From NCBI RefSeq assembly GCF_016839145.1, contig NZ_CP069303.1:3224001-3288000 (forward strand): a DNA stretch of 64,000 bases, read 5' to 3'. This stretch comes from Shinella sp. PSBB067. Its GTDB lineage: Bacteria; Pseudomonadota; Alphaproteobacteria; Rhizobiales; Rhizobiaceae. Each line of letters opens with the position of its first letter. Position 1 is the stretch's first letter. This document shows, piece after piece, positions 1 to 64,000 of this stretch. Under the pieces are notes generated by a model. The model searched no databases and was not told the DNA's origin. It saw only the letters and a program-made list of their open reading frames with translations. The translations under genes and the position numbers were made by a program.

Positions 1-173
1 GCGCCAATCTTGCGGGCATCGGCATCGGCCGGAACGGTGACCTGCCATCGTGTGCCGAAAGCGCGCCCGGAGATGCGCGTGAGATCATCGGCACCGGCTC
101 GGGCCAAAGACGGCAAGGACATCAGTCCGGCCAGGGCTCCCAGTCCAAATACGATCTCGCGCCTTGTCGTCAT
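1..173 (-). CDS. apbE: ApbE-like FAD:protein FMN transferase, 5' part only
   Basis: Only the first 57 codons are in the window; the gene runs off the left edge. The start is the ATG at 173, five bases after the nqrF stop. The product opens with a basic N-region and a hydrophobic stretch ending in SLARA, which suggests export by a signal peptide. It continues into RISGRAFGTRWQVTV, which resembles the start of the mature domain in ApbE proteins. The family attaches FMN covalently to Thr or Ser of NqrC, NqrB and Rnf subunits in the periplasm. Its place as last gene of the nqr operon fits that job. The identification rests on a short N-terminal sequence plus context. Confidence 0.8.
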   Translation of the reverse strand, partial: MTTRREIVFGLGALAGLMSLPSLARAGADDLTRISGRAFGTRWQVTVPADADARKIG

Positions 174-177
174 GCTC

Positions 178-1398
178 CTAGATCCCGAAATCGTCATTGA
201 AGATGCTCTCGCTCTCCACACCGCATTCATCGAGCATCGCGTAGATGGCCTCGATCATGAGCGGAGGGCCGCACAGATAATATTCGCAGTCCTCCGGCGC
301 CGGGTGATCCTTCAGATAGGCGCGGAAGACGACATCATGGACAAAGCCTAACTCACCGTCCCAGGGGTCGTTTCTGGCTGGTTCGGAGAGGGCTGGCACC
401 CAGCGGAAGTTCTCATGACGCCGGGCAAGCTCGTCGAATTCGTCGGCGTAGAACAGTTCGCCACGGCTTCGCGCGCCGTACCAGAAGCTGATCTTGCGGC
501 GGCTTCCCTGACGCTCGAGCATGTCCGTTATGATGGCGCGCAAGGGCGCCATGCCGACGCCGCCGCCGATAAACACCATCTCGCGCCCGGTATCCTGCGC
601 CCCGAAGTGACCATACGGGCCCGCCACTTCGATCGGGTCGCCCTCGCGCAGACCGAACAGCCATGACGAGACGATGCCGGGAGGTGCATGCGGTTTGGCT
701 GGCGGTGGCGTGGCCAGACGGATGTTGAGCACGATCATGCCGACATCCTTGGGTCGGCTGGCAACCGAATAGGCGCGAGAGACGGGCTGAGGGCTTTGCG
801 ACGAGAGCTTGTCAATTCCGAGTTTTTTCCATTCGGCGGCATGCTGCGGTTCAAGCGCGATGCCGGAGAAGTCGAGACGATAGGCCGGTGCGGTGACCTG
901 CACGAAATTGCCCGCACGAAAGTCGAATTCCGCGCCCTCCGGCAAGGCGAGCACGATTTCCTTGATCAAAGGCGTGACACTGCGCGACGATGCCACGCGG
1001 CAGTTCATCGTGGTGATGCCGAGCACCTCGTCCGGGACGGTGACGGCGAGGTCGTTTCGCACCACGATCTGGCAGGCGAGCCGCATTCCAGCCCGAACGT
1101 CGGCAGGAGAAAGCCGGGCGCGTTCCGTCGGCAACGGCTCTCCCGTACCCGTGACGCCGCTGACGCGGCACAGGCCGCACGTTCCCGCGCCGGCGCAGCC
1201 CGAGGGCACGGCGATGCCGTTGGAATTCAAAATATCGAGAAGCTTGAAATTCGCCAGAGCGCCAATCTCACGCCCGCCGTTAACGGTGACCGCCACGGGT
1301 CGCGACGGCAGCAGATACTCCCGAACCTTATGGACAACGGCTGCCAGCGCGACGAGCAGCAAGGAAATGAAGCCGATGCCGAGCAGGATCTCCGTCAT
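178..1398 (-). CDS. nqrF: Na+-translocating NADH:quinone reductase subunit F
   Basis: This 406-residue subunit takes electrons from NADH and feeds them to the membrane part of the Na+-NQR complex. An N-terminal membrane helix (about residues 3-24) is followed by a ferredoxin-type 2Fe-2S domain with C68, C74, C77 and C109. A flavodoxin reductase domain follows, with the FAD motif RAYSVAS, a nucleotide motif GGGVGMAPL and a C-terminal YYLCGPP segment. Length and cysteine spacing match the family. The start overlaps the nqrE stop by four bases (ATGA type), so translation is probably coupled. It is the last nqr subunit gene before apbE. Confidence 0.96.
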
Positions 1399-1997
1399 AG
1401 CACGCGCACTCCCACAAAGGCGGAGAACGCCATGGACAGGAGACCGGTGACGATGAAAGCAATGCCGAGGCCCTGCAATCCTTCGGGGACATTGGCATAG
1501 CGCAGCCTCTCGCGGATCGCCGCGAGCGCGACGATGGCCAGCGCCCAGCCGATCCCGGTGCCGATCCCATAGACCGTGCTTTCAGTGAGATCATATTGCC
1601 GCTCGACCATGAACAGACTGCCGCCGATAATGGCGCAGTTGATGGCGAGCAGCGGCAGGTAGATGCCAAGCGCGCCGTAGAGGGCGGGCACGTAACGATC
1701 GAGCAGCATCTCGATGATCTGCACCATCGCCGCGACGATGCCGATGAAGGTGATCAGCCGCATGAAACCGAGATCGACATCCGGCAGCCCCATCCACGCG
1801 AGCGCCCCGGCACTCAGGATATAGGCGTGCAGCAGGTAGTTCACCGGCACGCTGAGCGATTGCACGACGATCATCGCAACACCCACGCCGAAGGCTGTTT
1901 CCACGCGCTTGGAGACGGCGAGGAAGGTGCACATGCCGAGGAAGAAGGACAGCGCGAGGTTTTCTTCGAAAATGGAGCGCTGGAACAGTTCGATCAT
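1395..1997 (-). CDS. nqrE: Na+-translocating NADH:quinone reductase subunit E
   Basis: This 200-residue integral membrane subunit has about six hydrophobic segments and belongs to the NqrE/RnfA family. Together with NqrD it forms the central membrane core that holds an iron centre and takes part in Na+ movement. The N-terminal [21 protein letters not shown] is typical of the family. The gene overlaps both nqrD upstream and nqrF downstream by four bases. Confidence 0.95.
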
Positions 1998-2653
1998 GTC
2001 TCAGTCGTCCTTTGCTGCTCGCGCAACTCGAATTCAGGCGCTTCCCTCTGGCCCCGGCGCAGGCTGCGAACAGCCCAGACCAGAAGGCCAAGGATGATGA
2101 ATGCGCTCGGCGCGAGCAGCATAAGACGGAGTGGCTGGTACCAGCCACCGTCGGCCACGAGTGGCAGCAGGCCGACGCCGAACAGGCTTCCGGCGCCGAA
2201 CAACTCGCGGATGGCGGCGACAGTGAGCAGCACCAGGCTGTAGCCGAGTGCATTGCCGACGCCATCCACGATGCTGGGAACGACCGGATTGTGCAGCGCA
2301 TAGGCTTCGGTGCGCCCGAGCACGATGCAGTTCGTGGCAATCAACGAGACAAACACCGTCAGCCGCTGGCTCATCTCATAGGCAAAAGCCTGCAACATCT
2401 GGTCGGCGACGATGACCAGCGAGGCGATGATGGTGATCTGCAGGATGATGCGCACGGAGGACGGGATGTGTCGGCGGATGGCGCTGATGACGCCTGCCGA
2501 CAGGCCGAGCACGACGGTCAGGGCGATCGACATGGTGAGAGCGGTGGACATCGATGTCGTGACCGCCAGTGCCGAGCAGATGCCGAGGATATGGACGGTG
2601 ACGGGGTTCTTGTCGATGAGCGGATCTGTCAGGTTGCGGAAAGGGATAGTCAT
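1994..2653 (-). CDS. nqrD: Na+-translocating NADH:quinone reductase subunit D
   Basis: This 219-residue membrane protein of the NqrD/RnfE family has about six helices. The segment [18 protein letters not shown] and the following TNCIVLGR motif are family hallmarks. NqrD pairs with NqrE as inverted-topology partners in the Na+-NQR core. Four-base overlaps with nqrC and nqrE indicate one tightly coupled transcript. Confidence 0.95.
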
Positions 2654-3468
2654 TCGATCTCGCCTTTCTTCAGCCTGTCGAGAAACGGCCCGAAGCCGTG
2701 CTCGCCCATCCAGAATTCGAGCATGTCCGAGATCGCATAGCTCGTGACGCTGGCGCCGGAGATGCCGTCGACTTCATTGGGGCCGCTGGCATTGCCGCGC
2801 ACCACGGAAATGGCGAAATCGCCATCGTCGAAGATGCGCTTGCCTGCCCATTGCGCCTGCCAACCGTCCTCGGCGACGCGGGCGCCGAGGCCGGGCGTCT
2901 CACCCTGCTCATAAACCGTGAAGGCGGCAACGGTGTCGAGATCGGCCTCCAGCGCCAGATAGGCCCGGATGGTCGACTGGTAGCCGGCGCCGCGGACCGG
3001 AAGCACAACGAGCGCCAGTTCCTCGCCGCGGCGCAGAAGATAGACAAGCGCGTGGTTTTCGCGGCGGCTGAGACCAGCGAGGTCGTCAGCGCGCGGCAGG
3101 GCCGAACTTCGCTCTGCGTCCGCCGCCGCCGCTCGCTGATCGAAGCTTCCCGGATCGACATCGGCGGCGACCGTTCCGCTTGCGAGGTCGATGACGAGCG
3201 TTTCGACGCCGCTTGCGCCAGATTCCTTCAATATCTCCCCGATGCCCGGAACGTTTTCCAGCATCTGCACCATGCGGCCCTGTTGCTGGGCGACGATATT
3301 GGCCTGCTGGATCGGCCGCAGGACGACCGCTGCGATGGAGACGGTAAAGCCGCAGCCAATGGCCACCAGAAGCGACATGCCGATCGTCTTGACGCCATCG
3401 GTGTTCGGACGGTTCAGAAAGCGGCGCCACATGCCCGGGCGCGGGCTGGGAGGACGAGCGTCAGCCAT
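2650..3468 (-). CDS. nqrC: Na+-translocating NADH:quinone reductase subunit C
   Basis: This 272-residue protein has one N-terminal membrane helix (about residues 27-50) and a periplasmic FMN-binding domain. The ApbE target motif reads DGISGAS at residues 234-240, so the flavin acceptor would be Ser240 instead of the usual Thr. The known motif (Dxx[s/t]gA[T/S]) allows Ser. The neighbouring GETPGLGARVAE segment is also typical of NqrC/RnfG. The gene overlaps nqrB by eight bases and nqrD by four. Confidence 0.94.
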   Translation of the reverse strand: MADARPPSPRPGMWRRFLNRPNTDGVKTIGMSLLVAIGCGFTVSIAAVVLRPIQQANIVAQQQGRMVQMLENVPGIGEILKESGASGVETLVIDLASGTVAADVDPGSFDQRAAAADAERSSALPRADDLAGLSRRENHALVYLLRRGEELALVVLPVRGAGYQSTIRAYLALEADLDTVAAFTVYEQGETPGLGARVAEDGWQAQWAGKRIFDDGDFAISVVRGNASGPNEVDGISGASVTSYAISDMLEFWMGEHGFGPFLDRLKKGEIE

Positions 3469-4267
3469 GTCGCCTTGCCCTCCGCCTTACATGGATCGCC
3501 ACGACCACGTAATCGATCAATGGTGCGAAAATGCTGCTCATCAGGATCGCGAAGATCGCGGCTCCAAAAGTCGATCCGGCCTGCGAGAACAGGCCGATGA
3601 GCACGCCGGTCAGAATGCCCTGTGCAAAACGACCTGGATTTGTCGTGCAGGAACATACAGGATCTGCCGCCAGAAAGAGGATCGCGCAGCCGATCGCACC
3701 CGAAAGCAGGTTGACCGACGGATCGCTTCCCTGCGCCCAAACCATGAGGGCCATCGTGCAGTAGGCCGCAAGCAGCAATCGCCATGACGCCTGGCCGCTG
3801 AGGAGCAGGAGAACCAAAGCCGGAAGCAATGCCGCCAGAGGAATGTTTGGCCCGGCTCGATAGTCGATTTCAGTGAAGGAGAACATCACGAAGGCAAGGG
3901 CGGCGACGGCAGGATGCACGAAATTGCGCCCGCGCCCACCGAACACCTGTTCGGCGATCACCACGCCGAAGCTGACGCCCAAAGCGAGCTGCCAGAGCGG
4001 CGCATCGGCCGGGACAAGAAGGGCGATCAGCGTGGCGGCGACAATACCGTCAAGTCCCGGCCTGAGACCCCGGACACGTGTGAAGACATGCTGCCACGCA
4101 AGGGTCAGGCTGACAGAGATCAGCAGCCGCGCTGCGAACTGTTCCGTATCTGCGACAAGCGCGGACACGACCGGGACGATCACGCCGAGCAGCGCGGGCG
4201 TGGCGCTGTCGGACAACAAGGTGCGGCCGACGCGGCCCGCCTGCAGGTCATGGAAGAAGGCGATCAT
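3461..4267 (-). CDS. nqrB: Short NqrB/RnfD-family membrane subunit
   Basis: At 268 residues this is far shorter than the usual NqrB of about 410. It keeps the family core, with RGLRPGLDGIVAATLIALL, then GRGRNFVHPAVAALAF, and near the C-terminus DPVCSCTTNPGRF with SSIFAPLIDYVVV. The segment that in ordinary NqrB lies between the NxxHPA region and the later helices and carries the covalent-FMN motif (SGAT type) appears to be missing. The only similar string, SDSAT at residues 19-23, lies before the first helix. I infer an NqrB variant that lacks the covalent flavin site. It sits exactly where nqrB is expected, between nqrA and nqrC, with short overlaps on both sides. RnfD would be the alternative name, but every other gene is Nqr type. 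Confidence 0.85.
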   Translation of the reverse strand: MIAFFHDLQAGRVGRTLLSDSATPALLGVIVPVVSALVADTEQFAARLLISVSLTLAWQHVFTRVRGLRPGLDGIVAATLIALLVPADAPLWQLALGVSFGVVIAEQVFGGRGRNFVHPAVAALAFVMFSFTEIDYRAGPNIPLAALLPALVLLLLSGQASWRLLLAAYCTMALMVWAQGSDPSVNLLSGAIGCAILFLAADPVCSCTTNPGRFAQGILTGVLIGLFSQAGSTFGAAIFAILMSSIFAPLIDYVVVAIHVRRRARRHG

Positions 4268-5568
4268 ATCGCTTCCTCCAACTCATCGAGCGTCGCACGC
4301 AACAGGGCGCCATAATCCGTGCCCGACCCGTCGACATGGCTCAGGAGCGCCAGATCCTCTTCCACAAGTTCCAGCGCACCAAGTTTCGCGGCGGTTTCCA
4401 CATCGCCCGTGCTGATGGCGCGCAGGAACGGCGCGGGCAGGATCCCGCAAGGCGCGGCCCGTTCATGAACGGCATTGGGAATGAGCGGCGCCGGAAATTG
4501 CTCGTTGAATGAGGTCAGGTAGCGCATGAGAAAGGAGCGCCGGAGCGGATGCCTGTGTGGGATGGCGGTGGCCTGCACGTCATAACGCCGCAGGAAATGC
4601 TCGACCGTTCCGCCGAGCGGAGAGCCCGAAAGCAACTGAACCGAGGGACCGGTGAGCGAGGCGCCGAAAAGATCTTTCAGATTCGCGCCTGCGGGAGCGA
4701 CAACGAGGCGCGGACTGCACGTCCCCGGTCCGGTCAGCGCAACGACGCGCCGTGTCCATATCCGGCCCGTATCGAGCAGGCATCCCAGCGCGATTACGTC
4801 CTGATAGCCGATGTGCCAAACCATCCTGTTTACACCGACAGGATTGAGATGATGGATATGGGTTCCAACCAGACCCGCCGGATGCCTGCCCGCGAAACAG
4901 ACAGCCTTGACGGCTTCGGGAACGGCCGGGGAGGCATCGGCCCCGTGACAGACGTAAACGGGACCGTCGGTCAGGTGACGCAGCGCCTCCGCGCCGAGAC
5001 GAAACCATGATTCGAAGCGCCTTATGACGGGGGCCGGATCACCTGCGAGCGGCGCGGTATCGGTGGCTGTTACGAAAATCGCATCAGGAGCCTGCCGGGG
5101 ATCGGCGAGCCGACCGAATGGCCGGGTGCGAAATGACTGCCAGCAACCGCTTTGGAGCAGGAGCGACTGCATGGTCATGCGATCTGGCCGTGAGGGCCTG
5201 TCGAATTCGACGGCGGCTTCGTCCTCGACGTCGATAATAATGGAATCGAGGCTTCTACGCGCGCCGCGCGAGATTGCGCGGATTGTTCCAGCAACAGGGG
5301 CTGTAAACGTCAGATGAGGGCGGTGACGATCCGTAAACAGCCGCTCGCCGGCTCGCACGGCTTGTCCGATCGCGACATCGATAACCGGGCGCAGGCGCGG
5401 GTAATCTTCTCCCATAAGCGCAACCGAGCGAGCCACGACCGCATCTTCAATCGTGTCTATCGGCTTGCCTTCCCATCGAAGATCGATCCCGCCCCTGATA
5501 TGTACCTGCAAAAAATACCCCTCCCACGTAAGCGATGCTGGACGTTTCCCTTCCCGATCGGACATCAA
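4264..5568 (-). CDS. nqrA: Na+-translocating NADH:quinone reductase subunit A
   Basis: This 434-residue protein is of normal length for NqrA, the cytoplasmic quinone-interacting subunit. The early RGGIDLRWEGKP segment, the lipoyl-like TFTAPVAGTIRAI region near residue 95 and the later HHLNPVG segment are typical. The gene starts 14 bases after the DUF1269 stop and overlaps nqrB by four bases. It opens the nqrABCDEF-apbE run, which is probably transcribed with the upstream usp and DUF1269 genes. Start choice between the two adjacent Met codons is open. Confidence 0.94.
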   Translation of the reverse strand: MMSDREGKRPASLTWEGYFLQVHIRGGIDLRWEGKPIDTIEDAVVARSVALMGEDYPRLRPVIDVAIGQAVRAGERLFTDRHRPHLTFTAPVAGTIRAISRGARRSLDSIIIDVEDEAAVEFDRPSRPDRMTMQSLLLQSGCWQSFRTRPFGRLADPRQAPDAIFVTATDTAPLAGDPAPVIRRFESWFRLGAEALRHLTDGPVYVCHGADASPAVPEAVKAVCFAGRHPAGLVGTHIHHLNPVGVNRMVWHIGYQDVIALGCLLDTGRIWTRRVVALTGPGTCSPRLVVAPAGANLKDLFGASLTGPSVQLLSGSPLGGTVEHFLRRYDVQATAIPHRHPLRRSFLMRYLTSFNEQFPAPLIPNAVHERAAPCGILPAPFLRAISTGDVETAAKLGALELVEEDLALLSHVDGSGTDYGALLRATLDELEEAI

Positions 5569-5582
5569 CCGGGCGTGGCCAC

Positions 5583-6113
5583 CTAGGCGTTGCCTGACCC
5601 GGTTACATTTTCGGACAAGGCGATCCTCAGCTTCTCTTCCTGCTCTGGCGACAGGGACGTCTTGAGAACTCGACCACGCAGGCCTTCGAACTCCGCCAGC
5701 ACCTTTTCCGGCTGGACCTTGCGGACAAGAACGAACAGCGCAGACGAATTGCTTGGAATGGTCTCGCCCAGAGACTTGATGAACGTATCGTCGATGCCAT
5801 AGTCGGCAAGGGAGCCGGACAAGGCGCCGACACCCGCTCCCGTCAGGCCGCCAATGGCGATGCCGGCAAGCGGATTGAGAAAGAGCAGGCCCACAAGGCC
5901 GCCCCAGATCGTTCCCGAGAGAAGGCCCGATGTGGCGCCGAGAGCCGCCAGGTTAAGGCTCTGCTTGAGATGGACCTTGCCTTCGCCGTCACGAACGACG
6001 ACGACGGCATCTTCCAGATCGACCAGATATTCTTTTCTGAGAGCAGCGAGCTTGAGAAGCACCTTGTCGGCTTCATCAACCGTATCGAAACCGACGACGA
6101 CCAGATCGGACAT
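5583..6113 (-). CDS. DUF1269 family membrane-associated protein
   Basis: This 176-residue protein starts MSDLVVVGFDTVDEADKVL and has a glycine-rich double hydrophobic segment (about residues 60-105), both typical of the DUF1269 family. The family's function is unknown; members often sit beside stress and membrane-energy genes. I chose the ATG at 6113 because an AGGAG Shine-Dalgarno sequence lies seven bases upstream; an earlier in-frame ATG at 6170 has no comparable site. It lies between usp and nqrA in the same direction with short gaps, so co-expression with the Na+ pump is likely. Confidence 0.85.
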   Translation of the reverse strand: MSDLVVVGFDTVDEADKVLLKLAALRKEYLVDLEDAVVVVRDGEGKVHLKQSLNLAALGATSGLLSGTIWGGLVGLLFLNPLAGIAIGGLTGAGVGALSGSLADYGIDDTFIKSLGETIPSNSSALFVLVRKVQPEKVLAEFEGLRGRVLKTSLSPEQEEKLRIALSENVTGSGNA

Positions 6114-6189
6114 GTTTTCTTCTCCTGTGTTGTAATCTCTTTTTGCCGACGGCCTGCGGGGCCCACCCACCCTGTTGGACGATCACGTC

Positions 6190-7038
6190 TTATCGCGAAA
6201 GAAAGATCGGGATTTTCGGATTGGCCAGAATGGTGCGTGTTGCGCTGCCGAAAACGAACTCGGTGATCCGGGACTGCCCATAGGCGCCCATGACCACCAG
6301 GTCGGCGCCAACCTCTTCCGCGCGCGACAGGATCAGATCACCGGCATTGCTGCCTTCCAGGCGGTCAAGCGTCACCCTGATCCCATGGCGCGCGAGATGG
6401 AGAGAGATATCGCTTCCGGGGTCCTCCCCCAGAAGCCGCGCGACCTTGGGCTCGGGAACAACGACGACGTGGACGGCGCGAGCGGTGGCCAGGAACGCCA
6501 TCGAATCGGCAATGGCGCGGGCCGCTTCCCGGCTGGCATTCCATCCAACCACGATCGTCTCGGGCACGGCGCCATCGCTTTGCCAGAATGTGGGCAAAAG
6601 GATCGAAGGGCGACCGGAGGCGAAGATGATATCCTCCGAGACGGTGAGAGCCGTCTCAGCGCGGTCCGGGTCACGCCCCGTTCCGACGATCGCCAAGGCT
6701 GCGTGGCGGGCGTGCAGCATCAGCGCCTCGCCCGTTTCACCGGAACATATGCGAAGCTCGCAATTCACGCCGGTAGCGGACGCTACATCCGAAAGGAGCC
6801 CCCGCAGCTGCTCTTCGGCGTCATGCCGGCGCCCTTCGAAGGAGGTTATCATGCTGTTGATCGCCTGCCCTCGGGCGAAGCCATGGGAGGGAGTGGCGAT
6901 TAAATCTTCCGGCACGAAGGCCACAACGACATGCGCATCCCATGCGCTTGCGAGTGAGACAGCATAATCAATATAAACCCGACAAACAGAAACATCGGCT
7001 GTATCGATATAAACGACAATATCTTTTGGCGTCTTCAT
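6190..7038 (-). CDS. Universal stress protein (UspA superfamily, tandem domain)
   Basis: This 282-residue protein begins MKTPKDIVVYIDTADVS and has two Usp domains of about 140 residues. The second ends with the nucleotide-binding pattern GAYGQSRITEFVFGSATRTIL (G-x2-G-x9-G-S/T type). Usp proteins of this layout bind ATP or act in stress and growth-arrest responses; the client here is unknown. The start at 7038 follows a purine-rich GAGGGGGGGA. It is the first gene after a strong 16-bp inverted repeat and a promoter-like sequence. It probably leads the operon into DUF1269 and nqr. Confidence 0.88.
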   Translation of the reverse strand: MKTPKDIVVYIDTADVSVCRVYIDYAVSLASAWDAHVVVAFVPEDLIATPSHGFARGQAINSMITSFEGRRHDAEEQLRGLLSDVASATGVNCELRICSGETGEALMLHARHAALAIVGTGRDPDRAETALTVSEDIIFASGRPSILLPTFWQSDGAVPETIVVGWNASREAARAIADSMAFLATARAVHVVVVPEPKVARLLGEDPGSDISLHLARHGIRVTLDRLEGSNAGDLILSRAEEVGADLVVMGAYGQSRITEFVFGSATRTILANPKIPIFLSR

Positions 7039-7067
7039 TCCCCCCCTCGTCACCAAACATCAGCTTT

Positions 7068-7106
7068 ACCCTAATGAACATACTCCGTGAGTCAACAGCT
7101 GATGAT
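7068..7106 (-). promoter_or_regulatory. Promoter and inverted-repeat site a, upstream of usp-nqr
   Basis: The repeat GTCAAC-AGCT-GATGAT lies at 7091-7106. Read on the minus strand, its promoter-proximal half overlaps a -35-like TTGACT (7090-7095), followed after 16 bases by a -10-like TAGGGT (7068-7073). The repeat ends 52 bases before the usp start. It is one of seven matches in the window to GTCAWC-N4-GWTGAY. Confidence 0.6.
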
Positions 7107-7177
7107 TGAGAGGGCGAAAATCCTTTTTCTTGTGCCTCACGATTGTGTCAGGGAGTCCGGCGGGCCAGCGTTCAGCC

Positions 7178-7366
7178 TTACCGTGTGCGGGGACGGTGGG
7201 CCGCAGGGTCGTTCTGAGGCGTGATTTCATTCGGGGCTGTGTTTTCCCCTTCCGGCGCGGATCTGGTCTCGTCTGTCTTTTTCAGGGCGCGGCTTGGAGA
7301 GAGTTCGTGCTGTTGCATCCGGCGTTTCTTTCGGACCTCCACGGTGAACGGTGTTGTTTGCTTCAT
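7178..7366 (-). CDS. Small basic hypothetical protein
   Basis: This 62-residue ORF begins MKQTTPFTVEVRKKRRMQQH and is rich in charged and polar residues with no membrane segment. I do not recognise a family. Support comes from a GGAGG sequence 12 bases before the ATG at 7366 and from its position 22 bases downstream of hdeD in the same direction. It could be a small regulator or simply a chance ORF. Confidence 0.4.
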   Translation of the reverse strand: MKQTTPFTVEVRKKRRMQQHELSPSRALKKTDETRSAPEGENTAPNEITPQNDPAAHRPRTR

Positions 7367-7388
7367 TGTCGTTTCCAACCTCCGGTTC

Positions 7389-7976
7389 TTATTCGTGATT
7401 GCGGTCGATCCTGAGGGACCGTCGCAGCGCGAGCGCCAATGCGCTCAGGGCACAGCCGGTCACCATGACGTCGATCGCCAGCAGTGCGCCGATGATCCAC
7501 AAACTGTTGACCGGCCAGCCCGCAAGGATGACAAGTGCAACAAGCACCGTCGCGGCGCCGGCCGCCGCGAGCCATAGCCAACCGGAAGCCGGGCGGATCG
7601 CCAGACCGGCGGCAGTCCTGACAATGCCTGCGACGAGCATGCTGAGAGCCATCAGTAGTGTCAGGAAAGTGGATGCCAGGACCGGGTTCCAGAATGTCAT
7701 CACACCGGCCGCGACATAAAGCACACCGACAACGAGCAAACCGACAGTTTGGCCCCATCGCTTCATCTGAAATGCGAAGACGATATGCGCCGCACCCGCC
7801 AGTAGCATCGTGACACCGACAAAGAGGACGGAAACGACCGTGGCCAGCAACAGGTTGGAGAGGGCGACAAGAGCTATCAACACGAGCACGATGCCGGCGA
7901 CCAGCAGCCATCGCCATCGCGATCGCAACAGTTGCAGGTCGGCGGCGTCGAGGCTTGCGGTGTAATTGAATATCAT
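7389..7976 (-). CDS. HdeD family (DUF308) membrane protein
   Basis: This 195-residue protein has six predicted membrane helices in the repeated DUF308 pattern and the family string GWPVNSLWIIGALLAIDV near the C-terminus. HdeD proteins are linked to acid and stationary-phase resistance in enterobacteria; the exact activity is unknown. The N-terminal LDAADLQLLRSRWRWLLVAGI helps to diagnose the frameshift in the second hdeD copy at 20051. It has its own intergenic space upstream. Confidence 0.88.
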   Translation of the reverse strand: MIFNYTASLDAADLQLLRSRWRWLLVAGIVLVLIALVALSNLLLATVVSVLFVGVTMLLAGAAHIVFAFQMKRWGQTVGLLVVGVLYVAAGVMTFWNPVLASTFLTLLMALSMLVAGIVRTAAGLAIRPASGWLWLAAAGAATVLVALVILAGWPVNSLWIIGALLAIDVMVTGCALSALALALRRSLRIDRNHE

Positions 7977-8024
7977 AAGTATTCTCCTGCGATAGTTGCG
8001 TGAAGAAAGCTGCTTCGCGTCGTG

Positions 8025-9143
8025 TCAGTTTCCGCCGACGATCTTGCCGGCAAGGACAAACGGGCTGGAAAGGACCGCGCCAGCCGAATTGAATACAAAC
8101 GCTCCGGCTTGCCTGAGATTTCGGGGGTCGCTCGTTCCATCCCGGCCCGAAAGCTTCGGATAGTAGGCAGCGAGACCGACGAAACGATTGTGGCGGAAGC
8201 TGTCTGAGGCCTCGATATCCGATATATCGATCACCTGCACATTCGCCCTGCGCGCCGCCTCCTCGATTTTCGGATCCGTCACGTCAATCCTGCCCAGGCG
8301 CTGACGTTCTGTGGATAGAAATTCCGAGACCTTCAGCGCCCTGTCATCCTTGGAAACAAGGATTGTCATCGGCGGGTTCAGTGTCCCGATCGTCGCAAGC
8401 TGTGCCTGGAACACGTCGACATCGATATCGGGCGCCGCAAGCACGACCTGCAGTCGACGGATCGCCGCGTCCTTGCCGGTAAGCCGCAGTTGGCGCACGG
8501 CTTCCGTCGTCAGCCATCCCCCCATGCTGTGGCCGACGAGCGTGATGGGACCCTGGGTCTGTTTGCGCGCCAGGGTGCTGAGCAGATCCGCCAACTGGTC
8601 CCGCGAGAACGTCACCGCGTCCTTGTCGGCGACGTAGCCGCTCAAAGCGCCTTCGGACGGCCAGGCAAACAGGATCGGGGCGGCATCGACGCCGGCGTCA
8701 GCTGTCATCTGGGCTATGCGATACACGGCCTCGGTGAAATTGGTGTTGTAGCCATGCACGAACACGCCGACACTCGGCGGTTTGCCGTTGTGTTTACGCG
8801 TGACTTCCGCCTCGAATGTCGCCGCGTCGAGAATGTGCTGGTCGACGGTGACAAAATCCGTCTTCGGGTTCGGCTTCGATTTCGGCCATTCGACATTGCC
8901 CGTCTTGTGACCTGGCGGGATGGAGACCCTGTAGCGGATATAGCTAACCTCGCGGCTACGACCCGACGTGTAGATACCGTTCTCATCACGCTTGCGCGTG
9001 GTCGCCACATAAACCGTCGTGAGCTTGGCCCCCGGAACGGCTTCGGCCCTCTGGGCGAGCAGTTCCGGGCCGGGGCGGCCGGCACAGGCTGCAAGCAGGC
9101 TTGTGAGAAGAAGTAGCGTAAGGCGTAGACTGAATTCACGCAT
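8025..9143 (-). CDS. Lipoprotein alpha/beta hydrolase (DUF900)
   Basis: This 372-residue protein begins MREFSLRLTLLLLTSLLAACAG, a lipoprotein signal peptide with an LAAC lipobox, so the mature protein is probably membrane-anchored. The hydrolase fold is shown by VGVFVHGYNTNF (oxyanion HG motif) and the nucleophile elbow GHSMGG. These features match the DUF900 esterase-like family. The substrate is unknown. I chose the ATG at 9143 because it places the signal peptide at the very N-terminus; a longer ORF reaches 9206 but adds no recognisable sequence. Confidence 0.85.
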   Translation of the reverse strand: MREFSLRLTLLLLTSLLAACAGRPGPELLAQRAEAVPGAKLTTVYVATTRKRDENGIYTSGRSREVSYIRYRVSIPPGHKTGNVEWPKSKPNPKTDFVTVDQHILDAATFEAEVTRKHNGKPPSVGVFVHGYNTNFTEAVYRIAQMTADAGVDAAPILFAWPSEGALSGYVADKDAVTFSRDQLADLLSTLARKQTQGPITLVGHSMGGWLTTEAVRQLRLTGKDAAIRRLQVVLAAPDIDVDVFQAQLATIGTLNPPMTILVSKDDRALKVSEFLSTERQRLGRIDVTDPKIEEAARRANVQVIDISDIEASDSFRHNRFVGLAAYYPKLSGRDGTSDPRNLRQAGAFVFNSAGAVLSSPFVLAGKIVGGN

Positions 9144-9261
9144 TGACTGAACCGATTTCTTACTTATGCATTCGAAGCATCGCGCTCTCGATATGACAGA
9201 GTTCACCCTGTCGCCGCGCGAGCGGCGACCCCGACTTAGTTTGCATCAGCCCGCCTTCTGG

Positions 9262-10035
9262 CTAGGCCGTGATGTGGAAACCGTTGTCGGCGTATACCAC
9301 CGACCCCGACAGAGGCGTTGCCGCCTCGCTTGCCAGGAATGCGGCGATACGCCCAACCTCAGCGATGCTCACGAGGCGTCGCGATGGTGTTCTCTCACGC
9401 ACCGTGTCGATGAGCTCATCGAAACGCTCGATTCCGGAAGCTGCCCTGGTGGCGATCGGCCCGGTGGACAGGCAATGGACGCGGATGTCCCGCGCTGCGA
9501 GATCGGCGGCCAGGTAGCGTACGCTTGCTTCCAGGGCCGCCTTCACCGGTCCCATCAGATTGTAGTTGTCGACGACGCGCTCAGCCCCGAAAAAGCTGAC
9601 GGTTATCAAGGATCCGCCTTCCTTCATCAGCGGGGCGGCGAGCCGCGCCATTCGGATAAAGGAATGGCACGATATATCCATGGCCTGCGCGAAACCGTCA
9701 GCGGAGCAGTTGACGATGCTCGTCTGCAAGTCCTGTCGTGGCGCGAAGGCGATCGAATGAAGCAAGAAATCGAGGCGGCCCCATTCATTTGCTATGGTGT
9801 CGAAAACCGCCTCGAGCTGCCCATCAATGCGAACGTCACAGGGCATGAACAGCGACGCGCCCAGGGCATCGGCGACCGGGCGTACGAACGGGACAGCCTT
9901 ATCGTTGAGATAGGTGACCGCCAGATCGGCGCCGGCAGCCTTGAACGCGGTTGCACAGCCGGCTGCGATGGAGGAATCGTTGGCGATGCCGACGACGAGG
10001 CCACGTCTTCCGAATATATCAACGATCGCAGCCAT
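9262..10035 (-). CDS. fabI: FabI-type enoyl-[acyl-carrier-protein] reductase paralogue
   Basis: This 257-residue short-chain dehydrogenase follows the FabI pattern: a cofactor motif near residues 15-25 (VVGIANDSSIA) and a catalytic Y158-x6-K165 in NYNLMGPVK. The upstream active-site tyrosine of E. coli FabI (in SYLGAER) is replaced by Phe in SFFGAER, so the enzyme may be divergent. FabI reduces enoyl-ACP with NAD(P)H. As the last gene after phaC, maoC-pta and ackA, it may instead serve a redox-linked acyl pathway. The start is four bases after the ackA stop. Confidence 0.85.
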   Translation of the reverse strand: MAAIVDIFGRRGLVVGIANDSSIAAGCATAFKAAGADLAVTYLNDKAVPFVRPVADALGASLFMPCDVRIDGQLEAVFDTIANEWGRLDFLLHSIAFAPRQDLQTSIVNCSADGFAQAMDISCHSFIRMARLAAPLMKEGGSLITVSFFGAERVVDNYNLMGPVKAALEASVRYLAADLAARDIRVHCLSTGPIATRAASGIERFDELIDTVRERTPSRRLVSIAEVGRIAAFLASEAATPLSGSVVYADNGFHITA

Positions 10036-10038
10036 CGC

Positions 10039-11214
10039 TCAGCCTCCCGAGATTCTCAAGGCGTCAGTGGCGATCACCTGCTCCTCATCGGTCGGGATGA
10101 CAAGGACGGTAAGACGACTGGCAGGACTGCTGATGACGGGACCGCTCCCGGCGTTCGCTCCAGGATCGAGATCAATGCCGAGCCACATCAGCCGGGTGCA
10201 GATATCAGCTCTGATCGTCGGCTGATGCTCGCCGATCCCGGCGGTGAATACGAGAGTGTCGAGGCCGCCCAGCGTCGAGGCAAGCCGGGCAATCTCACCG
10301 GCGACCCTGAAGGTGAACAGCTCGATTGCTTCCTTGGCTTGCTGCTCATCACTCTCCAGAAGCACGCGGCTGTCGGCGCTGATGCCGGAAGCGCCCAGCA
10401 GACCCGAACGGTGATAGAGGAGATCCTCGATTTCGCCAGGATCTCGCCCGGCCTTTAAGAGGTGTATGACCACGCCGGCGTCGAGCGCCCCGCAGCGCGT
10501 CGCCATCGGTACGCCGTCCAGCGTTGAGAAACCCATGCTGGTGTCGCGGCTGACGCAGTTGTGCATCGCGCAAAGACTGGCGCCGGAACCGAGATGGGCG
10601 ACGATGACCTTGCCCGCCGCCTGCTCCGGCCATTTGCTGATAAGCTGGTTGGCAATCGATCGATAAGAAAGGCCGTGGAAGCCATAGCGTTTGATACCCT
10701 CTTCGTAGAGCTGCCGCGGCAGGGCGAAGCGGCGGACGACGTCGGCATGCGAGCGGTGGAAAGCCGTGTCGAAGGAGGCGGTCTGCCTGATTTCTGGCCG
10801 AAGGCGCGCGATCGCCCGGACAAGGCGCAGCGCCTGGGGCTGATGAAGCGGCGCAAGCGGTATCAGCGCTTCCATCTGCGACATCGCCTGATCGTTGATG
10901 AGCACCGGTCCGTCAAACAGGTCACCGCCGTGCACAACGCGGTGGCCGATAGCGGCGATGCCGGATAAATCATAGTGCCAGGACAGCCGGTCGAACGCTT
11001 CGCGCAAGACCTCGTCCAGTTCTTCCTCCGCTTTGGCTTCCAGCTCAACATCGAAGCGATCCGGGCCTTCGGAAAGCTCGAAGCGCAACGGGGCCTTGCG
11101 GAAATCGATCATTCCCTTGCCGATTCGCGTGAGGCCACCGCCTTCAACGGCGAACAGGCCGATCTTGACCGTGGAGGAGCCGGCATTGAAGGTGACAAGC
11201 AGTTGCTGGCTCAT
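10039..11214 (-). CDS. ackA: Acetate kinase
   Basis: This 391-residue enzyme converts acetyl-phosphate and ADP to acetate and ATP. It shows the ASKHA-fold start TFNAGSSTVKIGLF, the HRVVHGG motif, the FDTAFH segment, the HLGSGASLCA phosphate loop and the FTAGIGEHQ region, all typical of AckA. Length is normal. The ATG overlaps the maoC-pta stop (ATGA), so Pta and AckA are made together. Phosphoketolase encoded at 37794 could supply acetyl-phosphate directly. Confidence 0.95.
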   Translation of the reverse strand: MSQQLLVTFNAGSSTVKIGLFAVEGGGLTRIGKGMIDFRKAPLRFELSEGPDRFDVELEAKAEEELDEVLREAFDRLSWHYDLSGIAAIGHRVVHGGDLFDGPVLINDQAMSQMEALIPLAPLHQPQALRLVRAIARLRPEIRQTASFDTAFHRSHADVVRRFALPRQLYEEGIKRYGFHGLSYRSIANQLISKWPEQAAGKVIVAHLGSGASLCAMHNCVSRDTSMGFSTLDGVPMATRCGALDAGVVIHLLKAGRDPGEIEDLLYHRSGLLGASGISADSRVLLESDEQQAKEAIELFTFRVAGEIARLASTLGGLDTLVFTAGIGEHQPTIRADICTRLMWLGIDLDPGANAGSGPVISSPASRLTVLVIPTDEEQVIATDALRISGG

Positions 11215-12623
11215 GAGATGGCCCCCGTTCCGGGTACCTGATTGCGGGCGACGAGCAGTCTTGCGAGCGTTGCCGAGGCGATGCGCGCCGAAAGCGGATC
11301 GGAGCGGCTGGTCAGCACGATCGGCACGCGCGCGCCGAGCACGATGCCGGCCGCGGTCGCCCCCGCGAAATAAATCAGTTGCTTGGCGAGCATGTTGCCA
11401 GCCTCAAGGTCCGGCACGAGCAGGATGTCGGCCTCGCCCGCGACGGGAGAGACAATGCCCTTCGTCTTCGCCGCATCGAGATCGATGGCATTGTCGAAGG
11501 CAAGCGGGCCATCGACACGTCCACCGATGATCTGGCCACGCGCCGCCATGACGGTCAGCGCCGCGGCGTCAAGGGTGGATGGCATCTTCGCGTTGACGGT
11601 CTCGACTGCTGCGAGCACCGCCACGCGCGGCTCTTTGACGCCAAGAGCTAGAAGAAGGTCGATAGCGTTCTGGCAGATGTCGCGTTTCTGGTCGAGCGTC
11701 GGCTGGATGTTGATCGCAGCGTCGGTGACGATCAGCGGCTTGCCATAGGCCGGGACGTCGAAGGCGAAGACGTGGCTGACGCGCCGCTCCGTTCTGAGAC
11801 CGGACCCGGTGGCGAGGACGGCGCCCAGAAGCTCGTCGGTATGCAGGCTGCCCTTGACCAGAACCGAAACCGTACCGCCGACCGCGAGTTCCACGGCGCG
11901 CGCGGCTGCCGCATGGCTGTGCGCAACGTCCTCGATCGCCATGTCGCCGAGATCGATCCCTGAGGCTTCGGCGGCTGCGCGAATCTTCGCCTCCGGCCCG
12001 ACCAGCAGCGGGTCGAACAGGCCCTGTTGGCGGACCTCGACCGCAGCCAGGATTGCTCCGGCGGAGCACGGGTGTACAATGGCGGCCCGAACCGGGGGGA
12101 GACTACGAGCTTCGGCAACAAAAGCCTCATATCGGCTTGCTCGCCCTGTATCCTGCAATGCGACGGAGGAGGGTGTTGCGGTCCATTCGACCGACTTGTC
12201 GGGCGCGATCACCATGGCCTTACCGGTCAGGACAAGTTCCGCTTTCTGATTTGCGCAGATCGTCTCCAGTGCAACAGTGCGATTGTCCGGGTTTTTCTGC
12301 ACCACCCGCACGGTTGCCGTGATCGTGTCGCCGGCGGCGACCGGCTTCACGAAACGGAAATCCTGTCCCAGATAGATCGTCCCTGGCCCCGGAAGCCTTG
12401 TGCCGATCACCAGAGAGACCAGCGCGCCTGTCCAAAGCCCGTTGGCAACGATATCGTTGAAGAACGTCGTTGCCTCCGCTGCCCCGTCACCAACTGCCGG
12501 CCTTTTGCCGAGCATCGCTGCCAGCAGATCGATGTCGGTATCACCTGCCACCCGTGTGAGGCTTGCGGTATCGCCGACCTGTAAATCGGCGAAGGTATGA
12601 TTTGTCAGTAATTTTTCCGCCAT
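11211..12623 (-). CDS. MaoC-like enoyl-CoA hydratase fused to phosphate acetyltransferase
   Basis: This 470-residue protein joins two enzymes. Residues 1 to about 145 form a MaoC/hot-dog hydratase domain (FADLQVGDTASLTR at the start, FFNDIVANGLWTGAL in the core). The rest is a phosphotransacetylase domain, with VHPCSAGAILAAVE and NMLAKQLIYFAGATAAGIVLGA. Such fusions are annotated as bifunctional enoyl-CoA hydratase/phosphate acetyltransferase. The hydratase half could provide (R)-3-hydroxyacyl-CoA to the adjacent PhaC; the Pta half interconverts acetyl-phosphate and acetyl-CoA. I chose the ATG at 12623, which gives the normal hydratase N-terminus MAEKLLTNHTF. It lies seven bases after the phaC stop. 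Confidence 0.9.
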   Translation of the reverse strand: MAEKLLTNHTFADLQVGDTASLTRVAGDTDIDLLAAMLGKRPAVGDGAAEATTFFNDIVANGLWTGALVSLVIGTRLPGPGTIYLGQDFRFVKPVAAGDTITATVRVVQKNPDNRTVALETICANQKAELVLTGKAMVIAPDKSVEWTATPSSVALQDTGRASRYEAFVAEARSLPPVRAAIVHPCSAGAILAAVEVRQQGLFDPLLVGPEAKIRAAAEASGIDLGDMAIEDVAHSHAAAARAVELAVGGTVSVLVKGSLHTDELLGAVLATGSGLRTERRVSHVFAFDVPAYGKPLIVTDAAINIQPTLDQKRDICQNAIDLLLALGVKEPRVAVLAAVETVNAKMPSTLDAAALTVMAARGQIIGGRVDGPLAFDNAIDLDAAKTKGIVSPVAGEADILLVPDLEAGNMLAKQLIYFAGATAAGIVLGARVPIVLTSRSDPLSARIASATLARLLVARNQVPGTGAIS

Positions 12624-12630
12624 CGCACTC

Positions 12631-14412
12631 TCACTTCTGGAACACGTAGGCACCGGGCGCTTCTGCAATGGCAGGAAAACCCCTCTCGGCGGCACCAAGC
12701 TGAGGCGGGGCTACACGAACCTTGCCTGAATGTGTAGCCAGCCACGGCAGCCACGCCTCCCACCAGGAACCGCCCCTCTCCTCTGCCTCTGCTGCCCATT
12801 CGTCGGGTCCGAGGCAGATGTCGGCTGCCAGCCTGGTCGCGATGCGATAGCGGCGACCGCGATGGCCCGGCTCGCTGACAATGCCTGCGTTGTGCCCGCC
12901 GCTGGCGAGAACGAAGGTAACATCGGTATCGGCTAGCTGGTGGATCTTGTAGACCGATCTCCATGGCGCGACATGATCGCGTTCCGTTCCCACGACGAAC
13001 ATCGGCACGCGGATATTCTGCAGCGCCGCCGGACGGCCATCGATGATGAAGCGGCCGGATGCAAGCTCGTTGTCCAGGTAGAGACGCTGGAGGTATTCGG
13101 CATGCATGCGGTAAGGCATGCGCGTGGAATCGGCATTCCAGGCCATAAGGTCGTTCATCGGCGTGCGTTCGCCCATGAGATAGTCGTGGACCAGTCGCGA
13201 CCAGACGAGGTCATTGCTCTTCAGGATTTGAAAGGCGCCGGCCATCTGGCTCGCCGACAGATAGCCCCGATCCCACATCATGCTTTCAAGAAAATGCATC
13301 TGGCTCGGATCGATGAACAGCGCCAGTTCGCCGGGTTCGGAAAAATCCGTCTGGGCTGCGAAAAGGGTGAGCGTTGCCAGCCTCCCGTCGCCGGCGCGCC
13401 CCATCGCAGCCGCCGCCATCGCGAGAAGCGTACCGCCTAGACAATAGCCAGTGGCGTGGATCTTGCTGTCGGGAACGATGGCGGCGATCACGTCGAGCGC
13501 GGCCATGACACCCAAACGGCGATAATCGTCCAGCGTCAGATCGCGATCGTCTGCCCCAGGGTTTCGCCAGGAAACGGCAAACACCGTGTGCCCCTGCCCG
13601 ACCAGATAGCGTACCAGGGAGTTCTCCGGCGACAGGTCAAGGATGTAGTATTTCATGATCCAGGCCGGCACGATCAGCACCGGCTCCGCCACCACGGTGT
13701 TGGTCGTGGGGCTGTACTGGATCAGTTCGATCAGATGGTTTCGGAAGATGACCTTGCCGGGAGTGATCGCGACATCCCGGCCCGGTGCGAACCCTTCCGC
13801 ACCGACGGGCGGGCGGCCGCCTGCAAGCCTGTTCACATCTTCGAACCAGTTCTGGAACCCCGAGAGGAAGTTTGCCCCTCCAGTGGTGATGGTTTTGTTG
13901 ATCACCTCGGGATTAGTGAACGGGTTGTTGGAGGGCGAGAACATGTCGAGCACTTGCCGCGCGGCGAAGGAGACCACGTCCTCGTGGTGAGGAGCGACGC
14001 CCGGCACCTCCCGCGTCGCATTGTGCCACCACTGCTGGGCGAGCAGGAACGCCTGGGCATAGGCCGCAAAGGGGAGTCCCTTCCACGCCTCCCCGGTGAA
14101 GCGGTAGTCGCCCGGCAAGGACTCGATGCAGGATGGAGTGTCGTCACCGAGACTGGCGGCGCAGAGATAGCCCGACAGCCGGGCGCTTTTCCGCACCCCC
14201 TTGTCGATAAGCTCCAGACGCTTCCCCGGCGCCGAGGCCAGATGAATCGACCAGTCGAACAATGCTAGCGCCAGCGCCGCGGGCGAAAGCCCGCCGGTGA
14301 TCCGCGCGCTCCAGGCTTCGCGCATCCGATCAATGGCGCGGAAGGCCTCCGTGCCGAGAGTATCGTGAGGGACATCTGCCGCCCTCATTCCTGACCTGCT
14401 CAAATCATTCAT
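12631..14412 (-). CDS. phaC: Class I poly(3-hydroxyalkanoate) synthase
   Basis: This 593-residue enzyme polymerises (R)-3-hydroxyacyl-CoA into PHA granules. It has the PhaC N-terminal domain, then an alpha/beta hydrolase core with the nucleophile C324 in the box GYCLGG, a D-containing ERDHVAPW segment and the catalytic His in SGGHNAGIVSEPG. Length fits class I. The start codon shares a base with the stop of the upstream tetR (TAATG), so the two are coupled. It differs clearly in its N-terminal part from the second synthase at 46447. Confidence 0.95.
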   Translation of the reverse strand: MNDLSRSGMRAADVPHDTLGTEAFRAIDRMREAWSARITGGLSPAALALALFDWSIHLASAPGKRLELIDKGVRKSARLSGYLCAASLGDDTPSCIESLPGDYRFTGEAWKGLPFAAYAQAFLLAQQWWHNATREVPGVAPHHEDVVSFAARQVLDMFSPSNNPFTNPEVINKTITTGGANFLSGFQNWFEDVNRLAGGRPPVGAEGFAPGRDVAITPGKVIFRNHLIELIQYSPTTNTVVAEPVLIVPAWIMKYYILDLSPENSLVRYLVGQGHTVFAVSWRNPGADDRDLTLDDYRRLGVMAALDVIAAIVPDSKIHATGYCLGGTLLAMAAAAMGRAGDGRLATLTLFAAQTDFSEPGELALFIDPSQMHFLESMMWDRGYLSASQMAGAFQILKSNDLVWSRLVHDYLMGERTPMNDLMAWNADSTRMPYRMHAEYLQRLYLDNELASGRFIIDGRPAALQNIRVPMFVVGTERDHVAPWRSVYKIHQLADTDVTFVLASGGHNAGIVSEPGHRGRRYRIATRLAADICLGPDEWAAEAEERGGSWWEAWLPWLATHSGKVRVAPPQLGAAERGFPAIAEAPGAYVFQK

Positions 14413-15026
14413 TATGTCTCCCGACTGATCGGCACGGTGGCCCTCATGGTCTGGCATTCCTTGTCTTCGTTCATGATGAACTCGACAATCTGGGAGACCA
14501 GAGCCATCAGTTCACGATCACTTCCGCTCTTCTGGAGGGCTGGTGTGCCGATGACGTCACGAAGAATACTGACCCCGGCCAGAAACGCGGCGACCATTGA
14601 CGCGCGCCGCTCGGACATGAGCGGGCATTTGGAAGCGAACGGCTTGACGAACCCGTCGTCGATGAGCTCACGAAAAACACGCGATGCCTCTGGACTGGAA
14701 AAAGATCGCGCGAGGATGTCAAAAGGCCGGATTTCGTTGGCGCCCTTCTCAGCGAGGATGTCTTGCGCGAGCGTCATATGCAACTCGCTCGCCTCGCCGA
14801 CGAGCCAGGCCTCCGGTTGAAGTATCGCCTTGACTGCTGCCCGGAACAGCTCTTCCTTCGAACCGAAGGAACGATGAACATAGGCCATGTCGACACCGAC
14901 ATCGGCGGCAATGTCTCGCAACCCGGTTTCCTCATAGGAGTGGGTGGAGAAGCGAAGTATCGCGGCTTTCAGGATGCGCTCACGGGTGGTGTCTTCCGGG
15001 ACGGGCCGGATCATTCGGTTGGGCAT
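14412..15026 (-). CDS. TetR-family regulator upstream of phaC
   Basis: This 204-residue protein has an N-terminal helix-turn-helix (about residues 14-58: RERILKAAILRFSTHSYEE...LRDIAADVGVDMAYVHRSFGSKEEL) typical of TetR/AcrR proteins, and an unassigned ligand domain. It is the first gene of the tetR-phaC-maoC/pta-ackA-fabI run. A GGAG lies upstream of the ATG at 15026, and a 16-bp inverted repeat lies 49 bases further up. It could regulate its own operon and might recognise the repeat, but nothing in the sequence proves that. Confidence 0.9.
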   Translation of the reverse strand: MPNRMIRPVPEDTTRERILKAAILRFSTHSYEETGLRDIAADVGVDMAYVHRSFGSKEELFRAAVKAILQPEAWLVGEASELHMTLAQDILAEKGANEIRPFDILARSFSSPEASRVFRELIDDGFVKPFASKCPLMSERRASMVAAFLAGVSILRDVIGTPALQKSGSDRELMALVSQIVEFIMNEDKECQTMRATVPISRET

Positions 15027-15051
15027 AATTTCTCCAAATAAACGGTTGTCC

Positions 15052-15091
15052 AGTCTATCGGCGCAACGAAAGGCAGTCAACAGCCGATGAC
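15052..15091 (-). promoter_or_regulatory. Promoter and inverted-repeat site b, upstream of tetR-phaC
   Basis: The repeat GTCAAC-AGCC-GATGAC lies at 15076-15091. On the minus strand its right half overlaps a -35-like TTGACT (15075-15080). A -10-like TAGACT (15052-15057) follows after 17 bases. The predicted transcript would start some 20 bases before the tetR ATG. The arrangement copies site a. Confidence 0.62.
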
Positions 15092-15214
15092 CGACGCTGT
15101 GATGTGCTCTTCGTTTCGCGTTTTTTCACAAACTCGGAGTAATCGCGCCAAATTACCTTGAGAGAGGAGCGCTTGATCGCGAGTCATTTAAAATGTTCAA
15201 ACCCTTGCTTTCGT

Positions 15215-16237
15215 TCAGCGCCGCAGGGTTGGTCGTTCCCACGCATTGGCCATGCTTTCGAGCGTCGCCGTCATCAGCGCTGCGACTGCGGTTCCGACGA
15301 AGGTCAGTGCCAGGCGGGTTAACGCTGCATAGGAAGGTTCCTGCGTGGTAAGGGCACCAACGATCAGTGACAGAGCGGCCGATGCGCTGAACTGGTAGAC
15401 CATCGGAGGATGGCGGCCGATCATCATCATGGTGGCGAAATATAGCACCGTGAGAAAGACCAGACCGACCAGCATGAAGAAATGGGCGTTCAGGGTCATC
15501 AGGAACAGGGCGACACCCGCTGCGGATGCACCTAGCACCGTCGCAAAGATCCGTTCCCGGGCCTCTGCAAACAACTGCTCGCGTGTCGGGAAACACAGCA
15601 CGAATATCGCGGCGATCGCCATCATCATGTTGGACATATCGATGAAGCTGTAGAGCCAGAAGCTGAGCCCGAGCAGGACGACCGCCCGGATGAGCGCCGA
15701 TCGCACGTGATTGCCCGGTGCGGGCGTATATTCGTCGATCATTTTCTCCTGGGTAGCCGGCGGAATGAGGAGGTAAAGGACCGGAATCGCGATCAATGCG
15801 AGGATGCCCGCCTCGACCACCGAATCACTTAGGGCGTCGAGCGCAGTGATGGAGTTCATACCCAGGATAGAGGCGAGGCCAACGGACACCAGGATCAGCA
15901 TCCCCATCGGGTTGCCGGTGCTCTGGATGAGATAGAACGCGACGAAATAGAGGCTGCCGACCGCGATCAGGAACGCCACCGGCCAAGACATGAGAAGGGT
16001 GAGCACGCCGCTTGCCAACCAAATCATCATGATGAGCGCCAGAGGACCTCCTATGGCTTTCTTCGGATCGAAGGCCTTGCGCATGCCGGCCATCAGGCCA
16101 AACGGCAGGGCCGCCATCAGCGCCGGCATAGAGGGCATGACAAAGGGTATCGCGCCCACCGAGATCACCGCAAGCAGCGCCATGCGCAAAGGAAAATTTG
16201 GGTCGTCGCGAAAGCTCGGCCGGGGCGAAACATACAT
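15215..16237 (-). CDS. FUSC-like (DUF2955) inner-membrane exporter
   Basis: This 340-residue protein has about ten hydrophobic segments in two blocks and the loop FPTREQLFAEARERIFATVLGA, a pattern seen in fusaric-acid/aromatic-acid exporter proteins (FUSC/DUF2955). It is about half the length of AaeB-type pumps. It lies nine bases after the gene for a membrane fusion protein, so the pair probably forms an efflux system; the substrate is unknown. Confidence 0.75.
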   Translation of the reverse strand: MYVSPRPSFRDDPNFPLRMALLAVISVGAIPFVMPSMPALMAALPFGLMAGMRKAFDPKKAIGGPLALIMMIWLASGVLTLLMSWPVAFLIAVGSLYFVAFYLIQSTGNPMGMLILVSVGLASILGMNSITALDALSDSVVEAGILALIAIPVLYLLIPPATQEKMIDEYTPAPGNHVRSALIRAVVLLGLSFWLYSFIDMSNMMMAIAAIFVLCFPTREQLFAEARERIFATVLGASAAGVALFLMTLNAHFFMLVGLVFLTVLYFATMMMIGRHPPMVYQFSASAALSLIVGALTTQEPSYAALTRLALTFVGTAVAALMTATLESMANAWERPTLRR

Positions 16238-16246
16238 GGCCCCACC

Positions 16247-17416
16247 TCAATACAGATAGGACAGAAGCGACTGGGCGCGGTGCAGGGCCATTGCGATCCA
16301 CGCTGACGGATTGCTTTCGCCTGCGGCGTAGACCACGACGGTGGCCTTCGCGCCCACCCTGACGGTGCGAGGCCATTCCGAAAGCGCTCGATCGAGTTCA
16401 ATGCGCACGGGAAACCGGCGGGCCGGCTCGAACCAGCGCGTTTCCGGCTCGTTCTGCACCAGACCGCTGGATGCGGTCCGTCCGGTATCGATGCCCCAGC
16501 CGACGCTGTGTACGGTCCCGGTAAAAATCTGCCCCGGCAAGGCATCGAAAAGCAGGCCCACCTTGTTGCCCGGCTCGATATTGGCGAGCTGGTTCTCGCG
16601 CATATCGGCCGTGATCCAGGCTCCCCTTCCGTCGATGAAGGTGAGAGCGGCCGAACCCGCGCTCACGTACTGGCCGACTGCTAGATCGAGATTCGTGACC
16701 ACGCCGAGCGTCGGTGCCACGACCCGTGTGTAGATCAGGTCGAGCTGCGCCCTTTCCAGCTTGAGTCGAGCGGCCTTGATGCGCGGATTGCTGGCGCCCG
16801 CCGCCCCCAACTCGGCTTCCGCGCTAGACAGATCAGCCTCCGCCGCATCGACCTCCGCCTGCGCGACCTCGAGTTCCGCGCGAGATGCTTCCTCCTGCTT
16901 CCGCGCGGCAACACCACGCTGGACAAGGCTTTGCGTCCTGGCGTTCGAGGTCTTGGCGTTTTCGAATTTGGCCCTGGCCTGCGACACCTTGGCCTGTGCA
17001 GCGATCAGCGCCGCCGACGAGGCGTTGATTGACTGGGTCGCCTGTTCGAGTTCGACTTCCGCCTGCTGGACCGCGATCTCGAACGGGCGCGGGTCGACCA
17101 CGTAAAGAAGATCGCCCTCCTGGACAATCGTATTGTCCTCAACGTGGACGCTGATTACCGGGCCTGAAACACGGGGCGCTAGTCGGGCAATGTAGCCGCT
17201 GACCGTGCCGCGGTCGGTATAGGGGGCGAGCTTGTCGGAAACGGCGTACCAGGCTACGAAGGCGACCATGAGCCCGATAACGAGCACGCCGACCCGGACT
17301 CCCGTCCTGGTCGGCCCCGCCTCGACCGGAGCGTCAGCCAACGCTTCGGGGGCACGGTCGGCGGGCCTGTCCTCAGAAGAGCCTGTCGGCAGGTCATGTT
17401 GGTTCTTATCATCCAT
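16247..17416 (-). CDS. HlyD/EmrA-type membrane fusion protein
   Basis: This 389-residue protein has one N-terminal membrane anchor (about residues 42-62), a biotinyl-lipoyl-like domain (GPVISVHVEDNTIVQEGDLL), a long coiled-coil hairpin rich in Ala, Gln and Glu (about residues 115-215) and a beta-barrel region. That is the layout of EmrA/AaeA adaptor subunits. It directly precedes the FUSC-like pump gene and follows gltS by 37 bases in the same direction. No outer-membrane channel gene is present in the window. Confidence 0.87.
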   Translation of the reverse strand: MDDKNQHDLPTGSSEDRPADRAPEALADAPVEAGPTRTGVRVGVLVIGLMVAFVAWYAVSDKLAPYTDRGTVSGYIARLAPRVSGPVISVHVEDNTIVQEGDLLYVVDPRPFEIAVQQAEVELEQATQSINASSAALIAAQAKVSQARAKFENAKTSNARTQSLVQRGVAARKQEEASRAELEVAQAEVDAAEADLSSAEAELGAAGASNPRIKAARLKLERAQLDLIYTRVVAPTLGVVTNLDLAVGQYVSAGSAALTFIDGRGAWITADMRENQLANIEPGNKVGLLFDALPGQIFTGTVHSVGWGIDTGRTASSGLVQNEPETRWFEPARRFPVRIELDRALSEWPRTVRVGAKATVVVYAAGESNPSAWIAMALHRAQSLLSYLY

Positions 17417-17453
17417 TTTTTTCTCTTGGGGTTCGGACGAAACGTAGCCGGCG

Positions 17454-18653
17454 CTATCCTGCGAATATGGCGATCACGACCGCATTGACGAGGTCGATGA
17501 AGAAGCCGCAGACGAGCGGCACGACGATGAAGGCCCTGTGCGCCGCGCCATATTGCTGGGTGACGGCCGTCATGTTGGCGATGGCAGTGGCAGTGGATCC
17601 GAGCGTGATGCCTCCGAAGCTGGCAGATATCACGGCCGCTTCGTAGTCACGCCCCATGGCGGGAAAGACGATGAAAACCGTGTAGACGATCGTGAGCGCG
17701 ATCTGCACCGCGAGCGCGGCGACGACAAAGGTGAAGACGCCGCTCAACTGCCACAGTTGCAGGCCCATCAGCGCCATCGTCAGGAACAGGCCGAGAGAGA
17801 GGTCGGACAGAAGCGACAATCCTTGTCGCACGCCGGGCCAGATGCGGGTGATGGCCGCCCCGGCTGCCAGCGGCATCAGATTGCGGATTGCAATGCCGGC
17901 CAGCAGGCAACTGACGAAGGTCGGGAGTCTGAAGCCCGTCAGCGCGATCAGGGAGTCGAGCGCCATGCCGAGCATGACCGCGACATTGAGCGCCAGGATC
18001 GCCCAGAGCAGGCAGAAATAGTCCATCTTCGGCTCCGGCTCCTCATGGGCGGCGCCGACGTCGATATCTGCGTCGCCCGAGGTGACGATTCCATTGCGGC
18101 GGATCAGCAGGGCGGCCATGGGGCCGCCGATCACACATGCCGCGATCAGCCCGACCGTGTTGCTGGCGATGCCGAGCTCCATCGCGTTGGCGATCCCGAG
18201 GTCCCCGACGAAGATCGGCGCCCAGGCGACCGTGGTGCCGACCCCGCCCGTCAGCGAGACGGACCCGACCATCAGGCCGGCCTTCGGATCGAGCCCGAAC
18301 AATGCGGCGATCCCCATCCCCGTGACGTTCTGGATGAGCATGAACGCGGTTGCGAGCGCGAGCAGCACGATGAGCGGCCTGCCGCCCTGCAAAAGGGTGG
18401 CCGTATCCGACTTCAGACCGATGCTGGCGAAGAACAGCAGCAGCAGGTGGTCACGCACGCCGAGTTCGAACTGGATTCTCCAGCCCGCAATCCAGTAGGC
18501 CAAAGCCACTAGCAAGGCGCACAAAATGCCGCCGACAACAGGCTCCGGTATCGAGTACTTTCGCAGCACCGCGATGTTCATCGTCAAGATCTTGCCCACG
18601 ATGAGGAGCAGGACCGCAATCGTGAAAGATAGAAAGGGGCTAACTTGAATCAT
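17454..18653 (-). CDS. gltS: Sodium/glutamate symporter
   Basis: This 399-residue membrane protein has the two inverted repeats of the GltS family, with SVSLTGGVGTTVAWAPIF in the first and SASFGGITLGSTATAIANM in the second; these are the re-entrant motifs of the transporter. It imports glutamate with Na+. Glutamate uptake beside a Na+-pumping NADH dehydrogenase and an arginine deiminase pathway makes physiological sense, since the Na+ gradient could drive it. This link is inference. The start MIQVSPFLSFT is normal. Confidence 0.92.
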   Translation of the reverse strand: MIQVSPFLSFTIAVLLLIVGKILTMNIAVLRKYSIPEPVVGGILCALLVALAYWIAGWRIQFELGVRDHLLLLFFASIGLKSDTATLLQGGRPLIVLLALATAFMLIQNVTGMGIAALFGLDPKAGLMVGSVSLTGGVGTTVAWAPIFVGDLGIANAMELGIASNTVGLIAACVIGGPMAALLIRRNGIVTSGDADIDVGAAHEEPEPKMDYFCLLWAILALNVAVMLGMALDSLIALTGFRLPTFVSCLLAGIAIRNLMPLAAGAAITRIWPGVRQGLSLLSDLSLGLFLTMALMGLQLWQLSGVFTFVVAALAVQIALTIVYTVFIVFPAMGRDYEAAVISASFGGITLGSTATAIANMTAVTQQYGAAHRAFIVVPLVCGFFIDLVNAVVIAIFAG

Positions 18654-18768
18654 CTTTTTCGGCGGACTTCCATTGATTGATTTCTGGCGGGACCATCCCT
18701 AAGCGTGCGCAGACAACCCATTCCAGTGGTGGCCTTTCGATTCCATGCGTTTGCAGAAGAGGCTCGGG

Positions 18769-19131
18769 TCATCGGCTTACTGCCGATCCGAGCGCGTTAC
18801 CTGCCGCGCGGCCAAGTCTTTCGACCTGCTCGCCGATGCTGCGCCGCATAGTCGATTCGAAAACAGTGATCGGCGCACTGACGGCCACGCTCGCCGCTAC
18901 GCCGACGGTCTGCGCTGCTTGCATCGCCCCCGCCCCGAGGTGGTCCCCCAGACCAACGTCGGCATCGATGCTCGCGTGTCTCGTCGCCGCCCCCAGCGCA
19001 CCCACCTGCGTGACGCCTTCAACCGTGGCTCTGCTCGGAACCATTGTGTCCTGAGATCGGGAAGCACAGTCCGAAACAGGCAGCCAGCGTGTTATTGCGC
19101 GGCGTTTTCCGATCGTGTGGATGCCACTCAT
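18769..19131 (-). CDS. Hypothetical protein coupled to tetR
   Basis: This 120-residue ORF begins within the stop of the upstream tetR (ATGA overlap) and ends 115 bases before gltS. I do not recognise it. The C-terminal half contains an Ala/Val-rich stretch (QTVGVAASVAVSAPITVF) that may be weakly membrane-active, followed by a helical basic tail. The overlap favours a real gene, while the rather nondescript N-terminal half does not. Confidence 0.42.
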   Translation of the reverse strand: MSGIHTIGKRRAITRWLPVSDCASRSQDTMVPSRATVEGVTQVGALGAATRHASIDADVGLGDHLGAGAMQAAQTVGVAASVAVSAPITVFESTMRRSIGEQVERLGRAAGNALGSAVSR

Positions 19132-19784
19132 AGTTCCATCTCAATTCCTCGGACGAAGATATCGATGGTGCGTTCAAGGGCGGCCCGGTCTATCCCCGCG
19201 ATCCCCGGCGGCGTCCGCTGAAGAACGGCCTGCCGCAGTTGCGGTATCATCGTGATGGACAGGAATATCTCCGCATCACGGGCCAGACCGGGTTCACTTG
19301 CACCGTGGTCGCGCAGCACGGCCATTACCTCCTCGCGGATCGGCGGCATTCCATACTGGCCGACGAGACTCGCCAACTTCGGAAACTGCCACGACTCGCC
19401 AACAACAACTCTTTCCAGGGAAATGATGAGCGGATCAGTCGCTACTTCTAGAATGCGCAACGACAAAGCCAGCAGCTTGTCCCGCGGAGTCTTGCCCGAC
19501 AACTGCTCCGTGACGATATTCGATAGGCCCGTGTTTACAACATCGAGGACAATCGCTTCGAAAAGTGCGGCCTTGCCTGGATGGCGCGAATAAAGAGTCC
19601 GCTTGGAAATTCCAATTTCCGCGGCGATCGCGTCCATGCTCGTCTGCGCAAACCCGTCTCGCAGGAACAGCTTGCGCGCAGCCGCCATGATCCGGGCCGA
19701 TATGCGTTCAGACTCCGCCGGTGTCGGCCGTCCGCCGTGGTGGCTCGCCACACGCGCGTGATTGATCTTGTCGGTCCGCGTCAT
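19128..19784 (-). CDS. TetR/AcrR-family transcriptional regulator
   Basis: This 218-residue protein has a canonical N-terminal helix-turn-helix: RIMAAARKLFLRDGFAQTSM, then AEIGISKRTLYSRHPGK (about residues 31-75). The rest resembles AcrR-type C-terminal domains. It probably represses a nearby efflux or transport operon, either gltS and the FUSC pump downstream or the divergent genes from 20051. A 19-bp inverted repeat at 19929-19947 is a candidate operator. Confidence 0.9.
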   Translation of the reverse strand: MTRTDKINHARVASHHGGRPTPAESERISARIMAAARKLFLRDGFAQTSMDAIAAEIGISKRTLYSRHPGKAALFEAIVLDVVNTGLSNIVTEQLSGKTPRDKLLALSLRILEVATDPLIISLERVVVGESWQFPKLASLVGQYGMPPIREEVMAVLRDHGASEPGLARDAEIFLSITMIPQLRQAVLQRTPPGIAGIDRAALERTIDIFVRGIEMEL

Positions 19785-19928
19785 TGAAGCGCTTTCTGCA
19801 ACGTTGCCTTATGAACGGAGGGGCTTGCGGGCAAAGTCGGCCCTTTCTGACGTCACAGGGATTGGCAGGGAATGCCCCCGGAGACGGAACACTCCTTCAG
19901 TTGGCGTTCCTTGACGAGTTGGCTTGTT

Positions 19929-19947
19929 AAACGATACGGTGTCGTTT
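19929..19947. promoter_or_regulatory. Candidate TetR operator
   Basis: The perfect inverted repeat AAACGA-TACGGTG-TCGTTT lies between the divergent tetR (start 19784) and the hdeD-like locus (start 20051). Size and symmetry suit a TetR/AcrR dimer. The rest of the intergenic stretch 19785-20050 shows no other convincing element. Confidence 0.5.
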
Positions 19948-20050
19948 ACTCTGTTTAGCGGGGAATCTCAACCGGTTTGCATCTAGGGTTTTAGGGTGGG
20001 GTGCGGCGACCGCGAATCGCTCTGCGCTGCACAGACATAAGGAGAGCTGC

Positions 20051-20628
20051 ATGGCAGCATTGAACTCATTAAAGCTCACTCGGGACGATCTCGAACGTCT
20101 GCGATCGAGATGGGGGTGCTGGTCGGCGCAGGCATCGCCCTTGCGGCAGTTGGAGTACTGGCTCTCGCCAATGTCCTTATGGCCACTGTGGCGTCAGTTT
20201 TCTTCGTCGGTGCGATGATGCTCGTCGGAGGCTCCGTGCAGGTCATCTGCGCCTTCAACGTCAAAGGTTGGAGACAGTTCGCCGGCTGGCTGCTGATCGG
20301 TGCCTTTTACATCGTCGCCGGTCTGTTCGCATTTGCCAACCCGCTTTTCGCCTCGACGATCCTGACGCTGCTTTTTTCTCTGAGCATCATCACGGCGGGC
20401 GCTATGCGTATCGTTACCGGCTTTGCGTTGCGACCCGCGCAAGGATGGGGCTGGCTCGTGCTGGCGGGTATTATTGCATTCGTCGCCGGGGCGATCGTTA
20501 TTGCCGGATGGCCTGTCAACAGCCTGTGGCTGATCGGGGCGCTGCTGGCGTTCGATCTCCTTTTCAACGGCTTGGCCATGATCATTTTTGCCTTTGCGCT
20601 GAGACGGCGACCACAGTCACCCGCTTGA
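20051..20628 (+). pseudogene. hdeD-family gene with a single-base frameshift
   Basis: An ATG at 20051 with a good AAGGAG upstream opens a frame reading MAALNSLKLTRDDLERLRSRWG. The remaining HdeD/DUF308 protein continues from about 20113 in another frame (VLVGAGIALAAVGVLALANV and on to the stop at 20628). Comparison with the intact paralogue at 7389 shows that the two parts belong together. Adding one G to the GGGGG run at 20112-20116 would restore the frame. It may be a true inactivation, a slippage site or a sequencing error. An internal ATG at 20110 could give a truncated product but has no ribosome-binding site. Confidence 0.75.
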
Positions 20629-20662
20629 GTTTCTTTTGCCACCTTTTGGGAGGGCGCGTGCC

Positions 20663-20917
20663 ATGGAGACGGGAATGCACGACCGCATTAGGCCGGGCCT
20701 CGCCCTCCCGACCGACAGCCGCTCACGCTCGCGTGTCGGCGGCGCCTTGCTGGTCCTCGTCGTCGTGTCGGTATCGATCTGGACGATGCTGGCGATCTGG
20801 CATCAGGTTGAGCCACCAGTCACCTGGCCATCCCTCGCCGCCGCGGCGGCGGCGCTCGCAATCCTACGCCCGAACCATCCGCTCAAGACAAATCGGCGTC
20901 CACCGTTGACATTTTAG
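20663..20917 (+). CDS. Small two-helix membrane protein, unknown function
   Basis: This 84-residue ORF starts at the ATG at 20663 after a GGGAGG sequence. It contains two hydrophobic stretches, VGGALLVLVVVSVSIWTML and a short Ala-rich one (WPSLAAAAAALAIL), and ends in a basic tail. No family is recognised. It follows the frameshifted hdeD by 34 bases and may belong to the same transcript. Confidence 0.55.
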   Translation: METGMHDRIRPGLALPTDSRSRSRVGGALLVLVVVSVSIWTMLAIWHQVEPPVTWPSLAAAAAALAILRPNHPLKTNRRPPLTF

Positions 20918-20932
20918 TCATCGAGTGATGAT
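20917..20932. promoter_or_regulatory. Inverted-repeat site g, upstream of the ABC exporter
   Basis: GTCATC-GAGT-GATGAT matches the recurring GTCAWC-N4-GWTGAY repeat. It begins at the last base of the preceding small gene's stop. The nearest accepted downstream gene is the HlyD-like adaptor at 21350, 417 bases away. Unlike sites a-d, it does not overlap a TTGAC -35 element. Confidence 0.45.
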
Positions 20933-21349
20933 ATGCTCGCGATTTCAAGACAAGCGTTGATGAGGCTGGGGCAAATAGCAGTTCTTCACGCAAACACTCT
21001 GGTGAACCATGAAGAACGTGCAAAAAAACCCGTCTACGGCGAGCTTTCTATTAGGTTTGAATCTCGAGACCACAAGGCAGATTAGTTGCAAGCCGTGCGA
21101 AGGCAGCAGATCGCTGCGACGACTCATTCTCGCCCGACTTCCTCGCTCTCTCGATTATCGCGCGCAATCAACCACTCGTTCGCAACCGGGGAGGGAAGCG
21201 GGACCGTCTCGTATTTGCCCGAGCGCGGCTTTCCGTGACCAACACAGGCTCTTTTCCATGGCAATGACATTTCGCATGATGACCTCAGATAATCTCCATA
21301 GCCATCCGCGGTACGCTCGTGCGGCCGCTCCGCGAGGGGAGGTCCGCGC
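20933..21349. other. Non-coding stretch before the exporter operon
   Basis: I see no convincing gene here. An ORF from an ATG at 21009 (114 codons) has no clear ribosome-binding site and an unremarkable, Arg/Ser-rich composition, so I do not call it. The region may be a long 5' leader for the exporter operon, beginning near repeat site g. Confidence 0.4.
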
Positions 21350-22417
21350 ATGAAATCTCTCAAGAACTGGATTGTCGCGATCGTCGTCCTTGCCGGCGTC
21401 GCCGGCGCTTATTACGGCTTGCGCATTTATGACGGATCCGGGCTTCCGGCCGGGATCGCCGGCGGAAACGGTAGGATCGAGGCCACCGAAATCGACATTT
21501 CCACGAAGACCCCCGGACGCATCAAGGAGATTTTGGTCGACGAAGGCGCGTTCGTCAGCGCCGGCCAGGTGCTGGCCATCATGGATACCCAGCAACTGGA
21601 AGCGCAGCGGAAGCAGGCCGAAGCCTCGTTGCAGCGCGCTATCATCAGCGTCGACACCGCGAGAAGCCTTCAGTCCCAGCGCGAGGCGGAGCGGGAAGCT
21701 GCCGCAGCGGTGATCGGCCAGCGCGAAGCTGAACAGGATGCCGCAGAGCGCAAACTCGCACGCACCGAGCAACTGATCAGAACCAATACGACATCCCTGC
21801 AAACACTTGACGATGACCGGGCATCGGCACAGAGAGCACGGGCAGCTGTCGCGGCTGCGAAGGCGTCGCTTTCCGCGTCCGAGGCCGCCATCGGCGCCGC
21901 CAAGGCCCAGATCATCGATGCGGAGGCCTCCGTCGTGGCTGCGCAGGCGGCCATCGAAAGCATCGTTGCGGATATCAATGACAGCACGCTGAGATCACCC
22001 CGCGAAGGGCGCGTACAGTACCGCGTTGCCCAGCCTGGCGAAGTGCTGTCGTCTGGTGGCCGCGTCCTCAATATCGTCGATCTCAGCGACGTTTACATGA
22101 CCTTCTTCCTGCCGACCGAACAGGCGGGCCGCATTCAGATGGGATCCGAGGTTCGTCTGGTTCTCGACGCCGCCCCTCAATACGTCATCCCCGCTACGGC
22201 AAGCTTCGTGGCGGACGTCGCACAATTCACACCCAAGACCGTCGAGACCGAGGAGGAGCGGCAAAAACTGATGTTCCGCATCAGGGCGAAAATATCGCCT
22301 GAACTGCTGCGCGAGCATATTCAGTACGTCAAGACTGGGCTCCCCGGTATGGCCTATGTCCGCATTGCGCAGGATGCCGAATGGCCTGCACATTTCACCG
22401 AGGCCCTGGTGAAATGA
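21350..22417 (+). CDS. HlyD-family adaptor of an RbbA-type ABC exporter (YhiI-like)
   Basis: This 355-residue protein has an N-terminal anchor (about residues 8-25), a lipoyl half-motif ([25 protein letters not shown]), a long alpha-hairpin (about 80-200) and a second lipoyl half ([20 protein letters not shown]). It is the periplasmic adaptor of the following ABC exporter, as in the E. coli yhiI-rbbA-yhhJ locus. A GAGGGGAGG precedes the ATG. Its stop overlaps the next start (ATGA). Confidence 0.9.
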
Positions 22418-25200
22418 GCAGTTTATCGCCGGGAGAGAACGACGCGCAGGGATCTCCTTCCGCCGTCGTCAAAATCAGGGATGTCAGCCTGTCTTACGGC
22501 AAGACTCGCGCGCTTGATGCTGTCAGCCTCAACATTCCCGCCGGCATCATGGTCGGGCTGATAGGTCCCGACGGCGTCGGAAAATCCAGTCTGCTCAGCC
22601 TGATTGCGGGCGCGCACAAGGTTCAGGACGGCCATATCGAGGTGCTGGGCGGCGACATCGCCGACAAGAAGCACCGCGACCGGACCTGCCCGCAGATCGC
22701 TTACATGCCCCAGGGCCTCGGAAAAAACCTCTACCCGACGCTGTCGGTGTTCGAGAATATCGAGTTCTTTGCGCGCCTGTTCGGCCAGGACAAGCGTGAG
22801 CGTGAGATCCGCATCGGCGACCTGCTCCGGCGCACCGGGTTAGCCCCCTTCCCCGATCGCCCTGCCGGTAAATTGTCGGGCGGAATGAAGCAGAAGGTTG
22901 GACTTTGCTGCGCCCTGATCCATGACCCGGATCTGCTGATCCTCGACGAACCGACCACAGGCGTTGATCCCCTGTCACGCAGGCAATTCTGGGAGCTGAT
23001 CGACGATATCCGCCGCGACCGCCCGTCGATGAGTGTGGTTGTCGCGACCGCCTATATGGAGGAGGCGCAGCGCTTCGACTGGCTGGTGGCGATGGATGAC
23101 GGCAAGATCCTTGCGACCGGAACGCCGCAGGAGTTGCTCGCGCGCACCGGAGCGGCCAACCTCGATGCCGCGTTCGTCGCCCTTCTTCCGGAAGAGAGAC
23201 GTTCCGGTCACCACGAGGTGGTCATACCGCCCCGATCCGACGAGGGGCGGGCGGACTTCGCCATCGAAGCCGAACACCTGACCATGCGGTTCGGCGACTT
23301 CACCGCCGTCGACAATGTCAGCTTCCAGATTCCGCGCGGCGAAATCTTCGGCTTCCTCGGCTCGAACGGCTGCGGCAAGACCACGACCATGAAGATGCTT
23401 ACCGGCCTCCTGCCGGCGACCGAGGGAACCGCAAAGCTGTTCGGCCACGAGGTCGATCCGAAAGATATCGAGGTCAGACGGAAGGTCGGCTATATGAGCC
23501 AGGCTTTCTCGCTCTACACCGAGCTTACGGTCCGCCAGAACCTCGACCTGCACGCCAGGCTGTTCAGCCTGCCGCCCGATAAAATCCCGGCGCGCATTGC
23601 GGACATGGCCGAGCGCTTCGACCTCAATGAAATCATGGATACGTTGCCGGATGCGTTGCCGCTCGGCATCCGGCAGAGATTGTCGCTCGCCGTAGCGATG
23701 ATCCACGCGCCCGACATTCTGATCCTGGACGAACCAACATCGGGCGTCGATCCGGTGGCGCGCGACGGGTTCTGGCAGATCCTCTCCGACCTGTCGCGCA
23801 AGGATGGCGTGACGATCTTCGTTTCGACCCATTTCATGAACGAAGCCGAGCTTTGCGACCGTATTTCACTCATGCATGCCGGCAAAGTGCTTGTCAGCGA
23901 CACGCCACGCGGCATCATCGAAAAGCGTTCAGCTGGGACGCTGGAGGAAGCCTTCATTTCCTATCTGGAGGAGGCTATCGGCGACAAGACTTCACCTGCG
24001 TCCGCCCCAATCGCGCAGCGTGAAGAGGCGGATGAAGCCGCCGCGCCCCCGCCGGCTTCATCCGCCAGCTCGACTTTCAACCTACGCCGTATGCTCGCCT
24101 ATACGCGGCGGGAATCGCTCGAATTGCGCCGGGATCCGATCCGCGCGACGCTCGCCATTCTCGGCAGCGTCATTTTGATGTTCGTCGTGGGCTTCGGCAT
24201 CAACATGGATATCGAGAACCTGTCCTTTGCCGTGCTCGACCGGGACGACACCACGATCAGCCGCGACTACACACTCCAGATCGCCGGATCCCGCTATTTC
24301 ACGGAGAAGGCGCCGATCGTCGATTACAACGACCTCGATCGACGCATGCGCAATGGCGAACTCAGCCTCGCACTGGAGATCCCGCCAGGCTTCGGGCGCG
24401 ATGTCGCGCGGGGCACCAAGGTCGAAATCGGCGCCTGGATCGACGGTGCAATGCCTTCGCGGGCCGAGACTGTGCGGGGTTATGTGCAAGGCATGCATCA
24501 GACATGGCTCACCCAGAAGGCACGTGAACTCTATGGCGACGCGGCAACCACCGGCACCTTCCAGATCGCCCTTCGATACCGCTACAATCCGAGCGTCGAG
24601 AGCCTCAAGGCCATGGTGCCGGCCGTCATCCCGATGCTGTTGATGATGATCCCCGCCATGCTCGCCGTTCTGAGCGTCGTGCGCGAAAAGGAACTCGGCT
24701 CTATCATCAATTTCTACGTGACGCCCGTCACTCGGGTGGAGTTCCTCCTCGGCAAGCAGTTACCCTATACCGCGCTTGCCATGCTCAACTTCTTCATGTT
24801 GACGGCCTTCGCGATCTTCGTGTTCCGGGTGCCGGTGACAGGCAGCTTCCTGACGCTGACCGGTGCTGCACTTCTCTACGTCACGGCGGCGACCGGGCTG
24901 GGACTTCTCATTTCCACCTTCATGAGCAGCCAGATCGCTGCGATCTTCGGGACCGCGCTGATCACACTCATTCCGGCCGTCCAGTATTCCGGAATGATCG
25001 ATCCGGTCTCCTCCCTAGAGGGGGCCGGCGCATTTATCGGACAGATCTATCCGGCGACCTACTTCGTCACAATCGCCCGCGGTACGTTCTCCAAAGCGCT
25101 GGAGTTCCGCGATCTCGCAGCGTCCTTCATCCCGCTCCTGATCGCTGTCCCGGTTCTTCTCGCCAGCAGCGCGGCGCTCCTCAAGAAACAGGCGGGGTGA
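22414..25200 (+). CDS. RbbA/YhiH-type ABC transporter: two ATPase domains fused to a permease
   Basis: This 928-residue protein carries two nucleotide-binding domains and one ABC-2 permease domain. The first cassette has [16 protein letters not shown] and LLILDEP; the second has GSNGCGKT and ILILDEP. Its signature region reads [10 protein letters not shown] instead of the usual LSGG. The C-terminal third (from about residue 560) has one helix, a large external loop and five more helices, as in ABC-2 permeases. The E. coli homologue RbbA has also been linked to ribosomes, but the operon here points to export. I chose the ATG at 22414 because it overlaps the adaptor stop. Confidence 0.92.
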
Positions 25201-25203
25201 TCC

Positions 25204-26316
25204 ATGCGCTTGGCCAATATCCTTCAACTCGGCGTCAAGGAGCTACGCGGTCTCGCCCGGGACCCTATGCTTGTCGTCCTTATCCTCTATGCCTTCACCC
25301 TGTCGATCTACACGGCCTCGACCTCGATGCCCGAGACGCTCAACAAGGCAGCCATCGCCGTCGTCGACGAGGACCAGTCGCCTGTCTCCTCCCGGATCCT
25401 GACCGCGTTCTATCCGCCTTATTTTTCCATTCCCAAGATCATATCGCAGCATGAGATGGACAGTCGCATGGATGCGGGGCTCGACACCTTCGCCCTCGAC
25501 ATTCCCCCGAATTTCCAGCGTGATCTGCTTGCCGGTCGAACGCCGACGATCCAGCTCAATGTCGACGCCACCCGCATGTCGCAGGCCTTCAGCGGCGGCG
25601 GCTATATCCAGTCCATCGTTTCCAGCGAAGTCAACGAGTATCTCGACCGCTACCGTGGAACCACCGAGGTTCCTGTGGATCTCGCTCTGCGTTCTCGCTT
25701 CAACCAGGAGCTCAACAAGGGTTGGTTCGGCGCCATTTCCAATGTGATCTCATCGATCACGATGCTTTCGATCGTGCTCACGGGCGCGGCGCTCATACGT
25801 GAACGCGAGCATGGCACCATCGAGCATCTTCTCGTGATGCCGGTGACGCCGACAGAGATCATGCTGAGCAAAATATGGTCGATGGGGCTGGTCGTGCTTG
25901 TTGCCTGCGCCGTGTCGATCGTGTTCGTCGTGCAGGGGGTTCTTCAGGTGCCGATCCAGGGTTCCGTCGGCCTTTTTCTGGCGGGTGCAGCGTTGCAGCT
26001 CATCGCCACCACATGCATGGGAATTTTCCTTGCCACCATCGCCGGCTCGATGCCGCAGTTCGGCCTGCTGCTGATGCTGGTCCTGCTTCCTCTTCAGGTC
26101 CTTTCGGGCGGCCTCACACCGCGCGAAAGCATGCCGCAGATCATTCAGGACATCATGCTCGCGGCGCCAAACACCCACTTCGTGATCCTTGCACAATCGA
26201 TCCTGTTTCGCGGCGCGGGCCTCGATGTGGTCTGGCCACAGCTGCTGGCTCTCGTGCTGATCGGCGCGGCGCTCTTTGTGTTTGCGCTCCGCCGCTTCCG
26301 AACCTTCTTGCAATAA
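25204..26316 (+). CDS. ABC-2 type permease (YhhJ-like)
   Basis: This 370-residue protein shows the ABC-2 permease plan: one helix near residues 20-40, a large periplasmic domain (to about 175), then five helices to the C-terminus. The segment REREHGTIEHLLVMPVTPTEIMLSKI is diagnostic of the family. It starts three bases after the RbbA-like gene. With the fused permease it probably forms a heterodimeric exporter with the HlyD adaptor. Substrate unknown. Confidence 0.9.
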   Translation: MRLANILQLGVKELRGLARDPMLVVLILYAFTLSIYTASTSMPETLNKAAIAVVDEDQSPVSSRILTAFYPPYFSIPKIISQHEMDSRMDAGLDTFALDIPPNFQRDLLAGRTPTIQLNVDATRMSQAFSGGGYIQSIVSSEVNEYLDRYRGTTEVPVDLALRSRFNQELNKGWFGAISNVISSITMLSIVLTGAALIREREHGTIEHLLVMPVTPTEIMLSKIWSMGLVVLVACAVSIVFVVQGVLQVPIQGSVGLFLAGAALQLIATTCMGIFLATIAGSMPQFGLLLMLVLLPLQVLSGGLTPRESMPQIIQDIMLAAPNTHFVILAQSILFRGAGLDVVWPQLLALVLIGAALFVFALRRFRTFLQ

Positions 26317-26401
26317 GTGAGGCCGCGGTGATCCGCGCAGCCTTATCCAGGTAATCGATCGAAATACAGCAGCGATTTATTCGAACGGGAGGTTTGTCGT
26401 C

Positions 26402-27442
26402 ATGCAAGGACTTATGAAAGCTGCAATTGTTCATGAATTCGGAAAGCCACTGTTGATCGAAAACGTTCCGATACCCGTACCCGGCCCGGGCGAACTGCTG
26501 GTGAAAGTGGCCGCCTGTGGCGTGTGCCACACCGATCTGCATGCCGCCTCCGGCGACTGGCCGGTCAAGCCATCCCTGCCCTTCATTCCCGGCCATGAGG
26601 TAGCAGGCACCGTCGCGGCACTCGGTCCAGGTGTCACGGACTTTGTAATCGGCGATGCCGTCGGCATCGCATGGCTCCATGACGCCTGCATGCGGTGCGA
26701 ACATTGCGAAACCGGCTGGGAGACGCTTTGCAAGCATCAACACAATACGGGCTACAGCTGCGATGGAGGCTTCGCGGAATACGCGATTGCCAATGCTGCA
26801 TTCGCCGCAAGACTGCCTGACGACGTTGATTTCGCGGCGGTCGCGCCTATTCTCTGCGCCGGGGTCACGACTTACAAAGGGCTCAAGGAAACCGAAGCGC
26901 GACCCGGGCAATGGGTCGCAATCTCCGGCATCGGCGGCCTGGGCCAGGTAGCCATCCAATACGCCAAAGCAATGGGACTGAAGGTCGTTGCACTGGATTT
27001 GGCGTCTGAGAAGCTCACATTGGCCAGAAGAACCGGAGCCGATCTGGCGCTTGACGCGCGGTCCCCGGACGCCATCGCCGAGGCCCTCGAAGCAACAGGC
27101 GGCGGAGCACACGGAGTGCTCGTCACCGCGGTATCGCCTCCGGCGTTCTCGCAGGCGCTCCAGCTCGTTCGACGAAAAGGCACCGTTGCTTTGGTCGGAT
27201 TGCCGCCAGGCGAATTCGCGACCCCTATTTTCGATGTCGTCCTGAAGCGCATAACCGTGCGGGGCTCAATCGTCGGCACGCGCCGGGATCTTGACGAGGC
27301 CATCGCCTTTTTTGCCGAAGGCAAAATCAAGGCTCAGGTCACGCCGGCGCCGCTTGAGGACATCAACCGGATATTTCAGGAGCTGAAAGCCGGCCGCGTC
27401 GACGGCCGTGTGGTTCTCGACATGACAGGCAAGGCAGCCTGA
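26402..27442 (+). CDS. adhP: Zinc-dependent alcohol dehydrogenase, AdhP type
   Basis: This 346-residue medium-chain dehydrogenase has the catalytic Zn region CGVCHTDLHAASGDWP, the GHEVAG motif, the structural-zinc cysteines CMRCEHCETGWETLC and the nucleotide motif GIGGLGQVAIQYAKAMG. AdhP enzymes interconvert ethanol or propanol and aldehydes with NAD(H). In this cluster the likely use is NADH reoxidation. A GGGAGG nine bases before the ATG at 26402 supports that start; a second ATG at 26414 would give the commoner N-terminus MKAAIVHEFG. Confidence 0.92.
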   Translation: MQGLMKAAIVHEFGKPLLIENVPIPVPGPGELLVKVAACGVCHTDLHAASGDWPVKPSLPFIPGHEVAGTVAALGPGVTDFVIGDAVGIAWLHDACMRCEHCETGWETLCKHQHNTGYSCDGGFAEYAIANAAFAARLPDDVDFAAVAPILCAGVTTYKGLKETEARPGQWVAISGIGGLGQVAIQYAKAMGLKVVALDLASEKLTLARRTGADLALDARSPDAIAEALEATGGGAHGVLVTAVSPPAFSQALQLVRRKGTVALVGLPPGEFATPIFDVVLKRITVRGSIVGTRRDLDEAIAFFAEGKIKAQVTPAPLEDINRIFQELKAGRVDGRVVLDMTGKAA

Positions 27443-27479
27443 TCAGTTTGGCGCTGCGGTTTTTGAAAAGGGGTTAGAC

Positions 27480-28130
27480 ATGATCACATCCGACATCATG
27501 ACGCGGGACGTTGCCACGATCAGTGTGGATGCTCATGTGCGTCACGCTGTTTCAGTCATGCTGGAGCGTGGCGTCAGCGGTCTGCCGGTGACGGATAGCG
27601 ACGGAAAGCTCGTTGGGATCATTACGGAAGGCGATCTGATGTCCCGCAAGGAGATCGGAAGGTCTTTGCTCGATCGGCAGGACCATCCGATGACCGATGA
27701 GAACGATCTTAAAAATTACATTCATTGCAACAGCTGGCGCGTTGGTGATGTCATGTCCCCGGAAGTTGTGACAGTAGCTGATACCACCTCCTTGGCGACG
27801 GTGACCGAGATGATGCTGAGCCGCAACATCAAGCGTATTCCGGTAACGTCCGACCGTGCGGTTATCGGGATCGTCAGCCGCCGCGACCTTTTAAAGGCGA
27901 CCTCCTTTTCGGGTATCGAACACATTGCGCGTGGAGACGAAGGTATCAGGCTTGCAGCTTCGGCGCGTATCCGCAATGACCTCGGATTTGATCCGGAAAG
28001 GCTGAAGATCGACGTGCACGGCGGGACGGTCGCGGTCACCGGAGTACATTTGACAGATCTTCAACTCCGGGCCGTGAAATGTGTCATCGAGGGCATACCG
28101 GGTGCGAGCTTCTCCGGCAAACCGACTTGA
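27480..28130 (+). CDS. CBS-pair and BON domain protein
   Basis: This 216-residue protein has two CBS motifs (about residues 7-60 and 92-140: DIMTRDVATISVDAHVRHAV and DVMSPEVVTVADTTSLATV) followed by a short BON-like domain (about 150-212). CBS pairs sense adenine nucleotides or energy state. BON domains bind membranes or other proteins. It lies 37 bases after adhP, so co-transcription is likely. The target is unknown, but such proteins commonly accompany Usp genes in anoxic-survival loci. Confidence 0.88.
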   Translation: MITSDIMTRDVATISVDAHVRHAVSVMLERGVSGLPVTDSDGKLVGIITEGDLMSRKEIGRSLLDRQDHPMTDENDLKNYIHCNSWRVGDVMSPEVVTVADTTSLATVTEMMLSRNIKRIPVTSDRAVIGIVSRRDLLKATSFSGIEHIARGDEGIRLAASARIRNDLGFDPERLKIDVHGGTVAVTGVHLTDLQLRAVKCVIEGIPGASFSGKPT

Positions 28131-28343
28131 TATTGTCTTCGCCCAAACCGATGTTGATCGATATCTACGCTTGGCATCCGGTATACCTTACCTGACTGCG
28201 CCGGATATCGAAGCGCGGCTCCTTTCCCAGAATTCGGTCAGCAAGCAGACAATGCAGCGCGAGATCGTTGACCGACGCCTTGGTTGAACACAACAGCCCA
28301 GGAATCAGCCTTCGGGAAAGTGCCATAGCGTTGAATTCTACTA
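28131..28343. other. Intergenic stretch between the CBS gene and the arc promoter
   Basis: No gene is supported. At 28154-28167 there is TTGAT-CGAT-ATCTA, one mismatch from the FNR/FixK consensus TTGAT-N4-ATCAA, about 325 bases before arcD. It could be chance. The next notable element is the promoter region at 28344. Confidence 0.35.
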
Positions 28344-28384
28344 GTCATCATCTGTTGACTCAGATCAATTCCCTGGCCTAGAAA
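28344..28384 (+). promoter_or_regulatory. arc operon promoter: repeat site c, FNR/FixK-like box, -35 and -10
   Basis: Three elements overlap. The inverted repeat GTCATC-ATCT-GTTGAC spans 28344-28359. TTGAC-TCAG-ATCAA at 28355-28368 fits the FNR/FixK/ANR pattern TTGAY-N4-RTCAA. A -35-like TTGACT (28355-28360) is followed after 18 bases by TAGAAA (28379-28384). The repeat ends 132 bases before the arcD-like start. ANR-type control of arginine deiminase operons is established in pseudomonads, so oxygen control here is reasonable. Confidence 0.6.
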
Positions 28385-28491
28385 ATAAGCAATGGTCACT
28401 TTGGCTCGATGGAGAAGCCTTTCTCTGTTCCGGAGCATTCGCTTGCGGTCAGATGCCAGCTTAGCTTGTCAACTATTTCCTGGGAGGGGGT

Positions 28492-29925
28492 ATGAGCACT
28501 GTTTCTGAAGCACCGGAGGAACGACGTTTTCAGTTCCCAACCGCATTCACCATCCTCTTTGGCTTGATCGTTCTAGTCGCCGCACTCACATGGATCATAC
28601 CGGCCGGGCAGTACGACCGTGTTCAGAATGCGGCCCTGAACAAGCAAGTGCCCGTCGCCGGGACCTATGCGGTCGCTGAGCCGGCGCCGCAGGGGATAGT
28701 CGACATCATCATGGCGCCAATCCGCGGGTTCTACGACCCCGCAGCCGGCACCGCAAACGCCATCGATGTCGCTCTTTTCGTCCTGGTGATTGGCGGGTTC
28801 ATCGGGGTCGTCACCTCGACAGGCGCGATAAATGCCGGAATCGAGCGCGCTATGGCCAAGCTCAAGGGACGGGAAAAGTGGATGATCCCGTTCCTGATGG
28901 CGCTGTTTGCCTTCGGCGGCACCACCTATGGAATGGCCGAAGAAACGCTCGCTTTCTATATGCTGCTGATCCCGATTATGATCGCCGCGCGATATGACGC
29001 GGTTACCGCCGTCGCCATCATCCTCCTTGGAGCAGGCGTTGGTGTCTTGGGGTCCACGGTCAACGCATTTGCCACCGTTATCGCCTCTGACGCGGCCGGC
29101 GTGCCGTTCACGCAAGGGCTGGTTTTGCGCGTCGTCATTCTCGGGCTGAGCTGGCTCGCCTGCGTTGCCTACGTCATGCGGTATGCGGAACGGGTTCGGC
29201 TCGATCCGAGCAAATCGCTCGTCTACGACATGAAAGCCGACAACGAGAAGCTTTTCCTCAGCGCTCATCACGAGGGGACGATCGACTTCACCCTGGTACA
29301 CAAGGTCGTGCTTGCGGTCTTCGGCATCACCTTCGTGGTGATGATCTGGGGTGTGCTCAAGGGCGGCTGGTGGATGGGCGAGATGAGCGGTCTCTTCCTC
29401 GCCTCCGCCATTGTCATAGGCGTCATTGCGCGAACGGGTGAGAAGAACTTCACGGATGCCTTCGTTAACGGAGCACGCGACCTTCTCGGTGTTGCCCTGA
29501 TCATAGGTCTGGCGCGCGGCATCGTTGTCATCATGGATGAGGGCAAGATTACCGACACCATACTGCATTGGGCCGAAGGTTCGGTCGCAGGCCTCGGCAA
29601 GGTCGCCTTTATCAACGTGATGTACTGGCTTCAGATCCTGCTGTCGTTCTTCGTGCCGTCGTCGTCGGGTCTTGCAGTCCTGTCGATGCCGATCATGGCC
29701 CCGGTCGCCGATTTTGCCGGCGTGGGCCGCGATCTGGTGGTCACTGCCTATCAGTCGGCGAATGGCATCGTGAATCTCATTAATCCGACCTTCGCCGTGG
29801 TCATGGGTGCGCTCGCCATAGGTCGCATCCCATACGAACGGTGGCTGCGCTTCATGTGGCCGCTTCTCGTGATCCTCACCGTCATCATCATGGCGAGCCT
29901 CAGCATCGCCGCCATCATCGTCTGA
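28492..29925 (+). CDS. YfcC-family transporter, probable arginine/ornithine exchanger
   Basis: This 477-residue membrane protein has about twelve hydrophobic segments and belongs to the YfcC/C4-dicarboxylate anaerobic carrier family, with [20 protein letters not shown], the GMAEET loop and [13 protein letters not shown]. In many arc operons a member of this family does the ArcD job of exchanging arginine for ornithine, and the neighbours here are arcA, arcB and arcC. An ATG after GGGAGGGGGT starts it. Function is inferred from family and operon; other amino acids or dicarboxylates are possible. Confidence 0.88.
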
Positions 29926-29936
29926 AGGAGATTGTC

Positions 29937-31163
29937 ATGCCCCACGCCTACGGAGTCCATTCCGAGGTCGGCAAGCTTCGGCGCGTTCTGGTCCATCGAC
30001 CTGGGGCAGCGCTTGCCCGGCTCACCCCGTCGAATTGCCACGAACTGCTCTTCGACGACGTCATCTGGGTCAAGCAGGCCCGCGTCGAGCATCTGACCTT
30101 CGTGGACGCCATGCGCCATCGCGGCGTCGAGGTCGTGTTTCTGCGCGAGATGCTGGTAGAAACGCTACAGATTCCCGAGGCTCGCCGATGGCTTCTTGAA
30201 CGGCGGGTCAATGACGACACGGTTGGCGTCGGCTTCGCCGATGATCTCAGGGCGCATCTGATGGAGATCGAGGCGGACGCCCTTTCCCTGATCCTGCTGG
30301 GCGGACTGAGCAAGACGGAGTTACCGATCAAAAGCGCCGGCCTTCTCGCCGAAACGCTGCGGCCGGAGGATTTTGTCCTGCCGCCGCTTCCCAATCACCT
30401 CTTTACCCGTGACACGACCTGCTGGATCTATGGCGGCGTCACGCTCAATCCGATGCGCTGGAACGCGCGCAAGCTCGAGACCGTCAACATCGCCGCCATC
30501 TATCGCTTCCACCCGGATTTCCGCGACATGGGCTTCCCGGTCTGGTGGGGCGATCCCGACAAGGACCACGGCCTTGCCACTCTCGAGGGGGGCGACGTCA
30601 TGCCGATCGGCAACGGAACGGTTCTTGTGGGCATGGGCGAGCGGACGACACCACAGGCCGTCGGTCAGCTCGCGCGGTCGCTGTTCGCACAGGGCGGCGC
30701 GGAAAGAGTGATCGCCTGCAAACTGCCTATCGAGCGCGCCTCCATGCACCTCGACACCGTCTTCAGCTTCTGCGACCGCGATCTCGTGACGCTGTTTGCG
30801 GATGTCGCCCACAAGATCGAGCCCTATTCCATTCGTCCGGGCGAGCGCGAAGGCACGATCGATGTACGCAAGGAAGAGCGGCCGCTCGTAGAGGTCGCGG
30901 CCGAGGTGCTGGGGCTGAAGCAGTTGCGCGTGGTCGAGACGGGCGGCGATGCCTATGTCGCTGAACGCGAGCAATGGGATGACGGCAACAACGTCGTGGC
31001 GCTCGAGCCTGGCGTCGTCGTCGCTTACGACCGCAACACCTACACCAACACCCAACTGCGCAAGGCAGGCGTAGAGGTCATCACCGTGCCGGGCGCCGAA
31101 CTCGGCCGCGGCAGGGGTGGCGGTCATTGCATGACGTGCCCCCTCATCCGGGATCCGGTTTAA
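29937..31163 (+). CDS. arcA: Arginine deiminase
   Basis: This 408-residue enzyme hydrolyses arginine to citrulline and ammonia. It has the N-terminal [18 protein letters not shown], the [13 protein letters not shown] segment, the HLDTVFSF catalytic His region and the C-terminal [10 protein letters not shown] with the catalytic Cys, all as in ArcA. I chose the ATG at 29937, preceded by AAGGAG; a longer in-frame ORF reaches into the transporter gene and has no support. It is 11 bases after the transporter stop. Confidence 0.96.
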
Positions 31164-31175
31164 AGGAGGTCTATC

Positions 31176-32177
31176 ATGCCCGTTAACCTGAGAGGTCGCA
31201 GTGTCCTGAAGCTGCTCGATTTCACGCCGGACGAGATCCGTTTCCTGCTCAAACTGTCAGCTTCGCTCAAGCAGGCGAAATATGGCGGCTACGAGGAGCA
31301 ACGCCTGAAAGGCAAGAACGTCGCGCTGATCTTCGAGAAGGATTCGACGCGCACACGCACGGGTTTCGAGGTGGCCGCCTATGACCAGGGCGCCCACGTT
31401 ACCTATCTCGGGCCAACCGGCACCCAGATCGGCAAGAAGGAGTCGATGAAGGATACCGCCCGCGTTCTCGGGCGGATGTATGACGGCATCGAGTATCGCG
31501 GCTTCGGACAGGAACAGGCGGAAACCTTGGCGGCCTATGCCGGCGTTCCGGTCTACAACGGACTGACCGACGAGTTCCATCCGACGCAGATTCTCGCCGA
31601 TTTCCTGACCATGCGGGAATACACGCGCAAGCACCTGTCCCAGGTAAGTTTCGCCTTCCTCGGTGACGCCGGAAACAACATGGGCAACTCGCTGCTGGCA
31701 GGCGCCGCGCAGATCGGCATGGATGTGCGCCTCGGCGCGCCGAAAGCCTGCTGGCCTGAGGACCATTTGGTGCGTCAGTGCCAGGAGATCGCAGCCAGGA
31801 CCGGTGCGAAGATCGCCCTGACCGAAGATCCTTACGAGGCCGTCAACGGCTGCGATTTCGTCTACACCGATGTGTGGGTGTCAATGGGGGAGCCGGACTC
31901 GGTCTGGAAGGAACGCATTGAACTGCTCACACCCTATCGTGTCACCGCTGGCATCATGGCGGCGACGGGCAATCCGCATGCGAAATTCATGCACTGCCTG
32001 CCCGCGTTCCACAATCGCGAGACCGAGGTCGGCGAGAAGATCTTCCAGCAATACGGCATCGACAGCATGGAAGTGACCGAAGAGGTCTTCGAGTCCGAAG
32101 CGTCCATCGTCTTCGACCAGGCGGAAAACCGAATGCACACGATCAAGGCCCTGCTGGTCGCAACCTTGGGGTCGTGA
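31176..32177 (+). CDS. arcB: Catabolic ornithine carbamoyltransferase
   Basis: This 333-residue enzyme converts citrulline and phosphate to ornithine and carbamoyl phosphate in the deiminase pathway. The carbamoyl-phosphate motif [12 protein letters not shown], the FHPTQILAD segment and the ornithine-binding [14 protein letters not shown] are all present. An AAAGGAGG lies eight bases before the ATG. The catabolic role is inferred from its place between arcA and arcC. Confidence 0.96.
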
Positions 32178-32178
32178 C

Positions 32179-33105
32179 ATGAGGGTCGTGATAGCACTGG
32201 GCGGCAATGCGCTCCTCAAGCGCGGCGAGCCAATGACGGCCGATGCGCAACGCACCAACGTTCGCAAGGCGGCCGCAGCGATGGCCGATCTGGCGCGCGA
32301 CCATGACATCGTGGTCGCCCATGGAAACGGACCACAGGTCGGTCTCCTCGCCTTACAGGCGGCGGCCTACAAAGACGTCGACCCCTATCCGCTCGATGTC
32401 CTGGGTGCAGAGAGCGTCGGCATGATCGGCTATCTGGTCGAGCAGGAGCTGACCAATGCGATGCCTGCGGGTTCAAGGATCGCGACACTGCTGACCCAGA
32501 TAGAGGTGGACCGGGACGATCCCGCCTTCGCTCGCGCGGAAAAGCCGATAGGTCCGGTCTACACGCAGAACGAGGCGCTAAAGGCGAAAGAGGCACATGG
32601 CTGGCCTGTGGTAGAAGAAGCGCAGGGCCGCTGGCGCCGGGTCGTCCCGTCACCACTACCTCAGCATATTACCCAGATCGAGACGATCAGGCTCCTTGTC
32701 GAGGCTGGCGTCACTGTCATCTGCGCCGGCGGTGGAGGTATCCCGGTCATGCGCGAAGCCGATGGGACGCTTCGGGGACTGGAAGCGGTGATCGACAAGG
32801 ACAGAGCAGCCGGGCTTCTCGCCAAGGCGCTCGGGGCCGACGCTTTCCTGATGCTGACCGACGTGGACGCTGTTTATGAGGGGTGGGGAACGGTCGATAG
32901 GCGGCCGATCCGCAAAGTAACGCCTGCCGAGTTGACCAGCGACGTGTTCGCGGCCGGGTCCATGCGACCGAAAGTCGAAGCGGCGTGCGATTTTGCGAAC
33001 GCGGGCGGGATTGCTGGAATAGGCCGGCTTGAAGATGCGCGCGGGATTCTGGAAGGGCGGCAAGGCACGTTGGTGACGCTTCAGGCGATCAATCAAGCGA
33101 GCTGA
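32179..33105 (+). CDS. arcC: Carbamate kinase
   Basis: This 308-residue enzyme makes ATP from carbamoyl phosphate and ADP, the energy-yielding step of the arginine deiminase pathway. It begins MRVVIALGGNALLKRGEPM, has AHGNGPQVGLL, GAGGGGIPV-like CAGGGGIPVM and the DKDRAAGLLAKALGAD motif typical of carbamate kinases. It starts one base after the arcB stop. It is the last recognised arc gene. Confidence 0.95.
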   Translation: MRVVIALGGNALLKRGEPMTADAQRTNVRKAAAAMADLARDHDIVVAHGNGPQVGLLALQAAAYKDVDPYPLDVLGAESVGMIGYLVEQELTNAMPAGSRIATLLTQIEVDRDDPAFARAEKPIGPVYTQNEALKAKEAHGWPVVEEAQGRWRRVVPSPLPQHITQIETIRLLVEAGVTVICAGGGGIPVMREADGTLRGLEAVIDKDRAAGLLAKALGADAFLMLTDVDAVYEGWGTVDRRPIRKVTPAELTSDVFAAGSMRPKVEAACDFANAGGIAGIGRLEDARGILEGRQGTLVTLQAINQAS

Positions 33106-33207
33106 TATCGCAAGTATTCATTGGCGGCGTTTCGACAGGCCCGCTCTTGCGTTTGCGTCGCACAATATATGCGTACGGCCGTGTTCTGCATTACTGAGGA
33201 GTGAGAT

Positions 33208-33543
33208 GTGCTGGATTCTGAAACTGCGATAGCTGGGCTTGACCAGGCGGTCGCACTGGTCGTGCCGCGGGAAATGCGGGAAGCCTTGTTCATTGCTGCC
33301 GCTCACGCATGGAATACCGGCGAGGTCACCTTCGACCACGACCTTGCCATGGCGGTCGACGCTGTGGCGGAGATCCTCGCCCTTCCGCGCAAGGAAGTCA
33401 TCGACTTGATGATACAGGAATGGCTCCACGCCTCGGAGGGCTTCGTTTCAGTCGAAGACCGGCCGGATATCATATTTCGGCCTTCGCACATTCGTTCTGC
33501 CGAACAGGGCATGCCTACGGGCGTCCCTCCCATTGATAGCTGA
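33208..33543 (+). CDS. Small conserved-looking protein of unknown function
   Basis: This 111-residue ORF starts with GTG at 33208, six bases after a GAGGAG, the deciding evidence for this start. The product is acidic and mainly helical (DQAVALVVPREMREALFIAAAHAWNTGE...). It has no membrane segment and no motif I recognise. It lies about 100 bases after arcC and overlaps or adjoins the next usp gene, so it may be part of the arc or usp transcript. Confidence 0.6.
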   Translation: MLDSETAIAGLDQAVALVVPREMREALFIAAAHAWNTGEVTFDHDLAMAVDAVAEILALPRKEVIDLMIQEWLHASEGFVSVEDRPDIIFRPSHIRSAEQGMPTGVPPIDS

Positions 33544-34447
33544 CGACCGAGCGCTCCGCGAACTGAAGGTGAGGACGGCATGGAGAACATGCCCCCCGAG
33601 ACATATACTTTTCGCAACGGATTTCTCGGCCCGTTGCGACAGGTCACAGGAGCGCGCCATTCAGTTGGCTCTTCAGTGGCAGGCGCGTCTGACGGTGGTT
33701 CATGTGATCGAAGACGAAGACGACTTCCTTGAGCAGCCTGAGATGAGCTCTGTTCCGCGCGCCGTTTCGCGCAACGCTATACGCCTGCGTGAAGAGCTTA
33801 CAGGTATTGATGGGCTCATAAGCGCCGTCGTCGTCAGACGAGGCCGTCCACTCGTCGAGATCAAGGAGATCGCTTTATGGGATAAAGCTGATCTGATCGT
33901 CACGGGAATATCGCGCAACGAAACCGATGGTCGGTCCTTATTGGGCAGCACGACGACGTCTCTATTGCGAGAGAGCGGACTGCCCGTGCTTGTGGTGAAA
34001 AAGAAGTCGGTCGATACAGGCGACCGGATTGTCGTAGCGACAGATGTTTCCCCGGCTGCGTCTGCCGTGCTCGAAACCACTGTCAGGTTCTTCCGACCTG
34101 AAACCCTTATTCTGTTCCATGCATTCGATCCTCCGTTCAAGAACTGGGTCGAGAACAAAGAGGCTTATAGTCACCAGTTCTCAAAAGATATCGCCCAACG
34201 AGCCAGAGACACCCTGGATCAATCTCTGATGACAGGCGGAGTTTGCCAGGTTCAAGTCGTCACGCTGGAGGGCGATCCAGCGGGGCAACTGGCTGAATAT
34301 GTCGACGATAACGATATTGATCTGGTGATTGCCGGCACAGAAAGCAGGAGCACGATCCTGAACCTGTTTATCGACAGTGTGGCAGGCAATATTCTCCATG
34401 AGGTCCAGTGTGACATCATGATCGTTCCTAGCCATGCTCATCTTTGA
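33533..34447 (+). CDS. Tandem universal stress protein
   Basis: This protein of up to 304 residues carries two Usp domains. The first begins at about residue 23 (RHILFATDFSARCDRSQ) and has VVHVIEDEDDF and the nucleotide-loop region GSTTTSLLRESGLPVLVV. The second begins at about residue 164 (DRIVVATDVSPAASAV) and ends DIMIVPSHAHL. The start is uncertain: the ORF opens at TTG 33533, and a GTG at 33569 is an alternative; neither has a strong ribosome-binding site. It is distinct from the Usp at 6190. Confidence 0.84.
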   Translation: MIADDRALRELKVRTAWRTCPPRHILFATDFSARCDRSQERAIQLALQWQARLTVVHVIEDEDDFLEQPEMSSVPRAVSRNAIRLREELTGIDGLISAVVVRRGRPLVEIKEIALWDKADLIVTGISRNETDGRSLLGSTTTSLLRESGLPVLVVKKKSVDTGDRIVVATDVSPAASAVLETTVRFFRPETLILFHAFDPPFKNWVENKEAYSHQFSKDIAQRARDTLDQSLMTGGVCQVQVVTLEGDPAGQLAEYVDDNDIDLVIAGTESRSTILNLFIDSVAGNILHEVQCDIMIVPSHAHL

Positions 34448-34680
34448 AGCATACCGCAGGCATCGAACCTGAGAAGATCCACGTCGTGCTCCGCGGGCAC
34501 GGTTTCGATAGTGAGAAGCCGAGCCCAAGGAGCCGTTGGATATCCGGCAAGGGCTTATAGTCATGTGGATTCCTCGCCGTGGACCGTCAGGGGGTGGAAC
34601 GCGAGCTATCGGGGCGTCATGCGAAGCCTGTTACGATCATTAGTTTCTCTATCGAAGATGCCCTAGTGCCACCGGCTGTC
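34448..34680. other. Convergent intergenic region
   Basis: This lies between the usp and P-type ATPase genes, which end towards each other. There is no supported gene. A weak five-base-stem hairpin (CGTGC...GCACG, 34485-34501) could contribute to termination but lacks a T-run. Confidence 0.35.
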
Positions 34681-37521
34681 TCAGGCGGCAACGAAGTCCC
34701 GCTTCTTGTTGTAACGTCGGGTGATCCACTTCCGGATTTCGCTGAACCAAAGGACGCTGCTGCTCATCGCAAGGCAGAGCAACCATTGATCAAGTGACAA
34801 AGGCACCGTTCCGAACGCGGCGTTGAGAAAGCTCACATTGACGACTGCTATCTGCAGGACAACAGACAAGCCGACCGCCGCCCAAAGCCACCTGTTCGCG
34901 AACAAATAGCTGAACGCGCTGCTGGATTCTGATCGGGCGCTGAAGCAATTGAACAGTTGGGAGAAAACCAACACGGTGAACCCCGCCGTGCGTGCTCGTT
35001 CCAGGCTCTGAGACCCTTCGATGAGCCCGCCGGGCAGATAGAAATCCATGGTCAGAAGCGCTGCCAGCGCCATCACCAGGCCGAGCGCGATAACGCTCCG
35101 CCACATTTGCGCGTCGATTGCGTGCTCGTTGGATTTGCGAGGCGGTCGCGCCATCACGTCGTCCGTTTCCGGATCGATACCCATGGCAAGAGCAGGGCCG
35201 GAGTCCGTGATCAGATTGATCCAAAGGATTTGAGTTGCCAGCAGCGGAAGAACCAGTTCGCCACCGCCGGCGTCAGCCAATCCTATCATGCCCGCTCCGA
35301 TGACGCCGAGGAAGACGGTCAGCACCTCGCCCATATTGGAAGACAAGAGATAGCGCAGGAATTTGCGTATATTGTCGAAGATTCCGCGTCCTTCCTGCAC
35401 GGCGTCGACGATCGTGGCGAAATTGTCGTCGGCCAGCACCATATTGGCCGCTTCCTTGGTAACTTCCGTCCCGTTGATTCCCATTGCGATGCCGATATCC
35501 GCCGCCTTCAACGCCGGCGCGTCGTTGACGCCGTCGCCCGTCATCGCCACGACATTGCCATCGGCCTGCAGAGCATCGACGATGCGCAGCTTGTGCACGG
35601 GAGCGACGCGGGCATAGACCGAAATCGTGCGAACTGCCGCCGCGAACGCGGCATCGTCCATTGCGTCGAGATCGGCCCCGGTCAAAGCCTTCGCGCCGCG
35701 ATCGACGATGCCAAGCAAAGCGGCTATGCGCGATGCCGTACGCGGATGGTCGCCGGTGATCATCATCACGCGTATTCCGGCCCGGCGGGCTTTCGATATG
35801 GCGACGGCCGCTTCTTGCCGAGGCGGATCGATGATCCCGACCGTGCCGACAAAGATCAGATCATGTTCAAGGTCTTCGCCCTCCTCCGTGTCTTCGCCAT
35901 CGGCCAGCGGCCGATAGGCGACCGACAGAGTGCGCAAGGCGTCGTCGGAGAGCCGTTCAACTTCGGCGGCGGCATGCGCGCGCTGTCCGGCGTCGAATGG
36001 AACGACATCCATACCGATCCGTACATGCGTACAACGAGCCATCAGAACATCCGGTGCTCCCTTGGTAACGAGAATCCGCTCGCTGCCATGCTCATGGTCG
36101 ATCTCGATGGTCGACATCATCTTGCGGTCTGAACTGAACGGAATTTCGTTGATGCGTTCGAAGCGTCGCCTGCGGCGGTCGTCAATTTCGAGCTTACGCT
36201 CGGCAACCAGAAAAGCGGCCTCAGTGGGATCGCCCTGAATTTCCCAGACTCCGTTCTCCGCCTGGCGCAGGGCAGCATTGCCAGCCAGACTGCCGCCGCT
36301 CAGAACCACGATCTGCTCGGCGCGCAGAGGCCCCTTGAAACCTCCACCGCCCTCAACTTCCAGATTGCCGACAGGCGCATACCCGACGCCAGTGACACGG
36401 CTGCTGCCGGACGCCGTTACGATGCGCTCGACCGTCATTTCGGATCGGGTCAGCGTTCCTGTCTTGTCCGAACAGATGACGGAAGCCGAGCCGAGCGTCT
36501 CGACCGACGAGAGCGTCTTGACCACGGCTTTTCGTCCCGCCATGCGTTGGACGCCAAGCGCGAGCACCAGGGACAATATGGCGGGGAGGCCTTCCGGGAC
36601 TGCGGCGACGGCCAGCGAAACGCCCATCAGCAAAACGGAAATTACGTCGGAAGGGCCGTGGATGTCGGAAACCAAAAGCACTGTCGCGACCACGACGATG
36701 GCGATGGCGACAACGGCAATCCCGAGCGCGCGGCCGACCCGGGCGACCTCCTTCTGCAAGGGTGTCGTTTCCTCCTTGCTGGCGTCCAGCATCTGCGCAA
36801 TGGTGCCGATTTCGGTCCGCATTGCGGTTCCGGTGACAATTGCACGACCAGTTCCCTGAACCACCGCGGTCCCTTTGAACACCATGCAGAAACGCTCGGC
36901 CAGCGGGGCAGGATGATGCAGAATGGCTGCATCCTTGAGGATGGCCTCGCTTTCGCCGGTGAGCGAGGCTTCCTGCACGCGAAGGCTTGCTGCGCTAAGC
37001 AACCTTGCATCGGCTCCGACGGCGTCACCCTCCTCAAGCAGCAGGATGTCGCCCGGCACAAGCTCGGCGCAGGGAATGCGGATTCGCTCGCCGTCCCTCA
37101 GAACGGAGGAGGTAACGGCGGTCATTCGCGCCAGCGCGGCCACGGCATCAGCAGCTCTTGTTTCCTGCACGAAGCCAAGAGCTGCATTCGCCAGGACCAC
37201 CATGGCTATCACGACTGCGTCGATAGGCCAGCCCGCATGCCCGTCAATAGCCCATGCCGCGAGGGCGATAATAATTGCTCCGAGCAGCAGATACACGAGT
37301 GGATCCCGGAACTGGGAAAGCAGGCGCTGCCAGATAGGAATCGGCGGCACCGCACGCAGTTCGTTGGGACCATTTTCTGCCAGCCGGCGTGCTGCTTCCG
37401 TTCTTGTCAGACCGCGCTGGGCGTCACTGGCGAGTTTGTCTACGACTTCCTCCGCGACGCGGAGCGAGTAGTCATCCGGTGTCTGCGGGGCGCGACCGCA
37501 GGGATTTCCGTCGCCCTTCAT
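34681..37521 (-). CDS. P-type cation-transporting ATPase (P2-type)
   Basis: This 946-residue protein has the full P-type layout: an N-terminal cation ATPase domain, the TGES loop (residues 188-191), PEGLP in helix 4, the phosphorylation motif DKTGTLT with D352, the KGAPD nucleotide region, the TGDGVNDAPAL hinge motif and a C-terminal helix bundle. The pattern fits the P2 group that includes Ca2+ and Na+/K+ pumps. The exact ion cannot be read from motifs alone, although Ca2+ or Na+ are the natural guesses. The gene stands alone, with a structured upstream region. Confidence 0.93.
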   Translation of the reverse strand: MKGDGNPCGRAPQTPDDYSLRVAEEVVDKLASDAQRGLTRTEAARRLAENGPNELRAVPPIPIWQRLLSQFRDPLVYLLLGAIIIALAAWAIDGHAGWPIDAVVIAMVVLANAALGFVQETRAADAVAALARMTAVTSSVLRDGERIRIPCAELVPGDILLLEEGDAVGADARLLSAASLRVQEASLTGESEAILKDAAILHHPAPLAERFCMVFKGTAVVQGTGRAIVTGTAMRTEIGTIAQMLDASKEETTPLQKEVARVGRALGIAVVAIAIVVVATVLLVSDIHGPSDVISVLLMGVSLAVAAVPEGLPAILSLVLALGVQRMAGRKAVVKTLSSVETLGSASVICSDKTGTLTRSEMTVERIVTASGSSRVTGVGYAPVGNLEVEGGGGFKGPLRAEQIVVLSGGSLAGNAALRQAENGVWEIQGDPTEAAFLVAERKLEIDDRRRRRFERINEIPFSSDRKMMSTIEIDHEHGSERILVTKGAPDVLMARCTHVRIGMDVVPFDAGQRAHAAAEVERLSDDALRTLSVAYRPLADGEDTEEGEDLEHDLIFVGTVGIIDPPRQEAAVAISKARRAGIRVMMITGDHPRTASRIAALLGIVDRGAKALTGADLDAMDDAAFAAAVRTISVYARVAPVHKLRIVDALQADGNVVAMTGDGVNDAPALKAADIGIAMGINGTEVTKEAANMVLADDNFATIVDAVQEGRGIFDNIRKFLRYLLSSNMGEVLTVFLGVIGAGMIGLADAGGGELVLPLLATQILWINLITDSGPALAMGIDPETDDVMARPPRKSNEHAIDAQMWRSVIALGLVMALAALLTMDFYLPGGLIEGSQSLERARTAGFTVLVFSQLFNCFSARSESSSAFSYLFANRWLWAAVGLSVVLQIAVVNVSFLNAAFGTVPLSLDQWLLCLAMSSSVLWFSEIRKWITRRYNKKRDFVAA

Positions 37522-37655
37522 TCAGCAGTCCCTTCTGTGATCTCTCCATGTCTCGTTTCCAGGCAGGCACCAACCAATTGATCAGCGGGCCTGCTGGGGA
37601 GACATCGACCTCATGCCCACAAGGAGCGTTTTAGCCCATCCGAGTGGGGAAGAAT

Positions 37656-37684
37656 GTCATCGAGACAGGTGACGACCTGTCATC
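37656..37684 (-). promoter_or_regulatory. Structured upstream region of the P-type ATPase, variant repeat
   Basis: A perfect inverted repeat ACAGGT-GACG-ACCTGT lies at 37665-37680. Two GTCATC half-sites flank it (37656-37661 and 37679-37684). On the minus strand, GTCACC-N6-GATGAC (37656-37673) resembles the window's recurring repeat, but with a six-base spacer. It ends 134 bases before the ATPase start, close to the 132 and 140 bases seen at arcD and phosphoketolase. The rest of 37522-37793 shows no gene. Confidence 0.4.
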
Positions 37685-37793
37685 AAGCCGCACAAGTGGC
37701 TACACGAATGATCCGCCCCGGCTTGGAAGCGATGCAAGGTAAGGCACCGAACAGTATCAGCATTCTCCGGTTCCTGAGATGATTTCGTCAGCG

Positions 37794-40139
37794 TTAAGGC
37801 CACGTCCAGTCCCGGATTTCGGGCATATCTTCTCCATGTTCATACACATACGCCTTGTGCAGGACGAGCTTCTCCTGGAGTGCTGCAACGATCTCCGCTC
37901 CCTTCTCCTTCAGGACGGGAAGACGCTCGATCGCCTCGATGGCCAGATGAAACCGGTCCAACTCGTTGAGGACGGCCATATCGAAGGGCGTCGTCGTGGT
38001 CCCCTCTTCGATAAAGCCGCGCACATGGAAATTTGGATGGTTGGCGCGTTTGTAGACAAGGCGATGGATAAGGTAAGAATAGCCGTGATACGCAAAGACC
38101 ACCGGTCGGTCGCGTGTGAAGATGCTGTCGAACTTCTCGTTAGAAATACCATGCGGGTGGTGTTGCGGCGATTGCAGCGCCATCAGGTCCACGACGTTCA
38201 CGACTCGGATGCGCAGATGTGGCAGAGCCTGCCGCAAGAGGTCGACAGCGGCGAGCGTTTCCATGGTCGGCACGTCGCCGGCGCAGGCCATCACGATGTC
38301 TGGCTCCAATCCGTCCTCGGTTCCAGCCCAGTCCCATATTCCAAGGCCCGCCTCGCAGTGCTGCTCGGCCTCCGTCATGGTCAACCATTGAGGCGCGGGC
38401 TGTTTGCCAGCGACAATGACATTCACCCGATCCCACGTCTTGAGGCAATGATCGCCGACCCACAACAGGGTATTCGCATCCGGGGGCAGATAGACGCGGA
38501 CGATGTCGGCGCTTTTGTTTGCAACGAGATCGATGAAGCCGGGATCCTGATGGCTGAACCCGTTATGATCCTGCCGCCATACATGAGAAGTCAGAAGATA
38601 GTTTAGCGAGGAGATCGGCTTGCGCCATTCCAGTTCGCGCGAAACCTTCAGCCATTTGGCGTGCTGGCTGAACATGGAGTCCACAATGTGGATGAACGCC
38701 TCGTAGCAAGAGAAGAACCCATGGCGGCCAGTGAGCAGGTAGCCTTCAAGCCATCCCTGGCACAGATGCTCGGACAGTACTTCCATAACGCGCCCGTCGG
38801 GCGACAGATGATCGTCAGTTTCGAGCGTTTCGGCCATCCAGACCCGGTCCGTCGCTTCGAACACGCTGCCGAGCCGGTTGGAAGCCGTCTCGTCCGGCCC
38901 GAACACACGGAAGTTCCGCTCGTCATCGTTGAGCCGTAGGACGTCGCGTAGATAATCGCCGAGAACTTTCGTCGCCTGCGCTTCCGCCGCGCCGGGCCGG
39001 CCGACCTCCACGGCATAGCTGCGGAAGTCGGGTGTACGCAGTTCCTTGCGCAGAAGGCCGCCGTTGGCATGCGGATTGGCGCCCATGCGCCGCGGACCCT
39101 TGGGTGCCAAGGCCTTGAGCTCTGCCTTCAGTGCGCCCCTTTCATCGAACAAGTCCTCCGGGCCGTAGCTCCGCAGCCATTCCTCGAGGATAGCGCGGTG
39201 TCCTTCGTCCTCGCGGCAATTCGCGACCGGCACTTGATGAGAGCGCCAGTGGTTCTCCACCATCTTGCCGTCCACGACCTTAGGTCCTGTCCAGCCCTTG
39301 GGGCTGCGCAGAATGATCATAGGCCACTGCGGGCGCACCGATGACGAGGATGCCTTCCCTCGGATCGCAGCGAGCCGATCGAAGACAGTGTCGAACACTC
39401 CGGCCATCTGCTGGTGCATTTCAGCGGGCTCGCTACCCTCGACAAAGAACGGCTCATAGCCGTAGCCGATGAAAAGATGCTGCAACTCGTCGTCGGAAAG
39501 CCGCGCAAGAACGGTGGGGTTGGCGATCTTGTAGCCGTTGAGGTGCAGGATGGGCAGAACCATTCCGTCACGGGCCGGATTGACAAATTTGTTAGAATGC
39601 CATGCGGCCGCGAGCGGTCCGGTTTCTGCCTCGCCGTCGCCTACCACGCAAGCCACCACCAAATCGGGATTGTCTAGCGCGGCGCCGTAGGCATGAACCA
39701 GCGCATAACCCAGCTCACCGCCTTCATGGATCGAGCCTGGCGTCTCCGGCGCAACGTGGCTCGGAACGCCGCCTGGAAATGAGAATTGCTTGAACAGCCG
39801 TCTCATTCCGGGCTCATCATCACCTATCTCGGGATAGGTTTCGGAATAGACGCCTTCCAGCCAGGTATTCGCAACCATGCCGGGGCCACCGTGCCCAGGC
39901 CCGCAGACATAGAGGATGTCCGCGTCGCGCTCGGTGATGATCCGATTCAAATGCGCATAGATGAAGTTGAGCCCCGGGGTCGTTCCCCAATGCCCAAGGA
40001 GGCGCGGTTTGACATGCTCCGGTTTCAGCGGTTCGCGGAGTAACGGATTGTCCATCAGATAAATCTGGCCAACGGATAAATAATTGGCCGCACGCCAGTA
40101 GCGATCGATTAGCGATAATTTTCTGGTATCAAGCGACAT
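37794..40139 (-). CDS. xfp: Phosphoketolase (xylulose-5-P/fructose-6-P)
   Basis: This 781-residue thiamine-diphosphate enzyme splits xylulose-5-phosphate or fructose-6-phosphate with phosphate to give acetyl-phosphate. It has [29 protein letters not shown] and the cofactor motif [19 protein letters not shown], all characteristic, and a normal length. The ATG at 40139 ([15 protein letters not shown]) is preferred over a longer ORF. Its product feeds AckA for ATP or Pta for acetyl-CoA, linking sugar breakdown to both fermentation and PHA. The gene is monocistronic with repeat site d upstream. Confidence 0.96.
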
Positions 40140-40255
40140 AATGTTCCTTGTTGCATCCACGTTGCTAAGCGCGAGATCGTGTTGGGACTTAAGAACTGGA
40201 AGCGATCTGCGCAAATATCACTGGCGATACAACTCGCGAGTGAACGACTGACCGC

Positions 40256-40295
40256 ACGGTATATTTCTAACACCCAATGGTCAACGACTGATGAC
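40256..40295 (-). promoter_or_regulatory. Promoter and inverted-repeat site d, upstream of xfp
   Basis: GTCAAC-GACT-GATGAC lies at 40280-40295. On the minus strand its right half overlaps a -35-like TTGACC (40279-40284). After 17 bases comes TACCGT (40256-40261); TATACC at 15 bases is an alternative -10. The repeat ends 140 bases before the xfp start. Confidence 0.55.
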
Positions 40296-40634
40296 GATAG
40301 CTGATGCTGCGGGTATGTCACCTGATATTTGCATCGCGCTCCGGCGTCGAAATCAACAGGATCGGTTGTTCGGAGGCGGTTAGTCGGTCCCTCCTTCGCA
40401 CCAATGCCCCTTAGGTTTCATTCCCTGAGAGCAGCCTTCCCGGTCGCCAGAAAGAGGCTGGAAATCATCTCGGCGGCGGCGCTGATGAACAGAGGTCCCC
40501 GCTAGCCTGAGAAATAGCCGAAGACCCATTGGCGCGGAGCATCGATAACTCGTGATAAACTGATGCAGGGCCGCTGAAACTATGGTGATTTAACCCGACG
40601 GACGTCTTCAGTTTCCACGATTCTGACGATCTGA
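40296..40634. other. Intergenic stretch without recognisable genes
   Basis: Nothing here reads as a gene. It separates the phosphoketolase promoter from the transposase remnant and may contain debris from the insertion. Confidence 0.35.
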
Positions 40635-40849
40635 ATGTCCTCCTTTGCTGATTTCGTTTTCCCCCTCAAGGCAAACAGCAAGGTCACCTATGCCCTCTCG
40701 CACCGCGCTACCGCCAGCGAGATCTCGTCGAGCGCTTTTCCAATCGCATCAAAAGCTTTGGACGAATCGCAACCAAGCACGACAGGCACGCACAAAACCG
40801 CCTCGCCGCGATCAAGCTCGTAGGAGGTCGTAGCTGGTGTCAAACGTAA
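40635..40849 (+). pseudogene. IS5-family transposase remnant (C-terminal part)
   Basis: In the frame from 40706 the DNA reads RYRQRDLVERFSNRIKSFGR, followed by IATKHDRHAQNRLAAIKLV and a stop at 40847-40849. This strongly resembles the C-terminal YxxRxxVERFFNxIKxFRRIATRYDK region of IS5/IS427-type transposases, including the conserved Glu of the DDE triad. Just upstream, in another frame (from 40635), FPLKANSKVTYALSHR looks like the preceding part of the same protein. At least one frameshift and loss of the N-terminal portion show it is dead. No terminal inverted repeats were identified. Confidence 0.75.
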
Positions 40850-41000
40850 CGGGTCGACGGATTACCCTGTTAACTCCGCCGAAATGTTCGTTGATCCGCC
40901 TCGATCCGCGATCCCGGATCGACGGCGCCCGATGCGCAAGCGGTCATTGTTTTGAACGCTATTGACAAGCCGAACCCGATTTACATATGGTTCGCGCACT

Positions 41001-41038
41001 GTCATCAGCTGATGATTGAGTCGTCATCTACCGATGAT
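41001..41038. promoter_or_regulatory. Double inverted-repeat sites e and f upstream of the phasin-PHA cluster
   Basis: GTCATC-AGCT-GATGAT (41001-41016) and GTCATC-TACC-GATGAT (41023-41038) start 22 bases apart, about two helical turns. Both match GTCAWC-N4-GWTGAY. A possible -35/-10 pair (TTGACA at 40962-40967, TATGGT at 40986-40991, 18-base spacer) lies just upstream. If that promoter is used, the repeats would sit in the early transcribed region, as in repression. The following 41039-41100 is AT-rich. Confidence 0.5.
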
Positions 41039-41102
41039 AAAGAACGGCATCTAATTGATCGTAACTATAGTTTAAAGTTGTTCTTAGAATCTGGAGTCAT
41101 GC

Positions 41103-41174
41103 ATGAGCATCAAGGCGATTAATATTGAAACATATTCCGAACTACGGCGAGTAATACAAGTCTTATGGGCTTAA
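41103..41174 (+). CDS. Possible 23-residue small protein or leader peptide
   Basis: The sequence encodes MSIKAINIETYSELRRVIQV plus LWA. A GGAG lies six bases before the ATG. The second half could form an amphipathic helix. It lies 64 bases downstream of repeat site f in an AT-rich stretch. No homologue is known to me; it may be a leader peptide or a chance ORF. Confidence 0.3.
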   Translation: MSIKAINIETYSELRRVIQVLWA

Positions 41175-41507
41175 TTAAATATAGAACTTTTGTTCCCGGC
41201 TCGCTACCCTTAGCGCTGCAGACTTAGGTCTGTCTCTGGCCCGTTTGGAGGAGCTTGTGGGCATTCCCTCATCCGGACTGGTACATGCCAGCCGCAGATT
41301 TCTGTCACGATCTCGACAAAAAGCAGGTTTGCTGGGAGCCAAATACAGGTCCAGCCAAAAGATCACGCGGCAGCTCGTCCCACATGCCTCGCCGCAGCAT
41401 CCCATTTTCGGCTTCGCCGATGCGAGATGCAAGCGACTCCGCCGGGCGATCGAAGCGATGGTCTAAAATCCCGCCCCCGGGCAAATCAAAACCGAAGGAA
41501 GGTTTCC
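41175..41507. other. Leader region before phasin, no convincing gene
   Basis: ORFs exist on both strands in this 333-base stretch, but none has a ribosome-binding site together with a plausible protein. It is probably the 5' leader of the phasin transcript or the remains of an older gene. Confidence 0.35.
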
Positions 41508-41957
41508 ATGAGTGTCGACGTCGTGCCCCTTAAATTGCACAAAGCCAACCTTGAATTGCAGATTCAGATCAACCGCCTCCTCCAGGAGGGCGGCAAGCGG
41601 TGGGTCGATGTTGCTTCCCAGGCGAGCGCCGAAGGCATCGCCGAGGTCAAGGCCGAGATCGAAGGCCTTCGCAAAGCCGAGAACTGGCAAAGCCTCGCGA
41701 CACTGCCAGGCGAATCGTTCTGGCGGCAGTTACAGCAGCGTGTCGGAGATACGCAAGAGCTTACCCAAGTGGCGATCAGCAATCAGGCGGCGTTCACCAG
41801 TGGCCTCCAGGAGGCGATCGAAACCTGGCAGAAAGCTGTCAGCGAGACTGTGGGCGGCGTGGGTTCGGCGCAACCGATCCGGGACATCTTCAAGCAGTGG
41901 GCCAACCTCTGGCCTGTTCCGGGCGTGAAGACTTCTGAAAAATCCGCTGGCGCGTGA
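41508..41957 (+). CDS. Phasin family PHA granule protein
   Basis: This 149-residue protein begins MSVDVVPLKLHKANLELQIQ and is helical, with the amphipathic, Gln- and Ala-rich character of phasins (for example LEAIETWQKAVSETVGG-like segments). Phasins coat PHA granules and control their size. It is the first gene of the phasin-phaB-phaA-DUF3141-phaC cluster, three bases before phaB. The ATG at 41508 follows GAAGGAAGG. Family assignment rests on composition and context. Confidence 0.75.
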   Translation: MSVDVVPLKLHKANLELQIQINRLLQEGGKRWVDVASQASAEGIAEVKAEIEGLRKAENWQSLATLPGESFWRQLQQRVGDTQELTQVAISNQAAFTSGLQEAIETWQKAVSETVGGVGSAQPIRDIFKQWANLWPVPGVKTSEKSAGA

Positions 41958-41960
41958 ACG

Positions 41961-42707
41961 ATGTCGACTGAACCAAGGACTGCTTTGGTGACCGGTGGCA
42001 TGGGAGGCCTGGGCGAGGCAATCGCCCGGGCTCTACACGACGCAGGCCACAAGGTGCTCGTGACCCATGCACGCGACGAGGGTTCCGCCCGCGAATGGCT
42101 ATCCGCCGAGAAAGCCAAAGGCTACAGTTTCGTTTCCTACGACGTGAATGTCGCCGATTTCAAGTCATGTCTGCGCATGGCCGAGCGCATCGGCACCGAC
42201 GGCCATCGGGTCGACATTCTCGTCAACAACGCGGGCATCACCCGCGACGCCACGTTCCGCAAGCTCGAGAAGGAAAACTGGGACGCGGTCCTGCGGGTCA
42301 ATCTCGACTCGCTGTTCAACGTCACCAAGCCTCTCATCGACGGTATGCTCGAACGCGGCTGGGGGCGGATCATCAACATCTCATCGATCAACGGGAGCAA
42401 AGGCCAGTTCGGGCAAACTAACTACTCTGCCGCGAAGGCAGGTATCCATGGCTTCACCAAGGCGTTGGCTCAGGAAGTTGCCAGGAAGGGAATTACCGTC
42501 AACACGGTCTCGCCCGGCTATCTCGCCACCAAGATGGTGACAGCGGTCCCCGAGGATGTTCTCGCCAAGATCGTCGGCGCCATCCCGGTCGGGCGCCTCG
42601 GTGAACCCGACGAAATCGCGGCGCTCGTCGCCTTCATCGCAAGTGACGCCGCCGCCTACATGACCGGCAGCAACATCGCGATGAACGGCGGCCAGCACAT
42701 GTACTGA
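41961..42707 (+). CDS. phaB: Acetoacetyl-CoA reductase
   Basis: This 248-residue short-chain dehydrogenase reduces acetoacetyl-CoA to (R)-3-hydroxybutyryl-CoA, usually with NADPH. It shows TGGMGGLGEAIARAL, the NNAGITRDATFRKL motif and the catalytic S/Y/K set in ISSINGSKGQFGQTNYSAAK. The NNAGITRD and GQFGQTNYSAAKAG strings are strongly PhaB-like. It sits between phasin and phaA. Confidence 0.94.
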   Translation: MSTEPRTALVTGGMGGLGEAIARALHDAGHKVLVTHARDEGSAREWLSAEKAKGYSFVSYDVNVADFKSCLRMAERIGTDGHRVDILVNNAGITRDATFRKLEKENWDAVLRVNLDSLFNVTKPLIDGMLERGWGRIINISSINGSKGQFGQTNYSAAKAGIHGFTKALAQEVARKGITVNTVSPGYLATKMVTAVPEDVLAKIVGAIPVGRLGEPDEIAALVAFIASDAAAYMTGSNIAMNGGQHMY

Positions 42708-42712
42708 CGCCG

Positions 42713-42763
42713 CGCCGGCACGCACGGGGCGAAAGGTCCCGCGTCGTCCCGTGCGTGCCGGCG
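42713..42763 (+). other. Long perfect hairpin between phaB and phaA
   Basis: A 16-base arm CGCCGGCACGCACGGG (42713-42728) is perfectly complementary to 42748-42763 across a 19-base loop. It is not followed by a T-run, so an ordinary terminator is unlikely. The phaA ribosome-binding sequence AAGGAG comes a few bases later. It may protect the upstream mRNA, mark an RNA-processing site or set the PhaB:PhaA ratio. Confidence 0.7.
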
Positions 42764-42779
42764 ACTTAAGGAGTTGAGA

Positions 42780-43964
42780 ATGACGAAGGACGTCGCCGTA
42801 CTGGCAGCAACACGGACCGGCATCGGTGCCTTCCAGGGCAGCCTTGCCAACCTGCCGGCCTCCGATCTCGGTGCCGCGCTGATCCGCAGCGTGCTCGAGG
42901 AGACGGGAATCGCCCCCGAAGAAATCGATGAGGTCATTCTCGGGCAGGTCGTTTCGGCCGGAGGCGGACAGAATCCGGCGCGCCAGGCCGCCCTCAAGGC
43001 CGGCCTCCCCCATGCGGTGCCGGCACTCACGTTGAACAAGGTCTGCGGCTCGGGCCTGAAGGCGGTCCATCTTGCGGCTCAGGCGATCCGCGCCCGGGAC
43101 GCCGATCTCGTTCTGGCCGGCGGCCAGGAGAACATGTCGCTTGCCCCCTATCTGCTGCCCAGGGCCCGCACGGGACTTCGGCTCGGCCATGCACAGATCG
43201 AGGACAGCCTGATCCGGGACGGTCTCTGGGACGCCTTCAACGATTGTCACATGGGCATCACGGCCGAGAACCTCGCGGAGCGCTATTCGATCACGCGTGA
43301 GGATCAGGATGCGTTTGCCGCCGCCTCGCAGAACAAGGCCGTCACCGCGAGCGCTTCCGGCCGTTTCCGCGACGAGATCACACCGATCACCATTCCACAG
43401 CGCAGGGGTGACCCGGTCGTTTTCGACACCGACGAGCAACCGCGCGCGGACACGACGGCAGAAGGACTCGCCAAGCTCAAGCCGCCCTTTAGGAAGGACG
43501 GCACGGTGACCGCTGGCAATGCCTCGACGATCAACGACGGCGCCGCCCTGCTCGTACTCGCCAGCGCGGCCAAGGCGAAGACCCTCGGGCTGCCCGTGCT
43601 GGGTTGGATCAGAGGATATTCCAGCGCCGGCGTAGATCCCGCCATCATGGGCATTGGCCCGGTCAGCGCCACGCAGCGCACGCTCAAGCGGGCCGGCTGG
43701 ACCATCGGCGATCTCGATCTCATCGAGGCCAACGAGGCTTTCGCGGCACAGGCGCTGGCTGTGAACAAGGAGCTCGGCTGGGATACTTCGAAGGTCAACG
43801 TCAACGGCGGCGCGATCGCGCTCGGGCATCCCATCGGCGCCTCGGGGGCGCGCATCCTTGTGACGCTCATTCATGAGATGCAACGACGTGGCGCGCGGAA
43901 AGGTCTGGCGACGCTGTGCATCGGTGGTGGACAGGGCGTGGCTCTGGCGCTGGAGGCGAACTGA
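42780..43964 (+). CDS. phaA: Acetyl-CoA C-acetyltransferase (beta-ketothiolase)
   Basis: This 394-residue thiolase condenses two acetyl-CoA to acetoacetyl-CoA. It has the acyl-enzyme Cys at residue 89 ([12 protein letters not shown]), His350 in [14 protein letters not shown] and the second Cys at residue 380 in LCIGGGQG. All active-site residues are therefore present. I chose the ATG at 42780 over one six bases earlier because of its spacing from AAGGAG. It supplies PhaB. Confidence 0.95.
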
Positions 43965-44030
43965 ACCGTCAGGTTGAGGCGCGAGCCTTCGTCCTGTCCT
44001 TGTCAAATGGCGATGCATCGGAGGAAACCC

Positions 44031-46361
44031 ATGTCCGAGCCAACAACCTCAAAAACGCAATGGTCGGATTTGCATGGCGATCCTTTGGCGCTGCTGCAAG
44101 CGGCCTATGCCTATGGGATCGATGCATGGCAGCGCTCGATCCTGTATGCGGATATTGAGAGACAGGTGGGCGACCAGTATCGCGACAAGCTGCGGGACGG
44201 CAGTCCCGGCGTCCTCAACTTCCCCTTCGAATCCGTCATGTCGGGGGCGGACCTGCCGCGACCGACCAACTATGCGCTCGTGCGGATCGTACCGTCCGGC
44301 GGCCAGAAGGCCGACGAGACGCGGCGCCCGTTCATCGTAATCGACCCGCGCGCCGGGCATGGGCCCGGCATCGGCGGCTTTAAGCCCGACAGCGAGATCG
44401 GCGCCGCGATCAAGGCTGGTCACCCGTGCTACTTCGTGGGCTTCCTGCCCGATCCCGTTCCCGGCCAGACCATCGAGGATGTCATGCGCACCTTCTCGGC
44501 CTTCGTCGAGCGAGTCGGCGGGTTGCATCCCGGAAGCAAGGGCAAGCCGGCGGTGATCGGTAATTGTCAGGCCGGCTGGCAATTGCTGATGGCGGCGGCG
44601 GTCTGGCCAGACCTGTTCGGGCCGCTGATCGTAGCCGGCACGCCGCTGTCCTACTGGGCGGGCAACAATCCGATGCGCTATGCCGGCGGCCTGCTCGGTG
44701 GGAGCTGGCTGACCGCGCTGACCGGCGACATAGGCGCCGGCCGATTCGACGGCGCATGGCTCGTGCAGAACTTCGAGAACCTCGATCCCGCCAACACGCT
44801 CTGGTCGAAGCAGTACAACGTCTACGCAAGCGCCGACACCGAGGCCGAGCGCTATATCGGTTTCGAGAAATACTGGGGCGGCTACGTCTTCCTCAACGAC
44901 GTCGAGATGCAGTACATCGTCGACAACCTGTTCATCGGCAACAAGCTCTCGACCGCGCAACTCATGACCTCCGACGGCTTGCGCATCGACCTGCGCAACA
45001 TCCGCTCGCCGATCGTCGTCTTCTGCTCATACGGCGACAACATCACCCCGCCTGCGCAGGCCCTGGGCTGGATCACCGACCTTTATCGCGATGACGACGA
45101 GGTGCTCAGCCACGACCAGACCATCCTCTACACCACGCATGACAGCATCGGCCATCTCGGCATCTTCGTCTCCAGCAGCGTCGGCAAGAAGGAGCACCGC
45201 AAGTTCGCGAGCATGATCGACCAGATCGACCTCTTCCCCGCGGGCATCTATCGGGCGACGGTCGACGCCACGCCCCAGGACGTCCGCGACTTCGCCGACT
45301 CCCACCTGATGTCGGTCAGGCGCAGCAGCATCGGGGAAGTTCGCGACATTGTCCGTCCGGATCCGGAATCGGACTGCCGCTTCGCCGCGGCCGCCCGGGT
45401 CTCCGACATCAACCTGGCTCTCTACCGCAACACGCTGCAGCCCTGGATACGGGCCTTCTCGACGTCCTACTCCGCCCGATGGCTGCAGGCGCTTCATCCG
45501 CTGCGGGCATCGTTCGAACTATGGTCGAGCGACCATCCGCTGGCGAGCACCGTGAGCGAGCTCGCCAGCGAGGTTCGCCAGAACCGTCAGCCGGTGCCTT
45601 CCGACAATCCGTTCCTCGTCATGCAGCAGGACCTGTCGCGTGCAGTCGAGCATTTCTTGGATCGATATCGCGACCACCGGGACCAGATCTACGCGATGTG
45701 GTTCGATGTCCTGTACGGCTCGCCGGGACTGAAGGCTCTCGCCGGACAGACGATGGACGACGCGCGTCCGGCCCGGCCCCATCCAGGTGATACCCCCGAG
45801 CACCGCGAGATGGTCCGGCAGATGGTCGCCCGCTTGGACGACCAGTTGCACAAGGGCGGGCTGCTGGAGGCCTCCCTTCGCGCCCTGTTCCATGTCCTCC
45901 ATCACCAGGGCAGCATCGACGAACGTCTCTACCACCACGCTGCCCGGTTCTGGAACGACGGTGCTCATTCCGGTTTCGATCCCGGCTTCTTCCGGCGGCT
46001 CGTGCGCGAACAGGCCCTGCTGCTTGCCTATAAGGGCGATGCGACCATCGAAGCGCTCCCTGCGCTGCTCGAAGGGTCGGACGCCGACGAGATCGACAGG
46101 GTCGCAATGATCATCTCGGAACTGGCGCACGCTGGCGGCGACACGCTCCCGGATGCGGGCAATGCGGCCCTTGCGCAGGTGACGGAGATGTTCGGGCGCG
46201 CAGCGGAGAAAGCCCGGCAGGCAAAAGCGGTTGAGGCCGAAACGCCGCCAGTGACGGGTTCGGAACCTGCCGCGCCGTCCCCCCAGGCGACGCAAGCGCC
46301 GGCCGCCGGCACATCTGAAGCGAAATCTCCTCCGAGGCGTGGACGCCCCCAGAGGACGTGA
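44031..46361 (+). CDS. DUF3141 family alpha/beta-hydrolase-like protein
   Basis: This 776-residue protein begins MSEPTTSKTQWSDLHGDPLA after a GGAGGAAACCC. The first ~400 residues look like a PhaC-related hydrolase fold: RPFIVIDPRAGHGPGIGG, an elbow with Cys179 (VIGNCQAGWQ), a long lid region and THDSIGHLGIFVSS in the His position. The rest is a large helical domain ending in a Pro/Ala-rich tail (from about 740). DUF3141 proteins often accompany PHA or phosphotransacetylase genes, but their function is not established. It lies between phaA and the second phaC, which suggests a role in PHA metabolism. Confidence 0.85.
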   Translation: MSEPTTSKTQWSDLHGDPLALLQAAYAYGIDAWQRSILYADIERQVGDQYRDKLRDGSPGVLNFPFESVMSGADLPRPTNYALVRIVPSGGQKADETRRPFIVIDPRAGHGPGIGGFKPDSEIGAAIKAGHPCYFVGFLPDPVPGQTIEDVMRTFSAFVERVGGLHPGSKGKPAVIGNCQAGWQLLMAAAVWPDLFGPLIVAGTPLSYWAGNNPMRYAGGLLGGSWLTALTGDIGAGRFDGAWLVQNFENLDPANTLWSKQYNVYASADTEAERYIGFEKYWGGYVFLNDVEMQYIVDNLFIGNKLSTAQLMTSDGLRIDLRNIRSPIVVFCSYGDNITPPAQALGWITDLYRDDDEVLSHDQTILYTTHDSIGHLGIFVSSSVGKKEHRKFASMIDQIDLFPAGIYRATVDATPQDVRDFADSHLMSVRRSSIGEVRDIVRPDPESDCRFAAAARVSDINLALYRNTLQPWIRAFSTSYSARWLQALHPLRASFELWSSDHPLASTVSELASEVRQNRQPVPSDNPFLVMQQDLSRAVEHFLDRYRDHRDQIYAMWFDVLYGSPGLKALAGQTMDDARPARPHPGDTPEHREMVRQMVARLDDQLHKGGLLEASLRALFHVLHHQGSIDERLYHHAARFWNDGAHSGFDPGFFRRLVREQALLLAYKGDATIEALPALLEGSDADEIDRVAMIISELAHAGGDTLPDAGNAALAQVTEMFGRAAEKARQAKAVEAETPPVTGSEPAAPSPQATQAPAAGTSEAKSPPRRGRPQRT

Positions 46362-46446
46362 CCCGAGCTTCGGGCGGCCTCAACTAACTAGGAACCGAAA
46401 TGTTTGCCGGGCCCGCCGATGGTCGCGGCGGGTGGAAGTGACTGAG

Positions 46447-48189
46447 ATGGAATCAAGAAAAGAAGAAAAATCGAGCAAGGAACTGGACGAAGAGGCGCAC
46501 GCAGCGTGGTCGCGTGCATGGTCTTCGATTTCACCGGAATCGCCCTTGCTCGCGTGGATGGACTGGGCAAGCCATCTCGCGACAAGTCCGGGTAAGCGCG
46601 CCGAACTCTCGCGATTGGCGCTTGATCAACTGGAGCGAATCCAGACCATCATCAAGGCAGGACTTTCCCAGAGTGACGATGGTCAGAGTGCTGGCGCCTT
46701 GCCACCTTTGTCGGACCGGCGGTTCGCCGACCCCTCATGGGGCCAATGGCCGTTCAACCTGTTCGGACAGTCCTTCGAAATGCAACGTCGCTGGTGGGGA
46801 GAGGCCACGCGCGATGTCTGGGGCGTTGACCCGCATCATCAGCGTCTCGTCGCCTTCGGTGTGGAGCAGTGGATGGAGATGCTTTCGCCCAGTAATCTCG
46901 CGATGCTTAATCCAGTCGTCATCAGGAAAAGCCTCGATGAAAACGGAGCCAATCTGGCGCGTGGCCTCTCCAACCTGTTCGACGACATCGCGCGCCGAAT
47001 GGCCAATCAGCCCCCGGCCGGGACGGAGAATTTTGTCGTAGGAAAGGACGTCGCCGCCACGCCGGGCAAGGTCGTGTTCAGGAACCGGCTGATCGAGCTC
47101 ATCCAGTACGAGCCCACCACGGAAGTGGTCCATCCGGAACCGATCCTGATCGTTCCTGCATGGATCATGAAATACTACATTCTTGATCTGTCGCCCCACA
47201 ATTCCCTGATCCGCTACCTTGTCGATCAGGGTTTCACCGTCTTCTGCATCTCCTGGAAAAACCCGGATCCCGGCGACCGCGACATGGGCATGGCCGAGTA
47301 TCTCGACCTTGGTTTCCACGCTGCGCTCTCCACAGTCAACACGATTGCGGCCGGCGCCAGAGTGCATGCGGCTGGCTATTGCCTCGGCGGTACGCTGCTT
47401 TCCATCGCTGCGGCCGCCATGGCCCGCGACCTCGACGACAGGCTGGCATCCGTGAGCCTGCTCGCAGCCCAGACGGATTTCAGCGAGCCAGGCGAGCTCG
47501 GTCTGCTCATCGACGAAAGCCAGATCGCGCTCCTCGAAGCGCAGATGGCCGAAGTCGGCTACCTGCATGCCGAGCAGATGACGGCGGCCTTCCAGTTGCT
47601 ACGCTCGTACGACCTGTTTTGGTCGCGCATCATCAATGAGTATCTCTTGGGTGACCGCAGACCGATGAACGATCTGATGGCCTGGAATGCCGACGGCACA
47701 CGTCTGCCCGCGAAGATGCATTCACAATATCTTCGTCGTCTCTACCTGCAGAACGACCTGGCATCCGGCCGATATCAGGTGGGGGGCAAGCCTATTTCGC
47801 TTGGGGATATCAACCTCCCGATATTCTGCGTCGGCACAACCACCGATCACGTTGCGCCATGGCGCTCTGTCTACAAACTGCATCTTCTCACAGCGACGGA
47901 GGTCACCTTCGCTCTGACGAATGGAGGTCACAATGCAGGAATCGTCAGTGAGCCGGGCCGCCCGCGGCGCCAGTATCAGGTCAGTAGGCGAGCGCGCGGC
48001 GATACCTATGTCTCTCCCGACGATTGGGTGGAGAATACGCCCGTCAAGCCAGGATCTTGGTGGCCGGAATGGGCGGATTGGATGGCCGAGAGGTCTCAAG
48101 CGCGCGACGCATCCGCGCGACACTTGAACGCCAGCACGGTCATTACGCCGCTTGCAGACGCGCCAGGCGACTACATCAAAATGTCATAA
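46447..48189 (+). CDS. phaC: Second poly(3-hydroxyalkanoate) synthase, class I type
   Basis: This 580-residue synthase has the nucleophile C312 in GYCLGG, DHVAPWRSVYKLH with the catalytic Asp, and His in NGGHNAGIVSEPG. It is the last gene of the phasin-phaBA cluster. The start at 46447 (MESRKEEKSSKELDEE) is preferred; the ORF is open further upstream but that sequence looks non-coding. It shares motifs with the synthase at 12631 but differs throughout the N-terminal third. Confidence 0.94.
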   Translation: MESRKEEKSSKELDEEAHAAWSRAWSSISPESPLLAWMDWASHLATSPGKRAELSRLALDQLERIQTIIKAGLSQSDDGQSAGALPPLSDRRFADPSWGQWPFNLFGQSFEMQRRWWGEATRDVWGVDPHHQRLVAFGVEQWMEMLSPSNLAMLNPVVIRKSLDENGANLARGLSNLFDDIARRMANQPPAGTENFVVGKDVAATPGKVVFRNRLIELIQYEPTTEVVHPEPILIVPAWIMKYYILDLSPHNSLIRYLVDQGFTVFCISWKNPDPGDRDMGMAEYLDLGFHAALSTVNTIAAGARVHAAGYCLGGTLLSIAAAAMARDLDDRLASVSLLAAQTDFSEPGELGLLIDESQIALLEAQMAEVGYLHAEQMTAAFQLLRSYDLFWSRIINEYLLGDRRPMNDLMAWNADGTRLPAKMHSQYLRRLYLQNDLASGRYQVGGKPISLGDINLPIFCVGTTTDHVAPWRSVYKLHLLTATEVTFALTNGGHNAGIVSEPGRPRRQYQVSRRARGDTYVSPDDWVENTPVKPGSWWPEWADWMAERSQARDASARHLNASTVITPLADAPGDYIKMS

Positions 48190-48254
48190 GAAACGATTGC
48201 TTGGAATAGTATTAAAAAATCTATCGCCGCTCCACTCACCTATAAATAGGATAC

Positions 48255-49208
48255 ATGGTCAATAAAGCTAGAAAAATCTATGAATCTTGGATTGAAATCC
48301 GTCATTTGCGTTACTTTGTTGCATCAGCGGAGCAAGGGAGTTTTCGAAAGGCGGGTAAATCGTTAGAAATACAGGAATCAACCATCAGCAGGTGCGTCCG
48401 TGATCTGGAAGATCATATAGGGACGTCACTATTCCACCGTCATAATTTTGGCATTACTCTCACGTTTGCGGGAGAACGATTTCTGCCTCAAGCACGCAGA
48501 GTGCTTAGGTTCATTCGGCAGAGCGTCGAAGATTTGGGTAATATCGGGCGTGCGGAGAATGGGCGGCTGAGGATAGGAATATTCTCGTCGATCGCATCGG
48601 GATTCCTGGCCGAACTGGTCAGTGCCTACGACAAAAGCCACGCCAAAGTTAAAATAGAGTTCGTCGAAGGCCACCCCGAGCAACACGTAACCGCTATCCG
48701 CAAGTTCGAGATGGACGTCGCTTTTCTTACCGGCACTCAGGATTGGCCTGAGTGCGAGACCACTCATTTCTGGTCGGAGCGTGTTTTTGCAGTGTTGCCG
48801 GTCGGCCATAACCTTTCAGGACGAGAGAGTTTAGAATGGCCTGATTTGGTATTCGAATCGTTTGTAGTAAGCGATGCGGCCCCTGGCCCAGAGATACGGG
48901 ATTATCTGGTACGGCGGTTGGCAACTCTTGGCTATCATCCAGATATTCAAGCGCAATATGTAGGTCGAGACAATCTCCTGTCTCTTGTGGCGATCGGGCA
49001 GGGTTTGACGATCGTCAGCGAAGCGATGGTTGCTGCTCAGATGCCCGGTATCACCTACCGTCCAATCCTCAACGACATCCTTCCGTTCAGCGCGGTGTGG
49101 TCCAGGAGGAATGATAATCCAGCTCTACGACGCCTCCTCAGCATGGCCAGGAAAATGTCACGATCGTTTGTCGCGTGCTTATCGATCGTTGGATACCTTC
49201 CGATCTAA
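48255..49208 (+). CDS. LysR-family transcriptional regulator at the conjugation module
   Basis: This 317-residue protein has an N-terminal winged HTH (about residues 15-75: IEIRHLRYFVASAEQGSFRK then LEIQESTISRCVRDLEDHIG) and a LysR effector domain (from about 95). The gene is visibly richer in A and T than its neighbours, a possible sign of separate origin. It ends tail-to-tail with the DUF2274 gene with a four-base overlap. LysR genes in this spot are common in Tn4371-like conjugation modules. Confidence 0.88.
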   Translation: MVNKARKIYESWIEIRHLRYFVASAEQGSFRKAGKSLEIQESTISRCVRDLEDHIGTSLFHRHNFGITLTFAGERFLPQARRVLRFIRQSVEDLGNIGRAENGRLRIGIFSSIASGFLAELVSAYDKSHAKVKIEFVEGHPEQHVTAIRKFEMDVAFLTGTQDWPECETTHFWSERVFAVLPVGHNLSGRESLEWPDLVFESFVVSDAAPGPEIRDYLVRRLATLGYHPDIQAQYVGRDNLLSLVAIGQGLTIVSEAMVAAQMPGITYRPILNDILPFSAVWSRRNDNPALRRLLSMARKMSRSFVACLSIVGYLPI

Positions 49209-49426
49209 GTAGTATGACGCCGGAGCTTTACGAAGGCGCGATCCGTCGCGATGAAGCGTTCCAGCATAGGAACGATTAGCTTTGCTGGATCGGAGACGGA
49301 TTGGCCAGTTACACGAGAGAGGATCTCGGCATAAGCAGTGAGGTCGCGGTGAAGCTGGGCGGGAAGCTCTATGGCCACCTTCACCGGCTTGTCGTCGGCC
49401 AGGGGACCGAGTTTGAGCTTTGTCAT
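49205..49426 (-). CDS. DUF2274 family protein
   Basis: This 73-residue protein (MTKLKLGPLADDKPVKVAIE...) belongs to the small DUF2274 family often found immediately downstream of trbI. It looks like a ribbon-helix-helix-type fold (PVKVAIELPAQLHRDLTAYAEIL), so DNA binding is possible. The ATG at 49426 is two bases after the trbI stop; a longer ORF overlaps trbI and is rejected. Confidence 0.82.
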   Translation of the reverse strand: MTKLKLGPLADDKPVKVAIELPAQLHRDLTAYAEILSRVTGQSVSDPAKLIVPMLERFIATDRAFVKLRRHTT

Positions 49427-49428
49427 GT

Positions 49429-50586
49429 TCAACTCCTGTAGGGTTCGAGCACAAGGTCGCGGGTAACGATAACCCGGACCGGGAAGCCGGGCCGGATGGT
49501 CAGTGTCGGTGCGACCTGAAGCTGACGCTGGACGATCTGCTGTCCGGCCTGATTGATGGTGTCCTGCGCCCCGTCTCGGATGGCTCGGATGAGGCGGTCC
49601 TCGTCGTCGGTCGCCAATTCGGTTCCGATGCCGAGTAGCGTGGACAGCCCGGCCGCCTTCATCAGATCCCACCAGTGATAATCGACGCCATCCTCAAGCC
49701 CGGCATAGCCCTGCGTGTCGGCGCCGGGCTGGCGTTCGAGGACCATAGATCGGCCGTTCGGGAAGATCAGGCGGTTCCAGACCAGCAGGACCCGCCTTTG
49801 GCCAAACTGGACATTGTTGTCGTACTGACCGATGATCCTCGTCCCCTGCGGAACGAGAAGGCTGCGACCGGTCGGACTGTCGTAGATATTTTCCGTCACC
49901 TGGGCTGTGATTTGGCCTGGAAGATCGGAGCGTATCCCGGTGATAAGTGCTACCGGGATAACCGCACCGGCCTGGAGCACGAAGGGCGAAGCTGGTGCCA
50001 TGACGCGATCCAACGAGGTTGTGCGGCGATCGACCGGCCCATTGAGGAAAGCGCTCTGTCGATCCTGCGCGGTTTGCTGGCCGGCTTGACCCGCGAGCCC
50101 GGCGAGATCGACACCGGCAAGGCCGGGTGTGGTTGAACCTCCCGGCGCTGCCGGGGTCGTGCCCGGCTGGGTCTGGAAGAAGACGCGCGACGTGCGCGCG
50201 GCCTCTTCCTCCGCGATGCGGCGTTGTTCGGCTTGGTCGACCGCCGGCGTCGTGATCGTCGGAGGAACGACGGGCTGGCCTCGGTTCTGCGCGTCCAGAA
50301 TGGGTCGTCCGAGATCGCCTGGTAAGGGCGGGCCAAGAACAGGGCCGGTGTAGTCTCGCGGCAATCCGGCAAGACCATCCGCGGTCTGGCGGTTGGCTGT
50401 CGAGTAAAGCTCCTCTCCGTCGCGGCCGGCGTTCCGGGTCTGGAGTGCGTAAATCAGGGCGCCGCCTATGCCGACCAGAGCGACGGCCGTGACGCTCGCA
50501 AGCACCTTGCGCGACAGCCGGGTTACGCGCGGCGGCTCCGCCCGCAGGCGCATTGGAGCGCTCGTATTGCTGTTTGCCTCGCTCAT
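49429..50586 (-). CDS. trbI: Conjugal transfer protein TrbI (VirB10-like)
   Basis: This 385-residue protein has a cytoplasmic N-terminus, one membrane helix (about residues 28-48), a Pro/Gln-rich linker and a C-terminal VirB10 beta-barrel domain (FVLQAGAVIPVALITGIRSD, then VPQGTRIIGQYDN). It spans the envelope in the mating channel and contacts TrbG. It overlaps trbG by four bases. Confidence 0.93.
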   Translation of the reverse strand: MSEANSNTSAPMRLRAEPPRVTRLSRKVLASVTAVALVGIGGALIYALQTRNAGRDGEELYSTANRQTADGLAGLPRDYTGPVLGPPLPGDLGRPILDAQNRGQPVVPPTITTPAVDQAEQRRIAEEEAARTSRVFFQTQPGTTPAAPGGSTTPGLAGVDLAGLAGQAGQQTAQDRQSAFLNGPVDRRTTSLDRVMAPASPFVLQAGAVIPVALITGIRSDLPGQITAQVTENIYDSPTGRSLLVPQGTRIIGQYDNNVQFGQRRVLLVWNRLIFPNGRSMVLERQPGADTQGYAGLEDGVDYHWWDLMKAAGLSTLLGIGTELATDDEDRLIRAIRDGAQDTINQAGQQIVQRQLQVAPTLTIRPGFPVRVIVTRDLVLEPYRS

Positions 50587-51566
50587 GACGCGGGCCTCCC
50601 GTCGGTACGGACAATCCTCACCGTTTGCTGCTTATCACCGCTTCCGAGGCGCAATTCAGCCGCGCCGAACAGACGATCGACGATCAGGATGTGTCGGTGG
50701 ACGCGGGTGTTGACGATCTGGGCCTCGCCCTCCGGCCCGATCACGAAGATCGGTGGCATCTCGCCTTGGACGATGCCACGCGGAAAGTCGATGTAAACGC
50801 GCCGACCGTCGTCATAGACGGAGACGGGCTTCCAGGGCGGGTTGCCGCCGCTCAGGCCGTAGCGGTAGTTGCGGGAAGCGACGGCTGGAATGACCGGCGT
50901 TGCCGGAACGGTCTGCCCCTGTCCGCCTCGTGGCTGCGGGTATGCCCACGCCACCGAAGGCATGTAGGGCTTGGCGCCTGAGCGCAGCTCGATCATGTAG
51001 ACGCGGCGATCGGTCGTTACGACAAGGTTCGTCGATATGTCGACGCGGCTCGGTTTCACGAGGATGTGGACGCGTCGGGTCGGGCCGCTGCCGCTCTCGG
51101 TGTCGCCGATGATCCAGCGCGCGGTATCACCGGCCGCGATCGGGCCAGCGTCGGTCAGACTCTCGCCAGGCTCCAGCGCGATGTTGGTGATCTGTCCAGG
51201 CGCGGCATAGACCTGATAGAGGGCGCCTTCGGACCATGGGTAGACCTGGATGGCGTTGAAGTAGCCCTCCCGGCGCGGCTGCACCCGCGCTGCGGCGTTG
51301 GCGTTCTCGACGCGGGCCGTCGGCGTGGTGGCGGCCGTGCCGCCTTTTGCCGGTGTCCAGCCCGGAGGGGTATGGATCGGGCGCGGTCGATCGTCGGTGA
51401 CAGCCACGGGCACGGCCGGCAACGCGGGCACGTCGCGGTCGTAAGTGATTTCGGGCGGCTTCTGTGGCGTCGCGCAGCCGGCCAACATAGTGGCGGAAAG
51501 AAGCAGAACCGGAAGCACGGATTTACGAAAAGACGGAATGGCGCATTTGCGGAAAGCCGATTTCAT
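50583..51566 (-). CDS. trbG: Conjugal transfer protein TrbG (VirB9-like lipoprotein)
   Basis: This 327-residue protein begins with a signal peptide ending in a lipobox (LLLSATMLAGCATP). The mature part has the VirB9/CagX pattern, with PWSEGALYQVYAAPGQITNI, a TNLVVTTDRRVYMIEL segment and a C-terminal YIDFPRGI region. It forms the outer-membrane part of the core complex with TrbI. I chose the ATG at 51566, which gives the proper signal peptide. Confidence 0.92.
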   Translation of the reverse strand: MKSAFRKCAIPSFRKSVLPVLLLSATMLAGCATPQKPPEITYDRDVPALPAVPVAVTDDRPRPIHTPPGWTPAKGGTAATTPTARVENANAAARVQPRREGYFNAIQVYPWSEGALYQVYAAPGQITNIALEPGESLTDAGPIAAGDTARWIIGDTESGSGPTRRVHILVKPSRVDISTNLVVTTDRRVYMIELRSGAKPYMPSVAWAYPQPRGGQGQTVPATPVIPAVASRNYRYGLSGGNPPWKPVSVYDDGRRVYIDFPRGIVQGEMPPIFVIGPEGEAQIVNTRVHRHILIVDRLFGAAELRLGSGDKQQTVRIVRTDGRPAS

Positions 51567-52252
51567 TGGCTCATCTCCCGCGACCAGTTGATGGCGTTGA
51601 CGTAGATTCCCAGCGGATTGACCTTGATCCGCTCGGCGTCGCGCGGTGGCTGGATCACGATGGTCAGGATCGCTGTCCATCGCTGGGTCGTGGAGAGCTG
51701 GCCGTTCTCGAAATGCCTCTCTGTCCAGGCGACACGGAAGCTGTCGGGCGATGCGCGTATGACGCTGGAGACCTCGACGGCGATCTGCTGCTTGCCTACC
51801 TTTGTGAATGGGTCGTTGGCGCGGGCGTAGTCATTGAGTGCCGCAGCGCCGCGATCCGTCGTCCATTCGTATGCTCGAAGCCAGTTCTGCCGGACGATGA
51901 TCGGGTCGGCCGGAATGCTCCGCGTCTGTTCGATGAAACGCGCGAGGTGCCAGGCGACTTGCGGATCGGTCGGGCGGAAATCGGCTGTGGCGGGCGCGAC
52001 CGCCTGCGCCTGGCCGAGATTGTCCACCTGAACAACCCATGGCACGACGGTTCCTCGCGCCGATTGGTAGACCAGGGCGGCGGCAAAGCCGGCCGACAGG
52101 ATGAGCGAGCCGAACGCCATGGTGCGCCAGTTCTTCGCCTGCACGCGGGCCGAGCCGATACGCTCGTCCCAGACTTGGCTCGCCCTCTGGTACGGTGTTT
52201 CTGGTTGGGGTGTCTTGCCGTAATGAACGGCGGGCCTTTTGAAGAGATTCAT
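51563..52252 (-). CDS. trbF: Conjugal transfer protein TrbF (VirB8-like)
   Basis: This 229-residue inner-membrane protein has one helix (about residues 45-65) and a periplasmic VirB8-type domain (VPWVVQVDNLGQAQAV; FRVAWTERHFENGQ). The N-terminal PYQRASQVWDERIGSARVQA is typical of TrbF. It overlaps trbG and trbL by four bases each. Confidence 0.92.
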   Translation of the reverse strand: MNLFKRPAVHYGKTPQPETPYQRASQVWDERIGSARVQAKNWRTMAFGSLILSAGFAAALVYQSARGTVVPWVVQVDNLGQAQAVAPATADFRPTDPQVAWHLARFIEQTRSIPADPIIVRQNWLRAYEWTTDRGAAALNDYARANDPFTKVGKQQIAVEVSSVIRASPDSFRVAWTERHFENGQLSTTQRWTAILTIVIQPPRDAERIKVNPLGIYVNAINWSREMSQ

Positions 52253-53601
52253 GAACGGTCACTTTCAGAGAGATTGACGGATGCTCCGGATCCGTGGCTG
52301 TCGCCGGAACGGACGGCATGCGCGGCGGCGCTGACGCCGTGAGAGACATGGCGGCCGCGCTTCATGCGCTGGGCCCATGCGGGGGGCTGTTCGGTCGTCG
52401 TCGCGGGCGCGACGGAAGAAGGCTCTGCCTCGCCGCCGGCCGACCCCATCGTGGACGTGCCGCCGGTGGCACTGAGCCCGGCGCGGGCGCCGTCGGAAAA
52501 ACTGGATTTCATGCTCTCGGACGCGCGCGAGGCGGCGCGACGCAAGGGTGATGTGGCGCCTGAACCGGCCGCGCGTGCGACGCCGGACGCCACGCCCGAT
52601 GCACCGGACTGCCCCATGGAACCGAGCGTATAGGCCGACGATGCCGCCCCGGCGGCCGCTGCTCCGCCACGGGCTACCGCGGCCCCACCGGAAAGGAGGG
52701 CTGCTCCTCCCTTCGCGGCAAGCATCGCACCGCCGCCAACGGCGAGCGCGGCGCCGCCCACGGCGAGACCCGTGCCGACTGCGGCGCCTGCGCCAAGCTG
52801 CGGACCGCCACTGACGAGGCCGGACGCGATGCCGGGTCCAAAGATACCGAGGCCAACGAGCGAGAGCGCGGCGAGCACGACCGCCATGGCGTCGTCGATG
52901 CTCGGTGTCTGCCCACCGAACCCCTGCGTGAACTGGCTAAAGAGCGTCGAGCCGATGCCGACGATGACGGCGAGGACGAGGACCTTGATGCCGCTGGAGA
53001 TCACGTTGCCGAGCACGCGCTCGGCCATGAAGGCGGTCTTTCCGAACAGGCCGAACGGGATCAGAACAAAGCCGGCCAACGTGGATAATTTGAACTCGAT
53101 CAACGTCACGAAGAGCTGCACGGACAGGATGAAGAAGGCGAGAATGACGAGCGCCCAGGCGAAAAGCAGGCAGGCGATCTGGATAAAATTCTCGAAGAAC
53201 GCGATCCAGCCCATCAGATCGGAGATGGATTCGAGCAGCGGCCGTGCCGCGTCGAGGCCGGTCTGCGCCACCTTGCCGGGGCGGAGGAGATCCTGCGCGG
53301 TAAAGCCCGTGCCGGAGGCTTTGAGGCCAAGACCTGAAAAGCTGTCGAAGACGATCTTCGCGAGGTTGTTCCAGTTGGAGATCAGATAGGCGAACACACC
53401 GACGAACAGCGTCTTCTTGACGAGACGTGCGATGATGTCGTCATCGGCGCCCCAGCTCCAGAACAGCGCCGCGAGAGTGACATCGATGACGATCAGCGTG
53501 GTCGCGATGAAGGCCACCTCGCCGCTGAGCATGCCGAAGCCGCTGTCGATGTATTGGGTGAATGTTCCAAGAAAGCTGTCGATTACCCCTGAGCCGCCCA
53601 T
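52249..53601 (-). CDS. trbL: Conjugal transfer protein TrbL (VirB6-like)
   Basis: This 450-residue polytopic inner-membrane protein has about six helices in residues 20-260. A low-complexity Gly/Ala/Ser-rich C-terminal tail (from about 265) is usual for TrbL. It starts MGGSGVIDSFLGTFTQYIDS. It forms part of the inner-membrane channel. Confidence 0.92.
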   Translation of the reverse strand: MGGSGVIDSFLGTFTQYIDSGFGMLSGEVAFIATTLIVIDVTLAALFWSWGADDDIIARLVKKTLFVGVFAYLISNWNNLAKIVFDSFSGLGLKASGTGFTAQDLLRPGKVAQTGLDAARPLLESISDLMGWIAFFENFIQIACLLFAWALVILAFFILSVQLFVTLIEFKLSTLAGFVLIPFGLFGKTAFMAERVLGNVISSGIKVLVLAVIVGIGSTLFSQFTQGFGGQTPSIDDAMAVVLAALSLVGLGIFGPGIASGLVSGGPQLGAGAAVGTGLAVGGAALAVGGGAMLAAKGGAALLSGGAAVARGGAAAAGAASSAYTLGSMGQSGASGVASGVARAAGSGATSPLRRAASRASESMKSSFSDGARAGLSATGGTSTMGSAGGEAEPSSVAPATTTEQPPAWAQRMKRGRHVSHGVSAAAHAVRSGDSHGSGASVNLSESDRS

Positions 53602-53604
53602 GGA

Positions 53605-53892
53605 TCACCGCCTGTCGTCTGACGACGGCGATACAGGCGCAGCCGGACGGCCGAGGAAGCGATCACGTGTCTCGGCCCAGACGCGCAGGCATTCGCTGTC
53701 GCTCGCGGCCGTTGCCCCAAGCTGCTGGCACCGGCGCTGGCCCTCGCGCAGCGGATCGCGCGCGGGCTCGACGATAGGCGCCGACGGTCCCGCCGGCTCC
53801 TCATCCTTGCGGGTCATCTCGACGACCGCCGCCGTGATGGCGATGGCGACGAAGACCACAGCGGCCAGCCGGGCCAGCATCTTGCTGTCCAT
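53605..53892 (-). CDS. trbK: Putative entry-exclusion protein (TrbK-like)
   Basis: This 95-residue protein (MDSKMLARLAAVVFVAIAIT...) has one N-terminal membrane helix and a short periplasmic domain with two cysteines (RRCQQLGATAASDSECLRVW). Position between trbJ and trbL and overall size match TrbK-type proteins that block entry of identical elements. Sequence identity cannot be judged here. The start at 53892 gives a proper signal anchor. Confidence 0.7.
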   Translation of the reverse strand: MDSKMLARLAAVVFVAIAITAAVVEMTRKDEEPAGPSAPIVEPARDPLREGQRRCQQLGATAASDSECLRVWAETRDRFLGRPAAPVSPSSDDRR

Positions 53893-53912
53893 GACGGTGC
53901 TCCTTTCCGGCC

Positions 53913-54680
53913 TCAATTGCCGTTGAACATCCGCGCGCTGCCGGCCTGATAGCCGGAACCGGGCGTCAGGAAGCGGCGGCGCTGCTCACGCCCCTGCTCG
54001 GCTGCTGCGGAGCGCTCGGCCTCCGTCAGCGCGCCCGAACGGCCGTTGGCTGCGAGCAGCGCGACGAGATCGGAGAGCTGCTGCGACTGGAGGGCGAGGA
54101 GCTGGTTGCCGGCCTGAGTCGCCTGAAGCGCGCCGGTCGCGCCCTGGCTCTGGTTCACCAGTTCGCTCATCTGCGTGCGGTTGGTGTCGATGTTACCGAC
54201 GACGCCTGCCTGGACGCGCATCGCGTCCTGCAGGCTTCCGACGGTGTTCTGCCAGCGGCTGCGCGCGGCGCTGACGAGCTGCTGATCGCTCGCCGACATC
54301 GAGACGGTGCCGTATTGCTGCTGGAACATCTGGTCGATGTTCTGCACGTCGAAGGCGATGTTCTGCGCCTGCTTCAGGAGCTGCTGGGTCTTCTGAACAT
54401 TCTGCTGAAGCGTCTGGAGCGAGGAGAACGGCAGATTCGCGAGATTGCGCGCCTGGTTGATGAGCATGGTCGCTTCATTCTGAAGCGAGGTGATCTGATG
54501 GTTGATCTGCTCAAGCGTACGCGCGGCAGTCAGGACATTCTGCGCGTAGTTGGTGGGGTCGTAGACGATCCTCCAGGCATAGACCGGCGACATCGCAAAC
54601 GGCGACATCGCGAGCGGCATAGCCGCCAGCATGGACGCTGCGAGGACCGCGGAGGATTTGCGAAGACGACGGACGATCAT
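53913..54680 (-). CDS. trbJ: Conjugal transfer protein TrbJ (VirB5-like)
   Basis: This 255-residue secreted protein has a signal peptide ending near SPVYA and a long helical, Gln- and Asn-rich mature part (QINHQITSLQNEATMLINQARNL and on). TrbJ/VirB5 proteins form the pilus tip or adhesin. The ATG at 54680, two bases after the trbE stop, is correct; a longer ORF would run into trbE. Confidence 0.9.
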   Translation of the reverse strand: MIVRRLRKSSAVLAASMLAAMPLAMSPFAMSPVYAWRIVYDPTNYAQNVLTAARTLEQINHQITSLQNEATMLINQARNLANLPFSSLQTLQQNVQKTQQLLKQAQNIAFDVQNIDQMFQQQYGTVSMSASDQQLVSAARSRWQNTVGSLQDAMRVQAGVVGNIDTNRTQMSELVNQSQGATGALQATQAGNQLLALQSQQLSDLVALLAANGRSGALTEAERSAAAEQGREQRRRFLTPGSGYQAGSARMFNGN

Positions 54681-54682
54681 GG

Positions 54683-57133
54683 CTAAAGCTCCTTTTCGGG
54701 CTGGGGGGTGAGCGTTTGAAAACCGGGAAGAAGATCGATGGCCCAGCCGACGTCGCGGGCATCGAGCCATGCGGGGAGAAAGCCGTCGCGGCCGTGTTCG
54801 GCGACGAGGTTGGCGATCAGCGTCTGGTCGGATTTCGAGGACGCGGCGCAGAGCGCGAGGCCGAGTTCGGAAAGGCCGAGCTCGAACAGGCGATTTCCGC
54901 GGCGCGACTGGCAGTAGTAGTCCCGCTTGGGGGTCGCCCGCGCGAGGATCTCGATCTGGCGGTCGTTGAGGCCGAACCGCCTGTAGATCGCCGTGATCTG
55001 CGGTTCGATGGCTCGTTCGTTCGGCAGCAGCAGCCGAGTCGGGCAGCTCTCGATGATCGCCGGCGCGATGTCTGAATTGTCGATATCGGACAGCGACTGC
55101 GTAGCGAAGATGACCGAGGCGTTCTTCTTTCTGAGCGTCTTCAGCCATTCGCGGAGCTGGCCGGCGAAGCCCTCGTCATCGAGGGCAAGCCATCCCTCGT
55201 CGATGATGAGCAAGGTCGGGCGGCCGTCCAGCCGGTCGCCGATGCGATGGAACAGGTAGGCGAGCACGGCGGGCGCGGCGCCCGTACCCACAAGGCCCTC
55301 GATCTCGAACGCCTGCACGTCGGCCGAGCCAAGATGTTCGGTCTCCGCGTCGAGCGGCCGACCATAGGGGCCGCCGACGCAATAGGGACGAAGCGCCTGC
55401 TTGAGATCGTTCGACTGGAGCAGAACGTTGAGGCCCGTGATCGTCCGTTCCTCGATCGGCGCGGATGCGAGCGAGGTCAACGCGGTCCAGATGTGCTCCT
55501 TCGCCTCGGGCGTAATCGTGATGCCCTCACGGGACAGGATCGCGACGATCCAGTCGGCGGCCCAGGCGCGCTCATAGGTGTCATGAATGCGGGCGAGCGG
55601 CTGGAGGGAGACCGAGACATCGGAGCCTTCGGTAAGGCCGCCACCAAGATCATGCCAGTCGCCGCCCATGGCTAGCGCGGCCGCCCGGATCGACCCGCCG
55701 AAATCGAACGCGAAGACCTGGCTGCGTGGGTAGCGGCGGAACTGCAAAGCCATGAGGGCGAGCAGCACGGACTTGCCCGCGCCGGTCGGGCCGACCACCA
55801 GGGTATGGCCGACGTCGCCGACATGCAGAGACAACCGGAACGGGGTCGAGCCTTCGGTCTTGCCGTAAAGCAAGGGGGGCGCATTGAAGTGCTCGTCCCG
55901 TTCCGGCCCCGCCCACACGGCGCTCAGGGGGATCATGTGGGCGAGATTGAGTGTCGAGATCGGCGGCTGGCGGACATTGGCGTAGGCATGGCCCGGCAAG
56001 CTGCCGAGCCATGCGTCAACGGCGTTCACGGTCTCGATCATGGCCGTGAAGTCGCGACCCTGAATGACCTTCTCGACCAGCCGCAGTTTCTCGTCGGCAA
56101 GGCGCGCGTCGGCGTCCCAGACGGTGATGGTCGCCGTGACGTAGGCCAGCCCGGCCACGTCGGCGCCGAGCTCCTGTAGCGCGAGATCGGCGTCCGCCGC
56201 CTTGTTCGCCGCGTCAGTGTCCACGAGCACGGACCGCTCGTTGGTCATCACTTCCTTCAGGATCGCCGCAATGCTCTTGCGCTTGGCGAACCACTGCCGG
56301 CGGATCTTGGTCAGGAGTTTCGTCGCGTCGGTCTTGTCGAGCAGGATCGCGCGCGTCGACCAGCGATATGGAAAGGCCAGCCGGTTGAGGTCGTCGAGCA
56401 ACCCGGGCGTCGTTGCCGTCGGGAACCCGATGATAGTTAGAATGCGCAGGTTCTGGTCGCCAAGGCGCGGTTCCAGCCCGCCGGTCAGCGGCTGGTCGGC
56501 CAGAAGCGCATCGAGGTAGACCGGGGTTTCGGGGACGCGGACGCGGTGACGCTTCGTCGAAATCGTCGAATGCAGGTAGGTCAGCGTCTCGCCATCATCG
56601 AGCCAGCGGCAGGACGGCATGAAGCCGTCGAGAAGCGCCAGCACGCGGTCGGTGCGATCGGTGAAGGCCCGCAGGATCTCGTGCGGATCGATGCCCGAAC
56701 GTTCGCGGCCTTCGTACAGCCAGGACTCGGTGCGTGCGGCTTCCTCCGCTGGCGGAAGGAACAAGAAGGTCAGGAAGTAGCTGGAGACGAAATGGGCGCC
56801 CGCTTCCTCGAACCCCGCCTTGCGCTCGGCATCGACCAGGCCGGAAGCCGGATCGGGGAAACTGCTGTCCGGATAGGTGTCGGCTTCGTGACGCTGCGCT
56901 TCGACGAAGATGCTCCAGCCCAAGCCAAGCCTACGGAAGGCGTTGTTGATACGGCTGGCGACGGCGACCAGCTCGGCCGCGACGGCGGAATCAAGATCGG
57001 GACCGCGGAACTTCGCGGTGCGCTGGAACGATCCGTCCTTGTTGAGCACGACGCCTGTAGCAACGAGCGCGACCCAGGGCAGATAGTCCGCAAGACGCGA
57101 TGCTGAGCCGCGATATTCGGCAAGGTTCATCAT
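54683..57133 (-). CDS. trbE: Conjugal transfer ATPase TrbE (VirB4-like)
   Basis: This 816-residue ATPase drives pilus assembly and DNA transfer. The N-terminal VirB4 domain (about 1-400) is followed by Walker A GPTGAGKS at residues 448-455 and Walker B TLLIIDEGWLAL further on, then the FATQSLSDIDNS segment. Length matches TrbE. It is separated from trbD by 14 bases. Confidence 0.95.
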   Translation of the reverse strand: MMNLAEYRGSASRLADYLPWVALVATGVVLNKDGSFQRTAKFRGPDLDSAVAAELVAVASRINNAFRRLGLGWSIFVEAQRHEADTYPDSSFPDPASGLVDAERKAGFEEAGAHFVSSYFLTFLFLPPAEEAARTESWLYEGRERSGIDPHEILRAFTDRTDRVLALLDGFMPSCRWLDDGETLTYLHSTISTKRHRVRVPETPVYLDALLADQPLTGGLEPRLGDQNLRILTIIGFPTATTPGLLDDLNRLAFPYRWSTRAILLDKTDATKLLTKIRRQWFAKRKSIAAILKEVMTNERSVLVDTDAANKAADADLALQELGADVAGLAYVTATITVWDADARLADEKLRLVEKVIQGRDFTAMIETVNAVDAWLGSLPGHAYANVRQPPISTLNLAHMIPLSAVWAGPERDEHFNAPPLLYGKTEGSTPFRLSLHVGDVGHTLVVGPTGAGKSVLLALMALQFRRYPRSQVFAFDFGGSIRAAALAMGGDWHDLGGGLTEGSDVSVSLQPLARIHDTYERAWAADWIVAILSREGITITPEAKEHIWTALTSLASAPIEERTITGLNVLLQSNDLKQALRPYCVGGPYGRPLDAETEHLGSADVQAFEIEGLVGTGAAPAVLAYLFHRIGDRLDGRPTLLIIDEGWLALDDEGFAGQLREWLKTLRKKNASVIFATQSLSDIDNSDIAPAIIESCPTRLLLPNERAIEPQITAIYRRFGLNDRQIEILARATPKRDYYCQSRRGNRLFELGLSELGLALCAASSKSDQTLIANLVAEHGRDGFLPAWLDARDVGWAIDLLPGFQTLTPQPEKEL

Positions 57134-57147
57134 CGGCAGCGCCTCCC

Positions 57148-57429
57148 TCAGACCGCGAGGAAAGCCGGGATGCGCAGGTGCCTGCGGCCGACCTCGACAA
57201 AGAGCGGGTCACGGCGGGCGGCCCAGACGGCGATGAAATGGCCGATTGCCCAGATTGCGATCCCGACCAGCCAGAGCCGCAGGCCCAAGCCGACCGCTCC
57301 GGCCAGCGTGCCGTTCATGATGGCGATCGATCGCGGGGCGCCGCCGAGCAGGATGTGCTCGGTCAGAGCGCGGTGGACCGGCACCGTGTAACCCGGCACC
57401 TCGTCCAATTGTTCGAACGCGACCGCCAT
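57148..57429 (-). CDS. trbD: Conjugal transfer protein TrbD (VirB3-like)
   Basis: This 93-residue inner-membrane protein has one or two adjacent helices (about residues 30-70) and the VHRALTEHILLGGAPRS motif of TrbD/VirB3. It partners TrbE. The first base of its ATG is the last base of the trbC stop. Confidence 0.9.
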   Translation of the reverse strand: MAVAFEQLDEVPGYTVPVHRALTEHILLGGAPRSIAIMNGTLAGAVGLGLRLWLVGIAIWAIGHFIAVWAARRDPLFVEVGRRHLRIPAFLAV

Positions 57430-57839
57430 CAGACGAGCGCTCCGCCGCCAAAGGAGAAGAACGACAGGAAGAAGCTCGACGCGGCGAATGCGATCGAGAG
57501 GCCGAAGACGATCTGGATCAGCCTACGGAAGCCGCCACTCGTATCGCCAAAGGCGAGCGCAAGGCCCGTCGCGATGATGATGATCACCGCGACGATCTTG
57601 GCGACCGGCCCTTCGATCGACTGGAGGATCTGCTGAAGGGGTTGCTCCCAGGGCATCGATGAGCCGGAGGCATAGGCTGGCGACGTGGCGGCCAGCATCA
57701 TGATGGTGAGGAGCGCAGTCGATGCGGAGAGACGCTTGTAGGCACCGCGCATGAGCGAGCCGACCGGCGGCTCCCGATGGGCGGGGATCGTGGACAGGAC
57801 GGGCGGGTTGGTGACATCCGGAATGGCGGGCGAATTCAT
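57429..57839 (-). CDS. trbC: Conjugal pilin TrbC (VirB2-like)
   Basis: This 136-residue pre-pilin has a long N-terminal leader (cleavage probably near residue 57, SPAYA) and two hydrophobic helices ([36 protein letters not shown]), the standard VirB2 layout. It is the major pilus subunit. The start overlaps the trbB stop by four bases. Confidence 0.9.
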
Positions 57840-58816
57840 TCAGCTTCTCCGTTCGGGGTGGTTGCGGGGGTGATGCGGTAATCGCCGTCCGGGCCGAGCC
57901 CTTCGACGCGGGCGAGCTCGGCCAGCCGGCGGGCGGAACCACGACCGGAGAGGACGGCGACGAGATCGATCGTCTCGGCGATCAGCGCGCGCGGGACGGT
58001 GACGACGGCCTCCTGGATGAGTTGCTCGAGGCGGCGCAGCGCGCCGATGCCGGAACCGGCATGGATCGTGCCGATGCCGCCGGGGTGGCCGGTGCCCCAC
58101 GCCTTGAGAAGGTCGAGGGCTTCGGAGCCCCGTACCTCGCCGATCGGAATACGATCGGGTCGCAGGCGCAGCGAGGAGCGGACGAGATCCGAGAGCGTCG
58201 CCACGCCGTCCTTCGTCCGCATCGAGACGAGGTTCGGCGCGGCGCATTGCAGCTCGCGCGTGTCCTCGATGATAACGACGCGATCGGCGCCCTTCGCCAC
58301 TTCGGCGAGCAGTGCGTTCGTGAGTGTGGTCTTGCCCGTCGATGTGCCGCCCGCGACGAGAATGTTGGCGCGGGATGCGACAGCCATTCGCAGCGCGATG
58401 GCCTGATCGGCGGTCATGATGCCCGCCGCCACGTAGTCGTCGAGCGTGAACACGGCGACGGCGGGCTTACGGATGGCGAAAGCTGGAGACGCGACGACGG
58501 GAGGGAGCAAGCCTTCAAACCGTTCGCCGGTTTCGGGCAGTTCGGCCGATACACGCGGGGAGCGCGCATGCACTTCGGCGCCGACATGGTGCGCGACCAG
58601 GCGCACGATGCGTTCGCCATCAGCGGGCGTCATTGTCTCGCCGGTATCGGCCAGCCCTTCGGAAAGCCGATCCACCCAGATGCGGCCATCGGGGTTCAGC
58701 ATGACCTCGACCACGGCCGGTTCCTCCAGAAACCGGGCGATGGCGGGTCCGAGCGCGGTGCGCAGCATGCGAGCGCCGCGCTGGATCGCTTCCTGTCTCT
58801 GGTGAGTGGATGCCAT
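57836..58816 (-). CDS. trbB: Conjugal transfer ATPase TrbB (VirB11-like)
   Basis: This 326-residue hexameric ATPase has Walker [23 protein letters not shown] (Walker B/Asp box) and the [15 protein letters not shown]is box of VirB11 proteins. It opens the trb operon, 190 bases after the CopG-like gene. Its ribosome-binding sequence lies in a short hairpin. Confidence 0.95.
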
Positions 58817-58818
58817 AT

Positions 58819-58841
58819 CGTCCCCATTTCTCGTGGGGACG
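58819..58841 (-). promoter_or_regulatory. Hairpin covering the trbB ribosome-binding site
   Basis: CGTCCCC (58819-58825) pairs with GGGGACG (58835-58841) across nine bases. On the minus strand the trbB-proximal arm contains GGGGA, the only Shine-Dalgarno-like sequence before the ATG at 58816. It could limit TrbB synthesis. The remaining intergenic DNA to 59006 holds a second short palindrome (CCCCG-GAT-CGGGG) and no gene. Confidence 0.45.
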
Positions 58842-59006
58842 CGACAGATGACCCCCGGATCGGGGATGATTAAAAGGGCCCGGAATTAGGCTGATTCAAC
58901 AAGTTTCGGTCGTAGTAGTAGTGTGGCGTGCAAATACAGGAGAACGGCGGCGCGGCCCTATTCTTGAACTTGTCGATCCCGCCCCCAGATGCCGCGCGCG
59001 AGGAGG

Positions 59007-59435
59007 TCAGGTGTCCGATTCGGGCTTATCCTCCGAAATCTCCTGCCGCAGCTTCGGCCCCTGCGCCAAGCGTCGACCCAGCGCCGTAATGAACGCTTCG
59101 TAACGCTCGCTGGATTTCGCTCGCGCCGCCTGCGCCGCCGGCTCCGGGAGGGCGGGCGTCGTGGTGATCCAGAAGCGGATGAACACCGCCAGGGTCTCCA
59201 CCGCGATGCCGACATCGCGTTCGAGGCGTGTCATTCGACGATCGAGCTGGTCGAGGCGTTTTGAAAAGATGGCTTCGCGCCGTTCGGCGTCGTCCGGCGA
59301 GAGGAAGGACGCGATGGCTGCCTCGGCGATCATGGACTGTGATTGCTCGCGGCGTGCGGCGAAATCTGCCAGCGTCTTTTCGACCTCGGGGTCGAGATAG
59401 ATCGTTGTCTTTCTCTTTTTTCGGCGAACGGTCAT
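59007..59435 (-). CDS. CopG/ribbon-helix-helix domain protein
   Basis: This 142-residue protein has an N-terminal RHH motif (KKRKTTIYLDPEVEKTLADFAARREQSQSMIAEAAIASFL), then a coiled-coil-like helix and a short hydrophobic piece. Such genes between traG and trbB in this type of module probably act as DNA-binding regulators or relaxosome helpers. It starts five bases after traG ends. Confidence 0.85.
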   Translation of the reverse strand: MTVRRKKRKTTIYLDPEVEKTLADFAARREQSQSMIAEAAIASFLSPDDAERREAIFSKRLDQLDRRMTRLERDVGIAVETLAVFIRFWITTTPALPEPAAQAARAKSSERYEAFITALGRRLAQGPKLRQEISEDKPESDT

Positions 59436-59440
59436 GGTGG

Positions 59441-61423
59441 CTACAGCTCCATGCCGTCGTTGGGATCAAGAGAGACCTGCCGTGCGATGCCCTGCATCTG
59501 CCGGATCATGCGACGGTTCCCCACGGCCTCCTCTTCGGCGTCATCCGGGAGGTCGATCTCGAATTCGTTTTCGATGGGCGCCTTTTTCTCAACCGGCTTT
59601 ACGCGGCTCAGCTCGGGTTGCAGCCGACGTTCGGAACTGGTGGTGTCCTCATCGTCCGAGGAGGCCGCGGTCGTCGCGATCTCTTCCGGGCGCGGTGGTA
59701 TCGGCAGGCTGCTCCAGTCGTCCGGGCCGGTGCTGTCAGGTCGTTTCGGCTCCGGCGGCGCCAGCACCCGCTCCTTGAAGCGGGCATCCTCGTAATAGCG
59801 CGCCTTCTTCGCCCGGATCGGCGGGATGCCGGCGACCATGACGATCTCGTCGGTCGGCGGAAGCTGCATGATCTCGCCTGGCGTCAGCAACTGACGGGCG
59901 GTCTCCGAGCGCGACACCATCAGATGGCCTAACCACGGCGACAGGCGGTGGCCGGCGTAGTTCTTCATGGCCTTCATTTCGGTGGCTGTGCCCAGCGCGT
60001 CCGAGACGCGCTTGGCGGTGCGTTCGTCGTTCGTGGCGAAGCTGACCCGGACATGGCAATTGTCGAGGATCGAGTTGTTCGGGCCATAGGCCTTTTCGAT
60101 CTGGTTGAGGCTCTGCGCGATCAGGAACGCTTTGAGTCCGTAGCCCGCCATGAAGGCCAGCGCGCTTTCGAAGAAGTCGAGCCTGCCGAGGGCTGGAAAC
60201 TCGTCGAGCATCAGCAAGAGACGATGCCGCCCGACCTTGGCCTGCAGGTCCTCGGTTAGGCGCCGCCCGATCTGGTTGAGCAACAACCGGATCAACGGCT
60301 TGGTGCGATTGATGTCGGAGGGCGGCACGACGAGGTAGAGCGTCGTGGGATGCTCGCCGCCCACGATGTCGCTGATCCGCCAGTCGCAGCGGCGCGTCAC
60401 CGCAGCGACCACCGGGTCACGATAGAGGCCGAGGAAGGACATCGCCGTCGAGAGCACGCCCGAACGCTCGTTGTCGGATTTGTTCAGTAGCTCGCGCGCC
60501 GCGCTGGCGACGACGGGGTGCGGACCGGCTTCGCCGAGATGCGCAGTCTTCATCATCGACCTCAGCGTCGACTCGACAGGCCGCTTTGGGTCGGAAAGGA
60601 AGTTGGCGACGCCCGCGAGGGTCTTTTCCGGCTCGGCATATAGGACGTGAAGGATCGCGCCGACCAGAAGCGAATGGCTGGTTTTTTCCCAGTGGTTCCG
60701 TTTGTCCAGGCTACCCTCGGGATCGACCAGGATGTCGGCGATGTTCTGGACATCGCGAACCTCCCATTCACCGCGCCTGACCTCGAGCAGCGGGTTATAT
60801 GCCGATGATTCCGGATTGGTCGGATCGAAGAGCAGCACCCTGCCGTGCCGGGATCGGAACCCGGCCGTGAGCGTCCAGTTCTCCCCCTTGATGTCGTGAA
60901 CGATGGCCGAGCCGGGCCAGGTGAGAAGCGAGGGCACGACGAGGCCGACGCCCTTGCCCGAACGGGTCGGCGCAAAGCACAGCACATGCTCGGCGCCATC
61001 GTGCCGCAGATAGTCGCGCTCGTATCGACCGAGAACGACTCCGTCCGGACCGAGCAGGCCGGCGTCGCGGATCTCCTGATCCTGCGCCCAGCGCGCCGAG
61101 CCGTAGGTGGCGACATTCTTCGCCTCGCGCGCACGCCAGACCGACATGCCGATTGCGACGGCGATCGCAATGAAGCCACCCGACGCGGCGATCACGCCGC
61201 CCACGGCGAAGATGCCTGGGGCGTAGGCGTCGTAGAAATACCACCACCACATGATGGCGGCCGGAAAGTAGACCGGCACGCCGAACAGCGTGAACCACGG
61301 CTCGCCGAGCTGCGCCTGATAGCCGAGGCTCCACGCGACATACTGCGTCGCGCCCCAGACGGTGGTGAGGACGATCGCAAACACGATCAGGATCTGTCCC
61401 CAAAGGATTTTGGTGGCGGACAT
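59441..61423 (-). CDS. traG: Type IV coupling protein TraG (VirD4-like)
   Basis: This 660-residue ATPase recruits the relaxase-DNA complex to the mating channel. Two to three N-terminal helices (about 8-95) precede Walker A PTRSGKGVG (152-160) and the VirD4-type HDIKGENW, then LLMLDEFPALGRLDFFESAL (Walker B) and AQSLNQIEKAYG. The C-terminal tail is acidic. It lies 24 bases after the relaxase gene. Confidence 0.95.
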   Translation of the reverse strand: MSATKILWGQILIVFAIVLTTVWGATQYVAWSLGYQAQLGEPWFTLFGVPVYFPAAIMWWWYFYDAYAPGIFAVGGVIAASGGFIAIAVAIGMSVWRAREAKNVATYGSARWAQDQEIRDAGLLGPDGVVLGRYERDYLRHDGAEHVLCFAPTRSGKGVGLVVPSLLTWPGSAIVHDIKGENWTLTAGFRSRHGRVLLFDPTNPESSAYNPLLEVRRGEWEVRDVQNIADILVDPEGSLDKRNHWEKTSHSLLVGAILHVLYAEPEKTLAGVANFLSDPKRPVESTLRSMMKTAHLGEAGPHPVVASAARELLNKSDNERSGVLSTAMSFLGLYRDPVVAAVTRRCDWRISDIVGGEHPTTLYLVVPPSDINRTKPLIRLLLNQIGRRLTEDLQAKVGRHRLLLMLDEFPALGRLDFFESALAFMAGYGLKAFLIAQSLNQIEKAYGPNNSILDNCHVRVSFATNDERTAKRVSDALGTATEMKAMKNYAGHRLSPWLGHLMVSRSETARQLLTPGEIMQLPPTDEIVMVAGIPPIRAKKARYYEDARFKERVLAPPEPKRPDSTGPDDWSSLPIPPRPEEIATTAASSDDEDTTSSERRLQPELSRVKPVEKKAPIENEFEIDLPDDAEEEAVGNRRMIRQMQGIARQVSLDPNDGMEL

Positions 61424-61447
61424 GGCGATAATCCTTTCTGACTGAGG

Positions 61448-63187
61448 TTAGAGGCCGAGCCCGCGCTTCCGACCGAAATCCCAGTCGACGCCGCCGTCGT
61501 CGCGCGAGACGCCGGAGACGTGGCGGCCGATCTGCTTTTCGAGCGAGGGAGACCAGGGCACGAGCTGGAAGCCGAGGCCGTCGTCGATCATGGCGAAGCG
61601 GCCGGAGGCGAGTGCAAAGCGCTGGCGATAGGAGCCGGCGACATATTCGCCTGTCCCGGCCTGAGCGAACGGCAGCCCGGTCTCGGCGGCGAGCTTTTCT
61701 CCGAGCGCATTGACCTCACGGTCGCGCAGCGTGTTGAGCAGGCGGCGTGCGAAGACGATGCGTCCGCCCTGACGATCGGCGAGCCCCTCACCGATCAGAT
61801 GCTCGGCGCGTTCTTCCATGGCCTGGCGGACTTCCGAGCCAAAGCCACCTTCGGAAAGCGCGACCGGCTCACGGGCGATGGCCTGCCGGTCGAGCCAGGT
61901 GGCGCCGGTCGCGTTCACCTGGGCGCCGAGATCGAGATCGGACCTAACGGCGAGCGCCACCCGACGCTGACCCTGCGCATCCTCATAGGCGCGCAGCTCG
62001 ACGATCGAGCCGGGCGGGCTGTCGCCGGCTGCGTCGAGGTGCGGCAGCCGGATGTGATGCGTACGGCCGTCCACACCGTCGACGACGGCGTAGGCGGACC
62101 CTTTCAGCTCGTCGTCAAGGCCACGCTCGACCAGTCGGCCGACGACGGGCACGTCGAGGCTTTCGCCGGCCAGCACGTAGCTCGCAGATCCGCGTTCGAT
62201 GCCGCGCTCGGTCAGCGCGCGGTGCATACGTTTGATGATGTCGCCGCGTTCGCCGAGTTCGCGCAGGACGGTTTCCGCTTCCGGCTTGATGAACCATTGG
62301 GAGTGGCCTACCTGCCCGGCGACGCCGAGGGTTTCGAGCGTGCGCAGGCGGCCGACCTTCAGCGCATGAAACTCGTCAGGCTGGCGATCTGCGAGCGGGG
62401 CGAGATCGATGATGCCGGACTTGCCGGCGTCGCGGACGAGTTGCCGATCGAGCTGGGTCCACCGCTCTGCCGTGATCTGGCTTTCGAGGCTGCGGCGGAT
62501 ATCAAGGTCGGTGCGTGGCCCCAGCTCATGGCTGATGAGATCGCGCGCGCGGTCACGCATCCCCTCTTTGATGTAGTCGCGGGAGATCACGAGGTCCTGG
62601 CCGTCGTCCCGCACGCCCCGCACGATAAGATGGATATGCGGATGCTGCGTATTCCAGTGATCGACGGCCACCCAGTCGAGCCGCGTGCCGAGATCTTTTT
62701 CCATCTGGCCGACGAGATCGCGGATGAACGATCGAAGGTCGGACATGTCGGGAGCATCGTCAGGCGATACGATGAACCGGAAATGATGCCGGTCGTCTCC
62801 GCAGCGCTCGGCGAAGGCTCGCCCATCGGCGTCCTCGGTTCCGGGCCCGAACAATCGGGCCTTCTCGCCGTCACGGGTCACACCGTCGCGACGCAGATAA
62901 TCGAGATGCGTCCCCAGCGGCGCGGACCGTGGGCTGTGGCGGACCACGCGCGCCTTGACGACGGCGCCGCGGGTCCGCGACGTGATCAGGCGATTGGCCT
63001 GGATGCTGGCGCGCTGGCCACGGCCGAAGCGGGATCGATTGCCCGAGGTGACGCGGCCGGACCGTGAGACGCCGCCGCCTGCCTTCTTCGCAGCGGCGAG
63101 CGCCTGCGCGACAAAGGGACGAGCCTGCTGCGCGCGGGTGGATCGGATGCGCCCGGGACGGACGCGGAATTCGCGTTCATCGGACAT
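61448..63187 (-). CDS. Conjugative relaxase (VirD2-like, DUF3363)
   Basis: This 579-residue protein has a basic N-terminus and a relaxase core with the HxHxH metal site (H182, H184, H186 in NTQHPHIHLIVRG), consistent with an MOBP-type enzyme. The C-terminal part corresponds to DUF3363. It nicks oriT and stays attached to the transferred strand. I chose the ATG at 63187 (MSDEREFRVRPGRIRS); the upstream extension in the same frame lies in the oriT-like region. Its own oriT is probably the repeat-rich DNA just upstream. Confidence 0.92.
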   Translation of the reverse strand: MSDEREFRVRPGRIRSTRAQQARPFVAQALAAAKKAGGGVSRSGRVTSGNRSRFGRGQRASIQANRLITSRTRGAVVKARVVRHSPRSAPLGTHLDYLRRDGVTRDGEKARLFGPGTEDADGRAFAERCGDDRHHFRFIVSPDDAPDMSDLRSFIRDLVGQMEKDLGTRLDWVAVDHWNTQHPHIHLIVRGVRDDGQDLVISRDYIKEGMRDRARDLISHELGPRTDLDIRRSLESQITAERWTQLDRQLVRDAGKSGIIDLAPLADRQPDEFHALKVGRLRTLETLGVAGQVGHSQWFIKPEAETVLRELGERGDIIKRMHRALTERGIERGSASYVLAGESLDVPVVGRLVERGLDDELKGSAYAVVDGVDGRTHHIRLPHLDAAGDSPPGSIVELRAYEDAQGQRRVALAVRSDLDLGAQVNATGATWLDRQAIAREPVALSEGGFGSEVRQAMEERAEHLIGEGLADRQGGRIVFARRLLNTLRDREVNALGEKLAAETGLPFAQAGTGEYVAGSYRQRFALASGRFAMIDDGLGFQLVPWSPSLEKQIGRHVSGVSRDDGGVDWDFGRKRGLGL

Positions 63188-63242
63188 GACGCATCTCCGC
63201 GCGGTGCGAAACACCACGCAAAAACAGTAAGATGGGCGTGCG

Positions 63243-63343
63243 GCGCACGGTGCGCGAATACGCTGCACGGTGCGGAACGCGCCAAAAACATGAACAAAAA
63301 CAACCGACCGACGGACGCGCACCGTGCGCCCTTTTATCCTGCC
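63243..63343 (+). other. Candidate origin of transfer (oriT) with repeats and nic-like sequence
   Basis: The 243-base gap between the relaxase and transglycosylase genes contains two copies of GCACGGTGCG exactly 20 bases apart (63245-63254 and 63265-63274). It also holds a palindrome GCGCAC-C-GTGCGC (63317-63329), which restates the first copy on the other strand. Six bases later comes TATCCTGCC (63335-63343), which matches the P-type nic core YATCCTG|Y. An inverted repeat a few bases before nic is the layout of the RP4 oriT. The predicted nick would fall after 63341 on the plus strand. Confidence 0.55.
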
Positions 63344-63430
63344 ATCGTCCGGTCGCTGCGCCTGCCCCCACCCCCGGCGTTCTCCATGGCACGCCAGAGC
63401 CCGAGGGGATGCACCTTGATGGCGGGCCGC

Positions 63431-64000
63431 TCATGGCCGGCCTCCCGCTGCATTGCCCGCGACAAACAGCTCTTGGCGTTGCAAGGCGGTGATCGAATCC
63501 TGGGTCGCCGTGAGGGATGGGAGCGCGTCGTCTGACGCGCGGTCTCCCTGCGCTGGACTGGCGGCAGAAGTGCCACCCTCGCGCACGACGAAGATCCCCG
63601 CCTCGCGCCAATTGGGCGGTCGCGGGATCATGGAGCCGCCGTTCAAGGGCCGCTCGCCTCGCAGCGCGGGCGCAAGCGAAGCGACGTAGGCCCGCGTCTC
63701 GGCAGGCAAAGGGCGACCTTTCGAGCGATGCTCGTCGTAGCGCGCCGGGCCGGCATTGTAGGCGGCGAGCATGGCTGCGACGTCGCCGTAGCGGTCCCAC
63801 ATTTCGCGCAGGTACGCTGTACCGGCAAGGATGTTGTCGCGAGGATCATAGGGATCGCGGCCAAGGCCGTGGCGAGTGCGAAGCTCGGCCCATGTGTCGG
63901 GCATGAGCTGCATCAAGCCCATCGCGCCCGCCGACGATACGGCGCGCACATCGCCCGCGCTTTCGGCAGCCATCACGGCGACGATCCAGGCTGCCGGGAC
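63431..64000 (-). CDS. Lytic transglycosylase (VirB1-like), 5' end beyond the window
   Basis: The visible 189 codons encode a Slt-type domain with the catalytic Glu in VMAAESAGD, then VRAVSSAGAMGLMQLMPDTW and AAMLAAYNAGPARYD. The reading frame is open to the right edge (…VPAAWIVAVMAAESAGD), so the N-terminus, probably a signal peptide, is missing. The C-terminal ~80 residues are low-complexity. The enzyme would open peptidoglycan for the mating apparatus. Confidence 0.9.
   Translation of the reverse strand, partial: VPAAWIVAVMAAESAGDVRAVSSAGAMGLMQLMPDTWAELRTRHGLGRDPYDPRDNILAGTAYLREMWDRYGDVAAMLAAYNAGPARYDEHRSKGRPLPAETRAYVASLAPALRGERPLNGGSMIPRPPNWREAGIFVVREGGTSAASPAQGDRASDDALPSLTATQDSITALQRQELFVAGNAAGGRP

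Follow-up and report, generated by a model that had tools for sequence, protein, structure and literature searches.

A recurrent palindrome in a mobile metabolic island of Shinella sp. PSBB067 is the probable operator of TetR1, a regulator encoded in the same island

A 16-bp inverted repeat, GTCAWC-N4-GWTGAY, stands before the metabolic operons of an island in the Shinella sp. PSBB067 genome and is very probably the operator of TetR1, a predicted repressor that would control its own gene and an element-borne regulon. TetR1 is proposed as the binding protein because the palindrome recurs upstream of tetR1 homologues and covaries with their recognition helix.

Distribution of the palindrome

The window is the whole stretch of 64,000 nucleotides that was analysed. 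A motif scan of both strands gave 10 exact strand-matches, corresponding to seven places (Table 1), whereas 100 dinucleotide shuffles of the window gave a mean of 0.09 matches and never more than 2. All seven matches of the preliminary description were thereby found again, and its statement that they occupy gaps between genes holds, as 0/7 fall within Pfam-supported genes among the 50 window ORFs scanned. The only overlap of the 15076-15091 site is with tetR1 lengthened to a TTG start, and the likely start codon of this gene is the ATG at 15026. The remark that one site begins on the last base of a stop codon was right in that a TAG occupies 28342-28344, but no listed ORF of at least 100 aa ends there.

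With up to two mismatches allowed, 32 matches occur in the window against 30.4 expected, which is a chance number; only the near-exact motif is therefore informative. The clade consensus of the putative operator is aGTCA[A/T]C-N4-G[A/T]TGACt, and the matrix holds little information in the flanks outside the palindrome. This matrix was built with relatives, some of which carry the same DNA as the window, and is thus not independent of it. In the matrix scan, the 41023 site is the weakest of the seven (score 18.5). A looser match at 69733, beyond the window and with no assigned gene near, scores 18.8, above that site. Two other looser-match candidates were rejected, one at 34218 inside usp2 (10.2) and one at -2022, outside the window (8.5).

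Over the whole genome (5,774,137 bases), the scan suggested in the preliminary description found the exact sites concentrated in the island, with seven of eight places in its 34-kb cargo. When one mismatch is allowed, the genome contains 47 strand-matches, those outside the island being scattered. Among the 25 TetR_N genes found in this genome, an exact site marks the promoter of tetR1 alone. The single exact site outside the island (L022:6609) is situated some 100 bp past a MarR-family gene and was judged to be background.

Table 1. Putative operators, genes and probable operons of the island (positions in the window)
Feature	Position	Strand	Remark
Putative operator before usp1-DUF1269-nqrABCDEF	7091..7106	-	exact match; 52 bp from ATG at 7038
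Putative operator of tetR1-phaC1-pta-ackA	15076..15091	-	exact match
Degenerate partner operator (putative)	20895..20910	+	10/12 positions; 22 bp from 20917 site
Putative operator before orf114-hlyD-rbbA-permease-adh-cbs	20917..20932	+	exact match
Putative operator before arcDABC	28344..28359	+	exact match
Putative operator before xfp, perhaps also P-type ATPase gene	40280..40295	-	exact match
First of paired putative operators before phasin-PHA operon	41001..41016	+	exact match
Second of paired putative operators before phasin-PHA operon	41023..41038	+	exact match
tetR1, 204 aa, TetR_N + TetR_C_16	14412..15026	-	likely operator-binding repressor
phaC1, pta (fused to enoyl-CoA-hydratase-like part), ackA	10039..14457	-	probable operon with tetR1
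usp1, DUF1269, nqrA to nqrF	178..7038	-	probable operon
orf114, hlyD, rbbA, permease, adh, CBS protein	21009..28130	+	probable operon
arcD-like carrier, arcA, arcB, arcC	28492..33105	+	
xfp, phosphoketolase	37794..40214	-	
phasin, reductase, thiolase, DUF3141, phaC2	41427..48189	+	probable operon
Conjugation genes (TrbI, CagX, VirB8, TrbL, VirB4-like, ATPase, coupling protein) and relaxase genes	49429..63322	-	mobile part of the element

Promoter geometry and paired sites

The putative operator and the top-scoring sigma-70-like sequence overlap at four of the six promoters, with a score of at least 9 each; in a control consisting mostly of coding DNA, 589 of 2000 random 16-mers overlapped the top promoter and 24/2000 did so with that score. 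At the fifth, that of usp1, a near-top promoter (8.0) overlaps the operator and the top one (8.5) does not, and the gene-proximal half GTTGAC can form part of a -35 box (TTGACT). At the sixth, that of the phasin gene, the top promoter stands just before the operators, the first of which begins some 3 bp downstream of the predicted start point. The top-scoring promoter of tetR1 combines TTGACT (15075-15080) with TAGACT at 17 bp. In the exporter promoter, the end of the degenerate 20895 site provides the -35 box TTGACA (20906-20911), and the 20917-20932 site extends over the spacer into the -10 box; the exporter itself is of the RbbA type (1590 bits against an NCBIfam cut-off of 1050). GTTGAC is the gene-proximal half in 29/30 tetR sites, redundant rows included. 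Since most sites lie on possible -35 boxes, the geometry points to repression.

Two pairs in the window are spaced by 22 bp, 20895/20917, the former being degenerate, and 41001/41023. This spacing separates sites in 16/63 cases and 23 bp in 5/63, any other distance from 17 to 60 bp occurring at most 3 times. A sigma-54 activator, prompted by sites two turns apart, was rejected, as the 64 kb hold one relaxed -24/-12 match, at 4312, which belongs to no cargo promoter.

TetR1 and its homologues

TetR1 carries an N-terminal helix-turn-helix (PF00440, 39.8 bits against 24), and its AlphaFold2 model (pLDDT 84.8, pTM 0.80) has an all-helical TetR fold. The Foldseek matches to this model are TetR proteins, the best (E 7e-7) and nearest solved structure being 2guh, an uncharacterised Rhodococcus protein with 27% identity to TetR1. 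No NCBIfam equivalog cut-off is reached by TetR1, and structure prediction and Foldseek pointed to no ligand. A cysteine redox switch was discarded, as no cysteine is invariant or nearly so in the alignment of 25 homologues.

The site stands upstream of the tetR1 homologue in 13/13 named loci, several of which are nearly identical to each other. In 397 genomes of the order, 24 tetR1 hits were obtained, 18 of them (own included) with the site, each on the upstream side, and six without; 9 further hits in the class include six with and three without it. Among plasmid homologues, 10 of the 12 fetched, out of 28 matching records, possess the site and two lack it. This link holds down to about 30% protein identity. 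At L108, L111 and L113, the site accompanies the tetR1 homologue with no other island gene within the 20 kb fetched. Distant homologues often adjoin exporter genes of the HlyD-RbbA, RND or MFS kinds.

The site also covaries with the protein. In a comparison of 57 homologues, 46 with a site and 11 without, position 46, adjacent to the recognition helix, holds Asp or Asn in 46/46 proteins with the site, and Thr is found there only among those without it (6/11). Residue 51 is H in 38/46 versus 1/11. The recognition helices of L119 and L117 are identical, with a site at L117 and none at L119, and two more site-less proteins besides L119 carry D46.

The mobile element and related islands

The island is apparently an integrative conjugative element. 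Indeed, it lies on a 4.6-Mb contig in which conjugation genes, relaxase and integrase occur together on one chromosomal segment, the evidence for the integrase being Resolvase/Recombinase domains at L020:14890-16794. No tRNA gene was found in L020 or L021. The conservation in related islands that the preliminary description had proposed to examine was found with gaps: the sites recur before the same genes, the usp1 site being kept in L058-L065 and the xfp site in the Kaistia island, and L062 has no site at the exporter. The genome of Kaistia (G437) has 7 exact places, every one of them within 27 kb around tetR1. The islands of L068 and L070 include a Crp/Fnr-type gene, recognized by Pfam in L070 and suggested in L068 by an ORF that matches it in size and position, and perfect FNR boxes precede nqrA in L063 and L095, which suggests that control in some relatives also involves other regulators.

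Alternative explanations

A different regulator, encoded by the host or the element (tetR2, LysR, Crp/Fnr), might bind the sites and tetR1 be merely one of its targets, and the presence of tetR2 and a LysR gene within the island, together with the Crp/Fnr-type gene in that of L070, is in line with this idea. It is nevertheless unlikely, because the site accompanies homologues of tetR1 in different genera and down to about 30% identity, even where the 20 kb fetched contained no other island gene, and covaries with the helix of TetR1. Moreover, tetR2 was rejected as binder as it is present in 6/33 loci only (L058-L062, L065), and LysR because 40 kb from the Kaistia island yielded neither it nor tetR2; the LysR gene is 33 kb from tetR1, so that failure to find it in the remaining 20-kb stretches carries little weight. 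A chance origin, or a repetitive element devoid of regulatory role, would agree with the count at two mismatches and has a negligible probability, since the exact sites are far above chance, their flanks are nearly uninformative and their recurrence upstream of divergent tetR1 homologues in effect refutes it.

TetR1 could also bind the sites as an activator, or in both roles, through a class II-like contact at the -35 box, as the operators touch this box at several promoters, a position that activators use too. Such a role is rather improbable, given that the exporter operator lies across the spacer and a portion of the -10 box, that the phasin operator follows the start point and that TetR proteins are mostly repressors. 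Oxygen control of the FNR/FixK type is very improbable as the explanation of the sites, even though a box at 28355-28368 (9/10) overlaps the arcD operator and an FNR gene lies within a locus similar in kind, the Burkholderia lxa locus, according to later papers. As the preliminary description had recognized, the motif differs from the FNR consensus, TTGAT-N4-ATCAA. In addition, window boxes matching at 9/10 or better number 3 against 0.75 expected in 64 kb (largest simulated 3), which is near chance, with one at a cargo promoter, and no Crp/Fnr domain was detected in the 50 window ORFs scanned.

Proposed mechanism and significance

With TetR1 as an autoregulated repressor, a TetR1 dimer would bind the palindrome, and two dimers would probably sit, perhaps cooperatively, on one DNA face where operators are 22 bp (two helical turns) apart. 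The putative operator being placed on the -35 box or between the -35 and -10 boxes at most promoters, and just past the start point at one, bound TetR1 would keep RNA polymerase from six promoters, among them that of tetR1 itself; together these would drive about 28 genes, provided that the operon limits are correct. A ligand would then free TetR1 from DNA, and the whole island would be switched on together. The reading of the preliminary description is supported in that the palindrome resembles the operator of a dimeric regulator that would tie together the fermentation, PHA, stress, arginine deiminase and exporter operons, but the tetR gene that it listed as cargo very probably encodes the regulator. 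The confinement of the regulon to a mobile element, the exporter neighbours of distant homologues and the -35 overlap were absent from it.

More tentatively, a programme of anoxic survival and carbon storage may move among Hyphomicrobiales on conjugative elements or plasmids as a self-contained one-repressor regulon, with a repressor recruited from a TetR clade usually found beside exporters. Zygotic induction might occur on entry: as the cargo promoters are sigma-70-like and the repressor arrives with them, the programme would start immediately in a host devoid of TetR1, until TetR1 accumulates. Under the main reading, an unknown regulon becomes a regulator-operator pair, predictable for most clade tetR1 homologues (46/57 examined), and suggests how a mobile element can deliver fermentation, storage polymer and stress genes with their own switch. 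Since genomes of the family contain few exact sites each, the TetR1-operator pair may serve as a fairly orthogonal switch.

Comparison with known systems

In open-licence PMC papers, nothing was found on this operator or island. A system similar in kind is the lxa (low-oxygen-activated) locus of Burkholderia cenocepacia, which comprises, according to later papers, about 50 genes including that of FNR, with FNR-box-like motifs associated with genes whose expression rises at low oxygen. It resembles the island, by description rather than by gene list, in that genes for stress (Usp), metabolism and transport are gathered into a single block.

The FNR/FixK regulons also rely on a palindrome with a four-base centre, whereas their half-sites are TTGAT/ATCAA instead of GTCAWC/GWTGAC here. 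The targets of these regulators typically include arcDABC and genes of fermentation.

In E. coli, the TetR-family gene cecR stands beside an HlyD/ABC exporter operon, and the present island likewise has a TetR gene adjoining HlyD and ABC exporter genes. However, the CecR model matches only residues 14-96 of TetR1, scoring 29.3 bits where its cut-off requires 365. Autoregulated TetR proteins encoded beside efflux genes, such as AcrR, EbrR, CgmR, NalC and MexL, are similar to TetR1 in fold and in having a palindrome at their own promoter, and exporter neighbours are common to the distant homologues of TetR1, whereas here a mobile metabolic island carries the putative operator at six of its promoters.

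Gene content of the island

The gene content of the island was established from Pfam scans of 50 open reading frames in the window. The gene set sits on a 4.6-Mb contig and appears to be cargo carried by an integrative conjugative element. Through its fusion, pta could form a connection between acyl-CoA, acyl phosphate and PHA.

Features of the island and of related loci (window positions unless a locus is named)
Feature	Position	Basis or remark
Serine recombinase	L020:14890-16794 (own genome)	Resolvase + Recombinase domains; about 3 to 5 kb before window
Cargo, first part: nqrA-F, usp, HdeD-like, DUF900, ackA, pta, phaC, tetR1, FUSC, HlyD, gltS, tetR2	to 48.2 kb	Pfam
Cargo, continued: HlyD-RbbA-permease exporter, adh, CBS, arcDABC, usp, P-type ATPase, xfp	to 48.2 kb	Pfam
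Cargo, last part: phasin, reductase, thiolase, DUF3141, second phaC	to 48.2 kb	Pfam
pta	11211-12698	fused to MaoC/enoyl-CoA-hydratase-like part
phaC1	12631-14457	506 bits, under the NCBIfam class I PHA synthase cut-off (623)
tetR1	14412-15026	minus strand
23-codon ORF	41103-41174	behind GGAG, in long leader between operator pair and phasin
LysR, conjugation genes, relaxase	after 48.2 kb, to 63.3 kb	Pfam
Near-match to the operator	L021:5733-5748 (window +69733)	beyond window; scores as the weakest accepted site; adjoins no assigned gene
Crp/Fnr-type gene	L070:788-1585	adjoins exporter genes; motif site at 715 just beyond
Perfect FNR boxes ahead of nqrA	L095:3038-3051; L063:17352-17365	Kaistia-type islands

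Distribution of the operator

The preliminary description had placed seven copies of the palindrome GTCAWC-N4-GWTGAY between 7091 and 41038, and all seven were confirmed, 100 shuffles giving a mean of 0.09 and at most 2; with two mismatches permitted, the window number equals the chance number. In the whole genome (5,774,137 bases, four contigs), the exact motif occurs at eight places, seven of them within 34 kb. At least one match is present in 150 of 199 family genomes, including this one, which has the highest forward-strand count (eight, the next being five); one other family genome carries six reverse-strand matches.

Association with TetR1

TetR1 is the proposed operator-binding repressor. 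Of the 25 TetR_N genes in the genome, tetR1 alone carries an exact site at the promoter; the lone exact site outside the island is separated by about 1.2 kb from the closest TetR_N match and lies 3' of it. Searching genome contigs with TetR1 yielded 13 loci (identity 53-100%) with 44 sites in 248 kb, and in all 13 a site starts 62-73 bp ahead of the tetR1 match; these loci are not independent because six are close copies of the window island (most genes 87-100% identical or more). In Rhizobium subbaraonis JC85, three contigs (L065, L067, L069) each hold one tetR1 copy with an operator; the reading frame is broken in the L065 copy, yet both its listed operators are retained.

An order-wide search of 397 genomes gave 24 matches in 23 genomes (identity 30-100%), with a site, always on the upstream side, at 18 loci, own included, and none at L083-L085, L089, L090 and L093. 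A class-wide profile search of 385 drawn genomes gave 10 matches in nine genomes, own included; six of the nine others have a site, its first base being A or G. For plasmids, 12 of the 28 records with a TetR1 match were fetched, and a site of at least 11/12 positions lies within 250 bp upstream of 10 homologues; the two with none in that interval come from Sphingopyxis (27%) and Streptomyces (34%). The site of the Paraburkholderia protein (L133) has 11/12 positions, or 10 with another assumed start. In Pseudorhizobium flavum and Agrobacterium pusense, island versions with operators are carried on conjugative plasmids (L126, L127).

Covariation was assessed on 57 aligned homologues (L095, which is the L064 gene again, being left out), a site being scored at 11/12 positions or more within about 320 bp; 46 have one and 11 do not. 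Residue 46, adjoining the recognition helix (residues 47-54 in the structure model), is D in 44 and N in two of the 46 with a site, and T in six, D in three and N in two of the others. Histidine at residue 51 occurs in 38/46 with a site versus 1/11 without. The rule is imperfect, as L119 lacks a site despite sharing its helix with L117, and the counts for both residues are taken over rows related by descent, uncorrected by a tree.

Promoter geometry

Of 30 tetR promoter rows, redundant ones included, 29 read GTTGAC in the operator half nearer the gene, which could provide TTGAC as a -35 element. TA follows at a 17-bp spacer in nine of the 19 non-redundant promoters with enough sequence, and in at most two at other spacers from 12 to 22. 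In the window, the operators of tetR, exporter, arcD and xfp are each overlapped by the best-scoring promoter predicted there (9 to 9.5), whereas at usp1 the overlapping promoter ranks second (8.0 vs 8.5). The top phasin promoter (score 10) ends ahead of the operators, which begin about 3 bp past the predicted start point. In a rough control with random window 16-mers, mostly coding DNA, the top promoter overlapped 589 of 2000, and 24 of 2000 with a score of at least 9. A partner (at least 10/12) stands 22 bp away for 16 of 63 non-redundant sites and 23 bp away for five, each pair member being counted. As read from sequence, such placement and spacing fit repression by one or two dimers. The 23-codon ORF ahead of phasin may encode a leader peptide, or nothing.

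Regulon membership

Comparison of 38 window proteins with 33 loci by tblastn located sites ahead of usp1, tetR1 and exporter in L058-L061, whereas L062 has none ahead of the exporter. In Kaistia (L095; genome G437), where all seven exact genome places lie within 27 kb, sites precede usp1, tetR1/gltS, exporter and arcD, and a further site stands ahead of xfp, with a 22-bp pair 350 bp beyond. Perfect FNR boxes precede nqrA in L095 and L063, and in these islands control by oxygen may therefore act alongside that by TetR. Sites precede phasin in L068 and L070; two sites in L069 (8986, 9281) precede a glycogen-phosphorylase-like gene, and regulon membership thus varies between islands.

HlyD-RbbA-permease genes adjoin distant homologues in L098, L099 and L102-L106, with plasmid examples in Shinella (pShin-05), Xanthobacter (pXAUT01), Agrobacterium (pAt) and Paracoccus (two plasmids), and RbbA adjoins that of a Geminicoccaceae plasmid. 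The neighbour is an HlyD-RND pump in L107, an HlyD gene in L109 and an MFS pump in L108 and L111; other homologues adjoin genes of a different sort, a porin (L100) or DUF900 (L101). With exporter genes beside distant homologues, exporter control is plausible as the older role, and the metabolic island would be a recruitment.

Comparison with known systems

TetR1 reaches no NCBIfam equivalog cut-off, its nearest solved structural relative is an uncharacterised protein, and searches of open-licence PMC papers for this operator or island found none. The nearest described gene block known to us, as far as passages in other papers describe it, is the Burkholderia lxa locus. Domains, fold and autoregulation of this type are commonplace for TetR proteins; the proposed regulon is unusually broad and borne by the element.
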